A stretch of DNA of 64,000 nucleotides from Armatimonadota bacterium (GTDB lineage: Bacteria > Armatimonadota > Hebobacteria > CAIYQO01): assembly GCA_029553475.1 (NCBI GenBank), contig JAKPKV010000009.1, positions 1 through 64,000 on the forward strand, given 5' to 3'. A program made the translations under genes and the position numbers. Each line of letters opens with the position of its first letter. The stretch's first letter is position 1. The notes below the pieces were generated by a model. It worked only from the letters and a program-made list of their open reading frames with translations, did not search any database and was not told the DNA's origin. Positions 1-64,000 of the stretch are shown here, piece by piece.

Positions 1-174
1 GTTGTGCCACCGAGGGCTGCCGGCTGGTGGCGATAGTGGGGATTTTTGGGGACAAATGGCTTGCAATACTTGGCGAAAAAGCCGATGCCGCGTATGCTAG
101 TTTCCGAAAACATGCGGTTCCCGGAAGCTCTCATGTTGGCGATGATACGTTCTTTGTGAAAGGAGTGTAGAGGT

Positions 175-1500
175 ATGTCTCATCTACGGAGCAGGGGGAC
201 CCGCCGCGCGGGGTTCACCCTCATCGAGCTGCTGGTGGTGATCGCGATCATCGCGATCCTCGCCGCCATTCTCTTCCCCGTGTTTGCCAAAGCGCGCGAG
301 AAAGCGCGGCAAACGCACTGCATCAATAATCTGCGCCAACTCGCCACCGCGGCCCTGATGTGGGCGCAAGATCACGACGAGACCTTGCCGTCCGCGACGC
401 GCTGGACGCAGGACATGGCGGCGCTGACCGCCCCCGCCGTCTTCGACTGTCCGACCACGGGCAATCATGTCGGCACTGCCGGGGCGCCGGATTATTTCTA
501 TGTCGGGGGCCTGGATGCGCAGGGCGAGGAGCACCTGCTGTCCGGCATCGCGCTGGGCGACGTGAAAGACCCGGCGGAGGCGCCCATCTTCGCCGACTAC
601 AAGACACCGCGCTCGGGCACGCCCTATGTCACGGCGGAGGTGCCCAGTCTCATCCTGGCCGCGGTGGCGGGCAATGTGGACCACCGCCATAACCAGGGCG
701 CGATCTTGGCGTACGTGGATGGCCATGTCATCTGGATGGCCGACACGAAGCTGTCCGGCGCGACCTTTTTCGGCTGCGTCAACAGGGAGGCGCTCACCTT
801 CCCGCTGGCGGTCGGCACCTTGACCGCCAAGCCGCTGCGGTACGCGAGCGGGGGAGCCACCTGGGGCTCTCCGCCGCCGGGGAGGGTTGAGCTGGCCTTG
901 ACCCAGGCGCTGCAGGCGCATGGCCTGACCGTCGCCCTGTGCGGGTCCTCCACGAATGCTTCCGCCGTCTTTGCCAATGCGACCACGTCGGGATCGTATA
1001 CCCTGGGGGCGGGCGGGGCGATTCCGGCGCAGACCACCCAGACGGTCTCTCCGCCGTCGTGGTGGAAATGCGATGGGAGCAGTACCAGCGTGGTGGCTGA
1101 TCCGCTCGCCTCCGCGCATGCCGGGTGGGGCCAAAACGTGCTGTACGGACTGATCGGCTCCAGCGGCGCGGCGAAGACCGGCAAGATCACCATCGTCCCC
1201 CAGGTCACGGCAGACACGGTCAAGCTGGTGGGGATGATCATCAACAGCGATCTGCAAGCCACCGCCATCCCGGCGGCGACCGCCATGTTGACCACCATCC
1301 GGTACGGGACTGAAGACCCGTACACGCTGAACCTGGCCGCCAATCTCGCGGGCAAAGGCGGGCAGGGCGGGGCCGTGGGCGTGGGGCATGCCGTCGGCGT
1401 GTTGCTGCCGGTGGTGCCCAATACGGCCATCGAGCTGTCCTACGCGCTCACCACGGCGGCGGGCGCGGCCGGGGTCACCTTCGCGTTCCCCCAGGACTAG
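175..1500 (+). CDS. Type IV pilin/pseudopilin-like protein with prepilin N-terminal methylation motif and H-X9-DG motif
   Basis: [35 protein letters not shown]-terminus; [16 protein letters not shown] (H-X9-DG). Confidence 0.9.
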
Positions 1501-1582
1501 TGCGGACAGAGATGAAAGACGCGCGGCGGCAGATCACGACTCCACCGGCCGCCGCCGATCAGTTCAGAAACGGAGGATTATC

Positions 1583-2848
1583 ATGGCCATCAATCGTCGG
1601 CATCACGGGCGTCGGCATCACGGGTTCACCCTGATTGAGCTGCTCTTCGTCATTGCGATCATTGCGATTCTCGCGGCGATCCTGTTCCCGGTGTTCGGGC
1701 GGGCCCGGGAGAAAGCGCGACAGACCCAGTGTTTGAGTAACCTCAAGCAAATCGCGACCGCGCTGCTCATGTACGCGCAGGATCATCAGGAAAAATTCCC
1801 GCCGGCCGCCACGTGGGTCGTCGCCACCGCGCAGACGGGGAAAGTGCTGGATTGCCCGAGCAGCAGTATCGTCGGGAAGGCCAGCGCCCCGGATTACGTC
1901 TATATCGCGGGGGAGTTGGGCGGACACGGCACCTTCCTCGCCGGACTGGGCCTGGGCGACATCACGGCTCCGGCCGAAGCCCCCATGCTGGCGGATGGCG
2001 TCCGGACGGCCAGCGACACCCCGTTTATCAGGCATGATGCCACCGATATGCTGGAGAAGGCGGTCAAAACGGTTGACGCGCGCCACAATAAGGGGGCGAA
2101 CGTCGCGTTTGTGGACGGCCACGTCGCGTACATCCAGGCGGCGCACCTCACGTCAACGCTGTTTTTGCCCAGCGTGAACGCCATGAACGTCGCCGTCCCC
2201 ATCTCGCTCGGCCCCCTGTTCGATGGGCCGATGAGCTGCGCCTCGGAGGCCGCCGGCGTCGCCTACTCGTCCCTGCTGGCCCGCTACAACATCACCACGG
2301 CGATGGGCGGCCAGGATGCGACGACGGTGTATTTTATGGGGGCGGAGACGAGCGGAAGGTTCACGTTGAGCGACATCACGTTCCCCGTCATGCCGACCAG
2401 CGGAGGGGTCGCGTACCCGAGCTGGTGGAAGGTGGGGACGGGCGGGAGCAGCATTGTCGGGTACACCGGGACGCTGGGCTTCTCTCCCACCCCGTTTTGG
2501 CAGGGATCCAACATGGCGAACCCCAGCATTTACGGCGCGTACAGCGGCACGAAAACCATCACGCTGACGATTGTGCCGCAGGTGCCGGGCCCCATCGTCA
2601 AGAAGATGGCGGTGCTCGCGCAGAATAACAACACCCTCAATCAAGTGACCGGCACGATCAGCACGGTGAAAGTCGGCGATGTGACGACCACGGTGAACGC
2701 CAAGGCCGTCCTCAATTCGACGGCGACGAAACAGATCATGGCGGCGGGGGTACTGCTCCCGGTGGCGCCGGGGCGGCCCATCACCATCACCGTTGATGTC
2801 AATATCGCCGCGGGAAACGGCGGCGCCTTCCTCGCCTTTGAACCCTGA
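1583..2848 (+). CDS. Second tandem prepilin-type H-X9-DG protein
   Basis: ATG at 1583 after cggagg; [66 protein letters not shown] track extends 5' to 1388 but 1583 is the likely start. Confidence 0.88.
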
Positions 2849-2900
2849 TCCCCGGCTGTCCGCCCCTGTGGCCCCCCTTCCTCGCGAGGGGGGGCCGCGT

Positions 2901-2968
2901 CGTGCTCGTGCTCGTACTCGTACTCGAAATCAGCTACGTGCGGACAGGATGTCCGCGCTCCGGTGGGC
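2901..2968. repeat. Intergenic repeat: hexamer array plus GCGGACAGGATGTCCGC palindrome
   Basis: cgtgctcgtgctcgtactcgtactcgaaatcagctacgtgcggacaggatgtccgcgctcc. Confidence 0.85.
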
Positions 2969-3115
2969 GCTACGCATGCTCGGTCCTCGCGAGGGGGGCC
3001 GTGCATCGGGTGGCGCGGTGGCGGGCGCCGGTTGCTGAAAACCCGCCTCAGGGTGTATGCTCAGACGGACGGGGGGCGCCCCGTGGGCGCCGTCACCTGA
3101 TCGGGAGAACGCACC

Positions 3116-4480
3116 ATGCCATCCACCGTGCCGCTGATCTGGCCGGAAGCCGGCGAGATCACCCCGCACACGCATCACCGCGTGCTGCTGCTCAGTTATC
3201 ACTATCCCCCCAGCGGCCATCCGGGCGCGCAGCGGGCGGACGGTTTTCTGCTGTGGCTGCCCAAGTACGGCTGGGAACCCACGCTGATCACCGGCGCGTG
3301 GGGCGGCGGCAAGCGCAACGTGGTGGCCGTGCCGCACGAGGGGCCGCTGCACCGCCTGCGGGCGCGGATGGCGCCGGGCAAGCCCCGGCCCGACGCGGGC
3401 GCCTCCAGCTTCGCCAACATTGGGCAGGCGCTGGCGGATTGGTACGACGGGCACCTGGGGTGGTCGTCGCGCGTGGCGCGCGAGGCGATCGGCCGCTTCC
3501 AGAAGCGCCGCATTGACCTGGTCTGCGCCACCTGCGCGCCCTTCGCGCTGGCCTATGCCGCCCAGCAGATCGCCGGCGTGCTGCGCTGCCCGTACGTGGT
3601 GGACATGCAGGAGCCGCTGCCCGCGTACCTGGAGGCCGCCTCGCCGCGCCACTGGCTGCTGCGCGCCATCGCGCAGGCCACGGCGGTCACCATCGCCTCG
3701 CCGAGCTGCGCGACCGCCGCCCTCACCCGCGCGCGCAAAAACTACCCGCCGGTTTGCGTGCTCGGCGGCATCTGGCGCCGCGAGGCGTTTTGTGCGCGCG
3801 AGACGGAACAGTTCACCCTGCTGCACGCCGGCAGGCTGCACCGGCAGGCGCGCAATCCGGAGGCGCTGTTCGAGGCGTTGGCGACGCTGGCGATGGAGCT
3901 CCCCGAGTTCCGCGCGGACACCCGCGTGCGCTTCATCGGGCCGGACAGCCCGTACGCCGCGCTGGCGCCGGCGTACAAAAACGTCGCCGACTTCTGCGCG
4001 CTGGACGACGCGCTCCCCGCCGAGTCCATGCCGGCGGTGCTGCAGGACGCCTCGGTGCTGCTCATTCTCAACGGGGCGGACGGGCGCTACGCCGAGCCCG
4101 TCACCGGCAAATTCTTCGACTACCTGCCCTTCGCGGCGCCGATCCTCGCCATCGGCGGCACGCCGGGGCTGCCGGCCGAGCTGCTGGCGTGGACCGGGGC
4201 CGGCGGCTGGGCGGGCACGGTGGAGGAGATCACCGAGGCGATCCGCGGGCACTACCTCGCCTGGAAAGCCGCCCGCCTCGTGTGCGCCCCGCGCGACATG
4301 GAGGCGCTCGCCTTCCTCTCCCAGCGGCGCATGGCCGGCGAGCTCGGCGAGCTCTTCAACGCCATCGGCGAGCACCGCGACCTGGTGCTGCGCGGCGTCC
4401 ACCCCTGGTCCGGCGCCGAGGCCAACCGCCAGTTCACCGACGGGCTGACGTACAAACCGATGTCGCTGGAAGACGGGTGA
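3116..4480 (+). CDS. Glycosyltransferase family 4-like protein
   Basis: LLLSYHYPPSGHPGAQRADGFLLWLPKYGWEPTLITG N-terminus typical of GT4-type enzymes. Confidence 0.7.
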   Translation: MPSTVPLIWPEAGEITPHTHHRVLLLSYHYPPSGHPGAQRADGFLLWLPKYGWEPTLITGAWGGGKRNVVAVPHEGPLHRLRARMAPGKPRPDAGASSFANIGQALADWYDGHLGWSSRVAREAIGRFQKRRIDLVCATCAPFALAYAAQQIAGVLRCPYVVDMQEPLPAYLEAASPRHWLLRAIAQATAVTIASPSCATAALTRARKNYPPVCVLGGIWRREAFCARETEQFTLLHAGRLHRQARNPEALFEALATLAMELPEFRADTRVRFIGPDSPYAALAPAYKNVADFCALDDALPAESMPAVLQDASVLLILNGADGRYAEPVTGKFFDYLPFAAPILAIGGTPGLPAELLAWTGAGGWAGTVEEITEAIRGHYLAWKAARLVCAPRDMEALAFLSQRRMAGELGELFNAIGEHRDLVLRGVHPWSGAEANRQFTDGLTYKPMSLEDG

Positions 4481-4697
4481 TGGGTAGAGGCTGGCGACAG
4501 CGCCGGCGTGACGCAGCGTCTGTGCACCAGTGGACGCTGATGCGTCACGCACCATGACTTCGTCATGGCGTGTGTCCCCTTCTCCGGCAAAACAGGTGCA
4601 ACTTCCCCGAACCGGCAGGCGTTATGGTATAATATGTCGAACTATCGCTGCTATTGCCTGGCGGACGCCGGGCACTTCGGGAAAGGGGATTCTTCCG

Positions 4698-7600
4698 ATG
4701 GCTCGTTTCGTTCGCCGGGTATCGCCCATGCTACGGATTGTCGTGTTCGCGTTGGCGGCGCTGCTCCTCTTCAGTCTCCACACCCCGGTGAGTGCCGATG
4801 GAGAGATCGGCGACCTCGTCTGGAAGGCGGCCGCGGCGTATAACAGCCCCACCGGTTCGGAGTATCCGGTCATCGCCTTTTCCGCCGACGGCACGAAGCT
4901 GGCGGTGCCCATGGGCTTCAACCAGGTGGGCATTTTCACCGCCGCGACGGGCGAACTGCAGCAGAAGCTGGCCGGGCACACCGACATCGTGCGCCAGGTG
5001 GCGTTTTCCGGCGACGGCAAGTGGCTGGCCACCGGCGGCGAAGACATGACCATCCGCATCTGGAAGGCGGACGCCGGCTTCGCGCATCACCGCCTGCTCA
5101 CCACGCACACCGATAAAATCACCGGCCTCTCCTTCTCGTCGGACAGCACCAAGCTGCTCTCCAGCGGCAAGGACGGCAAGATGCTGATCTGGGATACCAC
5201 GCCCTGGACCGCCACGCAGCTGGCGGATCCCTCGCCCACCGCTCGCGACGGCTCCGCCATCTCCCCGAACGGCCTGTGGGCCGCCGCGCGCTACGCCCGC
5301 ACGGTCAAGGTGTGGTCCGTGCAGTCCGGCACGGTGTTGAGAACTTACACCATTGACGCCGCCGGGTTGAGCGCCTTCGCGCTGGCGTGGGCGCCGAACA
5401 GCACCACGCTGGCCGTCTCCGCCTATCGCTTCGTCAATCTCTACAACGTGCTGGGCGCCGACACCCCCACCGCGGTGGCGGCGGAGACCATGGGCTACTC
5501 CCTCGCCTTCTCGCCGGACAACAAGTTCCTGGCGGTGGGGCTCAATGCCGCGCAAACCCGGTTGTACGACCCCGGCAACGGCTACGCGCAGTACACGCGC
5601 AGCATCGTCGGCGGCACGGGCATCGCCTTCAGCCCGGACAGCACGCGCATGACGGCGGCCAGCAGCGGCGTCTTCCGCGTCTACGATCCGACCTCGGCGG
5701 CGTCGCAGGTCATCGCCGGCCCGATCTTCGGCGAGTCATGCATGGTGAGAGCCGTCGTCCCCAGCGCGGACGGCCAATCCGTCTTCCTGGCGGGCAGCGC
5801 CAACTATGTGGAAGAGCGCAACGCCAGCGACGGCACGTCGCTGCGCACCATGCTCATCGGGGCGATAACGCAGGTCTCGTCGCTGGCCCTGTCACCGGAC
5901 GGCGCCTGGCTGGCCGTCGGCGCGTCCACCGGCGCGGTGGTCATCCTCAACGCGCAGACCGGGGCGGTGGCCAAGACCCTCAACACCGGCTCGTCCGTGG
6001 TGATGTCGCTGGCCTTCGATCCCACCAGCACGAAGCTGCTCACCGGCAGCCAGGACAAGCTGGTGAAAATCTGGAATTTCCTCCCCGCGACGCCGACACA
6101 CACGGTGCTCGGCCCGCCCAGCACGCACGACGGGCATGTGACCGGCGTCGCCTACACGTCGGACGGCGGCAAGATCGTCACCATTGGCAGTGACTCGGTC
6201 ATTAAGGTCTGGACCGCGGCCGGCGAAAATATCTGGACCTCGGAAAATCTGGGCAGCTCGCTCACCGCGCTGGCCCTGTCGCCGGACGGTGCGCTGATCG
6301 CCGTGGGCAACAACGCCGGCGCCACCAAACTCTTCAGCACGACGACCGGCGCCGACGTGCGGGCGATGGCGGGCACCTTCGCCGGCACGGTCAACGATCT
6401 CGCCTTCACCCCCGACGGGGCCTATCTGATCGGCGTGGGGTTGACGGACGCCATCGTGCTGTGGGACGCGGCCACCGGCGCGGTGGCCGGCTCGGCGACG
6501 AAAGCGTGCACGACTCCGCTGTCCGTGACGCTGGCGCGCGGCTCCGCCACGATGGTGGTGGGCGGCGACGACGGCATCGGCGCGTGGACGCTGACGCTGG
6601 GCGCGCCGCGGCCGGACCTGTCGGCGCGCTCCGCCGCTGACGCGGGCTATACCGGCGTGGGCATTGTGAACGCGACCGGCGCGAGCCAGATCGTGACCGC
6701 GCAGGCGAGCGCCGACATGCCGGCGACGTATGACGTCAGGGTGGCAAACCCCTACTACCAGAACGACGCCTACACCCTGCAGGGTCCGGGGGGCGGCGAC
6801 GGCTGGACGGTCGCCTATTATGACGCCCTGCATGCCGATATCACCGCCGAGATCATCGCGGGCACCTGGAGCACCGGCGTGCTGGCGCCGGGCCTGACGG
6901 CGGCCATCCGCGCGATGGTGACGCCGGACAACACGGTGGTCGGCCTGACGAAGTCGCTGACCATCACCGCCACCTCGCAGCTGGACCCCCTGGCGGTGGA
7001 CGTGGTGAAGCTGAACACCATCAGCCCGATCGGCCCGGGGGCCTCCGTGCGGGTGAGCATCCACACCGACGGGAGCGAGGGCAACGCGGACAGCCAGTAT
7101 CCGGCGATGAATGCCGACGGGACGCGGGTCGCCTTCCAGAGCGACGCGGCGACGCTGGTGGATGATGATACGAACGGCGCGCGGGACATCTTTCTGCGCC
7201 GGCGCGACACCGGCGCGACGGCGCGGGTGAGCCTGGGCGCCGGCGGCGCGGAAGCGAACGGCGACAGTTGGGCGCCGGCGATCAACGGCGACGGCACGGT
7301 GGTGGCCTTCGTCTCCGACGCGACGAACCTGGTGGCGGGCGACACTAACGCCGTCGCCGACATCTTCGTGCACGATACCGCGACGGGCATCACCGAACGG
7401 GTGAGCCTGGGGATGGCTGACGAGGACGCCAACGCGGCCAGCGCCGGCCCGGCGCTCAGCGCTGACGGCACCCTGGTGGTCTTCATCTCCGAGGCGGATA
7501 ATCTGGTGCCGGGCGACACCAACGAGTGCGCCGACGTCTTCCTCTACAACCGGACGACGGGGGTGACCACCCGGCTGAGCGTGAACGCCCTGGGCGAGCA

Positions 7601-10600
7601 GGCGAACGCCGCCTGCCGCGACGCGGAGATCAGCGCGGACGGCACCACGGTGGCCTTCTCCTCGCTGGCGAGCAACCTGGCGACGGGGGATACGAACGAC
7701 ACCTACGACATCTTCGTGGTGACGCTGGACACCGGCGCGATGGTCTGCGCCAGCCGGTCCTGGGAAGGCGCGTTCGGCGATGACGGCAGCTTCCTGCCGA
7801 AACTCAGCGCCGACGGCCGCTACGTCGCCTTCACCACCCGCGCCACCAACCTGCTGCTCGCGCTCGGCGGCAACGGCGGCGACACCAACGGCAAGCAGGA
7901 CGTCTACCTCTGCGACCTGGAAGGGCTCTTTGGCCCGTCGCTGACGCTGGTGAGCGCCACCGCGCTGGAACAGGGCAACGGCGACAGCGGGCAGTTCGGG
8001 CTGGACGTGGCGCGGGATGACGAGGGCACGGTCTACGTGGTCTTCGAATCCTCCGCCCGCAACCTGCTGGGCGAGGGGAACGACACGAATAATAAGGGGG
8101 ATATCTTCCTCTGGTCGCAGGCCGGCGGCCTCAGCCGGCAGAGCGTCTCCACGCTGGGCGAGCAGGCGAACGAAGTGAGCCGCCACCCGGTCATCAGCGG
8201 CGACGCGAGCATCATCGCCTTCGATTCCCGCGCGTCCAACCTGGTGGCGGACGACGCGAACGAAGCGTATGACGCCTTCGTCCACGTGCGCGGCAAAGCC
8301 TGGCAGCCGGACCTGCTGATCTCGTCCAGCGCGGACCCCACCACCTTCACCGGCCTCAACCTCTTCACGCTGAACGCCGAGCAGACGCTCGACGTGCCGG
8401 TCAATACCGCGGTGGAGAAGAAATTTTACGTGAAGCTGTACAACCAAGTGACGAACCCGGTGGGCAGCTTCGCGCTGAAGGTGCCGGCGGTGGACGCGGC
8501 GACGGGCTGGACGCTGAAGTACGAGGACGGCGGCGTGAACGTAACGGCGGCGATCACCGGCGCCGGCTATCCGGTGGTAGACATGCCGCCGGGCGCGGAG
8601 AAGATCATCGTGGTGACGGCGCGCACCTACGCCTCCTCGCCCGAGGCGGCGGCGCTGACGGTGCAAATCACCGCCACCTCGGTGGACGACGTGAGTCGCC
8701 GCGACGTGGTGCAGGCGATCGTGCGGTTGACCCCGTACCAGACGATCCTCGCCAGCGTCAACTCGTCCGGCGGCGGCATGGGCGGCGATGATGTGGGCTT
8801 CAGCGCGAACGGGCGGTATGTCTGTTTCGTCTCGGGCAGCTCCATTCAGCGGCATGATCGCATCACCGGCCTTACCACGCGCGTGGATGTCTCCGCGCAA
8901 GGCGCGACGCCCAATTCAGGGAGCGCCGACCAGGATGTCAGCGCCGACGGCCATCTCGTCATCTTCAAATCCGCGGCCACGAATCTGGTGAATCCCGCGC
9001 TGCCGGACGGCACGAAGCAACAGATTCAACTGAAGGATATGGAGAGCGGCGCGGTCACGATTGTCAGTCGCGCCAGTGGCGTTGATGGCGACATCGCCAA
9101 CGATCTCTGCGGCGAAGCCGTGATCAGCCCGAATGGCAAATATGTCGCCTTCGCGTCGAGAGCGACCAATCTCGTGCCCGGCGTCACCGACGGCAAACAG
9201 CATGTCTACCGGCGCGAACTGGAGCATCCGTATACGACCAGGCTGGTGAGCGTGAATAACGCGGGAACGCCCTCGAATGGCGATGCCTCTTCCTGCGGCA
9301 TCAGCTCGGACGGCAACTTCATCACCTGGCGGTCGAACGCCTCGAACCTCGCTGATCTGAATGGCGACGGCCAGTATGACGCCACCGACGACGGCAACAG
9401 CGTGCAGGACGTCTTCCTGCACGACGTGGCGGCGGGCACCACTGAGCTCATCAGCGTGAAGCACGACGGCACGGCGTCGGGCGACAAGCAATCGAGCCGC
9501 GACTATCGCTCGCCGGTGAGCGACGACGGGCGCTACGTGGCCTTCTCCTCGCTGGCGACGGACCTGATTGACGGACAGCCGGCCATCGGCGGCAAGCGGC
9601 AGATCTTCCTGCGCGACCGCCAGGCGGGACTGACCTCCCTGATCAGCCTCGACGCGGCCGGCGATCCGGCGGCGGCGGACTGCGAGCGGCCGACGATCTC
9701 GCTGAACGGCCGCTACATCGGTTTTGCCACCGGCGCGGCGCTGCTGCCCTTTGACGATAACGCGCTGGACGATGTCTACATCGTGGACCGCGACACGCCC
9801 GGCGCGGCGGGGCTGGACCTGGTCAGCGTGCCCTACAACTACAACGGCGCCACGCACACGCCGCTGAGCAACATGAAGGCGCAGGACCCGTTCATCAGCG
9901 GTGATGGGCGCTACATCGCGTTCGAGGGCGTGCAGACGGACCCGACGAATCTGGTGCCCACCAACCCGGGCTACACCGGCACCGGCGGTCAGCAGATTTA
10001 CGTGCGCGACCGCTGGCAGCTCGCGCCGGACCTGATGGTGAAGCTGCAGGGCGGCGCGGACTGGACGGGCGAAAACACCATTGACGCCAACGTGACGCCC
10101 GCGCAGACGCTGACGCCGCTGCAGACGGAGCCGGGGGCGACGGCCACCTTCGCGCTGCGGCTGGTGAACACCGGCACCACCACCGACGACATCGCCATCA
10201 CCGGCACCGGCGGCGGGCAGGGGTGGACGGTGCGGTATCTGGATGCGAACGATGCCGACGTCACCGCCGCGGTGACCGGCGACGGCCTCCTGACGCTGAA
10301 CATGGCGACGAACGACGTGGTGACGCTGACCTGCGTGGTGACGAGCGATCCCTTCACGCTGACGGGCAGCCAGCTCGACGTGGTGGTGACGGCCACCTCG
10401 CAGCGCAACACCGCCACCCGCGACCGGGTGAAGGCGTCGGCGCGCATCGCCGGCGCGCACAAGGCGGACCTGCAGATTCGCTCCACGGCGGACGAAGCCT
10501 TCCTCGGCGATAACGTCTACGATGACGGCACCGAGCAGACGAAGACGCTGGCCGTACAGGGCGGGAGGACAGCCACCTACGTGGTGCGCATCGAGAACGA

Positions 10601-13600
10601 CGGCGGCAGCGGGGATGACTCCTATAAACTCTGGGCGGGGCAGCCGGGCGCCGGCTGGACGGCGCGGTTCTACGCGCCCGACGGCACGGACATCACCGAG
10701 GGAATCACCAACCCGCTGATCGGCTGGACCACCGACGCGTTGGCGATGGGCGATTTCGCCGATATCCGCATCACGGTGACGCCGAGTCCGTCGTTGGGCG
10801 GCGGCGCCTTCGCGCCGATCACCATCAGCGCGCAATCCTGGAACGACGGCGCCGCGGCGGACGCGGTGATCGCGCGGACGCAGGTGGCGGTGCTGCGCCA
10901 GCCCGACCTGATCATCACCGCGCCGGCCGCGCAGCCGGTGGGCGACGGCGTGTATGACGACGGCGCCGCGCAGACGGTCACCGCGGTGGTGCAGCGCGGC
11001 ACGACGATCTCCTACGCGGTGACGCTGCAGAACGACGGCAACGTGGTGGAGAGCCTCCCGGTGCTGGGCACCGCGGGCGACGCCGACTGGACCATCCTCT
11101 ACACCGAGACCACCGGCGGCGCGAATACCGACGTCACGCTGGCGGTGGTGGCCGGCACCTGGCAGCCGCTGCTGGGCATGGGCGATGCGGCGACGCTGCG
11201 CGTGGACGTGACGCCGCGGGCGGGCATGGCCGCCGGCGTGACGAAGACGGTGACGCTGCGGGCGGTGTCGCCGGGCGACGCGAAGAAGAAAGACACGGTG
11301 GTGGCGAAGGTCACCACCGCGATCCGCAAGCCGGACCTGCTGGTGAAGGTGGCCGGCGCGCCGCTCTTTATCGGCGATAACGTCTACGCGCCGACCGAGC
11401 AGCGCGTGGCGCAGAGCGTGGACAACGGGGCCGCGGCGGCGTATCCGGTGATCCTGCAAAACGACGGCAACACCGGCGACACCTACGCGCTGACGCTGCC
11501 GGCGGATGGCGGCGGCTGGACCTACCGCCTGTATCTCGGCACGGACACGGTGAACGAGATCACCGCGGCGGTGCGCGGCGGGAGCTGGGAGACGCTGCTG
11601 GCGGCGGACGCGGCGCTGGACCTGCTGCTGGTGGCCGTGCCGGACGCCGCGCTGCTCGGCGGCACCCAGGCGACCGCGACGCTGACCGCCGCCTCGAAGC
11701 ACGAGCCGCTCTCCACCGACGTGGTCACGATCACCACCACGGTGGCGGAGCGCCACCAGGGCGACGCGCTCATCCAGCATGACGGCGAAGCGGAGTACCT
11801 GGGCGACAACCAGTACGCCGGCGTCACGCAGGTGAAGGCGCAGCCGGTGCGCGGCGGCATCGTGGCCACCTATCGCGTGAAGGTGGAGAACGACGGCAAC
11901 GTGGGAGAAACCTTCACGCTATTCGGCGACGCCCCCACCGAAGGCTGGACGGTGACCTACACCGACGAGGCGACCGGCACGCCGATTACCCCGGCGCTGA
12001 CCGGCGCGGGGCTGAACGTGACGCTGGCGAAGGGGGCGTCCGCGACCTACCTGATCGCGGTGTCGGCCAACCCGTCGCTGGGCAGCGGCGCGTTGAGCGT
12101 GGCGCGCGTCACCGTGAAGATCGGCAGCGCCGTCCAGGACGTGGTGACGGCGCAGACGCAGTTGATGGGCGCCACCGCCCGGGTGAGCGTGGACAGCCTG
12201 GGCGCGCAGGGGAACAATGATTCACCCAGCCTGAACAGCCCGGCGACGATCAGCGCGGACGGCCGCTACGTGGCCTTCTCCTCGAGTGCCGCGAATCTGG
12301 TGGCCGGGGATACGAACAGCGTGGCGGACATCTTCGTGCATGACCGGGAGCTGGGCACCACCACGCGGGTGAGCGTGAGCTCCGGCGGCGCGCAGGGCAA
12401 CGGCGCGAGCGACATGCCGGCGATCAGTCCGGACGGGCGTTACGTGGCGTTCCGTTCCCGGGCGACGAATCTGGTGGCCGGGGACACGAACAGCAAGACG
12501 GACGTCTTCCGGCATGACCGGGAGACGGGCACGACGATCCGGGTGAGCGTGAGGGACGCGGCCACCCAGGCCACGGGCGATTCCGGCGCCTACGGGATCG
12601 CGATCTCCACCGGCGGGCAGTTCGTGGTCTTCGAGTCTGAGGCGTCCAACCTGGTGGCGGGCGACACGAACAACGTCGCGGATATTTTCCTGCGCGACGT
12701 GACGAATGGGCAGACGCTGCTCGTCTCCGCCGGCCTGAACGGCGCGGCGGCGAATAACCGCAGCCAGCACCCGGCGATGAGCGCGGACGGCGGTCTCATC
12801 GTCTATGGCTCCTACGCCAGCAACCTGGTGGCGGGCGACACGAACACCGTCTGCGACGTGTTCCTGTATGACCGCGCGCTGGGCACCACGACGCGGGTGA
12901 GCAAGCTGGGCGCCACCCAGGGCAACGGCAACAGCGACGACCCGGCGATCAGCGGTGACGGCGCCTTCATCGCCTATACGACCCTGGCGACGAACCTGGC
13001 GAGCGGCGACACCAACGGCACCTGGGACGTGATGCGGGTGAGCCGGCTCACCGGCGTCACGACCTGCGTCAGCGCGGGCGGCAACGGCGCCAGCACCGGG
13101 CCGGCGCTGAACGGCGACGGGCGCTTTGTCGCCTACCGCTCCTACGCGACGAACCTGGCCGGCGGCGACACCAACGGCAAGTGCGACGCCTTCGTGTATG
13201 ACGCCAACGGGCAGCGCAACCACCGCGCCAGCCTCGCCGGCGCCGGCGCGCAGGGCAACGGCGATTCCGCGCTCTACGGGGTAGCGCTGGACAGCCGAGG
13301 CTACCTCATCGCCTTCGACTCGCTGGCGTCGAACCTGGTGCCCGGCGATACGAACAACCGCCGCGACGTCTTCGTCCGCGAGTGGCCGGCCTTCCAGCCA
13401 GACCTGGCGATCCGCAAGGCGGGTGAGACGGCCTATCTCGGCGAGTCGGTCTACTACGATGTCGATATGCAGACGAAGAAGCAGACCACCCCGCCGGGCG
13501 TGCCGGCCCAGTACGTACTGACGCTGCGGAATGACGGGATGCTGCCCGATACGTATACGCTGCAGCTGGAATCGGCCGTGCAGCGGAACTGGACAGCCGC

Positions 13601-14711
13601 CGTGACGGGCCCCGCCGGGCAGCCGATTCCGGCCCTGACGCTGAAAGGGGGCGCCTGGACGGTCGCCCTGGCGGGCGGGGAGTCCGTCACCCTGTCCCTC
13701 GGGGTGACGCCGGGGGTGGCGGTGGCATACAAAGCCTACCAGGAGATGCGCTTCAGCGTGTCATCGGCGCTGATGCCGGATCGCAGCGACGTGATCTGCG
13801 CGAAAACCCAGCGTTGGTTGACTAAGGCGACGCTCGAGGCCAGCCCGGCAGGCACGGTGCTCCCCGGCAGGCCCGTCACGCTGACGGCCACGCCGGTTGG
13901 ACTCGCGCCGGTCGAATACAGGTTTGTCGCGCGCACCAAGGATGCGGGCGGTCAGAGCGTCGAGAACGAGATCCGCGGGTTCCAGGCGGACCCCACCTAC
14001 ACCTGGGTGCCGGATACGGCGGCAACCTATGCGCTGCGCGTTTACGTCCGGGAGCTTGGCCGGGTGGATACCACGGATGCCACCGTCAGTTACCTGGTCG
14101 TGGCCCCGCTCTCCTCGGTGACGCTGTCTGCTAAGAAGCTCTCGCCGCAAGCCGTGCGCACGACCATCACGCTGTCCGGCAAGCGCGTCGGCGGCATGGT
14201 GCCCGAATATCAGTACGAGGCCGCTTTCTACGACCCGCAGGCCGGCGCCTGGGGACCCTACGTGGAGATTCGCGGCTTCAGCACCACCAATGCCGTCAAC
14301 TGGCTGCCCAAGGTCGTCGGCACCTACAAGGTGCGCGTGAACGTGCGCGAGCAGAACTACACGGGCGACGTGGTGTCTGACGAGAAGACCTACGTCATCG
14401 TGCCGGCGTTAACCTCGGTGCAATTGGCAGCGGCGCCCAGTCCCGGCACCGTCGGCCTGCCGGTGACGCTCACCGCCACCCCCACGGGCGGCAGCGCGCT
14501 GGAGTATCGTTTCCTCTGTTACGTGCAGGATTGGGAGGGGAACACGGTCGAGCAGGAGATCCGCCCGTACGGCACCAGCCCGACCGCGACCTGGATTCCC
14601 ACGTCTGACCATATCGGCACGGTCACGCTGGTCGTCCATGCGCGTGAACACGACACGACGGTCGCGTATAAGAAGCTGCGAGAACTCACCTTCACGGTGA
14701 GGAAACCGTGA
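4698..14711 (+). CDS. Giant exported multi-propeller protein (WD40 + TolB/PD40-like repeats + beta-sandwich repeats)
   Basis: Signal peptide MARFVRRVSPMLRIVVFALAALLLFSLHTPVSA; WD40 repeats at N-terminus; three blocks of ISADGRYVAFSS..NLVAGDTN..DIFVHD repeats; C-terminal Ig-like repeats. TATAAT at 4628-4633. Confidence 0.9.
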   Translation: MARFVRRVSPMLRIVVFALAALLLFSLHTPVSADGEIGDLVWKAAAAYNSPTGSEYPVIAFSADGTKLAVPMGFNQVGIFTAATGELQQKLAGHTDIVRQVAFSGDGKWLATGGEDMTIRIWKADAGFAHHRLLTTHTDKITGLSFSSDSTKLLSSGKDGKMLIWDTTPWTATQLADPSPTARDGSAISPNGLWAAARYARTVKVWSVQSGTVLRTYTIDAAGLSAFALAWAPNSTTLAVSAYRFVNLYNVLGADTPTAVAAETMGYSLAFSPDNKFLAVGLNAAQTRLYDPGNGYAQYTRSIVGGTGIAFSPDSTRMTAASSGVFRVYDPTSAASQVIAGPIFGESCMVRAVVPSADGQSVFLAGSANYVEERNASDGTSLRTMLIGAITQVSSLALSPDGAWLAVGASTGAVVILNAQTGAVAKTLNTGSSVVMSLAFDPTSTKLLTGSQDKLVKIWNFLPATPTHTVLGPPSTHDGHVTGVAYTSDGGKIVTIGSDSVIKVWTAAGENIWTSENLGSSLTALALSPDGALIAVGNNAGATKLFSTTTGADVRAMAGTFAGTVNDLAFTPDGAYLIGVGLTDAIVLWDAATGAVAGSATKACTTPLSVTLARGSATMVVGGDDGIGAWTLTLGAPRPDLSARSAADAGYTGVGIVNATGASQIVTAQASADMPATYDVRVANPYYQNDAYTLQGPGGGDGWTVAYYDALHADITAEIIAGTWSTGVLAPGLTAAIRAMVTPDNTVVGLTKSLTITATSQLDPLAVDVVKLNTISPIGPGASVRVSIHTDGSEGNADSQYPAMNADGTRVAFQSDAATLVDDDTNGARDIFLRRRDTGATARVSLGAGGAEANGDSWAPAINGDGTVVAFVSDATNLVAGDTNAVADIFVHDTATGITERVSLGMADEDANAASAGPALSADGTLVVFISEADNLVPGDTNECADVFLYNRTTGVTTRLSVNALGEQANAACRDAEISADGTTVAFSSLASNLATGDTNDTYDIFVVTLDTGAMVCASRSWEGAFGDDGSFLPKLSADGRYVAFTTRATNLLLALGGNGGDTNGKQDVYLCDLEGLFGPSLTLVSATALEQGNGDSGQFGLDVARDDEGTVYVVFESSARNLLGEGNDTNNKGDIFLWSQAGGLSRQSVSTLGEQANEVSRHPVISGDASIIAFDSRASNLVADDANEAYDAFVHVRGKAWQPDLLISSSADPTTFTGLNLFTLNAEQTLDVPVNTAVEKKFYVKLYNQVTNPVGSFALKVPAVDAATGWTLKYEDGGVNVTAAITGAGYPVVDMPPGAEKIIVVTARTYASSPEAAALTVQITATSVDDVSRRDVVQAIVRLTPYQTILASVNSSGGGMGGDDVGFSANGRYVCFVSGSSIQRHDRITGLTTRVDVSAQGATPNSGSADQDVSADGHLVIFKSAATNLVNPALPDGTKQQIQLKDMESGAVTIVSRASGVDGDIANDLCGEAVISPNGKYVAFASRATNLVPGVTDGKQHVYRRELEHPYTTRLVSVNNAGTPSNGDASSCGISSDGNFITWRSNASNLADLNGDGQYDATDDGNSVQDVFLHDVAAGTTELISVKHDGTASGDKQSSRDYRSPVSDDGRYVAFSSLATDLIDGQPAIGGKRQIFLRDRQAGLTSLISLDAAGDPAAADCERPTISLNGRYIGFATGAALLPFDDNALDDVYIVDRDTPGAAGLDLVSVPYNYNGATHTPLSNMKAQDPFISGDGRYIAFEGVQTDPTNLVPTNPGYTGTGGQQIYVRDRWQLAPDLMVKLQGGADWTGENTIDANVTPAQTLTPLQTEPGATATFALRLVNTGTTTDDIAITGTGGGQGWTVRYLDANDADVTAAVTGDGLLTLNMATNDVVTLTCVVTSDPFTLTGSQLDVVVTATSQRNTATRDRVKASARIAGAHKADLQIRSTADEAFLGDNVYDDGTEQTKTLAVQGGRTATYVVRIENDGGSGDDSYKLWAGQPGAGWTARFYAPDGTDITEGITNPLIGWTTDALAMGDFADIRITVTPSPSLGGGAFAPITISAQSWNDGAAADAVIARTQVAVLRQPDLIITAPAAQPVGDGVYDDGAAQTVTAVVQRGTTISYAVTLQNDGNVVESLPVLGTAGDADWTILYTETTGGANTDVTLAVVAGTWQPLLGMGDAATLRVDVTPRAGMAAGVTKTVTLRAVSPGDAKKKDTVVAKVTTAIRKPDLLVKVAGAPLFIGDNVYAPTEQRVAQSVDNGAAAAYPVILQNDGNTGDTYALTLPADGGGWTYRLYLGTDTVNEITAAVRGGSWETLLAADAALDLLLVAVPDAALLGGTQATATLTAASKHEPLSTDVVTITTTVAERHQGDALIQHDGEAEYLGDNQYAGVTQVKAQPVRGGIVATYRVKVENDGNVGETFTLFGDAPTEGWTVTYTDEATGTPITPALTGAGLNVTLAKGASATYLIAVSANPSLGSGALSVARVTVKIGSAVQDVVTAQTQLMGATARVSVDSLGAQGNNDSPSLNSPATISADGRYVAFSSSAANLVAGDTNSVADIFVHDRELGTTTRVSVSSGGAQGNGASDMPAISPDGRYVAFRSRATNLVAGDTNSKTDVFRHDRETGTTIRVSVRDAATQATGDSGAYGIAISTGGQFVVFESEASNLVAGDTNNVADIFLRDVTNGQTLLVSAGLNGAAANNRSQHPAMSADGGLIVYGSYASNLVAGDTNTVCDVFLYDRALGTTTRVSKLGATQGNGNSDDPAISGDGAFIAYTTLATNLASGDTNGTWDVMRVSRLTGVTTCVSAGGNGASTGPALNGDGRFVAYRSYATNLAGGDTNGKCDAFVYDANGQRNHRASLAGAGAQGNGDSALYGVALDSRGYLIAFDSLASNLVPGDTNNRRDVFVREWPAFQPDLAIRKAGETAYLGESVYYDVDMQTKKQTTPPGVPAQYVLTLRNDGMLPDTYTLQLESAVQRNWTAAVTGPAGQPIPALTLKGGAWTVALAGGESVTLSLGVTPGVAVAYKAYQEMRFSVSSALMPDRSDVICAKTQRWLTKATLEASPAGTVLPGRPVTLTATPVGLAPVEYRFVARTKDAGGQSVENEIRGFQADPTYTWVPDTAATYALRVYVRELGRVDTTDATVSYLVVAPLSSVTLSAKKLSPQAVRTTITLSGKRVGGMVPEYQYEAAFYDPQAGAWGPYVEIRGFSTTNAVNWLPKVVGTYKVRVNVREQNYTGDVVSDEKTYVIVPALTSVQLAAAPSPGTVGLPVTLTATPTGGSALEYRFLCYVQDWEGNTVEQEIRPYGTSPTATWIPTSDHIGTVTLVVHAREHDTTVAYKKLRELTFTVRKP

Positions 14712-14839
14712 CGCTTAGCGGCGTTTCGGCGGCACGTTGCAGGCCCCCGCGCGGAACCCGTGCGGGGGTAAGACTTTATGATGTTTTGTCGTTGGTGCCG
14801 GATCGGTTGGTCTGAAAGGACTCACGGGTTCCACCGCTA

Positions 14840-15150
14840 ATCTGTGTCCTCAGGGCGATCTCCGCAGAACTGGCCGAACTCCATGCTCTCGTCCGCGATC
14901 TCACGTGCCGTCTGGCCACGATGGAGCGGGAGAACGCACGCCTGCGGGCGGAGAATGCCCAGTTGTGTCAGCAGGTGGACGCCCTGACCCATCAGGTGCA
15001 GGATGCCGAAGCGCGCGCCACCCCGGCGGAGCGGCGGGCGAAACAGCCGACCGGCAAAGCGAGCACCCCCGTACGGACCGACACCCCTCCGCGGAAGCCG
15101 CGCACACGGGGCCGCCCGCCGCGCTGTGATCTGTCTCTGGCGAGAGTACT
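14840..15150 (+). pseudogene. Possible truncated transposase N-terminus (IS66-like coiled coil plus PPRKPRTRGRPP linker)
   Basis: ISAELAELHALVRDLTCRLATMERENARLRAENAQLCQQV...RKPRTRGRPP then no catalytic domain. Confidence 0.4.
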
Positions 15151-15179
15151 GGCAGTGCGTCGCCCGATATCGCTTGCCT

Positions 15180-15875
15180 CTATGCGTCCAGTTCGTCCCA
15201 CATCTCAGCTACACGCGGGTCGTCCGTCATCAGCGATCGTCGGAAATCCTCATCGGTGACAATGCGGCGGGCCATTTTGTCATGCGCATACGGTGCGCCG
15301 GGTCCATGCCATTCACGCATGCCATAGACAGTACGGGCGGTGTTGCGAAAGAGCAATGCGACATAAAGCCTGTCGCTGATCCAACTGGGTCCTGTCCATA
15401 CCGTATATACCGCAAATTCCCAGGTATGATTTTTGAGATGAGCGGGCACGTCAGCAGGCTTGATGACGCGGATTTCTGTCGCGCGCTTGGGCGCGTGCAC
15501 TTCACCGATGCGTGCTGGTTTCTCGGCTGGCTGATTCCGATATTCGAGTTGCGTGATGATCTGCTCGGCCTTCACCCGCATGGTGTCCGCTACGTAGATG
15601 ATGAATGATGATGGGTGCCAGCGGGCAGAGATCAATTCGGCGGCATAGGCGATGTCGTGGCGCGCGAACTCCTGATCGAGGAGGTAGATCCGCTCGGATG
15701 GGTTCTTCATCCAGTCACCTCGATACGTCAAAGCGATCACATGCTCTGCGAGCGTCGAGGGATCCTCGACCGCATGGGCGGCGCGGGCTTCCCACGGTTG
15801 CTGTTTCCGTCTCCCGCGGCCGCCGCGTCCGGGGAACCGGCCGCCCTTGCCTTTGCTGTATTTCGAAGTTCCCAT
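15180..15875 (-). CDS. Hypothetical protein with Gly/Arg-rich N-terminal tail
   Basis: Open frame; probable start MGTSKYSKGKGGRFPGRGGRGRRKQQPWE (ORF track runs to 15968). Confidence 0.6.
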   Translation of the reverse strand: MGTSKYSKGKGGRFPGRGGRGRRKQQPWEARAAHAVEDPSTLAEHVIALTYRGDWMKNPSERIYLLDQEFARHDIAYAAELISARWHPSSFIIYVADTMRVKAEQIITQLEYRNQPAEKPARIGEVHAPKRATEIRVIKPADVPAHLKNHTWEFAVYTVWTGPSWISDRLYVALLFRNTARTVYGMREWHGPGAPYAHDKMARRIVTDEDFRRSLMTDDPRVAEMWDELDA

Positions 15876-16098
15876 CTGCCATCCATTCTTCCACACTATC
15901 ATTTTATGATAGGCCGGTGAATGGTGCAACATGTGGTGCTCGCGGTAAGAACTGCACGGGCAACACACCGATTTCCCCCGTCACCCACACAAAGGTCACG
16001 CCTCTCTCGCGCTTGTGACCGGAGGAACGATCTGGTATACTAGCCGCAGATTCCCCTCCTCGGACCTGCCCTCCGGTCCGGGGTATTCTCTTGCGTAA

Positions 16099-17412
<1,314 letters not shown>

Positions 17413-17622
17413 GCCGGATATGGCGGACACACGGGACGGGCGGGGCTTCGGCCCCGCCCGTGTTGCGTCGTCGCTCGCGCCGCGGCGGGCCGGCCCAGCA
17501 GTGAAGCAATACGCGATACGATTGACGAAAAAGAGGAGAATCGCACGCGGGGGCGAAAGAAAAAAGCAATCGTTTTCATCGGTGTCCCATTGCACACCTA
17601 TCACAGCCGAAAAGGACACGCC

Positions 17623-18075
17623 ATGAATACCGTGCAGCGTGGGTATCTGTTCCTCGCCGCGTGCGCGCTCTTCCAACTGCTGGGCCGCGGCATCGCCGCG
17701 GGAGGCCCCGACATGACGCCGCTGGCGCTGTTGGCGCTGGCCATCTCGTATGCGGCGGGCGCGGTGGGGCTGTATCGCGTGCTCGTCGCGCTCATCATGC
17801 GGTGGACGCGCCCGCCCGCGCCCTTCACCCTCGATCGTCCGGCGCCGTCGCTGCTGCGCTATCGCCGCGACGGCCGGACGATGATCATCCCGCTCGCCCT
17901 CGGCGGCCGCGTGCCGCGCCTCCACGAGGCGGCTATCGGGCGCTGGGAGCCTCCGCACGACCGGCAGTCCGTCAACGACGACGACCGCGCCGCCATCCTG
18001 CACGACATCATCCTCCACCTGGCGGAGCGGGAAGAGGCGATCGAGATCGTGCGCGCGGCGGCGCGGGCGGCGTGA
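17623..18075 (+). CDS. Small hypothetical membrane protein
   Basis: Two N-terminal hydrophobic segments; start MNTVQRGYLFLAACALFQLLG. Confidence 0.55.
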   Translation: MNTVQRGYLFLAACALFQLLGRGIAAGGPDMTPLALLALAISYAAGAVGLYRVLVALIMRWTRPPAPFTLDRPAPSLLRYRRDGRTMIIPLALGGRVPRLHEAAIGRWEPPHDRQSVNDDDRAAILHDIILHLAEREEAIEIVRAAARAA

Positions 18076-18086
18076 GGCGCGCCGGC

Positions 18087-18114
18087 TTGACATTCTCCGC
18101 CAATCTGCTACAAT
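18087..18114 (+). promoter_or_regulatory. Sigma70-like promoter for tRNA pair
   Basis: TTGACA (18087-18092), 16-nt spacer, TACAAT (18109-18114). Confidence 0.7.
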
Positions 18115-18126
18115 GAAACGCGGCGG

Positions 18127-18202
<76 letters not shown>

Positions 18203-18219
18203 CCGCCCCTCCGCGCAGA

Positions 18220-18293
18220 GGCGACGTGGCCGAACGGTTAGGCAGAGGTCTGCAAAACCTCGTAACCCGGTTCAACTCCGGGCGTCGCCTCCA
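18220..18293 (+). tRNA. tRNA-Cys(GCA)
   Basis: Cloverleaf GGCGACG..GAGGT CTGCAAA ACCTC..CCCGGTTCAACTCCGGG..CGTCGCC-TCCA. Confidence 0.96.
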
Positions 18294-18383
18294 GATTCCC
18301 TCATTTTCCGTTTCCCGTTGACAGCCCGCGCGATTTTTCGCATACTGTCCTCACTTTCGATGGCTGTCCTCTGGAGGGGAGCG

Positions 18384-19814
18384 ATGCGTCTCGTGGTGAT
18401 TGTGGCGGCCGTGTGGCTGGCGGCGCAGGCGTTGTCGGCGGGGTGGCGCATGGATGGCACCGGGCTGTTCCCGGCGGCGACGCCGCCGGCGGCGTGGGGC
18501 GCGGCGGAGAACGTGGCGTGGGCGACGGAGCTGCCGAACTGGAGCAATGCCTCGCCGGTGCTGGTGGGCGACCGCCTCTTCGTGCAGGCGGAGCCGGCCA
18601 CGCTGCTCTGCCTGGACCGGGCGGGGAACATCCGCTGGCAGCGCACCAACAGCTATGAAGACGTGCTCACCCCCGCACAGCAGGCGGCATTGCAGGCCGA
18701 GCGGGCGAAGATGGCGCCGCTGGACCGGCAGGAAGGCGAGCTCAGGCGCGCGATGAACACCCTGCAGCGCGACCAGCGGCAGGCGGAGAAAGAGCTCAAG
18801 GATAAACCGGGCGACGCCGACCTGACGGCGAAGATCGAACAGTGTCAGGCGGACCTCGAGGCGCTGAAGCCGCGGCTCGCCGCGGTGCAGGCGCAGAAGA
18901 CGCTGCTGCCGCTGGCCGAGCAATACCGCCTGCCGCCCACGCACTCCACGAACGGCTACTCCTCCAACACGCCGGTGAGCGACGGCACGCACGTGTGGGC
19001 CGCCTTCGGCACCGGCCTGGTGGCCTGCTACACGCTGGACGGGGCGCGGGTGTGGGCGCGCGTCGTGGAGAAGCCGAACCACGGCTGGGGGCATAGCTGC
19101 TCGCCGGTGCTGGTGGGCGACACGCTGATCATTCAGTACCTGCGGGCGTTCGGGTTGGACGCGAAGACCGGCGCCGAGCGCTGGCACACCCGCGTCGGGC
19201 ACGCCTGGGGCACCCCGCAGCCGGCGCGCGTCGGCAACCTGGACGTGGTGGTCACCGACACCGGCGACATCCTCAACGTCGCCGACGGGAAACCGCTGGC
19301 TTCCACGAAGATGCGGCTGGAATACGGCTCCTACCTGGTGCTGGGCGACACCATTTACGGGGCGACCGCGCCGAACGCCGCCGCCTTTCACATGCGCCTG
19401 GACGACGCGGGCGCGCTGCAGGTGACGACGCTGTGGCAGACGCCGCTGCTGGCGAAGCCGCCGCGCGACAACCGCTACTATGCCGCCCCGTTGGTGCATC
19501 AGGGCCTCATGTATGCGATCAATCTCGACAGCAGCTTGACGGTCTTTGACGCCGCCACCGGCGAGAAGCAATACGAGCAGCCGCTGAAGCTGGGCGGCAC
19601 CTGTTACGTCTCGCCGACGCTCATCGGCACCGGCATCGTCACCGGCAGCGACAGCGGCAAAGCGGTCGTGTTCGCCCCGGGCGCCGCCTATCAGGAAATC
19701 TCGCGGCATACCCTCGAACCGTTCCGCGGCTGCCCGGTCGCGGAGGGCAATCGCCTCTACCTCCGCACCTGCCACGGCGGGAAGTCGAAATTGTACTGCT
19801 TCGCGGCGCAGTAA
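18384..19814 (+). CDS. Secreted PQQ-like beta-propeller repeat protein
   Basis: Signal peptide MRLVVIVAAVWLAAQALSAG; LLCLDRAGNIRWQR, GLDAKTGAERWHTRVGHAWGTPQP repeats; ttgaca-17-catact upstream. Confidence 0.8.
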   Translation: MRLVVIVAAVWLAAQALSAGWRMDGTGLFPAATPPAAWGAAENVAWATELPNWSNASPVLVGDRLFVQAEPATLLCLDRAGNIRWQRTNSYEDVLTPAQQAALQAERAKMAPLDRQEGELRRAMNTLQRDQRQAEKELKDKPGDADLTAKIEQCQADLEALKPRLAAVQAQKTLLPLAEQYRLPPTHSTNGYSSNTPVSDGTHVWAAFGTGLVACYTLDGARVWARVVEKPNHGWGHSCSPVLVGDTLIIQYLRAFGLDAKTGAERWHTRVGHAWGTPQPARVGNLDVVVTDTGDILNVADGKPLASTKMRLEYGSYLVLGDTIYGATAPNAAAFHMRLDDAGALQVTTLWQTPLLAKPPRDNRYYAAPLVHQGLMYAINLDSSLTVFDAATGEKQYEQPLKLGGTCYVSPTLIGTGIVTGSDSGKAVVFAPGAAYQEISRHTLEPFRGCPVAEGNRLYLRTCHGGKSKLYCFAAQ

Positions 19815-19914
19815 CGTCACGCCGGCCCTTCGGGGTTCCGCGAATGCCACCGCCGGCACGACCCGTGTCCCGCCCCATCGCGGGAGCGTGTCACCCCGTC
19901 ACCTCTTCACCCCG

Positions 19915-22900
19915 TCACTTCTTCTCCGCCACCGTCCACGCCCGGCTCTCGCCGGGAGCCAGTTCGACCTTCTCCTTGAAGGCGAATTTTGGCCAGCCTG
20001 GCGTCGTGGTCAGGGTGGCGATACTCGGTGCGTCGGTGGGATTATGGGCTTCGATGACCCACTGGCCGTCCTGCTTCCAACTCACCAACAGGGTGATCCG
20101 CGGGTCACTGGCCGTGACCGGGTGGCCGAGGAAGAGATCGCTGTCCGCCATGTTGAGATCGAGCTGCGCCCAGGCGCGGCCATCGCGAAGGGGCAGCATG
20201 CGGAAGTTGTCGCCTTTGCGCGCCTGGTCCAGCAGGTAGACGGACCAGTTATCGTTGAGCCCATCCACGGCGGCGGGCAGGAAGCCGGGCATGGCCGTCT
20301 TCGGGAGGCGGGCGCGCACCGCCGCGCCCATCGCGTCCACGTTCCAGATGAAATAGCTGTCCTTCACCTTGCCCGCGAGCAGCTTCGCCGCGTAGCCGGC
20401 TTTGCCCGGTTCCAGCACGCCGAACTGCCGCGCGAACGCGACCATCTGCGCGGTGGTGGTGCGCTGCTGCGGGGTGCCGCCGCCGGCGCCGGCGAAGTAG
20501 ACGAGGTGCCGGATGGGATCACCGGGCATCAGCAGGTCGGTTTTCGGGCGGTAGAAGAGGCGCAACAGGCCCTTCTCGTACTCGTAGACCAGCCCGTTCC
20601 CCGTGCCGATGACCATCACCGCCCCGCCGCCGTCCTCCAGCGCGCAGAACACGCCGCGGTCGAACGCGCCGGTCAGTTTCGGGCTGTCGGCGTCGCCGAT
20701 CTTCACCCCGTCCTTCCAGAGCTCGCCTCTGCTATAGGTGACGGGCAGGCCCTGCGCCGGCACATCAATGGCGCTCTTGACTGTCAGGTTCGTCTCCACC
20801 GCGCCCAGCCGGAACCCCTCGGTGAGCCAGGTGTGGGCGTAGATGCGCTGCCAGCCTTCCACCTTCATGGTGGGGATGAGCCGGTGCCAGCTTCCCCAGG
20901 CGTTGCCCCAGCCATCCTGCCGGCCCGAATAGGGGTGTCCGAGGGGGGAGAATTTCGCGTTCACTTCCAGCGGGTCGTAGGCCAGCTTGATATCCGCCTG
21001 TCCGATGCCGATCTCGGGACCGATCAGATAGACCTGCGGGAAGGAAAAGAGGAAGGGCAATTCGCCCGGTATGCGCGGGTAGAAGTCCAGCGTGAGCGTG
21101 GGGAAGCCCGCGGGGGCGCCATCCACCGGCAACGTGGGCGAATTCATGGTGAGATGCACCGCCGGCGCCGCCTGCACCATGAGCTGACCTTTCGACGGGG
21201 TGATGCCCATGTTGGCGCGAAAACTCACCTGCGTCCAGACCTGCCCGTCCGCGCGCGTGCGCAGGCGGGCGTTGCCCAGCACGTTGCAGCGGTCGCTGCA
21301 GAAGAACTCCTCGTTGTTCAGGTTGCGGTTCCAGAAGGCGGCGCTCACCGCGCGGCGGCCCTTCAGGTCCTCCACCACCAGCACGGGGCCGAGCTGCTGG
21401 CTGTTGGCGAGGATGAGCTCCTGCTCGAAGGTTTTCGCGCCGTTCGGCTGATAGCGGCGCAGCACCTGGCGGTCGCCGTCGTAGAGGGTGACGGATTTCA
21501 ATCCGTTTTCGGACGCGACGCGGAATTGCAGACGATACTGCCAGATATCGGGCCGCCACCACTCGCCGCGCGGCTCGCACAGCCGGTTGGGACTCTGCCA
21601 GACGAGGATGCGCGGGCCATTGGTGATATACTGCGCGCCGGAGCCGCTGAAGGAGTAGGCGCCCTGGTGCCAATTGCCGTGCAGCGCCTTCAGGCCGCGG
21701 TGGCTGACGATGGTCCAACCGTCGGCGGCGCGCTTTGCCACCTGCGCCGGCTCGCTCATGAACTCGAACGCCACCGGCGCCTGGCAGCCGCCGATGCCGT
21801 TCAGGTACAGATACTCGCCGAGCGCGTTGTCAATCTGCCGGCCATTCTCGAAGCTGTAGATGGGGAAGGAGTTATACAGCTTGTAGTCGGCGAAGTGCAG
21901 GAAATTCGCGCGGTGGTTCCAGTAGCCGCGCAGGGCCTGCTGCCCGATATACTCGTTGTCGTAATCGAAATACGCGCGCGAGCGCATCGGCTGCACCGTC
22001 GCCAGCCGCCCATCCTCCAGTAGCATGGAGGGTTTCAGCATGCGCACGTTGTCGGCGAAGGCGTAGAGATGATTCCCCTGCGCATCCTCGTAGGTGAGGC
22101 CGGGGACGGCGAGGAAGGCGTCGTCGGAACTCGCCGTGCATTGCTCCACCAGTTGCGCCCACTTCGCCTCATCCATCTTCAGGCTGTCCTCCATGAAGAC
22201 GAGGAACTGCAGCCCGGCGCCTTTGGCCGCCTTCACGTAGTCGGCCACCGTGCCCGTGCCGCTGGAGAGCGCCGTGCGTGCGCCGACGAGGCCGCGCACC
22301 TGCAATTGATCGGGAAGCTCCTTCACCGCGGGCGACTGGCTCCAGTCAATACGCCCGGCCTTGTCCCAGAGAACCGGCGGCGGGTTGAGCACGGCGTCCG
22401 GCGTGGTCGCGCCGCCCAGGCCCGCTTTCAGCGACGGCTCGGCCAGCCAGCGGAAGGTGTTGGCGAAGACGCGCAGCCAGTCGCTCGGTTTTTCCGCCGC
22501 GCCGGCGGTGAGCATCGCCTCCGTCGTCGGACAATTCGGGGGCGGGGTGATGATCCAGTGCTTGCGGATGCCCAGCACCGCCAGCCGTCCCGCGCCGGCT
22601 GAACGGATCGCCAGCAGCGGCGGCGCGGGCGCGGCCAGCTCGCGCGGAATCCACGGCGCGAGGACCACGTCGTGCCGCGTCTCCTTCACGCCGCGCAGCG
22701 TGTCCGCGCCGCGCACCACCGCCGTCCAGTCTTTCGACAGGTCAAAGGACATCACCGGCTCCAGGCCGGTGGTGCTGGCCCAGGTGAGGGTGAGCACCCC
22801 GCGCACGCCCTCGTTCACCGGCGCCGTCACCGCCGTGCTCCAGGAAAGCTGGCAGCCCATCACGTCGCGGTACAGATTGGTCTTCTCGCTGTCCTGCAGC

Positions 22901-23268
22901 AGCTCCCAGCGCGGGCGCGCGCCGAGCTTCGTCAGCCACTCGTTTGTGGGTGTCCATTCGGCGCGGTGCCAGGCGCCTTCCGGATTACACGCGAAGACGC
23001 CGCCCCCCTTCGCCAGAAAGGCGTCGGCCGCCGCGCGCTCGGCGTCGCTCATGGTGGTCACCACCGCGACGTTGTATTGGCCCGTGGCCAGCATCTCCGG
23101 CAGTTTCCCCGCCGGGGCGACGTCCACTGCAAAACCCATTGCCACCAGCGGCTTCACCACGTAGTCGAGATGCGCCCCGCCCTGGAAGAGCACGGCGGGT
23201 TTGTCGGCGGCGCGCGCCGGCAACAAGAGGACAGCACACAATGCCAGACAGAGAGCATATAACCGCAT
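19915..23268 (-). CDS. Large secreted hypothetical protein with N-terminal amidotransferase/ThuA-like fold
   Basis: Signal peptide MRLYALCLALCAVLLLPARAA; VAVVTTMSDAERAAADAFLAKGGGVFACNPEG. Confidence 0.7.
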   Translation of the reverse strand: MRLYALCLALCAVLLLPARAADKPAVLFQGGAHLDYVVKPLVAMGFAVDVAPAGKLPEMLATGQYNVAVVTTMSDAERAAADAFLAKGGGVFACNPEGAWHRAEWTPTNEWLTKLGARPRWELLQDSEKTNLYRDVMGCQLSWSTAVTAPVNEGVRGVLTLTWASTTGLEPVMSFDLSKDWTAVVRGADTLRGVKETRHDVVLAPWIPRELAAPAPPLLAIRSAGAGRLAVLGIRKHWIITPPPNCPTTEAMLTAGAAEKPSDWLRVFANTFRWLAEPSLKAGLGGATTPDAVLNPPPVLWDKAGRIDWSQSPAVKELPDQLQVRGLVGARTALSSGTGTVADYVKAAKGAGLQFLVFMEDSLKMDEAKWAQLVEQCTASSDDAFLAVPGLTYEDAQGNHLYAFADNVRMLKPSMLLEDGRLATVQPMRSRAYFDYDNEYIGQQALRGYWNHRANFLHFADYKLYNSFPIYSFENGRQIDNALGEYLYLNGIGGCQAPVAFEFMSEPAQVAKRAADGWTIVSHRGLKALHGNWHQGAYSFSGSGAQYITNGPRILVWQSPNRLCEPRGEWWRPDIWQYRLQFRVASENGLKSVTLYDGDRQVLRRYQPNGAKTFEQELILANSQQLGPVLVVEDLKGRRAVSAAFWNRNLNNEEFFCSDRCNVLGNARLRTRADGQVWTQVSFRANMGITPSKGQLMVQAAPAVHLTMNSPTLPVDGAPAGFPTLTLDFYPRIPGELPFLFSFPQVYLIGPEIGIGQADIKLAYDPLEVNAKFSPLGHPYSGRQDGWGNAWGSWHRLIPTMKVEGWQRIYAHTWLTEGFRLGAVETNLTVKSAIDVPAQGLPVTYSRGELWKDGVKIGDADSPKLTGAFDRGVFCALEDGGGAVMVIGTGNGLVYEYEKGLLRLFYRPKTDLLMPGDPIRHLVYFAGAGGGTPQQRTTTAQMVAFARQFGVLEPGKAGYAAKLLAGKVKDSYFIWNVDAMGAAVRARLPKTAMPGFLPAAVDGLNDNWSVYLLDQARKGDNFRMLPLRDGRAWAQLDLNMADSDLFLGHPVTASDPRITLLVSWKQDGQWVIEAHNPTDAPSIATLTTTPGWPKFAFKEKVELAPGESRAWTVAEKK

Positions 23269-23445
23269 AGATCGTCTCCTTACGCCATTCGACACGCGAG
23301 CAGCAAATAGGTTGTACGGCGCCGCTCGGGAACGGTCCCCGGCGGCAGCGCTCGCTCGTATACAGGATACATGCGATGCGTGCTGGTGCAGGGTACCAGC
23401 GCCTTCTTCGCGGGACGGTCCCCCGGCTGGCTATTTCGGTTCGTT

Positions 23446-24888
23446 TCACACCGTCGTCACCGTGGTATACGGCCGCAGCGCCCGCGCCAGCAGCTCGGCG
23501 TCGTCGCGGTAGGGATTCCACAGCATCTCGCCGAAAAGGGCGACGCTCGGCTGGATTTTCGCCTCGAAAAGGCCGTCTTCCACCAGGCCGGTGGCCAGCA
23601 CGTGCGGGTTGACCGCCAATACCTCGCGGTAGAAGCGCGCCGCCAGCGGGTAGCGGCGCAGCCAGGCGGAATTGATGCCGTCCCACTCGGGTTGGCGGAC
23701 ATACAGGCGCTCGCGCAGGTAGGCCGGCTCCCGTTCGCCAACGAGGCAGGGGCCGTGCTTGGCGAACTCGTCGTCCCAGCGCAGACACATCCACCCTTTG
23801 GGCACCAGCGCGAAGGGCGAGCCGGGGCGGAAGGCCGCCAGCTCCTGCGCGTAGGCCAGCGTCGCCGCGTAATGGTCGGGGTCGGGCGAATAGCTGAAGG
23901 GCAGCGCGCCGGCGTCCTCCCAGGTGATGATCATGCGCGGGTCCAGCGCCGCCAGCTCGGTGTAGTGGGCGCGGATGGAGGTGGCGTGCAGCCCGAACTG
24001 GATGGAGAGATCGGGATGCTCCGCGTAGAGCGCCGCGGCGACTTCATTCACCAGATCGCAGGCCCACGCCGCCACCGAGCGCCCCTCAATCTCCTGGGTG
24101 GTGTGCTCGGTGAGCGTCTGAAAATAGATGCCGTCAATGGGCTGGCCGGCGTACTCCTTGTGGTAGACGTCCAGCGCCAGCTTCTTGATGAAGGCGCGGT
24201 CCTCCGCCTTCGACAGCGCCAGGTTGTTGTACCCCCAGCCCCAGTTGTAGCCGGCGATGAGCCGGATGCCGCGGGCGTGGGCGTAGTCGGCGATCTCCGC
24301 CAGGTTCAGCGGCGCCTCGCTGTTCCACAGCGTGAGCATGTTCATCTTCAGCCGCGCCATGTTGTCCAGGAAGCGGCGGTAGTCGTAGACCACGTAGCCC
24401 CAGGTCCACAGGCCGCGCTCGCGCACCGCCGGCGCCTCCGCCTGGCAGCGGTCGGGGAGCCGCGTCAGGTAGGCGCGGCGCTTGAGGGGCTTGTCCAGCG
24501 GCACGCAGCCGTCGCCGAAGGAGGCCAGGTACTCCTGCACGCCGTAAAACACCCCCGGCGCGTCCGCCCCGGCGATGACGGTGAGCCGGCGGTCGCCGTC
24601 CCACGGCGCGTCGCCCACCCACAGCGTGTACCCCTGCGCCCCCGGCGGGGCGGGGATGGCGCCCGTTTCGATGAGCCGCGCGATGTGCGGGTTGGTCGCC
24701 GCCGTGCCCAGCAGCAGCACGTGCTCCAGCCGCGCAGGATCGGCCTCCGCCCCCGCCATCAGCGGCAGCACGTACGGCACGTGAAAGGATAGCGCGCGGT
24801 ACAGCGCCTGCACCGCCGTGCGCTCCACGCCTGCGTATGCGCCGTACAGCACCGTCCAGCGCTGCTCGCCCGGAGTCAAATCTACCAT
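23446..24888 (-). CDS. Glycoside hydrolase-like protein (hexosaminidase/alpha-glucuronidase-type N-domain plus barrel)
   Basis: GYTLWVGDAPWDGDRRLTVIAGADAPGVFYGVQEYLASFGD then barrel-like region. Confidence 0.6.
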   Translation of the reverse strand: MVDLTPGEQRWTVLYGAYAGVERTAVQALYRALSFHVPYVLPLMAGAEADPARLEHVLLLGTAATNPHIARLIETGAIPAPPGAQGYTLWVGDAPWDGDRRLTVIAGADAPGVFYGVQEYLASFGDGCVPLDKPLKRRAYLTRLPDRCQAEAPAVRERGLWTWGYVVYDYRRFLDNMARLKMNMLTLWNSEAPLNLAEIADYAHARGIRLIAGYNWGWGYNNLALSKAEDRAFIKKLALDVYHKEYAGQPIDGIYFQTLTEHTTQEIEGRSVAAWACDLVNEVAAALYAEHPDLSIQFGLHATSIRAHYTELAALDPRMIITWEDAGALPFSYSPDPDHYAATLAYAQELAAFRPGSPFALVPKGWMCLRWDDEFAKHGPCLVGEREPAYLRERLYVRQPEWDGINSAWLRRYPLAARFYREVLAVNPHVLATGLVEDGLFEAKIQPSVALFGEMLWNPYRDDAELLARALRPYTTVTTV

Positions 24889-25070
24889 CGGTCAGCCCTC
24901 TCTCCGCCTGTGACGCTACCCACGACTTCGCCGCCGGGCAAAACGTTCCTGCCGCGGAAATCGCGAACCGTGCCCGACCTTGCGCACGGTCACCAATCCA
25001 TCCTGTTTGTAGTGAGGCACGCAGAGGGAGCGGCGTGCCGTCAACAGGGGGACAGTCCCCCTGGTGGCGG

Positions 25071-25107
25071 CACTCCCCCCTTCGCTAAAGCTACGGGGGA
25101 CAAGCCG
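25071..25107. repeat. Intergenic repeat copy 1 (CACTCCCCCCTTCGCT...GGGGGACAAGCCG)
   Basis: 34/37 identical to 38842-38878. Confidence 0.75.
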
Positions 25108-25155
25108 CTCCCGCCGCGTGCCGCACGACGAACGCTAACACTACCACCATCCCCC

Positions 25156-25184
25156 TTGACAAACAAACGTTTTTGTGCTATGCT
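25156..25184 (+). promoter_or_regulatory. Strong sigma70-like promoter of terminase locus
   Basis: TTGACA (25156-25161), 17 nt, TATGCT (25179-25184). Confidence 0.75.
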
Positions 25185-25251
25185 GTCCCTCCACTCGTGG
25201 ACCTGACCTCGCGCGTGCCGGAGGAGGGCGTGAAGGCGGAGGAGGGTGACG

Positions 25252-25998
25252 ATGCGAGAGCAGACGGATCGCCGGACGCTGGCGGCGCTGGCGCGGGAGG
25301 ACCTGGGGGCGTTCGCGACGCATGTTTTTGACTGCTGGCCGGCGGCGCACCACGAGCTGTGGGTGGAGCTGTTAACCGACCCGCGGCTGGAGCGCCTGCT
25401 CATCATCGCCCCGCCGGGGCACGCAAAATCCACCTGGTGCACCTGCATCTATCCGGCGTGGCGCATCGGGCGGGAGCCGGACATCAACATCCTGCTCGTC
25501 TCCGCCACCGCCGCGCAGGCGTATCTCTTCAGCCAGACGGTGCGCGAGACCCTGCGGGGGAACCCCGCCTACGCCGAGGTCTTCCCCGCGGTGACGCCCG
25601 ACCGCGCCCGCGGCTGGTCGCAGGCCGCCTGGTACGTCGCCCGCGCGGGCGCCGCCAACAAGGACGCCACCCTCGCCGCCTGCGGCGTGGGCGGCCCCAT
25701 CGTCGGCCGCCGCGCCGACCTCATCCTGGTGGATGATCCCTGCAACGAGCGCACCACCGCCACCAAGGCGATGCGCGACAAGCTCTGGCGCTGGTTTCGC
25801 CAGACGCTGCTCACCCGCCTGCGCCCCGGCGGTCGCGTCATCGTCATCATGACCCGCTGGGGTCAGGACGATCTCGCCGCCAAACTCATCGAATCCGGCG
25901 ATTTTGCCGTCTGCCGCCTGCGCGCGCTGAGCGAGGGGCCGGAGGTGGCAGCGGAGCTGACGCTGCCGCGCGAGCACGACGAGGAGGAGGCCGAATGA
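25252..25998 (+). CDS. Phage terminase large subunit, ATPase domain
   Basis: LLIIAPPGHAKSTWCTCIYPAWRIG (Walker A), ADLILVDDPCN (Walker B), VIVIMTRWGQDDLAAKLI. ATG 25252 after ggaggagg; ORF track begins at the GTG at 25246. Confidence 0.9.
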   Translation: MREQTDRRTLAALAREDLGAFATHVFDCWPAAHHELWVELLTDPRLERLLIIAPPGHAKSTWCTCIYPAWRIGREPDINILLVSATAAQAYLFSQTVRETLRGNPAYAEVFPAVTPDRARGWSQAAWYVARAGAANKDATLAACGVGGPIVGRRADLILVDDPCNERTTATKAMRDKLWRWFRQTLLTRLRPGGRVIVIMTRWGQDDLAAKLIESGDFAVCRLRALSEGPEVAAELTLPREHDEEEAE

Positions 25999-26717
25999 CC
26001 CCAGCAGACACGCTCAACACCCTGCAGATTCCCCTGCATCGCCGCGGGCCGGCGCTCTGGCCGGAGGTGATGCCGGAACGCCTGCTGCGCAAGCTGTTGA
26101 AGCAGCTTGGCAGCCTGCTGTTTGCCGCCACTTACCAGGGAGAGCCGCCGGCGGAGGACGGCGCGATCTTCCAGGCGCGGTGGTTCGGCGAGTATGCCGC
26201 CCACCCGGCGCTGCGGGAGATCGGGCAGGCGTGGGACACCGCCATGAAGGACGGCGAGGAGCACGACTACTCCTGCGGCATGACCGCCGGCTGCGGGGCG
26301 GACGGCGGCATCTATCTGCTGGACTGTTGGCGGGGGCAGGTGGCGGCGCCGGAGCTGGCGCGCGCGCTGCAGGCGCAGGCCGCGCGCTGGCGGCCGCGCT
26401 GGGTGTTGGTGGAAGATACCGGCGCGGGCACCGGCTTGCTGCAGCAGTTGCGCCGCCAGCACGGCCTGCCGCTCATCGGGGTGAAGCCGAAAGGGAGCAA
26501 AATCGCCCGCGCGAAGGCGGTCTCGCCGCTGGTGGAGAGCGGCCGCGTGCTGCTGCCCGCCGCCGCCCCCTGGCGCGAGGCGTTCCTCGCCGAATGTCTC
26601 GCCTTCCCCGCCGGCGCGCACGACGACCAGGTGGACGCCCTCGTCTACCTGCTGGCCCGTTTTCAGGAGCATACGGCCCCGTACCAGCCGGCATCGGGCC
26701 GCCCGCCGGGGTGGTGA
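25995..26717 (+). CDS. Phage terminase large subunit, RNase H-like nuclease domain
   Basis: ATGA overlap with upstream ORF; LFAATYQGEPPAEDGAIFQARWF, AWDTAMKDGEEHDYSCGMTAG, VLVEDTGAGTGLLQQL, AHDDQVDALVYLLA. Confidence 0.9.
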   Translation: MTPADTLNTLQIPLHRRGPALWPEVMPERLLRKLLKQLGSLLFAATYQGEPPAEDGAIFQARWFGEYAAHPALREIGQAWDTAMKDGEEHDYSCGMTAGCGADGGIYLLDCWRGQVAAPELARALQAQAARWRPRWVLVEDTGAGTGLLQQLRRQHGLPLIGVKPKGSKIARAKAVSPLVESGRVLLPAAAPWREAFLAECLAFPAGAHDDQVDALVYLLARFQEHTAPYQPASGRPPGW

Positions 26718-26780
26718 GTCATCAGCATCCGTTGCGTGGCGCACGACTGACGGCCGGATGCGAGCTACGCACCACGTGTG

Positions 26781-26812
26781 GACGCGCCCCGCGGCATGCC
26801 GCGGGGCGCGTC
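26781..26812. terminator. 32-bp perfect palindrome, candidate terminator downstream of terminase unit
   Basis: GACGCGCCCCGCGGCATGCCGCGGGGCGCGTC; no T-run. Confidence 0.5.
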
Positions 26813-27228
26813 GCCACCGGGAAACATAAGGCTGGCTCTCTCCTCCACCCGACCCAGTGCGTCTATTCAATTATGTATGCAATTGTCAGCCCCACGGTGT
26901 GCGAGGAAGATGCTTCCCGTGGCATGGTCTGGGGATGCCACCCCCGGAGCGGTTCGGCCTGTTGCCCGGTCGTCCCTCTCCAGGCACTATGTTCCCCGTG
27001 CGATTCAATGATAAACATTCTTACCCGGTGTGAGGGGATTTTTTCACCCTGTCCGCACCGCCATGTCGCGTGATGCGCACAAACCCGCCGCGCGGCGGGG
27101 CCGCATCCCGATTTCATCGGGACGCATGTACTGGGGCCGCGGAGTTGCACTCCGCATGAGCGCCGGGGTTGGTGCGGAGCGCGCGCGCGGCAATTTTGCC
27201 CATAGTGTCCATGACCAGTCGTTAATGT

Positions 27229-27234
27229 TATAAT
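27229..27234 (+). promoter_or_regulatory. -10 box of lpxC promoter (leaderless arrangement)
   Basis: TATAAT followed by AGACCGGC then ATG at 27243; weak -35. Confidence 0.6.
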
Positions 27235-27242
27235 AGACCGGC

Positions 27243-28052
27243 ATGGCCTTACAGCAGACCCTGGCATCGGCATGCCGCGTTGACGGCATCGGCCTTCACA
27301 CGGGGGCGCCGGTCCGGGTGGAGGTGCGCCCGGCGCCCGCGTCGCGCGGGCGCGTTTTTCTATGCGCCGGCGGGGAGATTCCGGCGCTGGCCGACTACGT
27401 GGTGGAGACGCGCCGCTGCGTGACCCTGGGGCGCGGCGCAGCGCGCGTCAGCACGGTGGAGCACCTGCTGGCGGCGCTGGCGCTGGCCGGGGTGACGAAC
27501 GCGGAGATCGCCGTGGACGGTCCGGAGCTGCCGGCGCTGGATGGCGCGGCGCACCACTGGCTGCATGCGGTGCGCGCGGCAGGAATTTGCCCGCAGGACG
27601 GCGAAGTGGCCGAGTATACGGTGACGGAGCCCTGTTGGCTGGAGGACGGCGACAGCGCGCTGCTCTTGGCGCCCGCCGCGGCGCTGACGCTCTACGCCGT
27701 GCTGACCGTGCCCGACACGGCGGCGGCGAACATGACCGCCGGCGGCGTAGTGGCGGAGGTGGCGGAGGAGATCGCCCGCGCGCGCACCTTCGGGCTGGAG
27801 CGCGAAGTGGCGGCGCTGCGGGAAGCGGGGCTGGCGCGGGGCGGCTCGCTGGAGAACGCGGTGGTGCTCACCCGCGACGGCTATCTCAACGCGCGGGTGT
27901 GGCCGCAGGAGCCGGCCTGGCACAAAGTGCTGGACCTGCTGGGCGACCTGGCGCTGCTCGGCCGGCCGCTGCGCGGGATGGTGGTGGCGATTCGCGCCGG
28001 CCACCGGCAGCACGTGGCGCTGGCGCGCCGGCTGCGCGAGGCGACGGCGTGA
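27243..28052 (+). CDS. lpxC: UDP-3-O-acyl-N-acetylglucosamine deacetylase
   Basis: GIGLHTGAPVRV, STVEHLLAALALAGVTNAEIAVDGPELPALDGAAHHW, ARTFGLEREV. Confidence 0.95.
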   Translation: MALQQTLASACRVDGIGLHTGAPVRVEVRPAPASRGRVFLCAGGEIPALADYVVETRRCVTLGRGAARVSTVEHLLAALALAGVTNAEIAVDGPELPALDGAAHHWLHAVRAAGICPQDGEVAEYTVTEPCWLEDGDSALLLAPAAALTLYAVLTVPDTAAANMTAGGVVAEVAEEIARARTFGLEREVAALREAGLARGGSLENAVVLTRDGYLNARVWPQEPAWHKVLDLLGDLALLGRPLRGMVVAIRAGHRQHVALARRLREATA

Positions 28053-28528
28053 GCGACGCGATCACCATCACGACGTATGACCCGGCGACGGATTACGCCG
28101 CGGTGACCGACCTGTGGCGGCGCAGCGGGCTGGTGCTGTACCCGATTGACAGCGCCGCGCGGCTGGCGCGCGCCGCGGCGGCGAACGCCGGGCTCTTTCT
28201 GGTGGCGCGCGACGGCGCGCGCGTGGTCGGGGCGGTGCTGGGCACCACCGATGGCCGCGCGCTGTGGGTGCAGCACCTGGCGGTGGACGAGGCCTACCGC
28301 CGGCAGGGGCTGGCCGGCCGCCTGCTCGACATCCTGGAGGCGGAAGCGCGGGCGCGCGACCTGGGCGCCATGCTGCTGCTGGTGCTGGACGAGAACACCG
28401 GCGCCGTGCGATTTTATGAACGCCGCGGCTGGCTGACGGCGCCCGGCGTGCGCTTTATGGTCTATCCGCTACGCGAGGAAGCGGGCGGCGACGCGGCGGA
28501 CGCGCCGCGAGAAAGGGACGCATCATGA
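28049..28528 (+). CDS. GNAT family N-acetyltransferase
   Basis: GTGA overlap with lpxC; VQHLAVDEAYRRQGLAGRLLDILEAEARARDLGAMLLLVLDENTGAVRFYERRGW. Confidence 0.88.
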   Translation: MSDAITITTYDPATDYAAVTDLWRRSGLVLYPIDSAARLARAAAANAGLFLVARDGARVVGAVLGTTDGRALWVQHLAVDEAYRRQGLAGRLLDILEAEARARDLGAMLLLVLDENTGAVRFYERRGWLTAPGVRFMVYPLREEAGGDAADAPRERDAS

Positions 28529-29022
28529 CGACGACAGCCACCGAGACAAAGGAGGGATGCGTTTTGAACATCGGGCAGATCATGGCGACCATTCCCCACC
28601 GGTACCCCTTCCTGCTGGTGGATCGCATTCTGGAGCTGGAGCCGGGGGTGCGCGCGGTAGGCGTGAAGAACGTCACCATGAACGAGGACTTCTTCAACGG
28701 CCACTTCCCCGGGAATCCCATCATGCCCGGCGTGCTCATCGTGGAGCACGCGGCGCAGGTGGGCTGCGTGCTCCTGCTGACCTCCACGGCGAACAAGGGC
28801 AAGCTCGGCCTGTTCGCCAGCATCGAAGAGATGAAGTTCCGGCGCCAGGTCGTGCCGGGCGACCAACTCCGCACCGAGGTCACCATCCTCAAGGCCGGCA
28901 GCCGCGCCGGACGCGTGCGCGCGGTCTGCCGCGTGGAGGACCAGGTGGCGGCGGAAGGCGAATTCACCTTCGTGCTCGTCCCGGATCCCGCACAGGCCAC
29001 CGCGCCTGGAAAGGAGGGGTAA
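28525..29022 (+). CDS. fabZ: 3-hydroxyacyl-ACP dehydratase FabZ
   Basis: ATGA overlap; IPHRYPFLLVDRILELEPG, NEDFFNGHFPGNPIMPGVLIVEHAAQVG. Confidence 0.96.
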   Translation: MTTTATETKEGCVLNIGQIMATIPHRYPFLLVDRILELEPGVRAVGVKNVTMNEDFFNGHFPGNPIMPGVLIVEHAAQVGCVLLLTSTANKGKLGLFASIEEMKFRRQVVPGDQLRTEVTILKAGSRAGRVRAVCRVEDQVAAEGEFTFVLVPDPAQATAPGKEG

Positions 29023-29026
29023 CCCT

Positions 29027-29812
29027 GTGAAAATCCACCCCACCGCGGCCATTGACCCGAAGGCGGTCCTGGCGCCGGACGTGGAGATCGGACCGTTCTG
29101 CATGATCGGCGCGGGCGTCGCCATCGGCGCGCGCACCATCATCGGTCCGCACGTGCACATCACCGGCCAGACCACCATCGGCGACGAGTGCCGCATCTAC
29201 ACCGGGGCTGCCCTCGGTGAGCCGCCGCAGGACGTCAAGTATCGCGGCGAAACCTCGTACCTGCGGATCGGCAACCGGAATATCATCCGCGAATACGTCA
29301 CCATCCACCTGGCGGTGGGCGAGGGCAACGCCACGATCCTGGGCGATGACAACATGGTGATGGCCTACTGCCACGTCGGCCACAACTGCGTGCTGGGCAA
29401 CAACGTCTGCATGGCGAACTACACGGGCGTCAGCGGCTGCTGCCAGATTGACGACCGCGTCACGCTGGGCGGCATGGCCGGCATCCATCAGAACGTCCAC
29501 ATCGGCCGGCTGACGATGGTCGGCGGCTACAGCAAAGTCACCGGCGACGTGCCCCCGTTCACCATGGTGGACGGCCACCCCGCCCGCCCCTACGGCCTCA
29601 ACACCGTGGGCCTGCGGCGCGCCGGCTTCTCCACGGAGCTGCGGAACTACCTGAAACAGGCTTTCCGCATCCTGCTCCACGAACACCGCAACCTCAGCGA
29701 GGCGCTGGATATCGCCCGCGCGGAGCTGCCGCCCCTCCCGGAAGTCCAGGAGTTTTTGCAGTTCATCGAACGCTCACGGCTGAGCGGCCGACACCTGGAG
29801 ATGCGACATTAG
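29027..29812 (+). CDS. lpxA: Acyl-ACP--UDP-N-acetylglucosamine O-acyltransferase
   Basis: Hexapeptide repeats; IHPTAAIDPKAVLAPDVEIGPFCMIG, NIIREYVTIHLAV, MAYCHVGHNCVLGN. Confidence 0.96.
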   Translation: MKIHPTAAIDPKAVLAPDVEIGPFCMIGAGVAIGARTIIGPHVHITGQTTIGDECRIYTGAALGEPPQDVKYRGETSYLRIGNRNIIREYVTIHLAVGEGNATILGDDNMVMAYCHVGHNCVLGNNVCMANYTGVSGCCQIDDRVTLGGMAGIHQNVHIGRLTMVGGYSKVTGDVPPFTMVDGHPARPYGLNTVGLRRAGFSTELRNYLKQAFRILLHEHRNLSEALDIARAELPPLPEVQEFLQFIERSRLSGRHLEMRH

Positions 29813-29880
29813 CGCGCGCGGGCGCCGCGGATAAGGGAAACCCGGACACCTCGATCCATCTCGCGCCCATGACGCGCTCT

Positions 29881-29904
29881 GACGGCGGCCATCCGGCCGC
29901 CGTC
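29881..29904. terminator. Hairpin downstream of lpxA operon
   Basis: GACGGCGGCC-ATCC-GGCCGCCGTC perfect 10-bp stem. Confidence 0.5.
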
Positions 29905-29969
29905 CGCATTTGGTCCGGGCGGGAGCGTATGGCCGCTTCCGCCCCCGCTCCCGTTCCCGCTGGGGGCGG

Positions 29970-30425
29970 TCACCCCCCGCCGAGGACCACCCGCTCCCGC
30001 GTGCCGTCCGCGGCGCGCAGGATGATCTGCCCCCGCGAGAGCGGGAAGCCGCTCTCGCTGATGACCAGGGCGTCGCCGGGCAGGGTGGTGTGCTCCACCC
30101 GCGCGCCGTCCGGCAGCGGGGCGCTCAGCGCGGGCACCTCCTCCGGTCGGGCGCCGCCATCGTGCGCGCGCGGCACCCAGCGCACAGCATCTACCCGCCC
30201 GCTGGCGGGGGTGAAGACGAGGGTATACAGCGATCTCTCGGCGCGCGCCCGCTCGCGCGCGCGGGCGATGCGCGCCTCCAGCGCCTGCCGGGCGTCGCGC
30301 GCGCCGGGCTGGGTGACGGCGCGCAGGCCGGGCAGCCATAACGCCGCGCTCAGCGCGGCCACGCCCAGCAGATACCACAGCTCCGGTCGCACCCCCCATC
30401 CCCGGGGGCCGACGCGCACCATCAT
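29970..30425 (-). CDS. Hypothetical protein with one N-terminal TM segment
   Basis: MMVRVGPRGWGVRPELWYLLGVAALSAALWLPGL. Confidence 0.45.
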   Translation of the reverse strand: MMVRVGPRGWGVRPELWYLLGVAALSAALWLPGLRAVTQPGARDARQALEARIARARERARAERSLYTLVFTPASGRVDAVRWVPRAHDGGARPEEVPALSAPLPDGARVEHTTLPGDALVISESGFPLSRGQIILRAADGTRERVVLGGG

Positions 30426-30577
30426 GGCGACCTCCCTGTATCCTCCATCTCCGCCCCGCGTGCCGGCACGCGGCTGGTTCCGGCCCCTGCTCCGCGGGAC
30501 CAGCCGCGCAGATCAGCGCAACTGACCGGTCTCAGCATGACAGTTTTGCCGCACAGGCGGGGGCGGAAGGGCCAGCG

Positions 30578-30619
30578 CCGCGCGGGGCGTGTGCGGCGAA
30601 TCGCACACGCCCCGCGCGG
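30578..30619. terminator. 18-bp perfect hairpin downstream of the minus-strand exported-protein genes
   Basis: CCGCGCGGGGCGTGTGCG-GCGAAT-CGCACACGCCCCGCGCGG. Confidence 0.55.
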
Positions 30620-30637
30620 GAGACGGTGATGGGCAGC

Positions 30638-31531
30638 CTACTGCGTCTTGCCCAGCGTGAAGATGATCGGGAGATTGGTCAGCAGGCTCTGATATTTGTG
30701 CTCGTTGAGCACCAGGAAGACGTCATCCAGGTTCACCGCCGGGTAGCAGCCCTGGCCCACGCCGACGGCCTCCAGGATGAGCGGGCGGTCGCCGGCCAGC
30801 TTGCCGGCGATGGCGGCCTCCAGGTTCGCGGCGTAGCGCACCGGGCCGTTGACCACCGCCACCGGGGTCATCGGCTGCGGCAGCGCCGCGCCCCACAGCT
30901 CCTTGCCGTCGTAGCGCAGCACCCGCGGGAAGAGGCAGGGGGTGAGCACCATGGCGTCGGCGTTGATGATGACGCCGGTATACGGGCCGTCGAAGCGCTG
31001 CGGGGTGTGGCCGCGGGGAATCTGCGGCAGCAGCGTCAGCTCCGCCGGCTTCACCTCCACCGCCTTCGCGGTGGAGAGGCCCTTGGCCCCGAAGTAGGTG
31101 ACGCCCTGTTCGCCGTAGAGCGGCAGCACGCCGACCATCGCCACCACGCCGGCGGAGGTCTTCTCGTCAATGACGGTGAGATGGGCGAGCAGGCTGTCCA
31201 GCGCGCGCAGCGCCTGCGCGTCCTTGGCCAGGTCGCCCAATATGGCGTGGGCATCCACGCGCAGGGTGTACAGTACGCGGCGCGCCTCGCGGTTCATGAT
31301 GGTCATCGCCGTGGTGCGCGCCTGGCGGACGGACATCGCGCTCCGGTCGCGCACGTAGCCGACGCCAACGGCCTCCAGGTTGCCGGTGAGCCAGTTGATC
31401 TGGGCGCCGGAGCGGTCGGTGCGGATGGCGTACCCCGGGGCGGGCGCGGGCGCGGCCGTCTGGCTCCAGGCGAGCAGCCCGGCGAGGGCGCAGGCACAGC
31501 AGGCAAGCGTGCGCAGCAGCGTGCGGATCAT
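30638..31531 (-). CDS. Exported protein, LPP20-like (paralogue of next gene)
   Basis: Signal peptide MIRTLLRTLACCACALAGLLAWSQTAA; GPYTGVIINADAMVLTPCLFPRVLRYDGKELWGA. Start uncertain; ORF track start is 31549. Confidence 0.65.
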   Translation of the reverse strand: MIRTLLRTLACCACALAGLLAWSQTAAPAPAPGYAIRTDRSGAQINWLTGNLEAVGVGYVRDRSAMSVRQARTTAMTIMNREARRVLYTLRVDAHAILGDLAKDAQALRALDSLLAHLTVIDEKTSAGVVAMVGVLPLYGEQGVTYFGAKGLSTAKAVEVKPAELTLLPQIPRGHTPQRFDGPYTGVIINADAMVLTPCLFPRVLRYDGKELWGAALPQPMTPVAVVNGPVRYAANLEAAIAGKLAGDRPLILEAVGVGQGCYPAVNLDDVFLVLNEHKYQSLLTNLPIIFTLGKTQ

Positions 31532-31541
31532 GCGGATCTCC

Positions 31542-32456
31542 TCAATCAATCAGAATCATCAGCGACAGCGTGGCGAGGAAGGTCTCCGCCGCGTGTTCGT
31601 CCCGCAGCGCGGTGATATCCTCGGCGCGCAGCACCAGGTCGCCGCGCAGCGGTCCGGCGGTGCCCAGCGGGCGGATGAGCAGCGGCACATTGCCGGCGCG
31701 GCCGCTCAGCAGCGCGACTTTCAGATCGGGCGCGTAGGCTACCAGGCCTTTCTCCTTCACCAGCGCCAGGTTCACGCCGGTCACGCCCCACACTTCGGCG
31801 CCGTCCTGCCCGACCAGGCGGGGGATGAAGACGGGGGTATACCCCAGGCCGCGGCAGTCGAGCACTAGGCCGGAATACGGGCCGCTGGAGACCTGATGGA
31901 GCGGCGCGCGCGGGCGCAGCGTCATCTGCTGGGCGGTGTAGACGGGCCGCATCCCCTTGCCGTCCGGCCCCTGCAGCAGCGCCAGCATCCGCGCGGCCAC
32001 GTCGCTGGGCGAACCGGGACCGGTGAGCGGCAGCGCGGCGATGACGATGCAGGCGCGCGCGCCGGTGTCATAGCGCTCCACGACCGGGCGCACCGGCGCG
32101 CACAGCGCTTCCATGGAGACGGTGGGCAGCAGTGTCGTGGCGAGGGCGTCGCCCAGCGTGACGAAGCCGGTGAGCTTCATCGCGCCCAGGTAATCGGCCA
32201 GCCGCGCCCGCGCCGCCGCCAGGGCCGCCTGCCGCGCGACCGCCGGGGCGCGCGTGCCGGCCGCCGTGCTCGGCGCCCGGCCCTCCGCGGTGATGAACAG
32301 CACGCCCCGCGACCAGTCCGCGACGGGCTCCGCCGGGCCGGTGGGCGCCGAGAGCCCGTAGCGCGGCTCATATACCGTCACCTGCACGGCGGCGAACGCC
32401 GGCGCCAGCGCCAGGGCGAGCACGCACCACACGAGCACAGCCAGCATGTTCCGCAT
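31542..32456 (-). CDS. Exported protein, LPP20-like paralogue
   Basis: MRNMLAVLVWCVLALALAPAFAA signal peptide; GPYSGLVLDCRGLGYTPVFIPRLVGQDGAEVWGV. Confidence 0.65.
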   Translation of the reverse strand: MRNMLAVLVWCVLALALAPAFAAVQVTVYEPRYGLSAPTGPAEPVADWSRGVLFITAEGRAPSTAAGTRAPAVARQAALAAARARLADYLGAMKLTGFVTLGDALATTLLPTVSMEALCAPVRPVVERYDTGARACIVIAALPLTGPGSPSDVAARMLALLQGPDGKGMRPVYTAQQMTLRPRAPLHQVSSGPYSGLVLDCRGLGYTPVFIPRLVGQDGAEVWGVTGVNLALVKEKGLVAYAPDLKVALLSGRAGNVPLLIRPLGTAGPLRGDLVLRAEDITALRDEHAAETFLATLSLMILID

Positions 32457-32794
32457 GAGACGACCTCCGCCACGCACCCGGATCGCCGGTGGGGGGTGCC
32501 GTGCGTGGACTCCGCGCGCCAGCGCGTTAGCGCTATTTTACCATATATACCCACAAATTGCACAAAAGCCGCAGACGGGCCCGCCGAGGCGGCCCATGCG
32601 GGACGTGGGATACGCCCCGCCGCTGTTCAGCGCGCGGCGTCGTTTCCAGCCGACGCGGCCCGTTCCTTCTCTCCCCGCCCAATGCGCGCGGCGCACATCG
32701 GTGCGGCGCGGCGCGACCGGACGCGCCGCGCCGCCGGGTAGACTGTGCACGAGAGGGGCGCGACGACTGAAGATGGGCGGTGATGTCCCGCAGC

Positions 32795-32829
32795 GCGCCC
32801 CCGCGCCGCGCTGCCCGGCGCGGGGGCGC
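32795..32829. terminator. 14-bp perfect hairpin downstream of SIMPL gene
   Basis: GCGCCCCCGCGCCG-cgctgcc-CGGCGCGGGGGCGC. Confidence 0.5.
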
Positions 32830-32838
32830 TGTTCGCCG

Positions 32839-33570
32839 TCACTGGATCAGATAGACCGCCGAGACCGTGGCGGTGACCGTCAGCGGGCCGGCGACGATGG
32901 GCACGCCGGGGGCGGCGGCGAGTTCGACGGCGCGGGCCTGCGCCATCAGCGGGCGGTACACGGGCGCGGTGGAGAGCGTCTGCAGCGCGCCGAGCTGCAC
33001 GCCGGCGGCCGCCGCCAGCGCCAGCGCGGTCTCGCGGGCGTTGCGCGTCGCGTCCGCGACGATCTCGCGCAGCGCGCGCTGTTCATCCTGCAGGTCGAAG
33101 GCCACCTGATCCACCCGGTTCGCGCCGGCCTGCAGCGCGGCGTCGAGCACGCGCCCGACGTTCGCCGCCAGCCGGTCCGCGTCGGCGTCGGGGAGGCGCG
33201 CCTGCACGCGGTTGATCACCCGGTAGCCGGTGATGCGCGGGGGCGTGGTCACCCCCGGCCGCTGCTGCTCGTAGACGGGCTGCACGTCAAAGGTGAGCGT
33301 GCGCACCGTCAGGTTAGGGAGATTGAGCGCCTGGATGGCGTCAATGATGCGCCGCGCGGCCGCAGTGTTCTGCGCCGCCGCCTCCGCCACCGTCCGCGCC
33401 TGCGTCTCGACGGCGACGGCGGCGAAGGCCAGATCGGGCGGCACCTGACGCTCGGCGGTGCCGGTCACAGAAATGGTCCGCGGCGGGGGCACGTGCATCA
33501 TCGTCTGCGCCGGCGCGCCGGCCGTCAGGCCGACGCACGCCAGCAGCAGCAGTATCACGCGTGAAAACAT
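32839..33570 (-). CDS. SIMPL domain (DUF541) secreted protein
   Basis: MFSRVILLLLACVGLTAGAPAQ; ISVTGTAERQVPPDLAFAAVAVETQARTVAEAAAQN; GYRVINRVQARL. Confidence 0.88.
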   Translation of the reverse strand: MFSRVILLLLACVGLTAGAPAQTMMHVPPPRTISVTGTAERQVPPDLAFAAVAVETQARTVAEAAAQNTAAARRIIDAIQALNLPNLTVRTLTFDVQPVYEQQRPGVTTPPRITGYRVINRVQARLPDADADRLAANVGRVLDAALQAGANRVDQVAFDLQDEQRALREIVADATRNARETALALAAAAGVQLGALQTLSTAPVYRPLMAQARAVELAAAPGVPIVAGPLTVTATVSAVYLIQ

Positions 33571-33697
33571 ACTCGTCCCTCCTCTTCTGTCAGAAGTGTT
33601 CCGCGAAGGCGGCGCCGGCATCGGCGAAGACCGACGCGGGTGTCCGCCCCGGCGCACAAAGAGGGCTTTCGCCGGGATATGGAGAATCTTTCGCCGC

Positions 33698-34507
33698 ATG
33701 GAGACGGTCTTCGCGGTAGAGACGGCGCGCCTGCTGGGGGCCGGGCGAGTGCAGCCGAACCCGGCCTGGGCGATGGCCCGCCACCTGCATCCGCACTGGG
33801 AGTTCATCTACTTCCTGCAAGGATGCGGACGCGTGGACCTGCCGCACGCCGTGCTGCGCCCGCAGCAGTACCACCTGGTCATCTACCCGCCGGGGCTGCC
33901 GCACGCGGAAATCTCCGACCCCACCGACCCGGAGCAGACGGTCTTTTTCAGCGCCGAGGTGGCGGGGACGCCGCCCGCCGGCGCGCACCTGCTGCTGCCC
34001 GACCCGCGCGGCGACCTGCGCTGGCTGTGCGAGCACCTGGAGGCGGAATACGCCGTCCACGGCGCCACCCCGCTGGCGGCGACCTACCTGCGCGCCTTCC
34101 TGCTGCTGGTGGAGCGCGCCTGGGACCGCCGCCTGCCGGTGCACCATGACGCCGTGGACCTGGCGGTGCAGTACCTGCACGTGCGCTATGCCGAGCCGAT
34201 CACGCTGGGCCGGCTGGCCGACGCGGTGCGCGTGACGCCCACGCATCTCGCCCACCGTTTCACCGGCCGCATGGGCACCAGCCCCATGCGCTATCTGCAG
34301 GGGCTGCGCCTGGAGGCCGCCCGCCGCCTCCTCGCCACCACCGATCTGCCGGTGCAGGAGATCGCCCGCCAGGTGGGCTACGACGATCCCCTCTACTTCA
34401 GCCGCGTCTTCCGCGCCGACGCCGGCTGCCCGCCCACCGTCTACCGCGCAAGATGCTCCATGCCCGCGGCAACGGCGTCTATACCCCCGCGGGCAGTGGA
34501 AGCGTAA
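33698..34507 (+). CDS. AraC-family transcriptional regulator
   Basis: C-terminal double HTH: ITLGRLADAVRVTPTHLAHRFTGRMGTSPMRYLQGLRLEAARRLLATTDLPVQEIARQVGYDDPLYFSRVFRADAG. Confidence 0.92.
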   Translation: METVFAVETARLLGAGRVQPNPAWAMARHLHPHWEFIYFLQGCGRVDLPHAVLRPQQYHLVIYPPGLPHAEISDPTDPEQTVFFSAEVAGTPPAGAHLLLPDPRGDLRWLCEHLEAEYAVHGATPLAATYLRAFLLLVERAWDRRLPVHHDAVDLAVQYLHVRYAEPITLGRLADAVRVTPTHLAHRFTGRMGTSPMRYLQGLRLEAARRLLATTDLPVQEIARQVGYDDPLYFSRVFRADAGCPPTVYRARCSMPAATASIPPRAVEA

Positions 34508-34515
34508 GATGGATT

Positions 34516-34641
34516 CACCTCTCCCCCCGGCCCCCTCCCCTACCTGGGGAGGGGGAGAGACGGAGTGGAAATCAGCAACCGGAATCGTCTCTTCCCTCGC
34601 TCCCCCTCCCCAGGTAGGGGAGGGGGCCGGGGGGAGAGGTG
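34516..34641. repeat. MITE-like palindromic repeat copy 1 with 42-bp perfect terminal inverted repeats
   Basis: CACCTCTCCCCCCGGCCCCCTCCCCTACCTGGGGAGGGGGAG ... exact reverse complement at 3' end. Confidence 0.9.
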
Positions 34642-34676
34642 CACGCCGCTGAAACGTCCCCATACGGAGGTCCGCC

Positions 34677-36101
34677 ATGAAAATCGCCATGATCGGCGCG
34701 GGGAGCATCGTCTTCGCGAAGACGCTCATCAACGACATGCTGGCCACGCCGGCGCTGCAGGGCGCGACCTACGCGCTGATGAGCCCCACCGAGCCGAAGC
34801 TGCGGCGCATGGAGGCGTTCGTAGGGCGGATGATCGCGGACAACGGCCTGCCGGCGCAGGTGTATGCCACCACCGACCGCCGCGACGCCATCCGCGACGC
34901 CGACTACGTCATCTGCATGGTGCAGGTGGGCGGGGTGGAGGCGTTCAAGTACGACTACGAGATCCCGCTGACATACGGCGTGGATCAGTGCATCGGCGAC
35001 ACGCTGGGCCCCGGCGGCGTCTTCCGCGCGCTGCGCGGCATCCCGGTGCTCCAGCAGATCGCCGACGACATGGCGCAGGTGGCGAAACCCGGCGCCCTCC
35101 TCCTCAACTACACCAACCCGATGGCGATGTGCTGCTACGCGCTGGGGCTGGTCTCCGACGTGCCGTTCATCGGCCTCTGTCACGGCGTGCAGACCACGCT
35201 GGACCTGATCGCCGGCTACGTGGGCGTGCCGAAGGCGGAGATTGACTACCTCTGCGCCGGCACCAATCACATGGCGTGGTTCCTCAAGCTGGCGCACGCG
35301 GGCCAGGACCTGTATCCGCGCTTCAAGGCCCTCTGCGAGCGGCCGGAGTACTACGTCAACGAGAAGGTGCGCATCGAGGTGATGCGGCATTTCGGCTATT
35401 TCATGACGGAGAGCACCGGCCACCTGTCGGAATACGTGCCGTGGTTCCGCGGCAGCGCCCGCGCGCTGCGCCGCTACTGCGACCAGCCGGCCTTCGGCGG
35501 CGAGAGCGGCGCTTACTACACCTGGTGCGCCCGCATCGCGGAGAAATACCGCGCGGTGGACCCGCTGCAGTTCGAATCGCCCCTGCTGGAGCCGCGCAGC
35601 GCGGAATACTGCACCTACATCCTGGAAGCGCACGCCACCGGCGCGCCCGTCCGCCTGCAGGGCAACGTGCGCAATGACGGCTACATCACCAACCTGCCGT
35701 CGGGGTGCTGCGTGGAGGTGCCGGTCTACGTGGACCGCGAGGGGCTGCACCCGCTGCGCGTGGGCGACCTGCCGATCCAGTGCGCGGCGCTGAACCAGAG
35801 TAACGTCACCGTGCAGGCGCTGGCGGTGGAAGCGGCGCTCACCGGCGATCCGGAGCTGGCGATGCAGGCCATCGCCATGGACCCGCTCACCTCCGCGGTC
35901 TGCACGCTGGCCGAGGTGCGCGAGATGACCGCCGCCCTCTTCGCGGCGGAAGCGCCGTGGCTGCCGCAATTCACCAGCGCGTCCCTGCGCCCCACCCCGC
36001 ATATTGACATCCCGGCGGACGTCAAACCGGTGGAGGTGCCGCTCGACCCGGCGCTGGCCATCGGCAAGCGGTTTGGCACGCTGGTGACGCAGGGGGAGTA
36101 G
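34677..36101 (+). CDS. Family 4 glycosidase (alpha-glucosidase/galactosidase)
   Basis: MKIAMIGAGSIVFAKTLINDML; GVDQCIGDTLGPGGVFRALRGIPV; LLNYTNPMAMCCYAL; GLCHGVQTT. Confidence 0.92.
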   Translation: MKIAMIGAGSIVFAKTLINDMLATPALQGATYALMSPTEPKLRRMEAFVGRMIADNGLPAQVYATTDRRDAIRDADYVICMVQVGGVEAFKYDYEIPLTYGVDQCIGDTLGPGGVFRALRGIPVLQQIADDMAQVAKPGALLLNYTNPMAMCCYALGLVSDVPFIGLCHGVQTTLDLIAGYVGVPKAEIDYLCAGTNHMAWFLKLAHAGQDLYPRFKALCERPEYYVNEKVRIEVMRHFGYFMTESTGHLSEYVPWFRGSARALRRYCDQPAFGGESGAYYTWCARIAEKYRAVDPLQFESPLLEPRSAEYCTYILEAHATGAPVRLQGNVRNDGYITNLPSGCCVEVPVYVDREGLHPLRVGDLPIQCAALNQSNVTVQALAVEAALTGDPELAMQAIAMDPLTSAVCTLAEVREMTAALFAAEAPWLPQFTSASLRPTPHIDIPADVKPVEVPLDPALAIGKRFGTLVTQGE

Positions 36102-36103
36102 CT

Positions 36104-36229
36104 CACCTCTCCCCCCGGCCCCCTCCCCTACGCGGGGAGGGGGAGAGACGGAGTGGAAATCAGCAACCGAAATCGCCTCTTCACTCCCTCCCCCTCCCCA
36201 TCTAGGGGAGGGGGCCGGGGGGAGAGGTG
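36104..36229. repeat. MITE-like palindromic repeat copy 2
   Basis: Same outer IR (39/42) and core GAGACGGAGTGGAAATCAGCAACCGAAATCG as copy 1. Confidence 0.9.
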
Positions 36230-36267
36230 AACCCCGCTCATTGTCAGCTTTTTCGGAGGTTCCTTAC

Positions 36268-37344
36268 ATGTCCACAGTGAAAATCGGGTTCGTCGGCGTC
36301 GGGAATATGGGGCAGTGCGCCCATTTGAAGAATTACGTGGGGCTGCCGGGGGTGGAGGTGGTGGCCATCGCCGAGCTGCAGCGCGCCCGCGCGCAAAAAG
36401 TCGCGGCGAGATATGGCATCCCACGCGTCTATCCGTCGCACGTCGAGATGTTGGCGCACGAGCAGCTCGACGGCATCGTCGCCTCGCAGCCCTTCACCCG
36501 CCACGGCGTGCTGCTGCCGGAACTCTATCAGGCGGGCATTCCCGTCTTCACCGAAAAACCGCTGTGCGGCGCCATCGAGGTGGGCGAGAACATCCTCGCC
36601 GCGCTGGCCGCGAGCGGCACCTGGCACATGGTGGGCTACCACAAGCGCAGCGACCCCGCCACCATGTATGCGAAAGCGGAGATCGAGCGGCTGAAGGCCA
36701 GCGGCGAGCTGGGCGCGCTGAAATACGTGCGCATCCTCATGCCCGCCGGCGACTGGGTGGCGGGCGGCTTCTGGGATGTCATCAATAACGACGGCCCCGA
36801 CGGCCAGCTCTCCTGGGGCTCCCCGGAGAACCTGGAGTGGGATCCTCCGGCGCGCGACATGGACGAAGCGCTGAATGGCCGTTATATCGGCTTTGTCAAC
36901 TACTATATCCACCAGGTGAACCTGATGCGCCACCTGCTGGGCGCGCCGTACACGGTGGTCTACGCCGACCCCACCGGCGTGGTGCTGAACGTGCTCAGTG
37001 AAGAGAACGTGGCGGGCGTCATCGAGATGTCGCCCTATCAGACCACCATAGACTGGCAGGAATCCGCCTTCGTCTGCTTCGAGCGCGGCTGGATCACGCT
37101 GGAATTGCCCGCGCCGCTGGCGTTCAACCGCCCGGGCCGCGTGGAGCTCTTCCGCGACCCCGGGGACGGCGCCGCCCCGCAGACCCTGGTGCCGCAGCTC
37201 CCGTGGACGCACGCCATGCGCCAGCAGGCCGCGAACTTCGTCGCCGCCATCCGCGGCGACATGCCTCCCCTGTGCGACGCCGCCGAAGCGATGGAAGACC
37301 TGAAGGTGGCGCGGGAGTATATTCGGCTGCTGACGGGGAAGTGA
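36268..37344 (+). CDS. Gfo/Idh/MocA family oxidoreductase
   Basis: VKIGFVGVGNMGQCAHLKNY; VFTEKPLCGAIEVG; ATG 36268 after cggagg. Confidence 0.9.
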   Translation: MSTVKIGFVGVGNMGQCAHLKNYVGLPGVEVVAIAELQRARAQKVAARYGIPRVYPSHVEMLAHEQLDGIVASQPFTRHGVLLPELYQAGIPVFTEKPLCGAIEVGENILAALAASGTWHMVGYHKRSDPATMYAKAEIERLKASGELGALKYVRILMPAGDWVAGGFWDVINNDGPDGQLSWGSPENLEWDPPARDMDEALNGRYIGFVNYYIHQVNLMRHLLGAPYTVVYADPTGVVLNVLSEENVAGVIEMSPYQTTIDWQESAFVCFERGWITLELPAPLAFNRPGRVELFRDPGDGAAPQTLVPQLPWTHAMRQQAANFVAAIRGDMPPLCDAAEAMEDLKVAREYIRLLTGK

Positions 37345-37614
37345 GGAGAGTACCGAATAGATATCACCGCGGAGCACGCAGAGCACGCGGAGCACGCGGA
37401 GGAGTTGTTGGTCCCGGTTCCACGGGGACTGACTGCGCATGGCCGGATTGGCGAATCGTGGTATCTATGCATACACCTCTCGCATGCCATACCATCCTGC
37501 CATGCGGAGTCTGTCCCTACCGCGCGGGTATTCGACGCGAACGACCCTTCGGTGATGAACGCCATAACCCCTCCGCTGCGACCTCCGCGGTAAAATGACA
37601 CAAAGGAGCATCCC

Positions 37615-38673
37615 ATGCCGGTGAAATTTCGCAAAATCTGGATCGCCGACGAGACCTTTGAAACGGCGGGCGTCTTCGACGTGAACAACGACGGTATCCC
37701 GGACATCGTCTCCGGCGAGTTCTGGTACCAGGGGCCGGATTTCCGGACGAAGCACCAGCTCGGCACGGTCGGCAAGTACGGCGAGTACTACGACGACTTC
37801 TCCACCATCGCGATGGATGTGAACGGCGACGGCTATCTCGACTTCATCACCGGCGGGTGGTGGGGTGAGACGCTGCGCTGGCGCGAGAATCCGGGGGAGA
37901 AGGGCGGGGAATGGCCGGAGCACGTCATCGCCCGCGTGGGGAACGTGGAGACCACCCGCGCGTGGGATATTGACGGCGACGGCCAGCGTGAGATCGTGCC
38001 GAATTGCCCCGGCGGCCCGCTGGTCGCCTATAAGCTCACCGCGCCGGGTACATTCGCCGCCTATACCCTCTACGCGGGCGAGCAGGGCCACGGCCTGGGC
38101 TGCGGTGACATCGCCGGCCACGGGCGGATGGATATCGTGCTGCGCCACGGCTGGCTGGAAGCCCCCGCCGACCCGTGGCATGGCGCGTGGACCTACCACC
38201 CCTTCGACTTCGGGCTGTGGGACGCCAGCGTGCCGATGCTGGTGGAGGACATCAACGGCGACGGGCGCGCGGAGATCATCATCGGCCACGCCCACGGCTA
38301 CGGCCTCGACTGGTGGCAGCGCGAGGACGACGGCCGCTTCACCCGCCACCCCATTGACCCCTTCGGCGCGCAGTACCACGATCTCCAGTGGGCGGACATT
38401 GACGGCGACGGCCAGCCGGAGCTCATCACCGGCAAGCGCCACCGCGCCCACTGCGGCAACGAAGCCGGCGAGTGGGACGATATCGGCCTCTACTACTTCA
38501 AGTGGACCGGCGAGAATTTTTCCAAGCAGGTTATTGACTACATCCGCCTCGAGCAGGGCACCGGCGGCCTCGGCATCCACTTCGCCCTCGCCGACCTCCG
38601 CGACACCGGCCGCCTGGACATCGTGGCGCCGGGCAAGGGGGGGCTGTATGTGTATCTGAACGAGGGGAGGTAG
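37615..38673 (+). CDS. FG-GAP/VCBS repeat protein
   Basis: FDVNNDGIPDIVSGEFWYQG, MDVNGDGYLDFITGGWWGE, EDINGDGRAEIIIGHAHG. Confidence 0.85.
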   Translation: MPVKFRKIWIADETFETAGVFDVNNDGIPDIVSGEFWYQGPDFRTKHQLGTVGKYGEYYDDFSTIAMDVNGDGYLDFITGGWWGETLRWRENPGEKGGEWPEHVIARVGNVETTRAWDIDGDGQREIVPNCPGGPLVAYKLTAPGTFAAYTLYAGEQGHGLGCGDIAGHGRMDIVLRHGWLEAPADPWHGAWTYHPFDFGLWDASVPMLVEDINGDGRAEIIIGHAHGYGLDWWQREDDGRFTRHPIDPFGAQYHDLQWADIDGDGQPELITGKRHRAHCGNEAGEWDDIGLYYFKWTGENFSKQVIDYIRLEQGTGGLGIHFALADLRDTGRLDIVAPGKGGLYVYLNEGR

Positions 38674-38841
38674 CGGGGCCACGCAAAGGCGCGAGTCGAA
38701 GGGGCGGGCGCGATCGTGATCAACGCTACGGCATAGCTGTAGTGGTCGTTCACGCTGTCCCGTGCGCTGTAGTCCGCGCCCTCCGCGGCGCGTGGTGACG
38801 CATTTCTCCACCGTGCCCGGTGATGCGATTGTCGGCGGCGC

Positions 38842-38878
38842 CACTCCCCCCTTCGCTCACGCTATGGGGGACAAGCCG
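38842..38878. repeat. Intergenic repeat copy 2 (CACTCCCCCCTTCGCT...GGGGGACAAGCCG)
   Basis: 34/37 identical to 25071-25107. Confidence 0.75.
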
Positions 38879-38940
38879 GCGCCCTGCGTGGCGCACGACC
38901 AACAGACGGCGCTGTTCGGTGGGGCCGTGTATCACCCCAT

Positions 38941-39020
38941 GTAGCGGGTCGTCACATTGTCCCGGGCGCGGACGACCGGTGGCGTGTTTACGGGACACGG
39001 TACAGCGTGACGGCCCGCTA
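38941..39020. repeat. Small inverted-repeat element, GTAGCGGG(T/C)CGTCAC termini
   Basis: gtagcgggtcgtcacattgt ... acagcgtgacggcccgctac. Confidence 0.6.
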
Positions 39021-39104
39021 CGGCATAGCATCTGCGCATGAGTGTGGACAGGTGCGACCGGCCAGCCGGCGAGGTTCCCCGCCGAGACGCGGGGCGTTGC
39101 GCGA

Positions 39105-41327
39105 TTATCGCTCCAGGCGGAAGAGCCGGGCGCCGGCCGCGGGCAGCGGCAGCGGGTCGGTGGCAGCGATGCTTTCACCGGTGACCAGGTCGGTGAGGAC
39201 GCCCGCTTCGGGGAGTGCCAGCCCGGGGCGGGCGGGGGTGTCGGCCAGATTCGCGGCGAGCAGGTAGGCGTGCCCATCGCGGCCGGTGACGCGTACGGCG
39301 CGCACGGCCGGGCTGTCGGTCGCCACGGCGGCGGCGTCGCGGCACAGCCGGGCGGTCGTCTCGTGCGGCACGTTCGCCTGCACCGCCACGCCGAGGTCGC
39401 AGAGCACCTCGCCGGGGGCGACGGACCACAATCCCTGCCGCCACGGCGCCACAACCTCGTCGGCGTAGAGCATGCCGCCCGCCTGCCAGGTTTCAAAGTG
39501 CGCCCAACTCTTCAGGCCGATTTGCCGCGTGCCGGGACGATGCAGGTACAACTGCTCCATGCCGTAGAGCCCGATGATTCCCAGCCGATCCTCCACGTTC
39601 ATCCAGCGCGAACCGGTAGGCCAGAGCGCTTCCGCGCTGCCGACGCCCGCCAGCGTCACGGTCTCGCCGTCCACATGGTAGGTGCGATGGTTGCCGTTAA
39701 ACAGGTCGTTCGGAATCGGCAGGTTGATGCCCGCCAGGCCGGTGAGATAGACCCGCCGCGCGGGGGCGACCGCGTGCTGCAGTACCAACAGCGTGGCGTC
39801 GTCCGGCAGCGCGGCGGCCACCAGGCGCTGCACGGCGGTCTCGTCCTCCTCCTGGCCTTCCGCCAGCATCTTGCTCGAGCGACCACGCGCCTCGCCCCAG
39901 GTGAGAAAGCCGCCGTCAAAGAGACGCTCCTCATGGGCGACGATGACGCGCTCGTTCAGGCGTCCCTGCCCGAGGATGCGTCCCGCCAGACACTCGCGCC
40001 ACTCCGCCAGGTCGCTCCCGTCGCCGGGCAGGCACAGCCCCTGCGGGCGCTCGCCGGCCAGCCAGGTCCAGGACGCGACACGGGCAGGACCGCGCTGGTA
40101 GACGGCGCCATGATACGGGTCGTGCCAGGCAACGGTGGTGGGCGGCGGTGGGGTGATGGCCTCGGAAATCGCCGCGACGCGGCGCCAGTACGCGCCCATG
40201 GAGAGGGTCACGGCGCGGTCGGCTTCCAGACGGGTGTAGTAGAGCGGCGAGACAGACGCCAGCTCCGCGCAGCGGGAGGAGAGGAAGCTGCCGTCGCCGT
40301 TCGACGCCATCTCGCGCGCCACCTGCTCCAGCCAGCCGGCCTCGAATGCGGCGGCGTGCGGGTCATCGAAGGCGGCCGACGCCAGCAGCCACATGGGGAT
40401 GGCGTAGTCCTGGCAGTAACTGTAGCGGACGCGCGTATCGCCGCCGATGCGCAGCAGGCGCCCATCGGGGAAGGTGCAGGCCTTCACCAGCGCCCAGAGC
40501 TCGCGCGCGTGGTGATACAGCGCCGCCGGCGCCTCCAGGCCGCGCTGGCGATACGTGAAGTGCAGCATGGCGACGTTCGACAGGCAGATCGCCATGTAGC
40601 CGATATTCAGATAGCCGTGATGATTCAGCGCGTAGGAAGGGAAGAAGTTCTCGCCAATGAACCAGGCGGACACCGGGCGACCGTCGTAACCGATGTCTGA
40701 CGTCGCATCATCCGCCACCGAGATGCCGTTGACCAGAAAGCGCGTGCCCTTCTCACGGTAGGCGGCGGCACGCGGGGCATCGGGGTACCACAGCGCCGTC
40801 CGGTGCAGGAGGGCGCCGTTCCAGAGGTTGCTCTCCGGCTTGTTGTGCTGCACCGGACCGGCCAGGATGTCGTAATGATCCAGCAGCCAATCGCTCTCCG
40901 AGATGAGCGCGGCACGCAGCAGCGCCTGATCGGCATCGGTGAGGTGCGATGCCAGCGCCTCCACGCCGTGCATCATGCGCTCTACCCCCAGCGCGCTGAT
41001 CCAGGTATGGCCCCAGGGCGTGCCGTCGGTGCAGTGGTATCCTCCCGCGTGGTGGCTGGCCAGCGAGAAGCGCAGCATCGCCAGCGCGCGTCCCGTCAAC
41101 GCTTCACGCGTGATGCCGGCGCGCGCGGCATCATACGTCGGATCCGCGGCCAGCACCGCCAGCGCGGCGAAGGCCTTCTGGTGCGTTTGTACTCCCCAGC
41201 CGTTGTAGCCCGTGCCGTAACAGAGCAGGTCGGGACGGTCAGGCGGGCGATACAGCTGACGCTCGGCAGCGGACAACCAGGGTGTCAGCAGGCGCAGGTA
41301 CGCGGACGAGGTGGGGGTCGTGGTCAT
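39105..41327 (-). CDS. Hypothetical protein, possible heparinase/alpha-alpha toroid-type polysaccharide lyase
   Basis: Start MTTTPTSSAYLRLLTPWLSAAERQLY; ALVKACTFPDGRLLRIGGDTRVRYSYCQDY; ttgaca-17-tagagt upstream on minus strand. Confidence 0.6.
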   Translation of the reverse strand: MTTTPTSSAYLRLLTPWLSAAERQLYRPPDRPDLLCYGTGYNGWGVQTHQKAFAALAVLAADPTYDAARAGITREALTGRALAMLRFSLASHHAGGYHCTDGTPWGHTWISALGVERMMHGVEALASHLTDADQALLRAALISESDWLLDHYDILAGPVQHNKPESNLWNGALLHRTALWYPDAPRAAAYREKGTRFLVNGISVADDATSDIGYDGRPVSAWFIGENFFPSYALNHHGYLNIGYMAICLSNVAMLHFTYRQRGLEAPAALYHHARELWALVKACTFPDGRLLRIGGDTRVRYSYCQDYAIPMWLLASAAFDDPHAAAFEAGWLEQVAREMASNGDGSFLSSRCAELASVSPLYYTRLEADRAVTLSMGAYWRRVAAISEAITPPPPTTVAWHDPYHGAVYQRGPARVASWTWLAGERPQGLCLPGDGSDLAEWRECLAGRILGQGRLNERVIVAHEERLFDGGFLTWGEARGRSSKMLAEGQEEDETAVQRLVAAALPDDATLLVLQHAVAPARRVYLTGLAGINLPIPNDLFNGNHRTYHVDGETVTLAGVGSAEALWPTGSRWMNVEDRLGIIGLYGMEQLYLHRPGTRQIGLKSWAHFETWQAGGMLYADEVVAPWRQGLWSVAPGEVLCDLGVAVQANVPHETTARLCRDAAAVATDSPAVRAVRVTGRDGHAYLLAANLADTPARPGLALPEAGVLTDLVTGESIAATDPLPLPAAGARLFRLER

Positions 41328-41472
41328 GACAGCTATCCTTGCGCACACTCTATCCGGCGTTCGCGTTCCTGTCAAGGTATTGTCCACCTTTCCACACATG
41401 CGCGTCCTGCCCATCCCGCACGGCGGCGGCAAGGGCCTGGTTACAATGGGAGGGCGATCTGCGCGGGGGTGG

Positions 41473-42525
41473 ATGATGCGGGGAATGGGGTACGGGGTGC
41501 TGCTGGTGGGGCTGGCGCTGCTGGCGGGCTGCGGCGGGGGCGGGGGATCGTCGCCGGCGCCGGGCGCGCTCATCGGGCAGTGGGTGGAGGCGTCGCCGGC
41601 GGCGCAGCCGGCCTGGCAGGCGGGCGAGCACATCCGCTGGCCGACGCGCATGATCACGCTGCGCGACGACGACACCTTCCTCTACGAGGAGGACGCGCCG
41701 GAGAACCGGGTGGCGGGCTTCTACACCGTGGACGGCCATACGCTGCGCTTCAGCCGCGTGGTGCGCCAGGGGCAGGTGGCGGCGCTGGCCGCCGGCGCGG
41801 TGGCGCACGCCGTGCTGGGCGACACGCTGGGCATCGTGGAAGAGACGCCGGACGGCGACCGCATCCTGCAGTTCGCCCGGGTGACGCCGACCATTCCGCC
41901 GGCGCTGGCCGGCGAGTGGATCGCCGCGCGGCGGCTCGACAGCCGCGGGATCGAGCAGCCGCTGCCCGCCTCGACGCGCCTGACCATCGCCGCCGGCGGC
42001 GCGGTGGAGCAGGCCTGCTACCTGCCGTCGAACAGTCGCTTTGCCGTGACCAGCGGCGGTCTGCTGCTGACGACGACGGGGCGGCTGGGCGTGCGCCTGA
42101 CCGCCAGCGGCGCGGCGCTGGGGCAGCTGGATATCCTCGGCGACTACACGGTGCGGGACGGGGCGCTGACCGTGCAGGCGCCGGACGGCAGCCGCCTCTG
42201 CTACGTGAGCCGCGCCGCCCCCGATCCGCGATTGGCGGTGGAATGGCGCGCGTCGTCCGGCGGTGTGGCCACTACGCTGCACCTGCGGCCGGATGGCGTC
42301 TTCACCCGCACCCGCGACGGCGTCACCGCCACCGGCGAGTGGCGCGCCTACACCGACCGCTACCTCTGCCTCATCACCGCCGGCGCGCAGGAAACGTATG
42401 CCTGGGAGCTGTGGATGCAATCCACCAACCGCATCCTGCGCCTGGGCCGCTGGGTGCCGCTGGGGGACGACGCCTGCCAGTATCAGCAGACCACGTGGCA
42501 ATACTGGGACCAAACGATGCCGTAG
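41473..42525 (+). CDS. Putative lipoprotein
   Basis: MMRGMGYGVLLVGLALLAGCGGGGGSS lipobox LLAGC. Confidence 0.75.
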   Translation: MMRGMGYGVLLVGLALLAGCGGGGGSSPAPGALIGQWVEASPAAQPAWQAGEHIRWPTRMITLRDDDTFLYEEDAPENRVAGFYTVDGHTLRFSRVVRQGQVAALAAGAVAHAVLGDTLGIVEETPDGDRILQFARVTPTIPPALAGEWIAARRLDSRGIEQPLPASTRLTIAAGGAVEQACYLPSNSRFAVTSGGLLLTTTGRLGVRLTASGAALGQLDILGDYTVRDGALTVQAPDGSRLCYVSRAAPDPRLAVEWRASSGGVATTLHLRPDGVFTRTRDGVTATGEWRAYTDRYLCLITAGAQETYAWELWMQSTNRILRLGRWVPLGDDACQYQQTTWQYWDQTMP

Positions 42526-42956
42526 GGCACGCCCGCCGCGGCGGTGATGCGCTTTGCCACATTGCGCGCGCTGGTGGGGTGGGCATGGGTCGGCTGCCGT
42601 CCCCCGGATTGAAATCCGGGGCTGGAGCAACGAAGTCCACCTGCGTGGACTGGCCGGAGCGGGCCGACGGACCGGATGCCGGGCCACGCGGGAGGAAGGT
42701 GGCAACGCGCATGTATGCCGCCCACACTGGGACCGCGGAGTTGTACTCCGCAGAGGGCAGGCGTTCCCGGCGATATAGTTCGGGCGCGACAGACCATCAC
42801 CTCCACCCGGAGTCGTCCCGATGGCATCGGGATCGCCCGCCCGGCTGTCGGCTTCCGCCCGGGGAGAATCGTGGAAATCCCGCGACAAAAGCCGCACCAC
42901 CGCGGGGAAATGCGTTATAATACTACCAAATCCATCGCAGCCGGAAAGCAGCACCG

Positions 42957-43913
42957 ATGAGCACGATTCGCGTCGCCGTCCTGATGGGCGGCACGTCAAG
43001 TGAGCGGGAGGTCTCGCTGAAGAGTGGGCGCAATGTCGTCGCCGCCCTGGCGGGCGGGCGCTTCACCGTCATTCCCCTGGATTTCACCGGCGATCTCGCC
43101 CCAATCCTCGCCCTGAAGGGCCACGCGGATGTCGTGTTCCCCGCCCTGCACGGCCCCGGCGGCGAAGACGGCCGCATCCAGAGCGTCTTGGACCTGCTGG
43201 GCATCCCCTACGTCGGCTCCGGGCCGTTGAGCAGCGCCATGGCCATGCACAAGGGCGTCACCAAAATTCTCTACCGCGAGGCGGGCATTCCCACGCCGGC
43301 GGGCGTCACGCTATCGCGGCGGGACGGCGCGCCGGACTGGCTGGAGACGAATGTGGATGATCTGCTGAAGACGATAGGCGTCCCCTGCGTGGTGAAGCCG
43401 GCCAACGAGGGGTCGTCCTACGGCGTGAGCATCGTGAAGACGGCGGAGGAGCTGGCGGCGGCGCTGGCGCGGGCGGCGACGCTGGATCGTGACATCATTA
43501 TCGAGCAGTTCATCAGCGGCGTGGAGATCAGCGTGCCGGTGCTCGGTGACGCCGCGCCGCTGCCGGCGGTGGAGATCATCCCGAAGAGCGGCACCTACGA
43601 TTACGCGTCAAAATATACGCCGGGCGCGACGGAGGAGATCTGCCCGGCGCGCATCAGCCCGGCGGCGGCGGCGGCGGCGGCGGCGTACGCCGCCCGCGCC
43701 CACGCCGTCCTCGGCTGCCGCGACGTCTCGCGCACCGACATGATCGTCAGCGGCGACGCGGTGACCGTGCTGGAGACGAACACGCTGCCGGGGATGACCG
43801 ATACCAGCCTGCTGCCGCTCTCCGCGCGCGCGGCCGGCCTGTCTTTTGCCGCGCTGGTGGAGACGTTGGTGCGGGCGGCGCTGGCGCGGGCGACAGCCGC
43901 GCCCGGCGCATAG
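42957..43913 (+). CDS. ddl: D-alanine--D-alanine ligase
   Basis: VAVLMGGTSSEREVSLKSG, VFPALHGPGGEDGRIQSVLDLLGIPYVGSG, VVKPANEGSSYGVSIV, ETNTLPGMT; TATAAT 42916-42921. Confidence 0.96.
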   Translation: MSTIRVAVLMGGTSSEREVSLKSGRNVVAALAGGRFTVIPLDFTGDLAPILALKGHADVVFPALHGPGGEDGRIQSVLDLLGIPYVGSGPLSSAMAMHKGVTKILYREAGIPTPAGVTLSRRDGAPDWLETNVDDLLKTIGVPCVVKPANEGSSYGVSIVKTAEELAAALARAATLDRDIIIEQFISGVEISVPVLGDAAPLPAVEIIPKSGTYDYASKYTPGATEEICPARISPAAAAAAAAYAARAHAVLGCRDVSRTDMIVSGDAVTVLETNTLPGMTDTSLLPLSARAAGLSFAALVETLVRAALARATAAPGA

Positions 43914-43998
43914 CGGCGCCGGTTCGCGGGTACAGTACGGATAGCCCGGGGTGCGTGCGTCGGGCGAGATGGGGTTCGCCGGGAAAGTCGTCATCGTC

Positions 43999-44862
43999 AT
44001 GGATACACCGCTGCCGCCAATGAACCCGGAAGTCGCCAACGTGCGACGGCGCGCTTACGATCGCAAGTATCGCAAGTCGCTCCGTGCCGCGCGCCTGCTC
44101 TGGGGGCTGGTGGTGCTGCTGCTGCTGGCGCTGCTCATCGAAATTTTAGTCGCCACCTGCGCCTCGCCGCGCAACTGGGTCTACCGCATCGAGGTGCGCG
44201 GCGTGGAGACGCTGACGGCGCACGAGGTGATCCGGCTGATGGCGCTGCCGCCGCGCAGCAACTTCTTCCGCGCGCCGCTGCCCGCGCTGGCGGCGCGCCT
44301 CGCCGCGGAGCCGCGCGTGCGCGCGGCGCGGGTGACGCGCGGCGAGGTGGGCGTGCTGGTGGCGACGGTGCGCGAGCGGCAAGCGATCTGTCGGCTGGAT
44401 TACACCCGTCCGCCGGTCTACATGGACGCCGACGGCGTGCTCTTCACCCGGCCGACCGCGCCCGACCCGCCGGTGCCGGCGGTAGAAGGCTTGAAGCTGA
44501 ATTATGCCCGGCTGACGCTGGGACAGCCGCTGGCGACGGCGCCGGCCGCGCACGTGCGCGCGTGTCTGGCGGCGGTGAACAACCCCAATCTGGGGGCATC
44601 GCGCATCCGCCCGGCGCGCGTGCAGGTGACGCCGGACGGCAACTATACGCTGATCTTGCACACGGGGACGAAGGTCTTCCTGGGCAAGCCGGTGAATTTT
44701 GGGCTGAAAACGTTCACCCTGCAGCAGGGGATCGTGCAGGCGAGCGCCGACGGCTACGCGCTGGACGCGATTGCCTATTTTGACTTGCGCTACGTGGCGG
44801 ACTCAACGGGGAAAGGCGCGGCGATGATGCCGAAAGCGCCTGAAAAGGCTGGACACCAATGA
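43999..44862 (+). CDS. ftsQ: Cell division protein FtsQ/DivIB-like (POTRA)
   Basis: Single TM then VYRIEVRGVETLTAHEVIRLMALPPRSNFFR, LAAEPRVRAARVTR; follows ddl. Confidence 0.8.
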   Translation: MDTPLPPMNPEVANVRRRAYDRKYRKSLRAARLLWGLVVLLLLALLIEILVATCASPRNWVYRIEVRGVETLTAHEVIRLMALPPRSNFFRAPLPALAARLAAEPRVRAARVTRGEVGVLVATVRERQAICRLDYTRPPVYMDADGVLFTRPTAPDPPVPAVEGLKLNYARLTLGQPLATAPAAHVRACLAAVNNPNLGASRIRPARVQVTPDGNYTLILHTGTKVFLGKPVNFGLKTFTLQQGIVQASADGYALDAIAYFDLRYVADSTGKGAAMMPKAPEKAGHQ

Positions 44863-45632
44863 TGCGGATGCATGTGCCGCTGCCCAAGGCCCAACCGTGG
44901 ATGCTGCCGGTCACCATCGTGTGCCTGGCGTTGGGGATGCTCGTCGCCTTCATGCTGAAGGTCTCGGCGCCGAAGAAGTTCGACCCCACGACCATGACGC
45001 GCGATCAGTTGGTGGCGCTGTACGCGGACAAGGTGAGCGCGCACGAAGGGCTGCTCGCGGAATATGAAAAGCTGCGCGAGAAATATGACCGCATGGTGGA
45101 CAGCGCGACGACCGACCAGAAGCTGCGCGCCGAGCTGCAAAAGGCCATTGACGACCTGCGCGTGCGCGCCGGCTCCACGGCGGTCACCGGCCCCGGCATC
45201 GTCGCCATCATTGACGACACCAAGCTGGCGATGGAGAGCCCGGCGGATATCAACGCCAACCCGCTGCTCACGCACGACGTGGACCTGCTGCAGGTGGTGA
45301 ACGAGCTGCGCGCCGCCGGCGCCGAGGCGATCTCCATCAACGACCAGCGCGTGGCGGGCACCTCCGCCATTCGCTGCGTCGGCCCGGCCATTAAGATCAA
45401 CGATCACCCGGTCAGCGCCCCCTTCGTGGTGCGCGCCATCGGCAAGCCGGACGTGCTGTACGGCGCCATCAACATGCCGTTCGGCATCCTGGATCAACTG
45501 CGGCAGATGAGTACCCGGGTGGAGGTCTCCAAGCGCGAGAAGCTCGCCATTCCCGCCGTCGCCGTGCTGCCCTCCATCGAGGTGGGCAGGCCCGAGCTCA
45601 CGGCGCCCGCTTCGTCGAAAGGAGGGGAGTAA
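44859..45632 (+). CDS. DUF881 family protein (YlxW/YlxX-like)
   Basis: ATGA overlap; TGPGIVAIIDDTK, LLQVVNELRAAGAEAISINDQRVAGTSAIRCVGPAIKIND, VLYGAINMPFGILDQLR. Confidence 0.9.
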   Translation: MMRMHVPLPKAQPWMLPVTIVCLALGMLVAFMLKVSAPKKFDPTTMTRDQLVALYADKVSAHEGLLAEYEKLREKYDRMVDSATTDQKLRAELQKAIDDLRVRAGSTAVTGPGIVAIIDDTKLAMESPADINANPLLTHDVDLLQVVNELRAAGAEAISINDQRVAGTSAIRCVGPAIKINDHPVSAPFVVRAIGKPDVLYGAINMPFGILDQLRQMSTRVEVSKREKLAIPAVAVLPSIEVGRPELTAPASSKGGE

Positions 45633-45661
45633 CGCGGGGACCCCGCTGACTCCAACCGCTT

Positions 45662-46045
45662 ATGTGGCTGCCGATTCTCGCGCTGATCGTGGGATTCTGC
45701 GCGATCTACCTGCCCAATAAAATCACCTTGAGCGCCGAATACGCCCAGTACGTCGGCGTGGCCGTCGTCGCCGGCTTCGATTCCATCATCGGCGCCATCC
45801 GCTCGGTCATCGAGGGCAAGTTCAGCGACCGCATCTTCGTCAGCGGCTTTTTCATCAATGCCCTCGTCGCCGCGCTGCTCCTCTACCTGGGCACCGCGCT
45901 GAAAATCCAGTACGTCGCGCTGGCCATCACCGCCGCGCTGGTCATCCGCATCTTCAATAACCTGGGCTTCATCCGCCGCTACGTCGTCGCCCGCCTCTTC
46001 GAAAAACACCTCATCAGCGGGGAGAAGAGTTTTCCGGAGCCGTGA
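45662..46045 (+). CDS. sbp: Small basic protein (DUF1290/Sbp)
   Basis: LPNKITLSAEYAQYVGVAVVAGFDSIIGAIRSVIEGKFSDRIFVSGFFINALVAALLLYLG. Confidence 0.92.
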   Translation: MWLPILALIVGFCAIYLPNKITLSAEYAQYVGVAVVAGFDSIIGAIRSVIEGKFSDRIFVSGFFINALVAALLLYLGTALKIQYVALAITAALVIRIFNNLGFIRRYVVARLFEKHLISGEKSFPEP

Positions 46046-46057
46046 AGGGGGCGCCGA

Positions 46058-47068
46058 TTAGAACTCCTGCCCTTCCTGGTATTTGAAGCTCGGGTGGGCG
46101 TAGGCGTTGTTGGCGCCGCCGCCGGAGTTCAGGGTGCCCACCGCCGGGAAATTACTGGCATAGCGCGCGCCCACCACGGTGATGGCCGAGGTGGGGGTGA
46201 CCGCCGACGTATCATACCACTGATCACCGCCGTTGGTTTCCTGGGTCAGCATCGCGTAGCCGGTATTGGCCGCCAGGGTGACCGGGGCCGGCAGGGTCAC
46301 CCACTCATGCTGGTCATTCGTCGCCCCCGCGTCGCCCGCGGTGATGGAGACCGAGGTGATGAGCGCCTTGTCCGCGGCGCGCACGATGCCCAGGGTATGC
46401 GTGCCGCTGTTTCCCGTGATGTAGAGCCGACCCAGCGCGATCACGGTTAGCGGATCCGACCCGACGGTAAACTCGAAGCCCAGCGTGCCGCCATAGTTCG
46501 TGCGCTTGGTCGCCGTGGTGGTAAAGGAAGTCAGCACTGACTTCTCCACCATTCCCCACGCCGGCGGCGTGATGCCGATCTCCGTCGGTTTCTTCACATC
46601 CACGTGGCCGTCCACGTAGCTCACCACCACGCGGGTGGAGTGGCGCGCGACGAAGCCCGCTTTTGTATAGATGACGTTGGGGCTGATCTCGTCATGCACG
46701 AACGTGCTGGACTTGCCATCGGCGGTGAGGAAGGTCGCCGTGGGGTCGGTGATATCGCCCAGCGTCATGCCGGACACGTTGTAGTTATACCCGTAGGCGT
46801 TGGCGACGTTTTTCCCGGCGGTGGGGCACTGGGTGATCTTGCCGGTCAGCCCCAGGCTGCTCCACACCGTTTGCCGGTTGGGCAGGTATTCCTCGTGATC
46901 CTGCGCGAACATCTGCAGCTCGATGGCGAGCTGCCGCTGGTTGCTCAGGCAGGTGTTCTGGCGCGCTTTTTCGCGCGCTTTCGCAAACACCGGGAAGAGG
47001 ATGGCGGCCAGGATGGCGATGATCGCGATGACGACCAGCAGCTCAATGAGGGTAAAACCGCGACGCAT
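46058..47068 (-). CDS. Prepilin-type H-X9-DG protein
   Basis: [37 protein letters not shown] after [23 protein letters not shown]. Confidence 0.9.
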
Positions 47069-47169
47069 GGGGACTCCTTTCATCGAGAAAAATATTTCTG
47101 ATAGTACCGTGCACCCACTCGTCTGTCAATGTCGCTGGTGGGAGGCCGGGAGAACGGCCTCCCACCATG

Positions 47170-48228
47170 TCACCGCCCCTGCTTCAGCCGCTTGATGGCC
47201 TTGCCGAGCGCCTTCTCCCGGCGCTTGCGGGCGCGGTATTCGGCGTCGTCCTCGCGCGAGGCGAGGAAGGCCAGCTCGCGCCGCAGCTTCTGAAAACTGG
47301 CCCAGCGGCGGGGCGTGATGCGGCCATCCGCCAGCGCCGCCGCCAGCGCGCAGCCGTCCTCGCCGGCGTGGCGGCAGTCGGCGTAGCGGCACCGCGCCGC
47401 CAGCGCCTCGATGTCGGCGAAGGTGTCCGCCACCCCCTCGTCGGCCTCCCAGAGCTGCAGCTCGCGCATGCCCGGCGTGTCCAGCATCAGCGCGCCGGAG
47501 GGCAGCCGGAAGAGCTGGCGATGGGTGGTGGCGTGCCGGCCTTTGCTGTCGCCGGCGCGCACCTCCCGCGTCCGCTGGATCTCTTCCCCCAGCAGCGCGT
47601 TGAGCAGCGTGGATTTGCCCACCCCGGAGGAGCCGAGCAGCGCCGCCGTCTCACCGGGGGCGAGGCAGGCTTGCACCGCGGCCAATCCCACGGCCAGCGG
47701 CGCGCTGATGGCGTGGACCGGCGTCCGTCCGGCGACGGCCCGCGCCGCCGCCAGCCGGTCGGCGGTCTCCGGGCACAGGTCCGCTTTCGTCAGCAGCACC
47801 ACCGGCCGCGCCCCGCTCTCGCCCGCCGCCGCCAGGTAGCGCTCGATGCGCGCCAGGCTGAAGTTGCCGTCCAGCCCCACCAGCAGCAGCACGGTATCCA
47901 CGTTCGCCGAGATCACCTGCGGCTCCAGGCGGATGCCCGGCGCCTTGCGGATGAACTGGCCGCGGCGCGGCAGCACGGCGTGAATCGTCGCCGCGCTCCC
48001 CGCGTGCCGGCGCAGGGCGACCCAGTCGCCCACCACCGGCAGATCCAGCTTCGCGGCCGCCTCGTGCAGCAGTTTGCCGGTCACCACGCCGGCCACCTCG
48101 CCCGCCGCCGTCGCGAGGAGGTAGTGTGTCCGATGGTGCTGGGTCACGCGGCCCGGCTCGGCGTCCGCCGCATACGGCGCGAACGCCGCCGCCCACCGCG
48201 CGTCCCATCCATATTCGTCCAAGGTCAT
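47170..48228 (-). CDS. rsgA: Ribosome small subunit-dependent GTPase A
   Basis: VDTVLLLVGLDGNFSLARIERYLAAA, ALLGSSGVGKSTLLNALLG, GRHATTHRQLFRLPSGALMLDTPGMRELQLW, CRYADCRHAGEDGCAL. Confidence 0.96.
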   Translation of the reverse strand: MTLDEYGWDARWAAAFAPYAADAEPGRVTQHHRTHYLLATAAGEVAGVVTGKLLHEAAAKLDLPVVGDWVALRRHAGSAATIHAVLPRRGQFIRKAPGIRLEPQVISANVDTVLLLVGLDGNFSLARIERYLAAAGESGARPVVLLTKADLCPETADRLAAARAVAGRTPVHAISAPLAVGLAAVQACLAPGETAALLGSSGVGKSTLLNALLGEEIQRTREVRAGDSKGRHATTHRQLFRLPSGALMLDTPGMRELQLWEADEGVADTFADIEALAARCRYADCRHAGEDGCALAAALADGRITPRRWASFQKLRRELAFLASREDDAEYRARKRREKALGKAIKRLKQGR

Positions 48229-48345
48229 CGCTGTGTTCCTGTCTCTTTCGTCAACGTGTCCGGCAGGCCGGACCAAACAATAACGCCGCGACGCGCCCAT
48301 GGCGCACTCGCGGCGGAACGACGGCGACGCACTGTCAGGGACAGC

Positions 48346-48405
48346 TTACCCACCACCTCCACGGAGACGCGCCACGGGCGTGTATGCCAGGACCACCGCG
48401 ACCAT
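48346..48405 (-). CDS. Candidate 19-aa leader peptide MVAVVLAYTPVARLRGGGG upstream of rsgA
   Basis: AAAGGAGGCGCAAC-ATG; downstream of TTGACA-17-TACAGT on minus strand (48467-48439). Confidence 0.4.
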   Translation of the reverse strand: MVAVVLAYTPVARLRGGGG

Positions 48406-48438
48406 GTTGCGCCTCCTTTCCGGATAGAATCTGTCGTT

Positions 48439-48467
48439 ACTGTAGCCCACGCGGGAGGGATTGTCAA
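48439..48467 (-). promoter_or_regulatory. Sigma70-like promoter for rsgA transcript
   Basis: Minus strand TTGACA (48467-48462), 17 nt, TACAGT (48444-48439). Confidence 0.65.
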
Positions 48468-48570
48468 GGCTGGATGGCGAATAATGTGACTATTGGTGCC
48501 GCCGGAAGACACCGCGCCGCGGAGCGGCGTGGCGCACGACCAACATGCGGTGCATTTTCGGAGGCTGACG

Positions 48571-49254
48571 ATGATCCTCTACATCCTCACCGAGATCCCG
48601 GACAGGGAAGCCGGCGGCAACAACTACGTACGCCTCGCGCTGCAGGCGGCGTCCGGCGATCTCTGCCTGGTGGCGCGCTACAACCAGGTGTCGCTGGCGC
48701 TGCTGGAGGAGCTGCGGCCGTGGGCGGTGTGCCACAGCGGCGGCGGCGCCTGCTACGACGAATACGACATCCTGCAGTGCGATGGCTACCGGGAGGCGGC
48801 GCTGGGGTGGTCCGGCCCGCAGATCGGCTTCTGCGGCGGACACCAGCTGCTCGCCGCGCTGCACGGCGGCACGCTCGGCCACATGGGCCCGCTGCGCGAG
48901 GACGACGCCGACCACAACCCGGATAAGTGGCCGGGCTACTACAAAGAATGGGGCATGTATCCCGTGCGCGTGCTGGCGCCGGACCCGCTCTTCGACGGGC
49001 TGGGCGAGGTCATCCGCGTGCCGGAGTACCACATGGACGAGGTGACGGCGCTGCCCGACGACTTCATCCTCCTCGCCAGCTCCGCGCGCTGCCGCGTGCA
49101 GGCGTACCGCCACCGCGACAAACCGCTGTACGGCACCCAGTTCCATCCCGAAAAGCTCGTGGAAGGCTATCCGGACGGCAAGCGGGTGCTGGACAACTTC
49201 TTCGCTATCGCCCGCGCCGAGCGGGCGGCGGGGCAGGAGTGTGGAAAAGTCTAA
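48571..49254 (+). CDS. Class I glutamine amidotransferase-like protein
   Basis: GFCGGHQLLAALHGGTLGHMG (GxCxGxQ nucleophile), GTQFHPEKLVEGYPDGKRVLDNFF. Confidence 0.88.
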   Translation: MILYILTEIPDREAGGNNYVRLALQAASGDLCLVARYNQVSLALLEELRPWAVCHSGGGACYDEYDILQCDGYREAALGWSGPQIGFCGGHQLLAALHGGTLGHMGPLREDDADHNPDKWPGYYKEWGMYPVRVLAPDPLFDGLGEVIRVPEYHMDEVTALPDDFILLASSARCRVQAYRHRDKPLYGTQFHPEKLVEGYPDGKRVLDNFFAIARAERAAGQECGKV

Positions 49255-49272
49255 AATATTTGTTTTCCCCTA

Positions 49273-49301
49273 TTGACAAACGCCTGTTCCTCTGTTATAG
49301 T
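49273..49301 (+). promoter_or_regulatory. Strong sigma70-like promoter of scaffold/capsid locus
   Basis: TTGACA (49273-49278), 17 nt, TATAGT (49296-49301). Confidence 0.75.
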
Positions 49302-49350
49302 GGCGCCTGACAGTGCAGGCAGGCGCGCGCTGAGGTGGGGAGAGCCATCA

Positions 49351-49396
49351 GGCGGGCGGCGGGCCGGAGTGACGCAACTCCGGCCCGCCGCCCGCC
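49351..49396 (+). terminator. Intrinsic terminator/attenuator-like hairpin in leader of scaffold gene
   Basis: Perfect 19-bp stem GGCGGGCGGCGGGCCGGAG / CTCCGGCCCGCCGCCCGCC, 8-nt loop, then ATTTTTGTT; 23 nt before ATG 49420. Confidence 0.75.
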
Positions 49397-49419
49397 ATTT
49401 TTGTTGACGGGAGGGCGAT

Positions 49420-49818
49420 ATGGAGCACGACGAGACGCGGGTGGGCGAGCTGGAGGCCGCGCTGCACGGCGCGGTGGCGGAGCGCGACGGACTAGCCGCG
49501 CGGGTGACCGAGCTGGAGGAGCAGGTGCGGACGGGGGACGCCCGCTGGCGGGCGAGCGCGCGCGACGGCGCGCTGGCGCTGGCGCTGCAGCAGGCGAGCT
49601 GCCGCGACGTGGAGGCGGCATTGCGCCTGCTGGATGCGGAGGGGGTGACGGTGGATGACGCCGGCGTCGTGCAGGGCGCGGCGGAGGCGGTGGCGGCGCT
49701 GAAAACGGCGCGCGGCTACCTCTTCACCCCGCGCGCGCTGGGCGCCGCGGCCAACCCGGGCGGCGGCGCGCCGGGCGACCCGGCGGCGGCGTTCGCGGAA
49801 TGGCTGCGGCGGGGATAG
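49420..49818 (+). CDS. Phage scaffold-like protein (coiled-coil N-terminus, GP20-type C-terminal pattern)
   Basis: VGELEAALHGAVAERDGLAARVTELEEQV; ALRLLDAEGVTVDDAGVVQGAAEAVAALKTARGYLF; next gene is capsid. Confidence 0.7.
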   Translation: MEHDETRVGELEAALHGAVAERDGLAARVTELEEQVRTGDARWRASARDGALALALQQASCRDVEAALRLLDAEGVTVDDAGVVQGAAEAVAALKTARGYLFTPRALGAAANPGGGAPGDPAAAFAEWLRRG

Positions 49819-49846
49819 CGCACCACGCCAGGGTTCGCGCATCCTT

Positions 49847-49908
49847 CGTACTCGTACTCGTGCTCGAAATCCGATACGTGCGGACAGGATGTCCGCGCTC
49901 CGATGGAC
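49847..49908. repeat. Intergenic repeat: (CGTACT/CGTGCT) hexamers plus GCGGACA-GGA-TGTCCGC palindrome
   Basis: Near-identical to 2901-2968. Confidence 0.85.
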
Positions 49909-50119
49909 ACTATTCGTACTCGAAACGGTTCTGCGGAAGCCGAGCGCTGTGGTACCGCGCGTCAGGCAGTCCGGGACGTGGCGATCCGACACGCGGTGAA
50001 GAAGCGAAGCCCGTATTCGACTACGAGTACGAGACGAGCGCTGACGCGCTGATGACGCGTAGGGGCCGGGGGAGCGGTGCACCCGGCATATCTCAACACA
50101 CGACCAAAAAGGAGGAACC

Positions 50120-51013
50120 ATGGGAACTGTACCGATGAAAGAGGGCCAGGCGGCCCAGGGCGGGGTGTTCGTGCCGGCGTCGGTGCGCCAGGCGATTCTG
50201 GGGCGGCTGGGCGTGAGCTCGGCCGTGCGGCGGCTGACGCAGCCCATCCCGATGACGGCGCTGACGCTGAAGCTGCCGCGCCTCACCGGCGGGGTGGCGG
50301 CGCAGTGGGTGGACGAAGCGGCGGACAGCGGCGTGGACGCGCCGACCTTCGACAGCGTGACGCTGACCGCGCGCAAGCTGGCGGTGCTGGTGCCGGTGAC
50401 GGAGGAGCTGCTGGCGGACGCCAACACCGGCATCGCCGAGGTGGTGGCGCAGATCCTCGCCGACAGCTTCGCGATGAAGGAGGATCGCGCCTTCCTCGGC
50501 TTCGACGACGGCGGGCCGATCACCGGCCTCTACCAGGAGGCGCTGGTGCCGAAGATCGCCTCCACCGCGGACATCGTGGCGGACACCGCCGCGGCGCTGG
50601 GGGCCATCGAGGCGGCGGGCTACGAGCCCACCGGCTTCGTGGCCAATCCGAAGGTGAAGGCGCTCTTGCGCGCGGCGAAGGACGGCAGCGGCCGTTATAT
50701 CTTCTCGCCGAGCGAGACCAGCGGCGCGCCGGACATGCTCTGGGGGCTGCCCATCGTCTTCTCGCGCCAGGTGCCGGTGACGCTGGGGGCGGGCACCAAT
50801 AAGACGGCGCTCTTCGCCGGCGACTGGCGGCAGTTCCTCATCGGCGACCGCCAGGACTTCACCCTCAGCCGCAGCACGGACGCCGCCTACGTGGTGGGCG
50901 CCGAAGTGCGCAGCGCCTTCCAGCGCCACGAAGTGCTGCTGCGCGCCGAGGAGCGCGTGGACGGGGTGATCGCCGACCCGACGGCGTTCGCGGTGGTGGA
51001 TCTGATCGCGTAA
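50120..51013 (+). CDS. HK97-fold phage major capsid protein
   Basis: LTLKLPRLTGGVAAQWVDEAADSGVDAPTFDSVTLTARKLAVLVPVTEELLADANTGIAEVVAQILADSFAMKEDRAFLGFDDGGPITGLYQ; aaggagg upstream of ATG. Confidence 0.92.
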   Translation: MGTVPMKEGQAAQGGVFVPASVRQAILGRLGVSSAVRRLTQPIPMTALTLKLPRLTGGVAAQWVDEAADSGVDAPTFDSVTLTARKLAVLVPVTEELLADANTGIAEVVAQILADSFAMKEDRAFLGFDDGGPITGLYQEALVPKIASTADIVADTAAALGAIEAAGYEPTGFVANPKVKALLRAAKDGSGRYIFSPSETSGAPDMLWGLPIVFSRQVPVTLGAGTNKTALFAGDWRQFLIGDRQDFTLSRSTDAAYVVGAEVRSAFQRHEVLLRAEERVDGVIADPTAFAVVDLIA

Positions 51014-51034
51014 CGACGTGGTGGGCATGCATGC

Positions 51035-51062
51035 TTGACAATCCCGGCGATGCGGGTATAAC
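51035..51062 (+). promoter_or_regulatory. Sigma70-like promoter downstream of capsid gene
   Basis: TTGACA (51035-51040), 16 nt, TATAAC (51057-51062). Confidence 0.6.
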
Positions 51063-51099
51063 GAGCATGACTACTCCCGAGTTTCGACGAGGGAGATGC

Positions 51100-51125
51100 G
51101 GGGCTCCGGTGTAATCCGGAGCCCC
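51100..51125 (+). terminator. Terminator-like hairpin about 40 nt after the 51035 promoter
   Basis: GGGGCTCCGG-TGTAAT-CCGGAGCCCC then TGCTGTT. Confidence 0.5.
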
Positions 51126-51144
51126 TGCTGTTATGGAGCTACGG

Positions 51145-51200
51145 ATGCGTGCAGTTGCCTACATTGACGGGTTCAACCGGTACAGATTATTTTCGGCCAT
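51145..51200 (+). pseudogene. Possible truncated NYN-domain remnant
   Basis: MRAVAYIDGFNRYRLFSAIS resembles the N-terminal NYN motif; no recognisable continuation. Confidence 0.3.
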
Positions 51201-51274
51201 TTCGATGTCCAGCAGCGCATTCGTCACCTGGTACGATCATTGTCGGGCGGTACCGTGCGCGTCAAAATCTACGT

Positions 51275-51482
51275 GTAGTGGGCCGTCACATTGTACCTTG
51301 CCTGCGACATCGGTATCAGCACCTGTAGGGAATGTCCCGCCGTGGCATTCCCGACTGCACGGGACGATATCGTTTGGTCGCGGACTCCACCGCGCACCGC
51401 TGCGGGAATGCCACGGCGGGACATTCCCGACCAGACGCTTGAGTTGATACGAAGAACAAGGTATATCGTGACGACCCGCGAC
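51275..51482. repeat. Nested inverted-repeat element
   Basis: Outer imperfect 26-bp IR (51275-51300 / 51457-51482, 20/26) and inner perfect 26-bp IR (51328-51353 / 51403-51428). Confidence 0.75.
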
Positions 51483-51637
51483 ATATATAGTGTGAATGTG
51501 CCAGGGATGAAAGTCGGCTCCATGCCGGGGTACTGACGTGGAAACGTAGAGTCTCATCACTGAAGTCACGCTTCCACTGGTCTTCTCTCCCCTTTCCCGG
51601 TATCATAAAACACCCACCACGATCAGGAGTGACCACC

Positions 51638-52639
<1,002 letters not shown>

Positions 52640-52646
52640 CGCGGGC

Positions 52647-54314
52647 TCACAGCCCGCGCCGCCTCAGCTCCTCCTTCGCCGTCTGCGACAGCTGGCCGGT
52701 CTCCAGGTCGTGCTGGGTGGCGACGTTGCCGATGAGGGTGTCGTATTCGATCGTCTCATAGGTGAGGCCGGTGAGGCCGGCGAGCGTGCGCAGGTCTTCC
52801 ACCGCCAGCGTGCGCGGGTTGCCGTTGAGCAGCGCCTGCAGGGCGTCCATGGCGGCGGCGGCCATGCGCGGCTCGGTGATCTTCACCAGCAGGTGCGGCA
52901 CCACGCGGGCGTCGTTCAACAGCCCCAGCGCGGTGACGGCGGCGTTGCGCACGTCCGGGTCGTCGTCCTCCAGCGAGCCGATGAGGGCGTCCAGCGCGCG
53001 GCCGTCGCGGATATGGCCCAGCGCGCGCGCGGCTTCCTTGCGCACGGCCGCCGCCTTGTCGCGCAGCGTGGCGATGAGCGCGGGCACCGCGCCGGGATCG
53101 CCCAACTGGCCCAGCGTCTCCGCGGCGGAGGCGCGCGCCACCTCGTCCCCGCCCTTCAGCGCCGGCAGCAGCGCCTCCACGATGGAGCCGCCCTGCTTCA
53201 CCAGCGCGTCCGCCGCCGCCTTGCGCACGTTGTGCCGCTTGTCGGTGAGGGCGTTCACCAGCGGCTCGATGACGCGCGGGTCGTCCAGCTCGCCCAGCGC
53301 GGCGATGGCCGCGCCGCGAATGTGGTTGTCGCCGTGGCGGGCGCAGGCGAACAGCGCCTCCAGCGCCCGCGGGCTCTTGATGGCGCCCAGCGCGGTGATG
53401 GCGGCCTCGCGCGCCTCCAGGTTGTCGTCGCGGGTGCCGGCGAGCAGCGCCTCCAGCGCGCGCTCGTCGCCCAGTTGCCCCAGTGAACGGTAGGCGAACT
53501 CGCGCACTTCCTGGTTATCGTCTTTCGCCGCCTGCAGCAGCGGCTCCACCGCGCGGCGGTCGCCGATCATCCCCAGCGCGCGGGCGGCCGAGCGCCGCAC
53601 CACCGCCTTGTTGTCGTGCAGCGCGGCCATCAGCGGCTCCACGGCGGCGGCGCCGTCCGCCACCGGGTCGTCATACCGCCCGCGGGTGAAGGCGTACAGC
53701 ACGCGCTCGGCCGGGTGCGACGGCACCCAGTTCAGCGCCTCCAGCGCCTGCGCGGCGAGCTGCGCGTCGCCCTGGCTGAACTTCAGCATCGCCACCAGCG
53801 GCTCGATGGCCTCCGGCGCCTTCAGCGAGCCGAGGGCGCGGATGGCATCCTGGCGCACGTGCTCTTCCGGCGCCTGCAGGCAGTCCAGCAGCGCGGGGAC
53901 GGCGGGGGTGCCGAGCTTCACCAGGCCCTCAAAGGCGATGCGGCGCACATCCTGGTCGGGGTCTTTCAGCGCGGCCACCAGCGTCTCCACCGTGCGCGCG
54001 CTGCCCAACTGGCCGAGGGCGGTAATCACGGCGCGGCGCACGTTGTAGCGGGGGTCTTTCATCATCGCGGTGAGCGGCTCCACCGCGCGCGCGTCGCCCA
54101 ACTGGCCCAGCGCGGTGGCGGCGCTGCGCCGCACGCCGGGGCTGGGATCTTTCAACGCCCGCAGGATCGGGTCCACCACCTGCGGCAGGCCCAGCGCGCC
54201 CAGCTCGCGGATGGCCGTTTCCCGGTGGCCTTCCGAGCCGGAGCGCATCTGCATCAACAGCGTCGTCAGCTTCAGCTTCAGGTGAAACTGCGCTTTGAAC
54301 TCCTCGAAACCCAT
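52647..54314 (-). CDS. HEAT (PBS-lyase type) repeat protein
   Basis: Tandem approx. 31-aa repeats such as DPSPGVRRSAATALGQLGDARAVEPLTAMMKD. Confidence 0.92.
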   Translation of the reverse strand: MGFEEFKAQFHLKLKLTTLLMQMRSGSEGHRETAIRELGALGLPQVVDPILRALKDPSPGVRRSAATALGQLGDARAVEPLTAMMKDPRYNVRRAVITALGQLGSARTVETLVAALKDPDQDVRRIAFEGLVKLGTPAVPALLDCLQAPEEHVRQDAIRALGSLKAPEAIEPLVAMLKFSQGDAQLAAQALEALNWVPSHPAERVLYAFTRGRYDDPVADGAAAVEPLMAALHDNKAVVRRSAARALGMIGDRRAVEPLLQAAKDDNQEVREFAYRSLGQLGDERALEALLAGTRDDNLEAREAAITALGAIKSPRALEALFACARHGDNHIRGAAIAALGELDDPRVIEPLVNALTDKRHNVRKAAADALVKQGGSIVEALLPALKGGDEVARASAAETLGQLGDPGAVPALIATLRDKAAAVRKEAARALGHIRDGRALDALIGSLEDDDPDVRNAAVTALGLLNDARVVPHLLVKITEPRMAAAAMDALQALLNGNPRTLAVEDLRTLAGLTGLTYETIEYDTLIGNVATQHDLETGQLSQTAKEELRRRGL

Positions 54315-54482
54315 CACGATCCTCCAGGGAGGCCTGTGACGCGCGCGCGAGCCGTACGCAACAGGTCTGCAAACAGGATTGACCCACGCCAGGATGCTGT
54401 CTAATGGTCTATTTCGCTTCCGGGGGAGGAATCCCTTTTTCAGGGGAAAGGATTCGCATTTTCGCCGGATCGCCGGGCGACC

Positions 54483-54521
54483 TTGACATCGCGTTGCCCG
54501 CGCTTGTACAATTTTTCGCAA
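54483..54521 (+). promoter_or_regulatory. metF-rex promoter with candidate Rex operator
   Basis: TTGACA 54483-54488, 18 nt, TACAAT 54507-54512; TTGTACAATTTTTCGCAA at 54504-54521 resembles the Rex consensus TTGTGAANNNNTTCACAA (11/14). Confidence 0.55.
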
Positions 54522-54558
54522 TCCGGGCTGTGGCCCGCATCTGCGGGATGAGGCTTTC

Positions 54559-55497
54559 ATGAGCAGTCACCTTCAACGAGTATTGGAATCCGGCGCCTTC
54601 GTCTTGACGGCGGAGATCGGCCCGCCGATGAGCGCCGACGCCGAGGTCGTGCGCCGCCACGTCGCCGCCATGCGCGGCAGCGTGGACGCCATCAACCTCA
54701 CCGATAACCAGACGGCGATGGTGCGCATGTCCAGCATCGCCGCCGCCACCATCGTGCAGGCGGAAGGCGTGGAGGCGGTGGTGCAGATGACCGTGCGCGA
54801 CCGCAACCGCATCGGCCTACAGAGCGATCTCCTCGGGCTGGCGGCGCTGGGCATCCGCAACGTGGTCTGCATGAGCGGCGACCACCCCTGCAACGGCAAC
54901 CACGCCATGGCCAAACCGGTGTACGATCTCGATTCCCTCACCTGGCTGCAGACCGCCAGCCGCATGACGGTGGACGGCCTCTTCTTCAACGGCGACCCCA
55001 TCAAGGTGCCGCCGGCGCTCTTCGTGGGCGCGGTGGAGAATCCGTTCGCGCCGCCGTATGATTACCGGCCGGTGCGCATGCAGAAGAAGGCGGATGCCGG
55101 CGCCCGCTTCATCCAGACCCAGTGTACCTTCGACGTGGCGCGGCTGCGCGCGTTCATGGCCCGCGCCGGCGACCTCGGTCTCTTCGACCGGGTGAAGGTC
55201 ATGGTGGGCATCACCCCGCTGAAATCGGTGAAGATGGCCGAGCGCATGTACGGCGACGTGCCCGGCGTGGCGCTGCCCGACGCGCTGCTGCGGCGCATGC
55301 AGGGCGCCGCCGACGCGGAAGCCGAAGGCATCGCCATCGCCCTGGAAACCATCGAGCAGGTCCGCGCCATCCCCGGCGTGGCGGGCATCCATCTGATGCC
55401 CGTCTTCTGGGAGAAGGTCGTCCCGGTGATCGCCGAGCGCGCCGGCCTGCTGCCGCGGCCTCAGGCGGCGGCGGAGGCGCCGGCAGTCAGCGAGTAG
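54559..55497 (+). CDS. metF: Methylenetetrahydrofolate reductase
   Basis: FVLTAEIGPPMSADAEVV, DAINLTDNQTAMVRMSS, QMTVRDRNRIGLQSDLLGLAALGIRNVVCMSGD, FIQTQCTFD. Confidence 0.9.
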   Translation: MSSHLQRVLESGAFVLTAEIGPPMSADAEVVRRHVAAMRGSVDAINLTDNQTAMVRMSSIAAATIVQAEGVEAVVQMTVRDRNRIGLQSDLLGLAALGIRNVVCMSGDHPCNGNHAMAKPVYDLDSLTWLQTASRMTVDGLFFNGDPIKVPPALFVGAVENPFAPPYDYRPVRMQKKADAGARFIQTQCTFDVARLRAFMARAGDLGLFDRVKVMVGITPLKSVKMAERMYGDVPGVALPDALLRRMQGAADAEAEGIAIALETIEQVRAIPGVAGIHLMPVFWEKVVPVIAERAGLLPRPQAAAEAPAVSE

Positions 55498-55519
55498 CTC
55501 GCTGAGGGAGGAGTGACCC

Positions 55520-56173
55520 ATGCCACTCAATCGCGCGGTCCCGGAACCCACCATCGCCCGGCTGGCGCTGTATTTGCGCAGCCTGCGCCTCGCGCAGGTG
55601 GAAGGGCTGGAGACGCTGTCCTCGGCGGATATCGAAGCGCGCACCGGCATCAGCTCGGGACAGGTGCGCAAAGACCTGTCTTACTTCGGCGAGTTCGGCA
55701 AGCCCGGCCTGGGCTACGCCGTCACCCCGCTCGTTGACCGCATCGCCCACATCATGCGCCTCGACCGCAATCAGCCGGTGATGATCGTCGGCGCCGGCAA
55801 TCTCGGCACCGCCCTCGCCGGCTACACCGGGCTGCACGAATCCGGCTTCCAGCTTGTCGCCATCTACGATAACAATTTCAGCAAGATCGGCCGCCGCATC
55901 TGGGACCTGGAGATCCTCGATATTGAAGACATGCCGGCGATCAACGCCGGCATGGGGGTCGAAATCGGCATCATCACCACCCCCGCCCCTGCCGCGCAAC
56001 CGGTCGCCGACCAGATGGTGCACAGCGGCGTGCGCGCCATCCTGAACTTCGCCCCCACCCGCGTCAGCGTCCCCCGCGCGATCGCCGTGCGCAACGTGGA
56101 CCTGACTCAGGAGCTGCAGATCCTCTGCTACTACCTGCCCCCGTCGGCGCCGGCGGAGGAAGCGGAAGTGTAG
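55520..56173 (+). CDS. rex: Redox-sensing transcriptional repressor Rex
   Basis: VPEPTIARLALYLRSL, GISSGQVRKDLSYFGEFGKPGLGY, VMIVGAGNLGTALAGY. Confidence 0.96.
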   Translation: MPLNRAVPEPTIARLALYLRSLRLAQVEGLETLSSADIEARTGISSGQVRKDLSYFGEFGKPGLGYAVTPLVDRIAHIMRLDRNQPVMIVGAGNLGTALAGYTGLHESGFQLVAIYDNNFSKIGRRIWDLEILDIEDMPAINAGMGVEIGIITTPAPAAQPVADQMVHSGVRAILNFAPTRVSVPRAIAVRNVDLTQELQILCYYLPPSAPAEEAEV

Positions 56174-56315
56174 CGGCGCGCCGGGGAGGGGAGGGAGCGT
56201 CCACCCGCACCATGCGGCCCTCACCGATCCTCGCCGGGACGCGGGCGCGGGCTTGCCTCTCCCCCGGCAAAGCGGGTATCCTCTGACCATCCTGTTCGCG
56301 GAGGGCGAGGTGGCG

Positions 56316-56696
56316 ATGTCCCGCATACAGTTGATGGGCGGTCTCTTCCTGTCGTTGACGATTCTCCTCACCGTGATCGGGCAGTTGCTCATCAAGCGCG
56401 GGGTCACGCTGGTCAGCGCCGTGTCCGGATTGGAAGGGAGCCTGCTGCTCTTCGTCTGGCGCGCCTTCACGCATCCGCTGGTGATGATCGGATTGGCGTG
56501 CGCGGTGGTGTCCATGGCCTGCTGGACACTGGCGCTGGCGCGGCTCGACCTGCACGTAGCCTACCCCTTCTTCGGGCTGGCTATCGTGCTCATCCTCCTC
56601 TGCTCGCGCCTGATGATGGACGAGCCCGTGTCGCTGCTGCGCTGGGCCGGCGTGGCGGTGGTGTGCGTGGGCCTGTGGCTGGTCGCGCGGCAGTGA
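56316..56696 (+). CDS. Small EamA/SMR-type membrane transporter (ArnE/F-like)
   Basis: Four TM segments; WTLALARLDLHVAYPFFGLAIVLILLCSRLMMDEPVSLLRWAGVAVVCVGLWLV. Confidence 0.75.
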   Translation: MSRIQLMGGLFLSLTILLTVIGQLLIKRGVTLVSAVSGLEGSLLLFVWRAFTHPLVMIGLACAVVSMACWTLALARLDLHVAYPFFGLAIVLILLCSRLMMDEPVSLLRWAGVAVVCVGLWLVARQ

Positions 56697-56699
56697 GGC

Positions 56700-56728
56700 T
56701 TGACAGAACAGGCGTCGGCGGGCACACT
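56700..56728 (+). promoter_or_regulatory. Promoter TTGACA-17-CACACT, leaderless arrangement
   Basis: -10 ends 56728, ATG at 56737 (8-nt gap). Confidence 0.55.
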
Positions 56729-56736
56729 GGAGCGGT

Positions 56737-57699
56737 ATGGCGCGCATCACCCATTTTCTGCCCCTGCTGTTTGCCGTCCTGGTGGTGCTGCTGGCGCTGC
56801 CGCGCTTCAATCGGCAGGACCCCGGCATCATCGGGCGCTACACCAGCGATGGCATGGCAGTGAAGGCGAATCCCGATTCCACGCAGTACCGGCTGCTGAC
56901 CGAATATTTTCGCGGCGCGCCGGTGAGCGCGCAGTTGAAAGCGCCGTATATCTACCGTCCCGCCGTGCCCGCCCTCGCCGCCGGCCTGCCGGTGGACGCG
57001 GCCACCGCGGTGAATCTGGTCAATCTCGGCTGCCTGCTGCTCACGCTGCTGGCGCTGTACCGGGTGCTGGCGCTGGCCGGGCTGACGGCGGGCTGGCAGC
57101 ACCTCGGCGTCGCGCTGTATGCCTGTTCCTTTCCGGTCTTGTACTACGGCGCCATCACCTATGTGGACCCCGCGCTCGTCTGCTGCGTCACCCTCACCAC
57201 CTGGTGCCTGCTCGCGCGGCGCTGGTGGGCGCTGGTGCTGCTGGTACCGCTGGGCCTGCTGGTGAAGGAGACGTATATTTTCCTGCTGCCGGTGGTCCTG
57301 CTGGCGGTGGGGACGGCGCTGCCGCTCGGCTTCGTCTGGCCGGTTTCGCCGCGCTGGATTGTCTTCAACCTGCATCGCGGGCGCAGTTGGGCCGCCGTCG
57401 TCGCCACCTTCGGCCTGCACGGCTTCCTGTCACTGGCGGCGCTCCCCTGGCTGTGGCGGCGCGACCGCCCCGCGGAACGCGCGCGCTACGGGGTGCTGCT
57501 GGCCGGCCTGGCCTGCTCACTCCTCGTCTTCCTGTACAGCATCACCTCCATCTTCCTCGACGGCCGCTACATCTGGTTCACGCTGCCCTTCAGCATGCCG
57601 CTCGGCCTGCTCGTGCTGCGCGATTGGTGGACGCGTCGCCAGCGCCACCAGCGAGACGCCGATGGGCAGATCGCAGCGGGGCAGCAGCCAGCCCTCTGA
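56737..57699 (+). CDS. Polytopic membrane protein, possible GT-C type glycosyltransferase
   Basis: Multiple hydrophobic segments; ITYVDPALVCCVTLTTWCLLARRW. Confidence 0.65.
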   Translation: MARITHFLPLLFAVLVVLLALPRFNRQDPGIIGRYTSDGMAVKANPDSTQYRLLTEYFRGAPVSAQLKAPYIYRPAVPALAAGLPVDAATAVNLVNLGCLLLTLLALYRVLALAGLTAGWQHLGVALYACSFPVLYYGAITYVDPALVCCVTLTTWCLLARRWWALVLLVPLGLLVKETYIFLLPVVLLAVGTALPLGFVWPVSPRWIVFNLHRGRSWAAVVATFGLHGFLSLAALPWLWRRDRPAERARYGVLLAGLACSLLVFLYSITSIFLDGRYIWFTLPFSMPLGLLVLRDWWTRRQRHQRDADGQIAAGQQPAL

Positions 57700-58353
57700 C
57701 GCGAAGACGGCGCGCAGCAGCGCGTTGTACGGCGCCGCCACCGGCTGTGCGTCAGAGCGCGGCGCGGCCCGGCGGCCCCCGCGCAGCAGCCGGACCCCGG
57801 CGATGGCGGGCAAAAGCCAGGTGTTGAAGTAACTCACCCGCACCGGCGCCAGCCCGGCGTCCACGAGCAGCGCCCGCAGGCCCGCCCGCGTATAGCGCCG
57901 CCGGTGCGCATGCAGCGTATCGTGCCCGCTCCAGAGCCACTCGAAGGCGGGCACCGTGCAGAGGAGCAGGCCGCCGGGCCGCAGCAGGCGCGCCGCCGCG
58001 CGCAGGCCGGCGGCGTCATCCTCAAGATGCTCCAGCACGTCGAGCAGGGTCACCAGATCGGCAGAGTCGGGGGACAGCGGGAGGTGGTCCGGCAGCGCGC
58101 CCGGTCGGACCGATACGCCGCGGCGGGCGCTGTAGGCCACCGCTTCCGGCGCGCTGTCCACCCCCACGGCATCGCCCAGGCTCGCCAACGCGTCGAGGAA
58201 GGCGCCGGTGCCGCAGCCCAGGTCAACGATGCGGCGCTCCGCGGCCGGCGGCAGGTACCGGCGCAGCAGTCGCAGCAGGATGGCGCGGCGCGCGGTGAAC
58301 CACCAGTGGGTGGTCTCCAGGCGATACATCTCGTCAAAGAGCGCGGCATCCAT
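57517..58353 (-). CDS. Class I SAM-dependent methyltransferase
   Basis: RIVDLGCGTGAFLDALASLGDAVGVDSAPEAVAY, LVTLLDVLEHLEDD; C-terminus overlaps convergent gene. Confidence 0.88.
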   Translation of the reverse strand: MDAALFDEMYRLETTHWWFTARRAILLRLLRRYLPPAAERRIVDLGCGTGAFLDALASLGDAVGVDSAPEAVAYSARRGVSVRPGALPDHLPLSPDSADLVTLLDVLEHLEDDAAGLRAAARLLRPGGLLLCTVPAFEWLWSGHDTLHAHRRRYTRAGLRALLVDAGLAPVRVSYFNTWLLPAIAGVRLLRGGRRAAPRSDAQPVAAPYNALLRAVFASEGWLLPRCDLPIGVSLVALATRPPIAQHEQAERHAEGQREPDVAAVEEDGGDAVQEDEE

Positions 58354-59314
58354 CGTCCACCTCGCGAGGGTCCGGGAAGCCGAGCTCCTCCGCGACGAGG
58401 TAGATCGGCCGCTGCTTCACCTCTTCGTAGATGCGCGACAGGTATTCCCCCAGCAGTCCCATCCCGATGAGCTGCACGCCGCCGAGAAAGGCGATGATGG
58501 CAAACAGGGAGGTCCAACCGGGCACCGGGATGGCGGTGAAGAGCCGGATGAGAATGGCCGCGATGCCGAGCAGGAAGCTGGCGAGCGACACGACGACGCC
58601 GAAGCTGAAGAGCAGGCGCAGCGGCACGGTGGAGTAGTCGAGGATGCCTTCCAGCGAGAGGCGGATGAGCGTGCTTCAGCGGTATTTCGTCGTGCCGGCA
58701 AAGCGTTTATCGCGCACGTAGGTGACGGCGGTCTGGGAAAAGCCCACCCAGCTCATCATCGCTTTCAGGAAGCGGTTGCGCTCGCGCAGCCGGCCCAGGG
58801 CCCGCACCACGCGGCGGTCCATCAGGCGGTAGTAGCCGGTATCCACGGGAATGGCGACCGAGGAGAGCCGGTTGATGAGCCGGTAGAAGAGGTGGGCGGT
58901 GCAGCGCTTCAGCCAACTCTCGCCCTCGCGGCGCTCGCGGGTGGCGTAGACCACGTCATGCCCCCCGCGCCAGCGCGCGACCAACTGCGGGATGAGCTCT
59001 GGCGGGTCCTGCAGGTCGGCGTCAATGAGGATGACGGCCTTGCCGCGGGCGTAGTCCAGCCCGGCGGTCATGGCCGCCTGCTGGCCGAAATTGCGCGACA
59101 GGCGCAGCAGCCGCACGGACGGGTGGGCGCGCTGCAGCTCCGCCAGCAGCGCGGGCGTGGCATCGGTGCTGCCGTCATCCACGTACACGAGTTCGAACGG
59201 CTCGCCCAGCTGCTCCACCACCGCCAGCGTGCGCGCGTGGAACGCGGCGATGACTTCCTGCTCGTTATAAACGGCCGCCACGATGGACAGTACCGGCCGC
59301 GCGGAATCCGTCAT
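58334..59314 (-). pseudogene. GT2 glycosyltransferase (GtrB/ArnC/DPM1-like) interrupted by in-frame TGA at 58676-58678
   Basis: N-part VLSIVAAVYNEQEVIAAFHA..DDGSTDAT..DADLQDPPELIPQL..GTTKYR; TGA; same frame continues STLIRLSLEGILDYSTVPLRLLFSFGVVVSLASFLLGIAAILIRL. Confidence 0.85.
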
Positions 59315-59461
59315 GATCGCTCCCGGTGAGGGCGGGGAACCCCGTGCCGTAGAGCACTATAGCCCGCGCGCAACGGCGCTGTCAATCGTGCGCCGGGCGG
59401 GAGACGGTGTTGCCGGCGGGAAAAACGGGGATGATGCGCATGAGCGCCGGGTTCCCATCGC

Positions 59462-59490
59462 TTGACAGAAGTCGCCCCGGTGCGCACACT
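59462..59490 (+). promoter_or_regulatory. Promoter TTGACA-17-CACACT, leaderless arrangement
   Basis: -10 ends 59490, ATG at 59499 (8-nt gap). Confidence 0.55.
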
Positions 59491-59498
59491 AAAGCCGC

Positions 59499-60827
59499 AT
59501 GGCCACCTCGCATGCCAGACGGATTGAGAGCGGGCTGACGATCGCCGACGCCGCCATCGCGGCGGCGATGATCGTGGTCGCCTATTATTTTCCGGTGGGG
59601 TGGAAGTCCACCCACGGCTACGTGGCGGCGCTGGCCTGGTTTTTCGGGATGCTGCTGGTGGGCGGGCAGCAGGCGACGTATCTCTACCCCCGCTATCGCA
59701 TCCTCTTCTCCACGGCGCTGGCGCTGGGTATCGCGGTGCTGGTCGGCATCTTCTGGGGCGGCGGCGGCCATGACTGGTACACCAAGGGCGGCCTGGTGTC
59801 CTGCGCCGCCCTCGGCTTGGCCGGGCTGCTGGCGCGGCTGCTGTTTGCCATGCTGCTGCAGCGGCCGACCATCCACCTGGTGCCCTGTCGGCTGCCGGAA
59901 GCGTATGCGCCGCTGTTGGACGAGCTGCGCCGGCACCCGCACATCTTCGTGGACGCGCCGCTGGACGACCCCGCCGGCCCGCTGCCGGAGCGCCGTCCCG
60001 GCTACCCCACCTACCTGGTGGTGGCCGACCTGCGCATGGGCGAGGCGGATTTCGCCGCGCTGATGCCGCTCTACCACCGGGTGGAGATCGCCGACCTCTG
60101 CGAGTTCTCCGAGTCGGTGCTCGGCAAGGTCGCCATCGCCCGCGCGCCGGAGGGGTGGGCGCTGCCGCGCGCGCTGCGCGTGCCCTCGCCCATCCGCGAG
60201 GTGGTGAAGCGCGCCTTCGACGCCGTCATCATCCTGCTCACGCTGCCGGTGACGCTGCCGCTTATCCTGCTCGGCGCGCTGCTGGTCACACTCACCTCGC
60301 GCGGGCCGGCGTTCTTCACGCAGGAGCGGCTGGGACGCTATCGGAAACCCTTCCGGCTGGTGAAGCTGCGCACCATGCGCGTGGACGCCGAATCCGACGG
60401 GCCGCGATGGGCCGGCGCCGGCGACGCGCGCGTCACCCCGGCCGGCCGCCTGCTGCGCGCCACCGGCGTTGACGAGCTGCCGCAGCTCTGGAACGTGCTC
60501 AGCGGCGAGATGTCGCTCGTCGGCCCGCGCCCGGAGCGCCCGGAGCTGGTCGCCAAACTGGAGAAGCAGCTCCCCTTCTACGACGCCCGCCTGCTCGTCG
60601 CCCCCGGCATCACCGGCTGGGCGCAGCTCCACCAGGGCGGCGACACCACGCTGGACGACGTGCTGCACAAGCTGCGCTACGACCTCTACTACCTCAAGCA
60701 CGGCACCCCGCTGCTCGACCTGCGCATCCTTCTCGGCACGCTGCAAATGCTGCTGCACCTGGCGAAACCGGGCCCGAAAAACAGTCCGGTCGCGCCGGCC
60801 GCCGATCAGCAAAAAGTCTCGCGGTAG
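59499..60827 (+). CDS. Exopolysaccharide sugar-phosphate transferase (WcaJ/bacterial sugar transferase family)
   Basis: VKRAFDAVIILLTLPVTLPLILLGALLV, FTQERLGRYRKPFRLVKLRTM, DELPQLWNVLSGEMSLVGPRPERPE. Confidence 0.95.
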   Translation: MATSHARRIESGLTIADAAIAAAMIVVAYYFPVGWKSTHGYVAALAWFFGMLLVGGQQATYLYPRYRILFSTALALGIAVLVGIFWGGGGHDWYTKGGLVSCAALGLAGLLARLLFAMLLQRPTIHLVPCRLPEAYAPLLDELRRHPHIFVDAPLDDPAGPLPERRPGYPTYLVVADLRMGEADFAALMPLYHRVEIADLCEFSESVLGKVAIARAPEGWALPRALRVPSPIREVVKRAFDAVIILLTLPVTLPLILLGALLVTLTSRGPAFFTQERLGRYRKPFRLVKLRTMRVDAESDGPRWAGAGDARVTPAGRLLRATGVDELPQLWNVLSGEMSLVGPRPERPELVAKLEKQLPFYDARLLVAPGITGWAQLHQGGDTTLDDVLHKLRYDLYYLKHGTPLLDLRILLGTLQMLLHLAKPGPKNSPVAPAADQQKVSR

Positions 60828-60835
60828 CCGGGCCG

Positions 60836-62278
60836 TTGACGGCAGGGCAAACGGGGAGTAAGCTCTCAAATAATCAAGCGTTGCGCTATTGGCGGGAGCG
60901 TCCTGTGAGTTTAATTGACAGGATTGCGTTTGTGTCATTTGTGCTGATTCTCACCACCATGTCCGTGGTGCGATCGGCTGAGGATGTTGCCCCTGTTCAA
61001 CACGACAATCCCAAAGTACTCGAATCCACGGGAACTAATGTTCGCCAGCAAGAAAAAATTTGTGATGATTACCTCGTGGTCGAACTTACCACCATTACCC
61101 ATAACTGGTGGATGATGAAGCTGTCGGGCGTTCAAGGAAAATCGTTGACCATTGGCTTCAACATGGTCGGTAAAGGGAACGTCAGTAAGTGGGTTCCACT
61201 TCAACCGGTTTATACATATGCCGATCCGAATAAGCTCTCTGCGTATGAGTGGTTTGCCAAAGATTCTACATCCGGTCAATGGCGATCTGGGAATGCGCTA
61301 CTGCCTGACGACCAGCGTCATGCCGGTGATGGCAAATCCCCTCGCCAATCAGTGATCTCGCAGGAGTCAGCGGAAGAGTTCCTTTCGCAAAATGGCTCTT
61401 ATTGGGAGCCATGGGGGCGGATAACGAAAACGGAAGTTGCCGCCAATCTGAATATCTTTCGCATGACAACCCCTACCTTCTCACAGGATGAAGTGTGGAT
61501 TGCTATGCGGTATCCGTTCACCTATGAGCTACTACAAGACTATATCAATGTATTGTATGAGAAACGAAGCCAGAACTTCGTTATCAAGACGATCGGTCAG
61601 ACAGCGGAAAAGCGTGATCTTTGGGCAATAGAGGTAAAGACCAGCCGCTTCTTCTTGCAAAACCCGATGACGCTGCTGGTTTATGCACGTGAGCACGCGA
61701 CGGAACCGGATGGCAGTTGGGCTATCCTTGGCATGTTGAATGCCGTGCTCGATGGCACATTGGAAAAATGGCCGCGCTTGGTTCTTCTCCCAATGGTTGA
61801 TCCGGATGGCGTGGCGAAACATCGTTACGAAGGAATGATTCGAACATTCGGCGCAGCCCAATCATCACCGGAATCATCGGCGCTGCAAGCGTACATGCAA
61901 TCCATGGCACGCGATGGCAAGCGCCCGTATATCAGCATCAGCCTTCATAATGTCGAATCCAATGAAGCCGATAATATATGGATGCCACATGCCGATTATC
62001 AGCGTGGGTGGGCAATCAAACCGATTAATGCACGAATCGAGCAATTTGCGAAGAAGAATGGGTATACTTTCACGAACAGAGAGCCGGAATGGACATTCCA
62101 GGGAAATCGCTTTGAAGGATGGCTGTCGAGAAAGCTCGGTTGCGTTGACCTGGTATACGAATTGAACAGCCAGGCGAAAAACAGGCTTACACTCCAGCGA
62201 TTGCAGGAAATGGGTGCGCTGATGGTCAAGGCATGTGATGAGAAACTACAGGATGGCTGGTTCGATCATGCGCAATGA
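60836..62278 (+). CDS. Zinc carboxypeptidase-like (M14 family) exported protein
   Basis: VYAREHATEPDGSWAILGMLNAVLDG (HxxE-like), LPMVDPDGVAKHRYEG, YISISLHNVESNE; signal-like segment near IDRIAFVSFVLILTTMSVVRS; start uncertain. Confidence 0.8.
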   Translation: MTAGQTGSKLSNNQALRYWRERPVSLIDRIAFVSFVLILTTMSVVRSAEDVAPVQHDNPKVLESTGTNVRQQEKICDDYLVVELTTITHNWWMMKLSGVQGKSLTIGFNMVGKGNVSKWVPLQPVYTYADPNKLSAYEWFAKDSTSGQWRSGNALLPDDQRHAGDGKSPRQSVISQESAEEFLSQNGSYWEPWGRITKTEVAANLNIFRMTTPTFSQDEVWIAMRYPFTYELLQDYINVLYEKRSQNFVIKTIGQTAEKRDLWAIEVKTSRFFLQNPMTLLVYAREHATEPDGSWAILGMLNAVLDGTLEKWPRLVLLPMVDPDGVAKHRYEGMIRTFGAAQSSPESSALQAYMQSMARDGKRPYISISLHNVESNEADNIWMPHADYQRGWAIKPINARIEQFAKKNGYTFTNREPEWTFQGNRFEGWLSRKLGCVDLVYELNSQAKNRLTLQRLQEMGALMVKACDEKLQDGWFDHAQ

Positions 62279-62299
62279 ATGCCGAAAAGGAGAGCGATC

Positions 62300-63847
62300 A
62301 TGAAACAGATGGCGATCAACCTGCTGGCGGTCTTACTCCTGTATGGGTTTGCCTATGCGGATAATCCCGACCCTATCGCGCTCATTGGCATACCAGAAGA
62401 TGGATTGGATGTCGAGCAAACCATCGCGATAGAGGGAGTCGCCGGCCCATCGCGCGACTCCACAACGGTCACCTGGGTTTTAGAATATGGTGAAGGAGAA
62501 TCACCGACTACCTGGATTCAACTGGCGAATGGCAATACCGTGGTCGGGTATCCGCGCACCTGGCAAGAACCAGATCCTGAAACAAGCGATTATGGCTTAT
62601 TTTACAATTGGGATACGACGCAAAAGCCGGATGGCTACTATACGGTACGCCTGACTGTAACCGATGGCGCTAATAAAATCGCAACTGATCAGTCGCTCTA
62701 CTATTTTGACAACGCGCATTTATATGGAGATGAAGATGGCGAAGAGGAAGAACCGTTGTCTTTTCTTCTCGAAGAAGGGATTGATACGATATTCCAAGAT
62801 GATATGTTACCATTGACAACTCCACCGCATGGGCGAACGCAAGCACCTAGTGGACCAATTGGTGTTCCTACCAATGGTACTTATCGCTATTTTACACCAT
62901 GGCATTTATATGGTTCACGTTTTCGCGCAATTCCAAGCGAATGGAAAGCCTAGGGTGGAACAGTCATCAAGACAACAAACTGCTCGTGCTGGGTTAAATG
63001 GACATCTGGTAGAACAACGGGCACTCTTTCTTATGTAACAACGGGTAACAAGCGCTCATATTTTAAAAATATTGGCATTTGGGATGTCGATGTATTACCG
63101 AATTCGAAAACAATTACGAAAAATGGTACACCATATCAACCTGTTGATATTCACGGTCATGGCATCGGTGAATTTGAAGAGTATAACGAAATGTTCATAC
63201 CGGTCCATTCTGGACATTTTACTCCTCCTCCGTCAGCGATAGAATTAACTTGCGATGTAGCATCTTATGGGCCGCCCACTGGTATTGGATTATCACAATT
63301 GAAAGCTGGATATATCCAAAATGTGAAATTTAACCTACTCCGAGCTTCATATGTTGGAGGCGGTATACGCATCCACCCCATTGAAACGAAAGGGCTGTTA
63401 TTAGATAGTATGAGAGGTCAAACCAAAGGTTGGGCATATGATGGTACGGCTTTAGGATATAAGTTTACTTCTAAATTCACCAATATGGGAGTATCGTATG
63501 GGATTATATACGACTTATCATTTGGCGACACGCCTTCAATGCAATATCCTATATATAAGATTGGAAATATCCTTGCGAGTACTACAACATTACTATCATA
63601 CAATAACTATGTTGCTGCAGGTAATACCGAGCAGCAAAACGAAATTGGAAATTATGTCCTCCGATCAGAGCTAGATTGGTATCTAAATTTAAATGGCGTA
63701 TATGATACTGTAATGCACGTCTGGGAACCAAGTCCATCCGCCGGTATCACATATCCGGACGGATGGGGTTCTGTTGTAAATTCAAACTGGACCATGGCGT
63801 ATCCTAATGCAAATACTGTAGTTAATAGTCAAAATTACAATCCGTGA
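62300..63847 (+). pseudogene. Secreted protein of unknown function interrupted by single in-frame TAG at 62951-62953
   Basis: MKQMAINLLAVLLLYGFAYA signal; ORF 62279-62953 and ORF 63191-63847 are in the same frame with no other stop between (79 further sense codons). Confidence 0.75.
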
Positions 63848-64000
63848 TTATTCAATGTCATAATGATACCGGAAGTATTATGCATTGCATTTTTTATTGC
63901 TTTCACATCCGTTGATGGAGGATAATTATGCCAGAGAGACTCTGTAGGCGTAGCTGGAGCTATATTTATACAGCTATTAGTATATTGCTATTGATTATTA

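Follow-up and report, generated by a model that had tools for sequence, protein, structure and literature searches.

What are the genes of a phage head doing among the housekeeping genes of an Armatimonadota bacterium (CAIYQO01), far apart from one another? The question is raised by a window of 64,000 nt, positions 1-64,000 of contig JAKPKV010000009.1 in assembly GCA_029553475.1, in which an earlier note had described a terminase at 25.2-26.7 kb, in the form of an ATPase and a nuclease ORF, and a scaffold-like gene paired with an HK97-type capsid gene at 49.4-51.0 kb. Here, the genome of the window is referred to as G000 and the contig as C151. The comparisons included one congener, the MAG UR.bin144 (G090), with a DNA divergence of about 12% from G000, the family-level relative G109 and a genome from the same class, G008, while G083 was also used in the motif search.

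Family matches identified both pairs of genes at the coordinates given in the note. The terminase genes are located on the forward strand, with terA (25246-25998; 250 aa) corresponding to positions 256-477 of the TerL profile phrog_38 (E = 3.6e-61) and terB (25995-26717; 240 aa) to positions 482-711 (E = 4.3e-55) and to Terminase_6C (2.1e-19). These are the ATPase and the RNase H-like nuclease domains of a large terminase, with intact Walker A (APPGHAKST) and Walker B (LILVDDP) motifs in the former and intact acidic motifs (WDTA, VEDTGAG, HDDQVDA) in the latter. The start of terB overlaps the stop of terA (ATGA), and each half is present in a single copy in G000. Half-length terminase families are present in PHROGs, so the split terminase alone has precedent. 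No close relatives of the terminase or of the portal described below were found in IMG/VR.

On the same strand, the scaffold gene (49420-49818) matched Phage_scaffold (PF06810, 8.9e-16) and the major capsid protein gene (50120-51013) matched PF05065 over 279 of 280 model positions (1.4e-55). The capsid gene is the sole PF05065 gene in G000 and has one relative in IMG/VR, at 27%. The intergenic stretch between the two genes contains repeats.

The note was correct that portal and tail genes are absent from the window, yet a tail piece is located on the same contig at 78403-85887 and a portal gene on another contig, C182. The third piece encodes a head-tail adaptor, connectors, a tail terminator, a major tail protein, a tape-measure-like protein of only 189 aa, a hub and a lectin-like spike with LamG. 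The AlphaFold2 prediction for the 445-aa tail protein had a pLDDT of 42 and was set aside. The fourth piece is a lone SPP1-type portal gene, single-copy in G000, and the HK97-type portal PF04860 is absent from both G000 and G090. BLASTP yielded no further phage head, portal or tail genes in the 1.34 Mb of G000 sequence compared, and an endolysin, a small terminase and a minor head protein were not found in the part of G000 examined at the protein level. The loci contain neither an integrase nor a replication gene, and no lysis cassette there is complete.

Each locus in the window is preceded by a consensus promoter with a 17-nt spacer, in agreement with the note. The terminase promoter (TTGACA-17-TATGCT; 25156-25184, forward strand) is identical in 29 of 29 bases in G090 (C555:10459-10487), and that of the scaffold-capsid piece (TTGACA-17-TATAGT; 49273-49301, forward strand) is kept there (C276:324-352). 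The TTGACAAAC-N14-TATRNT promoter occurs four times in G000, against 0.008 expected from base composition, and three of the four precede phage genes. The type is not exclusive to them, as G090 has about 20 promoters resembling them in repeats upstream of ordinary genes, and the portal has a promoter of a differing type without the leader motif described next. The spacers of all three promoters on C151 contain [AG]AACN4GTT[CT]; we do not claim LexA/SOS control, since none of the 28 sites of this kind across 1.66 Mb of G000 sequence was seen to precede a recognisable SOS gene. Neither recA nor lexA was recognised in the sampled G000 sequence for comparison.

A leader motif, GAGGTGG-N-CAYCAGGCGG (49332-49355, forward strand), precedes the scaffold and the tail piece in G000 and G090 alike and had no other matches (two sites in G000, two in G090 and none in G109, G083 and G008). 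Both pieces are preceded by this motif together with an intrinsic terminator, which at the scaffold gene has a 20-bp stem and a T-run and lies between the promoter and the gene (49351-49396, forward strand). In comparison with G090, the 20 pairs of the scaffold terminator stem showed five double compensatory changes, one tolerated single change and one broken pair. A search of the whole contig against Rfam identified two tRNAs only. The hairpin at 49351-49396 is missing from the earlier note.

Could these genes have been captured separately, and recruited singly to unrelated roles, such as that of an encapsulin-like shell for the capsid or of a nuclease for the terminase? They do lie singly or a few together amid core genes, and a role as compartments is known for HK97-fold proteins (PMC8346489). 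We nevertheless consider this quite improbable, since the genes match one another as parts of a single phage type without redundancy, portal, connectors and tail included, and two of the pieces have an exclusive leader in common. Nor does the capsid class with the encapsulins, since it fits Phage_capsid PF05065 and occurs alongside a portal, terminase, scaffold, connectors and tail that match it and are single-copy.

In G090, the terminase, the portal, the start of the scaffold gene and the connector and tail genes occupy corresponding positions flanked by the same host genes, and the split of the terminase is identical. This bears on a technical explanation, that phage contigs were wrongly assembled into a bacterial genome or placed in its bin. 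Both genomes are fragmented drafts (194 and 780 contigs), but the phage-host junctions at all four loci recur in a separate draft genome at the divergence given above. The phage genes also have the base composition of their neighbours (GC 70-79%, GC3 0.87-0.95), a similarity pointed out earlier for GC. Misassembly and contamination are thus extremely improbable and are rejected for the loci tested.

To quantify selection, we compared the phage genes of G000 and G090 and found no stops or indels. The pooled dN/dS value was 0.165 (0.139-0.201) for the phage genes versus 0.177 (0.154-0.200) for the host neighbours, with values of 0.11-0.28 for the eight individual genes that were comparable, including 0.15 for terA and 0.17 for terB. 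For the scaffold gene, the first 68 codons are present at the same site and yielded a dN/dS value of 0.24 over those codons; because the G090 contig ends inside this gene, a comparison of the capsid between the species was impossible, and both the capsid and the distal tail coincide with gaps in the G090 assembly. Since the two species diverged, purifying selection has acted on the compared phage genes as strongly as on host genes.

Decaying, functionless relics of one or more prophages would account for the lack of an integrase, a replication gene and a complete lysis cassette at the loci, as well as for the terminase in two ORFs and the repeats between scaffold and capsid. However, the dN/dS values equal those of host genes in sequences free of stops and indels, the split of the terminase is itself conserved with intact TerL catalytic motifs, and the terminator hairpin has been maintained through compensatory changes. 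We therefore judge decay very improbable and reject it for the loci tested; relics of several prophages, an alternative raised in the earlier note, are contradicted for the eight comparable genes. The identity of the parts, which together make up most of a phage head and tail gene complement, their dispersal and their vertical inheritance are established. The checks proposed in the note thus gave confirmed terminase, scaffold and capsid families, to which portal, connectors and tail were added, and synteny under purifying selection without decay in G090; unconfirmed families, decay or loss in relatives, and misassembly, all named there as grounds for refutation, were not encountered.

G090 is the one other species that has the system. 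No matches to the terminase, capsid or tail hub were obtained in G109, in which the lpxC and rsgA regions are without phage genes; these are not clean empty sites because the neighbours differ as well.

Gene transfer agents (GTAs) are defined by caudoviricete-derived proteins that form caudovirion-like particles, encapsidation of mostly random pieces of host DNA, delivery of the packaged DNA to other cells, full endogenization in the host genome, often at multiple loci, an own genome too large for full packaging in one particle, and vertical inheritance with co-diversification with the host (PMC9662315). The terminase, portal, scaffold, capsid, adaptor, connectors and tail are caudoviricete-derived by homology and are endogenized at four loci with the same flanking host genes in two species. 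The pieces span >60 kb of one contig and extend to a second contig, and therefore no single short fragment contains all of them. The loci are shared by the two species and the dS values were similar in phage genes (0.27-0.48) and host genes (0.18-0.58), consistent with co-diversification, although one species pair is a weak test. An active prophage does not fit loci that are dispersed, separated by housekeeping genes and without integration or replication genes.

We consider it likely that the pieces belong to a single phage particle system that has been domesticated and dispersed, and that is most probably GTA-like. The single-copy pieces, the synteny with G090 and the purifying selection support the reading in the earlier note of a GTA or other capsid-based system in domesticated and dispersed form, and suggest that the host has made a virus particle serve its own ends, probably the movement of DNA between cells. 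A domesticated DNA-filled killing particle would have the same capsid, terminase and tail, kept for killing competitors rather than for gene delivery. The evidence for domestication and selection applies equally to such a particle, and the LamG lectin-like spike could serve targeting in it as in a GTA. PBSX, a particle of this kind, is encoded in one contiguous cluster. Nothing is decisive against a killing particle, which we regard as unlikely; dispersal is described for GTAs (PMC9662315, PMC11841831).

For a GTA-like system, the ancestor would have been one siphophage with an SPP1-type portal, a scaffold-type HK97 head and a short tail, domesticated by the host lineage. Its genes would now be distributed among those of the host as four or more transcription units (terA-terB, scaffold-capsid, connector-tail at 78.4-85.9 kb and the portal on C182), presumably expressed together from sigma-70-type promoters. 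The leader terminator may gate transcription of the scaffold-capsid and tail pieces by attenuation or antitermination. The products would assemble into a small, short-tailed particle, the terminase, without linked phage replication or integration genes, would fill the head with fragments of the host chromosome, and holin-like proteins and an unlinked lysin would release it. Such packaging and release would be the working of a gene transfer agent.

Like RcGTA (Rhodogtaviriformidae) and BhGTA of Brachyspira, the system consists of caudoviricete-derived head and tail genes that are host-fixed, vertically inherited and located at several loci. RcGTA has five loci and terL is outside the main cluster in BhGTA (PMC9662315), and some GTA loci are only one or two genes (PMC11841831). 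Both retain a main head-tail cluster (16.3 kb in BhGTA), whereas the terminase, portal and scaffold-capsid are each apart here, in another phylum and from another phage ancestor, with an SPP1-type portal and a scaffold. We found no description of a GTA in Armatimonadota, a phylum that has received little study. With somewhat less assurance, we favour a new GTA lineage in this phylum, in which the core head-tail module, and not just accessory genes, would be divided among four or more transcription units embedded in the host genome, the terminase would be split and a conserved leader terminator would gate expression. This would parallel, in a bacterium, the dispersed architecture of bracoviruses. 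In bracoviruses (Polydnaviriformidae) of parasitoid wasps, viral structural genes are partly dispersed in host chromosomes, co-expressed and under selection (PMC7822920); with a eukaryotic host, a nudivirus ancestor and no homology, this is an analogy only.

The system is a direct case of how far a phage can be dismantled and yet be kept by selection. Few GTAs are proven, most of them from Alphaproteobacteria and Brachyspira, and GTA screens seek a compact head-tail cluster. A system with terminase, portal, capsid and tail apart would escape these screens as well as prophage finders, and such elements may therefore be more common than thought. We suggest searching for phage structural genes that are conserved, single-copy and flanked by core genes, and whose dN/dS values resemble those of the core.

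The best described phage relatives of the portal are Paenibacillus phage Tripp and its relatives (Halcyonevirus), at 31% identity over 96%. The overall gene set, and the order in which the three C151 pieces follow one another, correspond to those of contiguous phages such as Tripp (TerL, portal, minor head, scaffold, capsid, Ig-domain protein, tape measure, holin). Tripp, however, has all its genes on one contiguous genome of 54 kb, encodes a tape measure of about 960 aa and possesses an endolysin, in contrast to the dispersed genes, the 189-aa tape-measure-like ORF and the lack of a detected endolysin here. Homologs of the Ig-domain tail protein, a tape-measure-like protein (292 aa) and the tail hub are also located in a phage-like cluster in G008, at the end of C33 and on C129. 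This cluster differs in having an HK97-type PF04860 portal, a capsid with an N-terminal extension, and methyltransferase and glycosyltransferase genes, and its genes apparently form one cluster over the two contigs.

The terminase, scaffold and capsid genes that the earlier note had read from the sequence alone were all recovered by Pfam and PHROGs matches. They lie on C151, a contig of 90,449 bp whose first 64,000 bases are the window, in a 5.27 Mb draft genome of 194 contigs (completeness 99.5%, contamination 4.0%). The terminase is encoded by an ATPase half, terA (25246-25998, phrog_38 positions 256-477), and a nuclease half, terB (25995-26717, phrog_38 positions 482-711), with the stop codon of terA overlapping the start codon of terB (ATGA). 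Aligned with ten terminases of the phylum that are each encoded in one ORF, the pair has its split in the linker and its Walker A, Walker B and nuclease acidic motifs intact. The second piece consists of the scaffold (49420-49818) and capsid (50120-51013) genes. The capsid family PF05065 and each of the terminase halves had a single match in the genome. Directly 3' of the capsid gene (51035-51240) there is a promoter-like TTGACA..TATAAC, a strong hairpin and an ORF that begins MRAVAYIDGFNRY and resembles a truncated NYN-domain gene, followed at 51329-51450 by an intergenic inverted repeat around GGAATGTCCCGCCGTGGCATTCCC, present in dozens of copies in the congener G090.

A third phage piece is located at 78266-85887 of C151, 14 kb past the end of the window and on the same strand as the other two. 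Behind a promoter at 78266 it encodes the adaptor Ad1 (78403-78885; phrog_477, 1.4e-23, and PF20557), two connectors (78887-79198, phrog_3881; 79266-79682, phrog_2595, with the tail terminator family PF12691 slightly under the cut-off) and a tail protein with an Ig/TIG domain (79769-80554, phrog_2175). These are followed by a tail-chaperone-like ORF (80551-80820), a 189-aa ORF (81141-81710) that is putatively a tape measure by alignment to a relative matching a tape-measure family, a 120-aa ORF and the tail hub (82147-83484, phrog_1887). A LamG lectin domain is present in the next protein (83571-85118, 515 aa), and the piece closes with small ORFs of 73 aa and 56 aa, the second of which has a weak holin match.

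The kind of scaffold and capsid pointed to a portal of SPP1 type, and a genome search found exactly one, a lone 438-aa gene on contig C182 (18706-20022) flanked by folC and a gene for an ABC transporter. Its product shares 31% identity over 96% with proteins annotated as portals in Paenibacillus phages. The HK97-type portal family PF04860 had no match in the genome, and a BLASTP search of 166 phage-region proteins against 1.34 Mb of its sequence found no further head, portal or tail genes besides this portal. Paenibacillus phage Tripp carries the counterparts of these genes side by side: TerL, portal, minor head, scaffold, capsid, Ig-domain protein, tape measure and holin, in this order. The three C151 pieces follow the same order, all on one strand, with host genes filling the 22.7 kb and 27.4 kb between them. 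The facts are compatible with the domestication and break-up of a single ancestral siphophage. A simple intergenic repeat of type CTCGTACTCGTGCTCG / GAGTACGAGCACGAG occurs upstream of the portal (C182, 18290-18420) and between scaffold and capsid (49838-50040).

To compare the loci between species we used G090, the only congener in the genome set searched. Its terminase pair has the same flanking genes, is split at ATGA in the same way and has a promoter identical in all 29 bases; the promoter and leader of the scaffold gene, with its first 68 codons, follow the same rsgA and amidotransferase genes before the contig stops; the connector and tail genes adjoin the same neighbour up to a contig end within the tail-protein gene; and the portal sits between the same two genes. 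Misassembly is excluded, as the loci recur in a second, separate assembly whose DNA diverges by about 12%. No stops or gaps were seen in the compared phage genes. The dN/dS values (NG86) were 0.15 for terA, 0.17 for terB, 0.24 for the scaffold part, 0.11 for the portal, 0.24 for Ad1, 0.28 and 0.17 for the connectors and 0.17 for the tail protein. Capsid, hub, spike and tape measure are absent from the G090 assembly (78% complete), whose contigs end before them. Host neighbours ranged from 0.13 to 0.26. Decay would push dN/dS towards 1. The pooled estimate for the phage genes was 0.165 (bootstrap 95% 0.139-0.201, 1591 codons) versus 0.177 for host neighbours (0.154-0.200, 2584 codons). The family-level relative G109 had no match for terminase, capsid or hub.

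The promoters of the three C151 pieces all start with TTGACAAAC. A strict pattern for this promoter has 4 sites in the genome, 3 of them before phage genes, where 0.008 were expected from composition. The promoter alone is not specific, since G090 has about 20 sites of the same form, most of them belonging to a family of repeats that has a different leader (GTACCGTGACAAC) and stands in front of ordinary genes. Members of this family (>15 copies, for example at loci L079, L081, L083, L085, L095, L103 and L105) precede unrelated genes and consist of the promoter TTGACAAAC..CGTT..TGTGCTATACT, the leader GTACCGTGACAAC and a long inverted repeat (such as GTATCACCCCGCA...TGCGGGGTGATAC); it is a putative mobile promoter or small-RNA repeat. 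Decayed copies occur in our genome. Another family of promoters (TTGACAAAAGAGGCCCATAGCCGTATAGT), possibly a regulon of its own or a repeat, was seen at about ten places of our genome (C36:19654, C43:1617, C83:6028, C109:207, C109:12796, C152:27844, C157:52537, C163:19070, C186:141 and C186:192011).

Unlike the promoter, the leader of the second and third pieces is specific. It reads GAGGTGG-N-CAYCAGGCGG; a strong intrinsic terminator comes next, ahead of the gene. In each of the two species the pattern has two matches, all at these loci, and three further genomes of the class have none. The background is above zero, as a reversed control pattern matched twice in our genome, but the true pattern has no match elsewhere. 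Compared with G090, the 20-pair stem of the scaffold-leader terminator has 5 double compensatory changes, 1 tolerated single change and 1 broken pair. In the lambda late operon an antiterminator opens the way to the structural genes, and the similar succession of promoter, leader, terminator and structural genes suggests that the terminators here may be opened in a like manner. The portal promoter is TTGACA-17-TATATA (TATAAT in G090) and lacks this leader.

In function, the system comes closest to a gene transfer agent (GTA). Of six published GTA features (PMC9662315) it shows two, one of which, the particle feature, is seen as homology of the genes; a third, vertical inheritance, is seen in a single species pair. 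The others include random host DNA inside the particle and its delivery, both matters for experiment, and we therefore call the system GTA-like rather than a GTA. The strongest rival is a DNA-filled killing particle, for which sequence alone would give the same picture as for a GTA. Dispersal is known from GTAs: RcGTA occupies five loci, terL of the Brachyspira agent BhGTA lies apart from the cluster (PMC9662315), and some GTA loci hold one or two genes (PMC11841831). However, a main head-tail cluster persists in both, whereas here the terminase, the portal and the scaffold-capsid pair each stand apart. In the full-text literature searched, no GTA was found described for Armatimonadota; both terms occur together in a single paper, a spring metagenome study.

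Another genome of the class, G008, carries an apparently contiguous phage-like cluster (C33, 31518-33492, and C129, locus L119) with a homologous short-tail module and a tape measure of 292 aa, but with an HK97-type portal and genes for a methyltransferase and a glycosyltransferase; it is perhaps a second GTA-like element. Elsewhere in the window, a single ORF at 4743-14711 with host-like codon usage encodes a giant protein of 3322 aa. From 60836 to the window end at 64000, and on to 65322 of C151, about 4.5 kb have a GC content down to 31-50%, compared with 67% for the contig, and ORFs with codon usage unlike the rest; this stretch is probably a recent acquisition.
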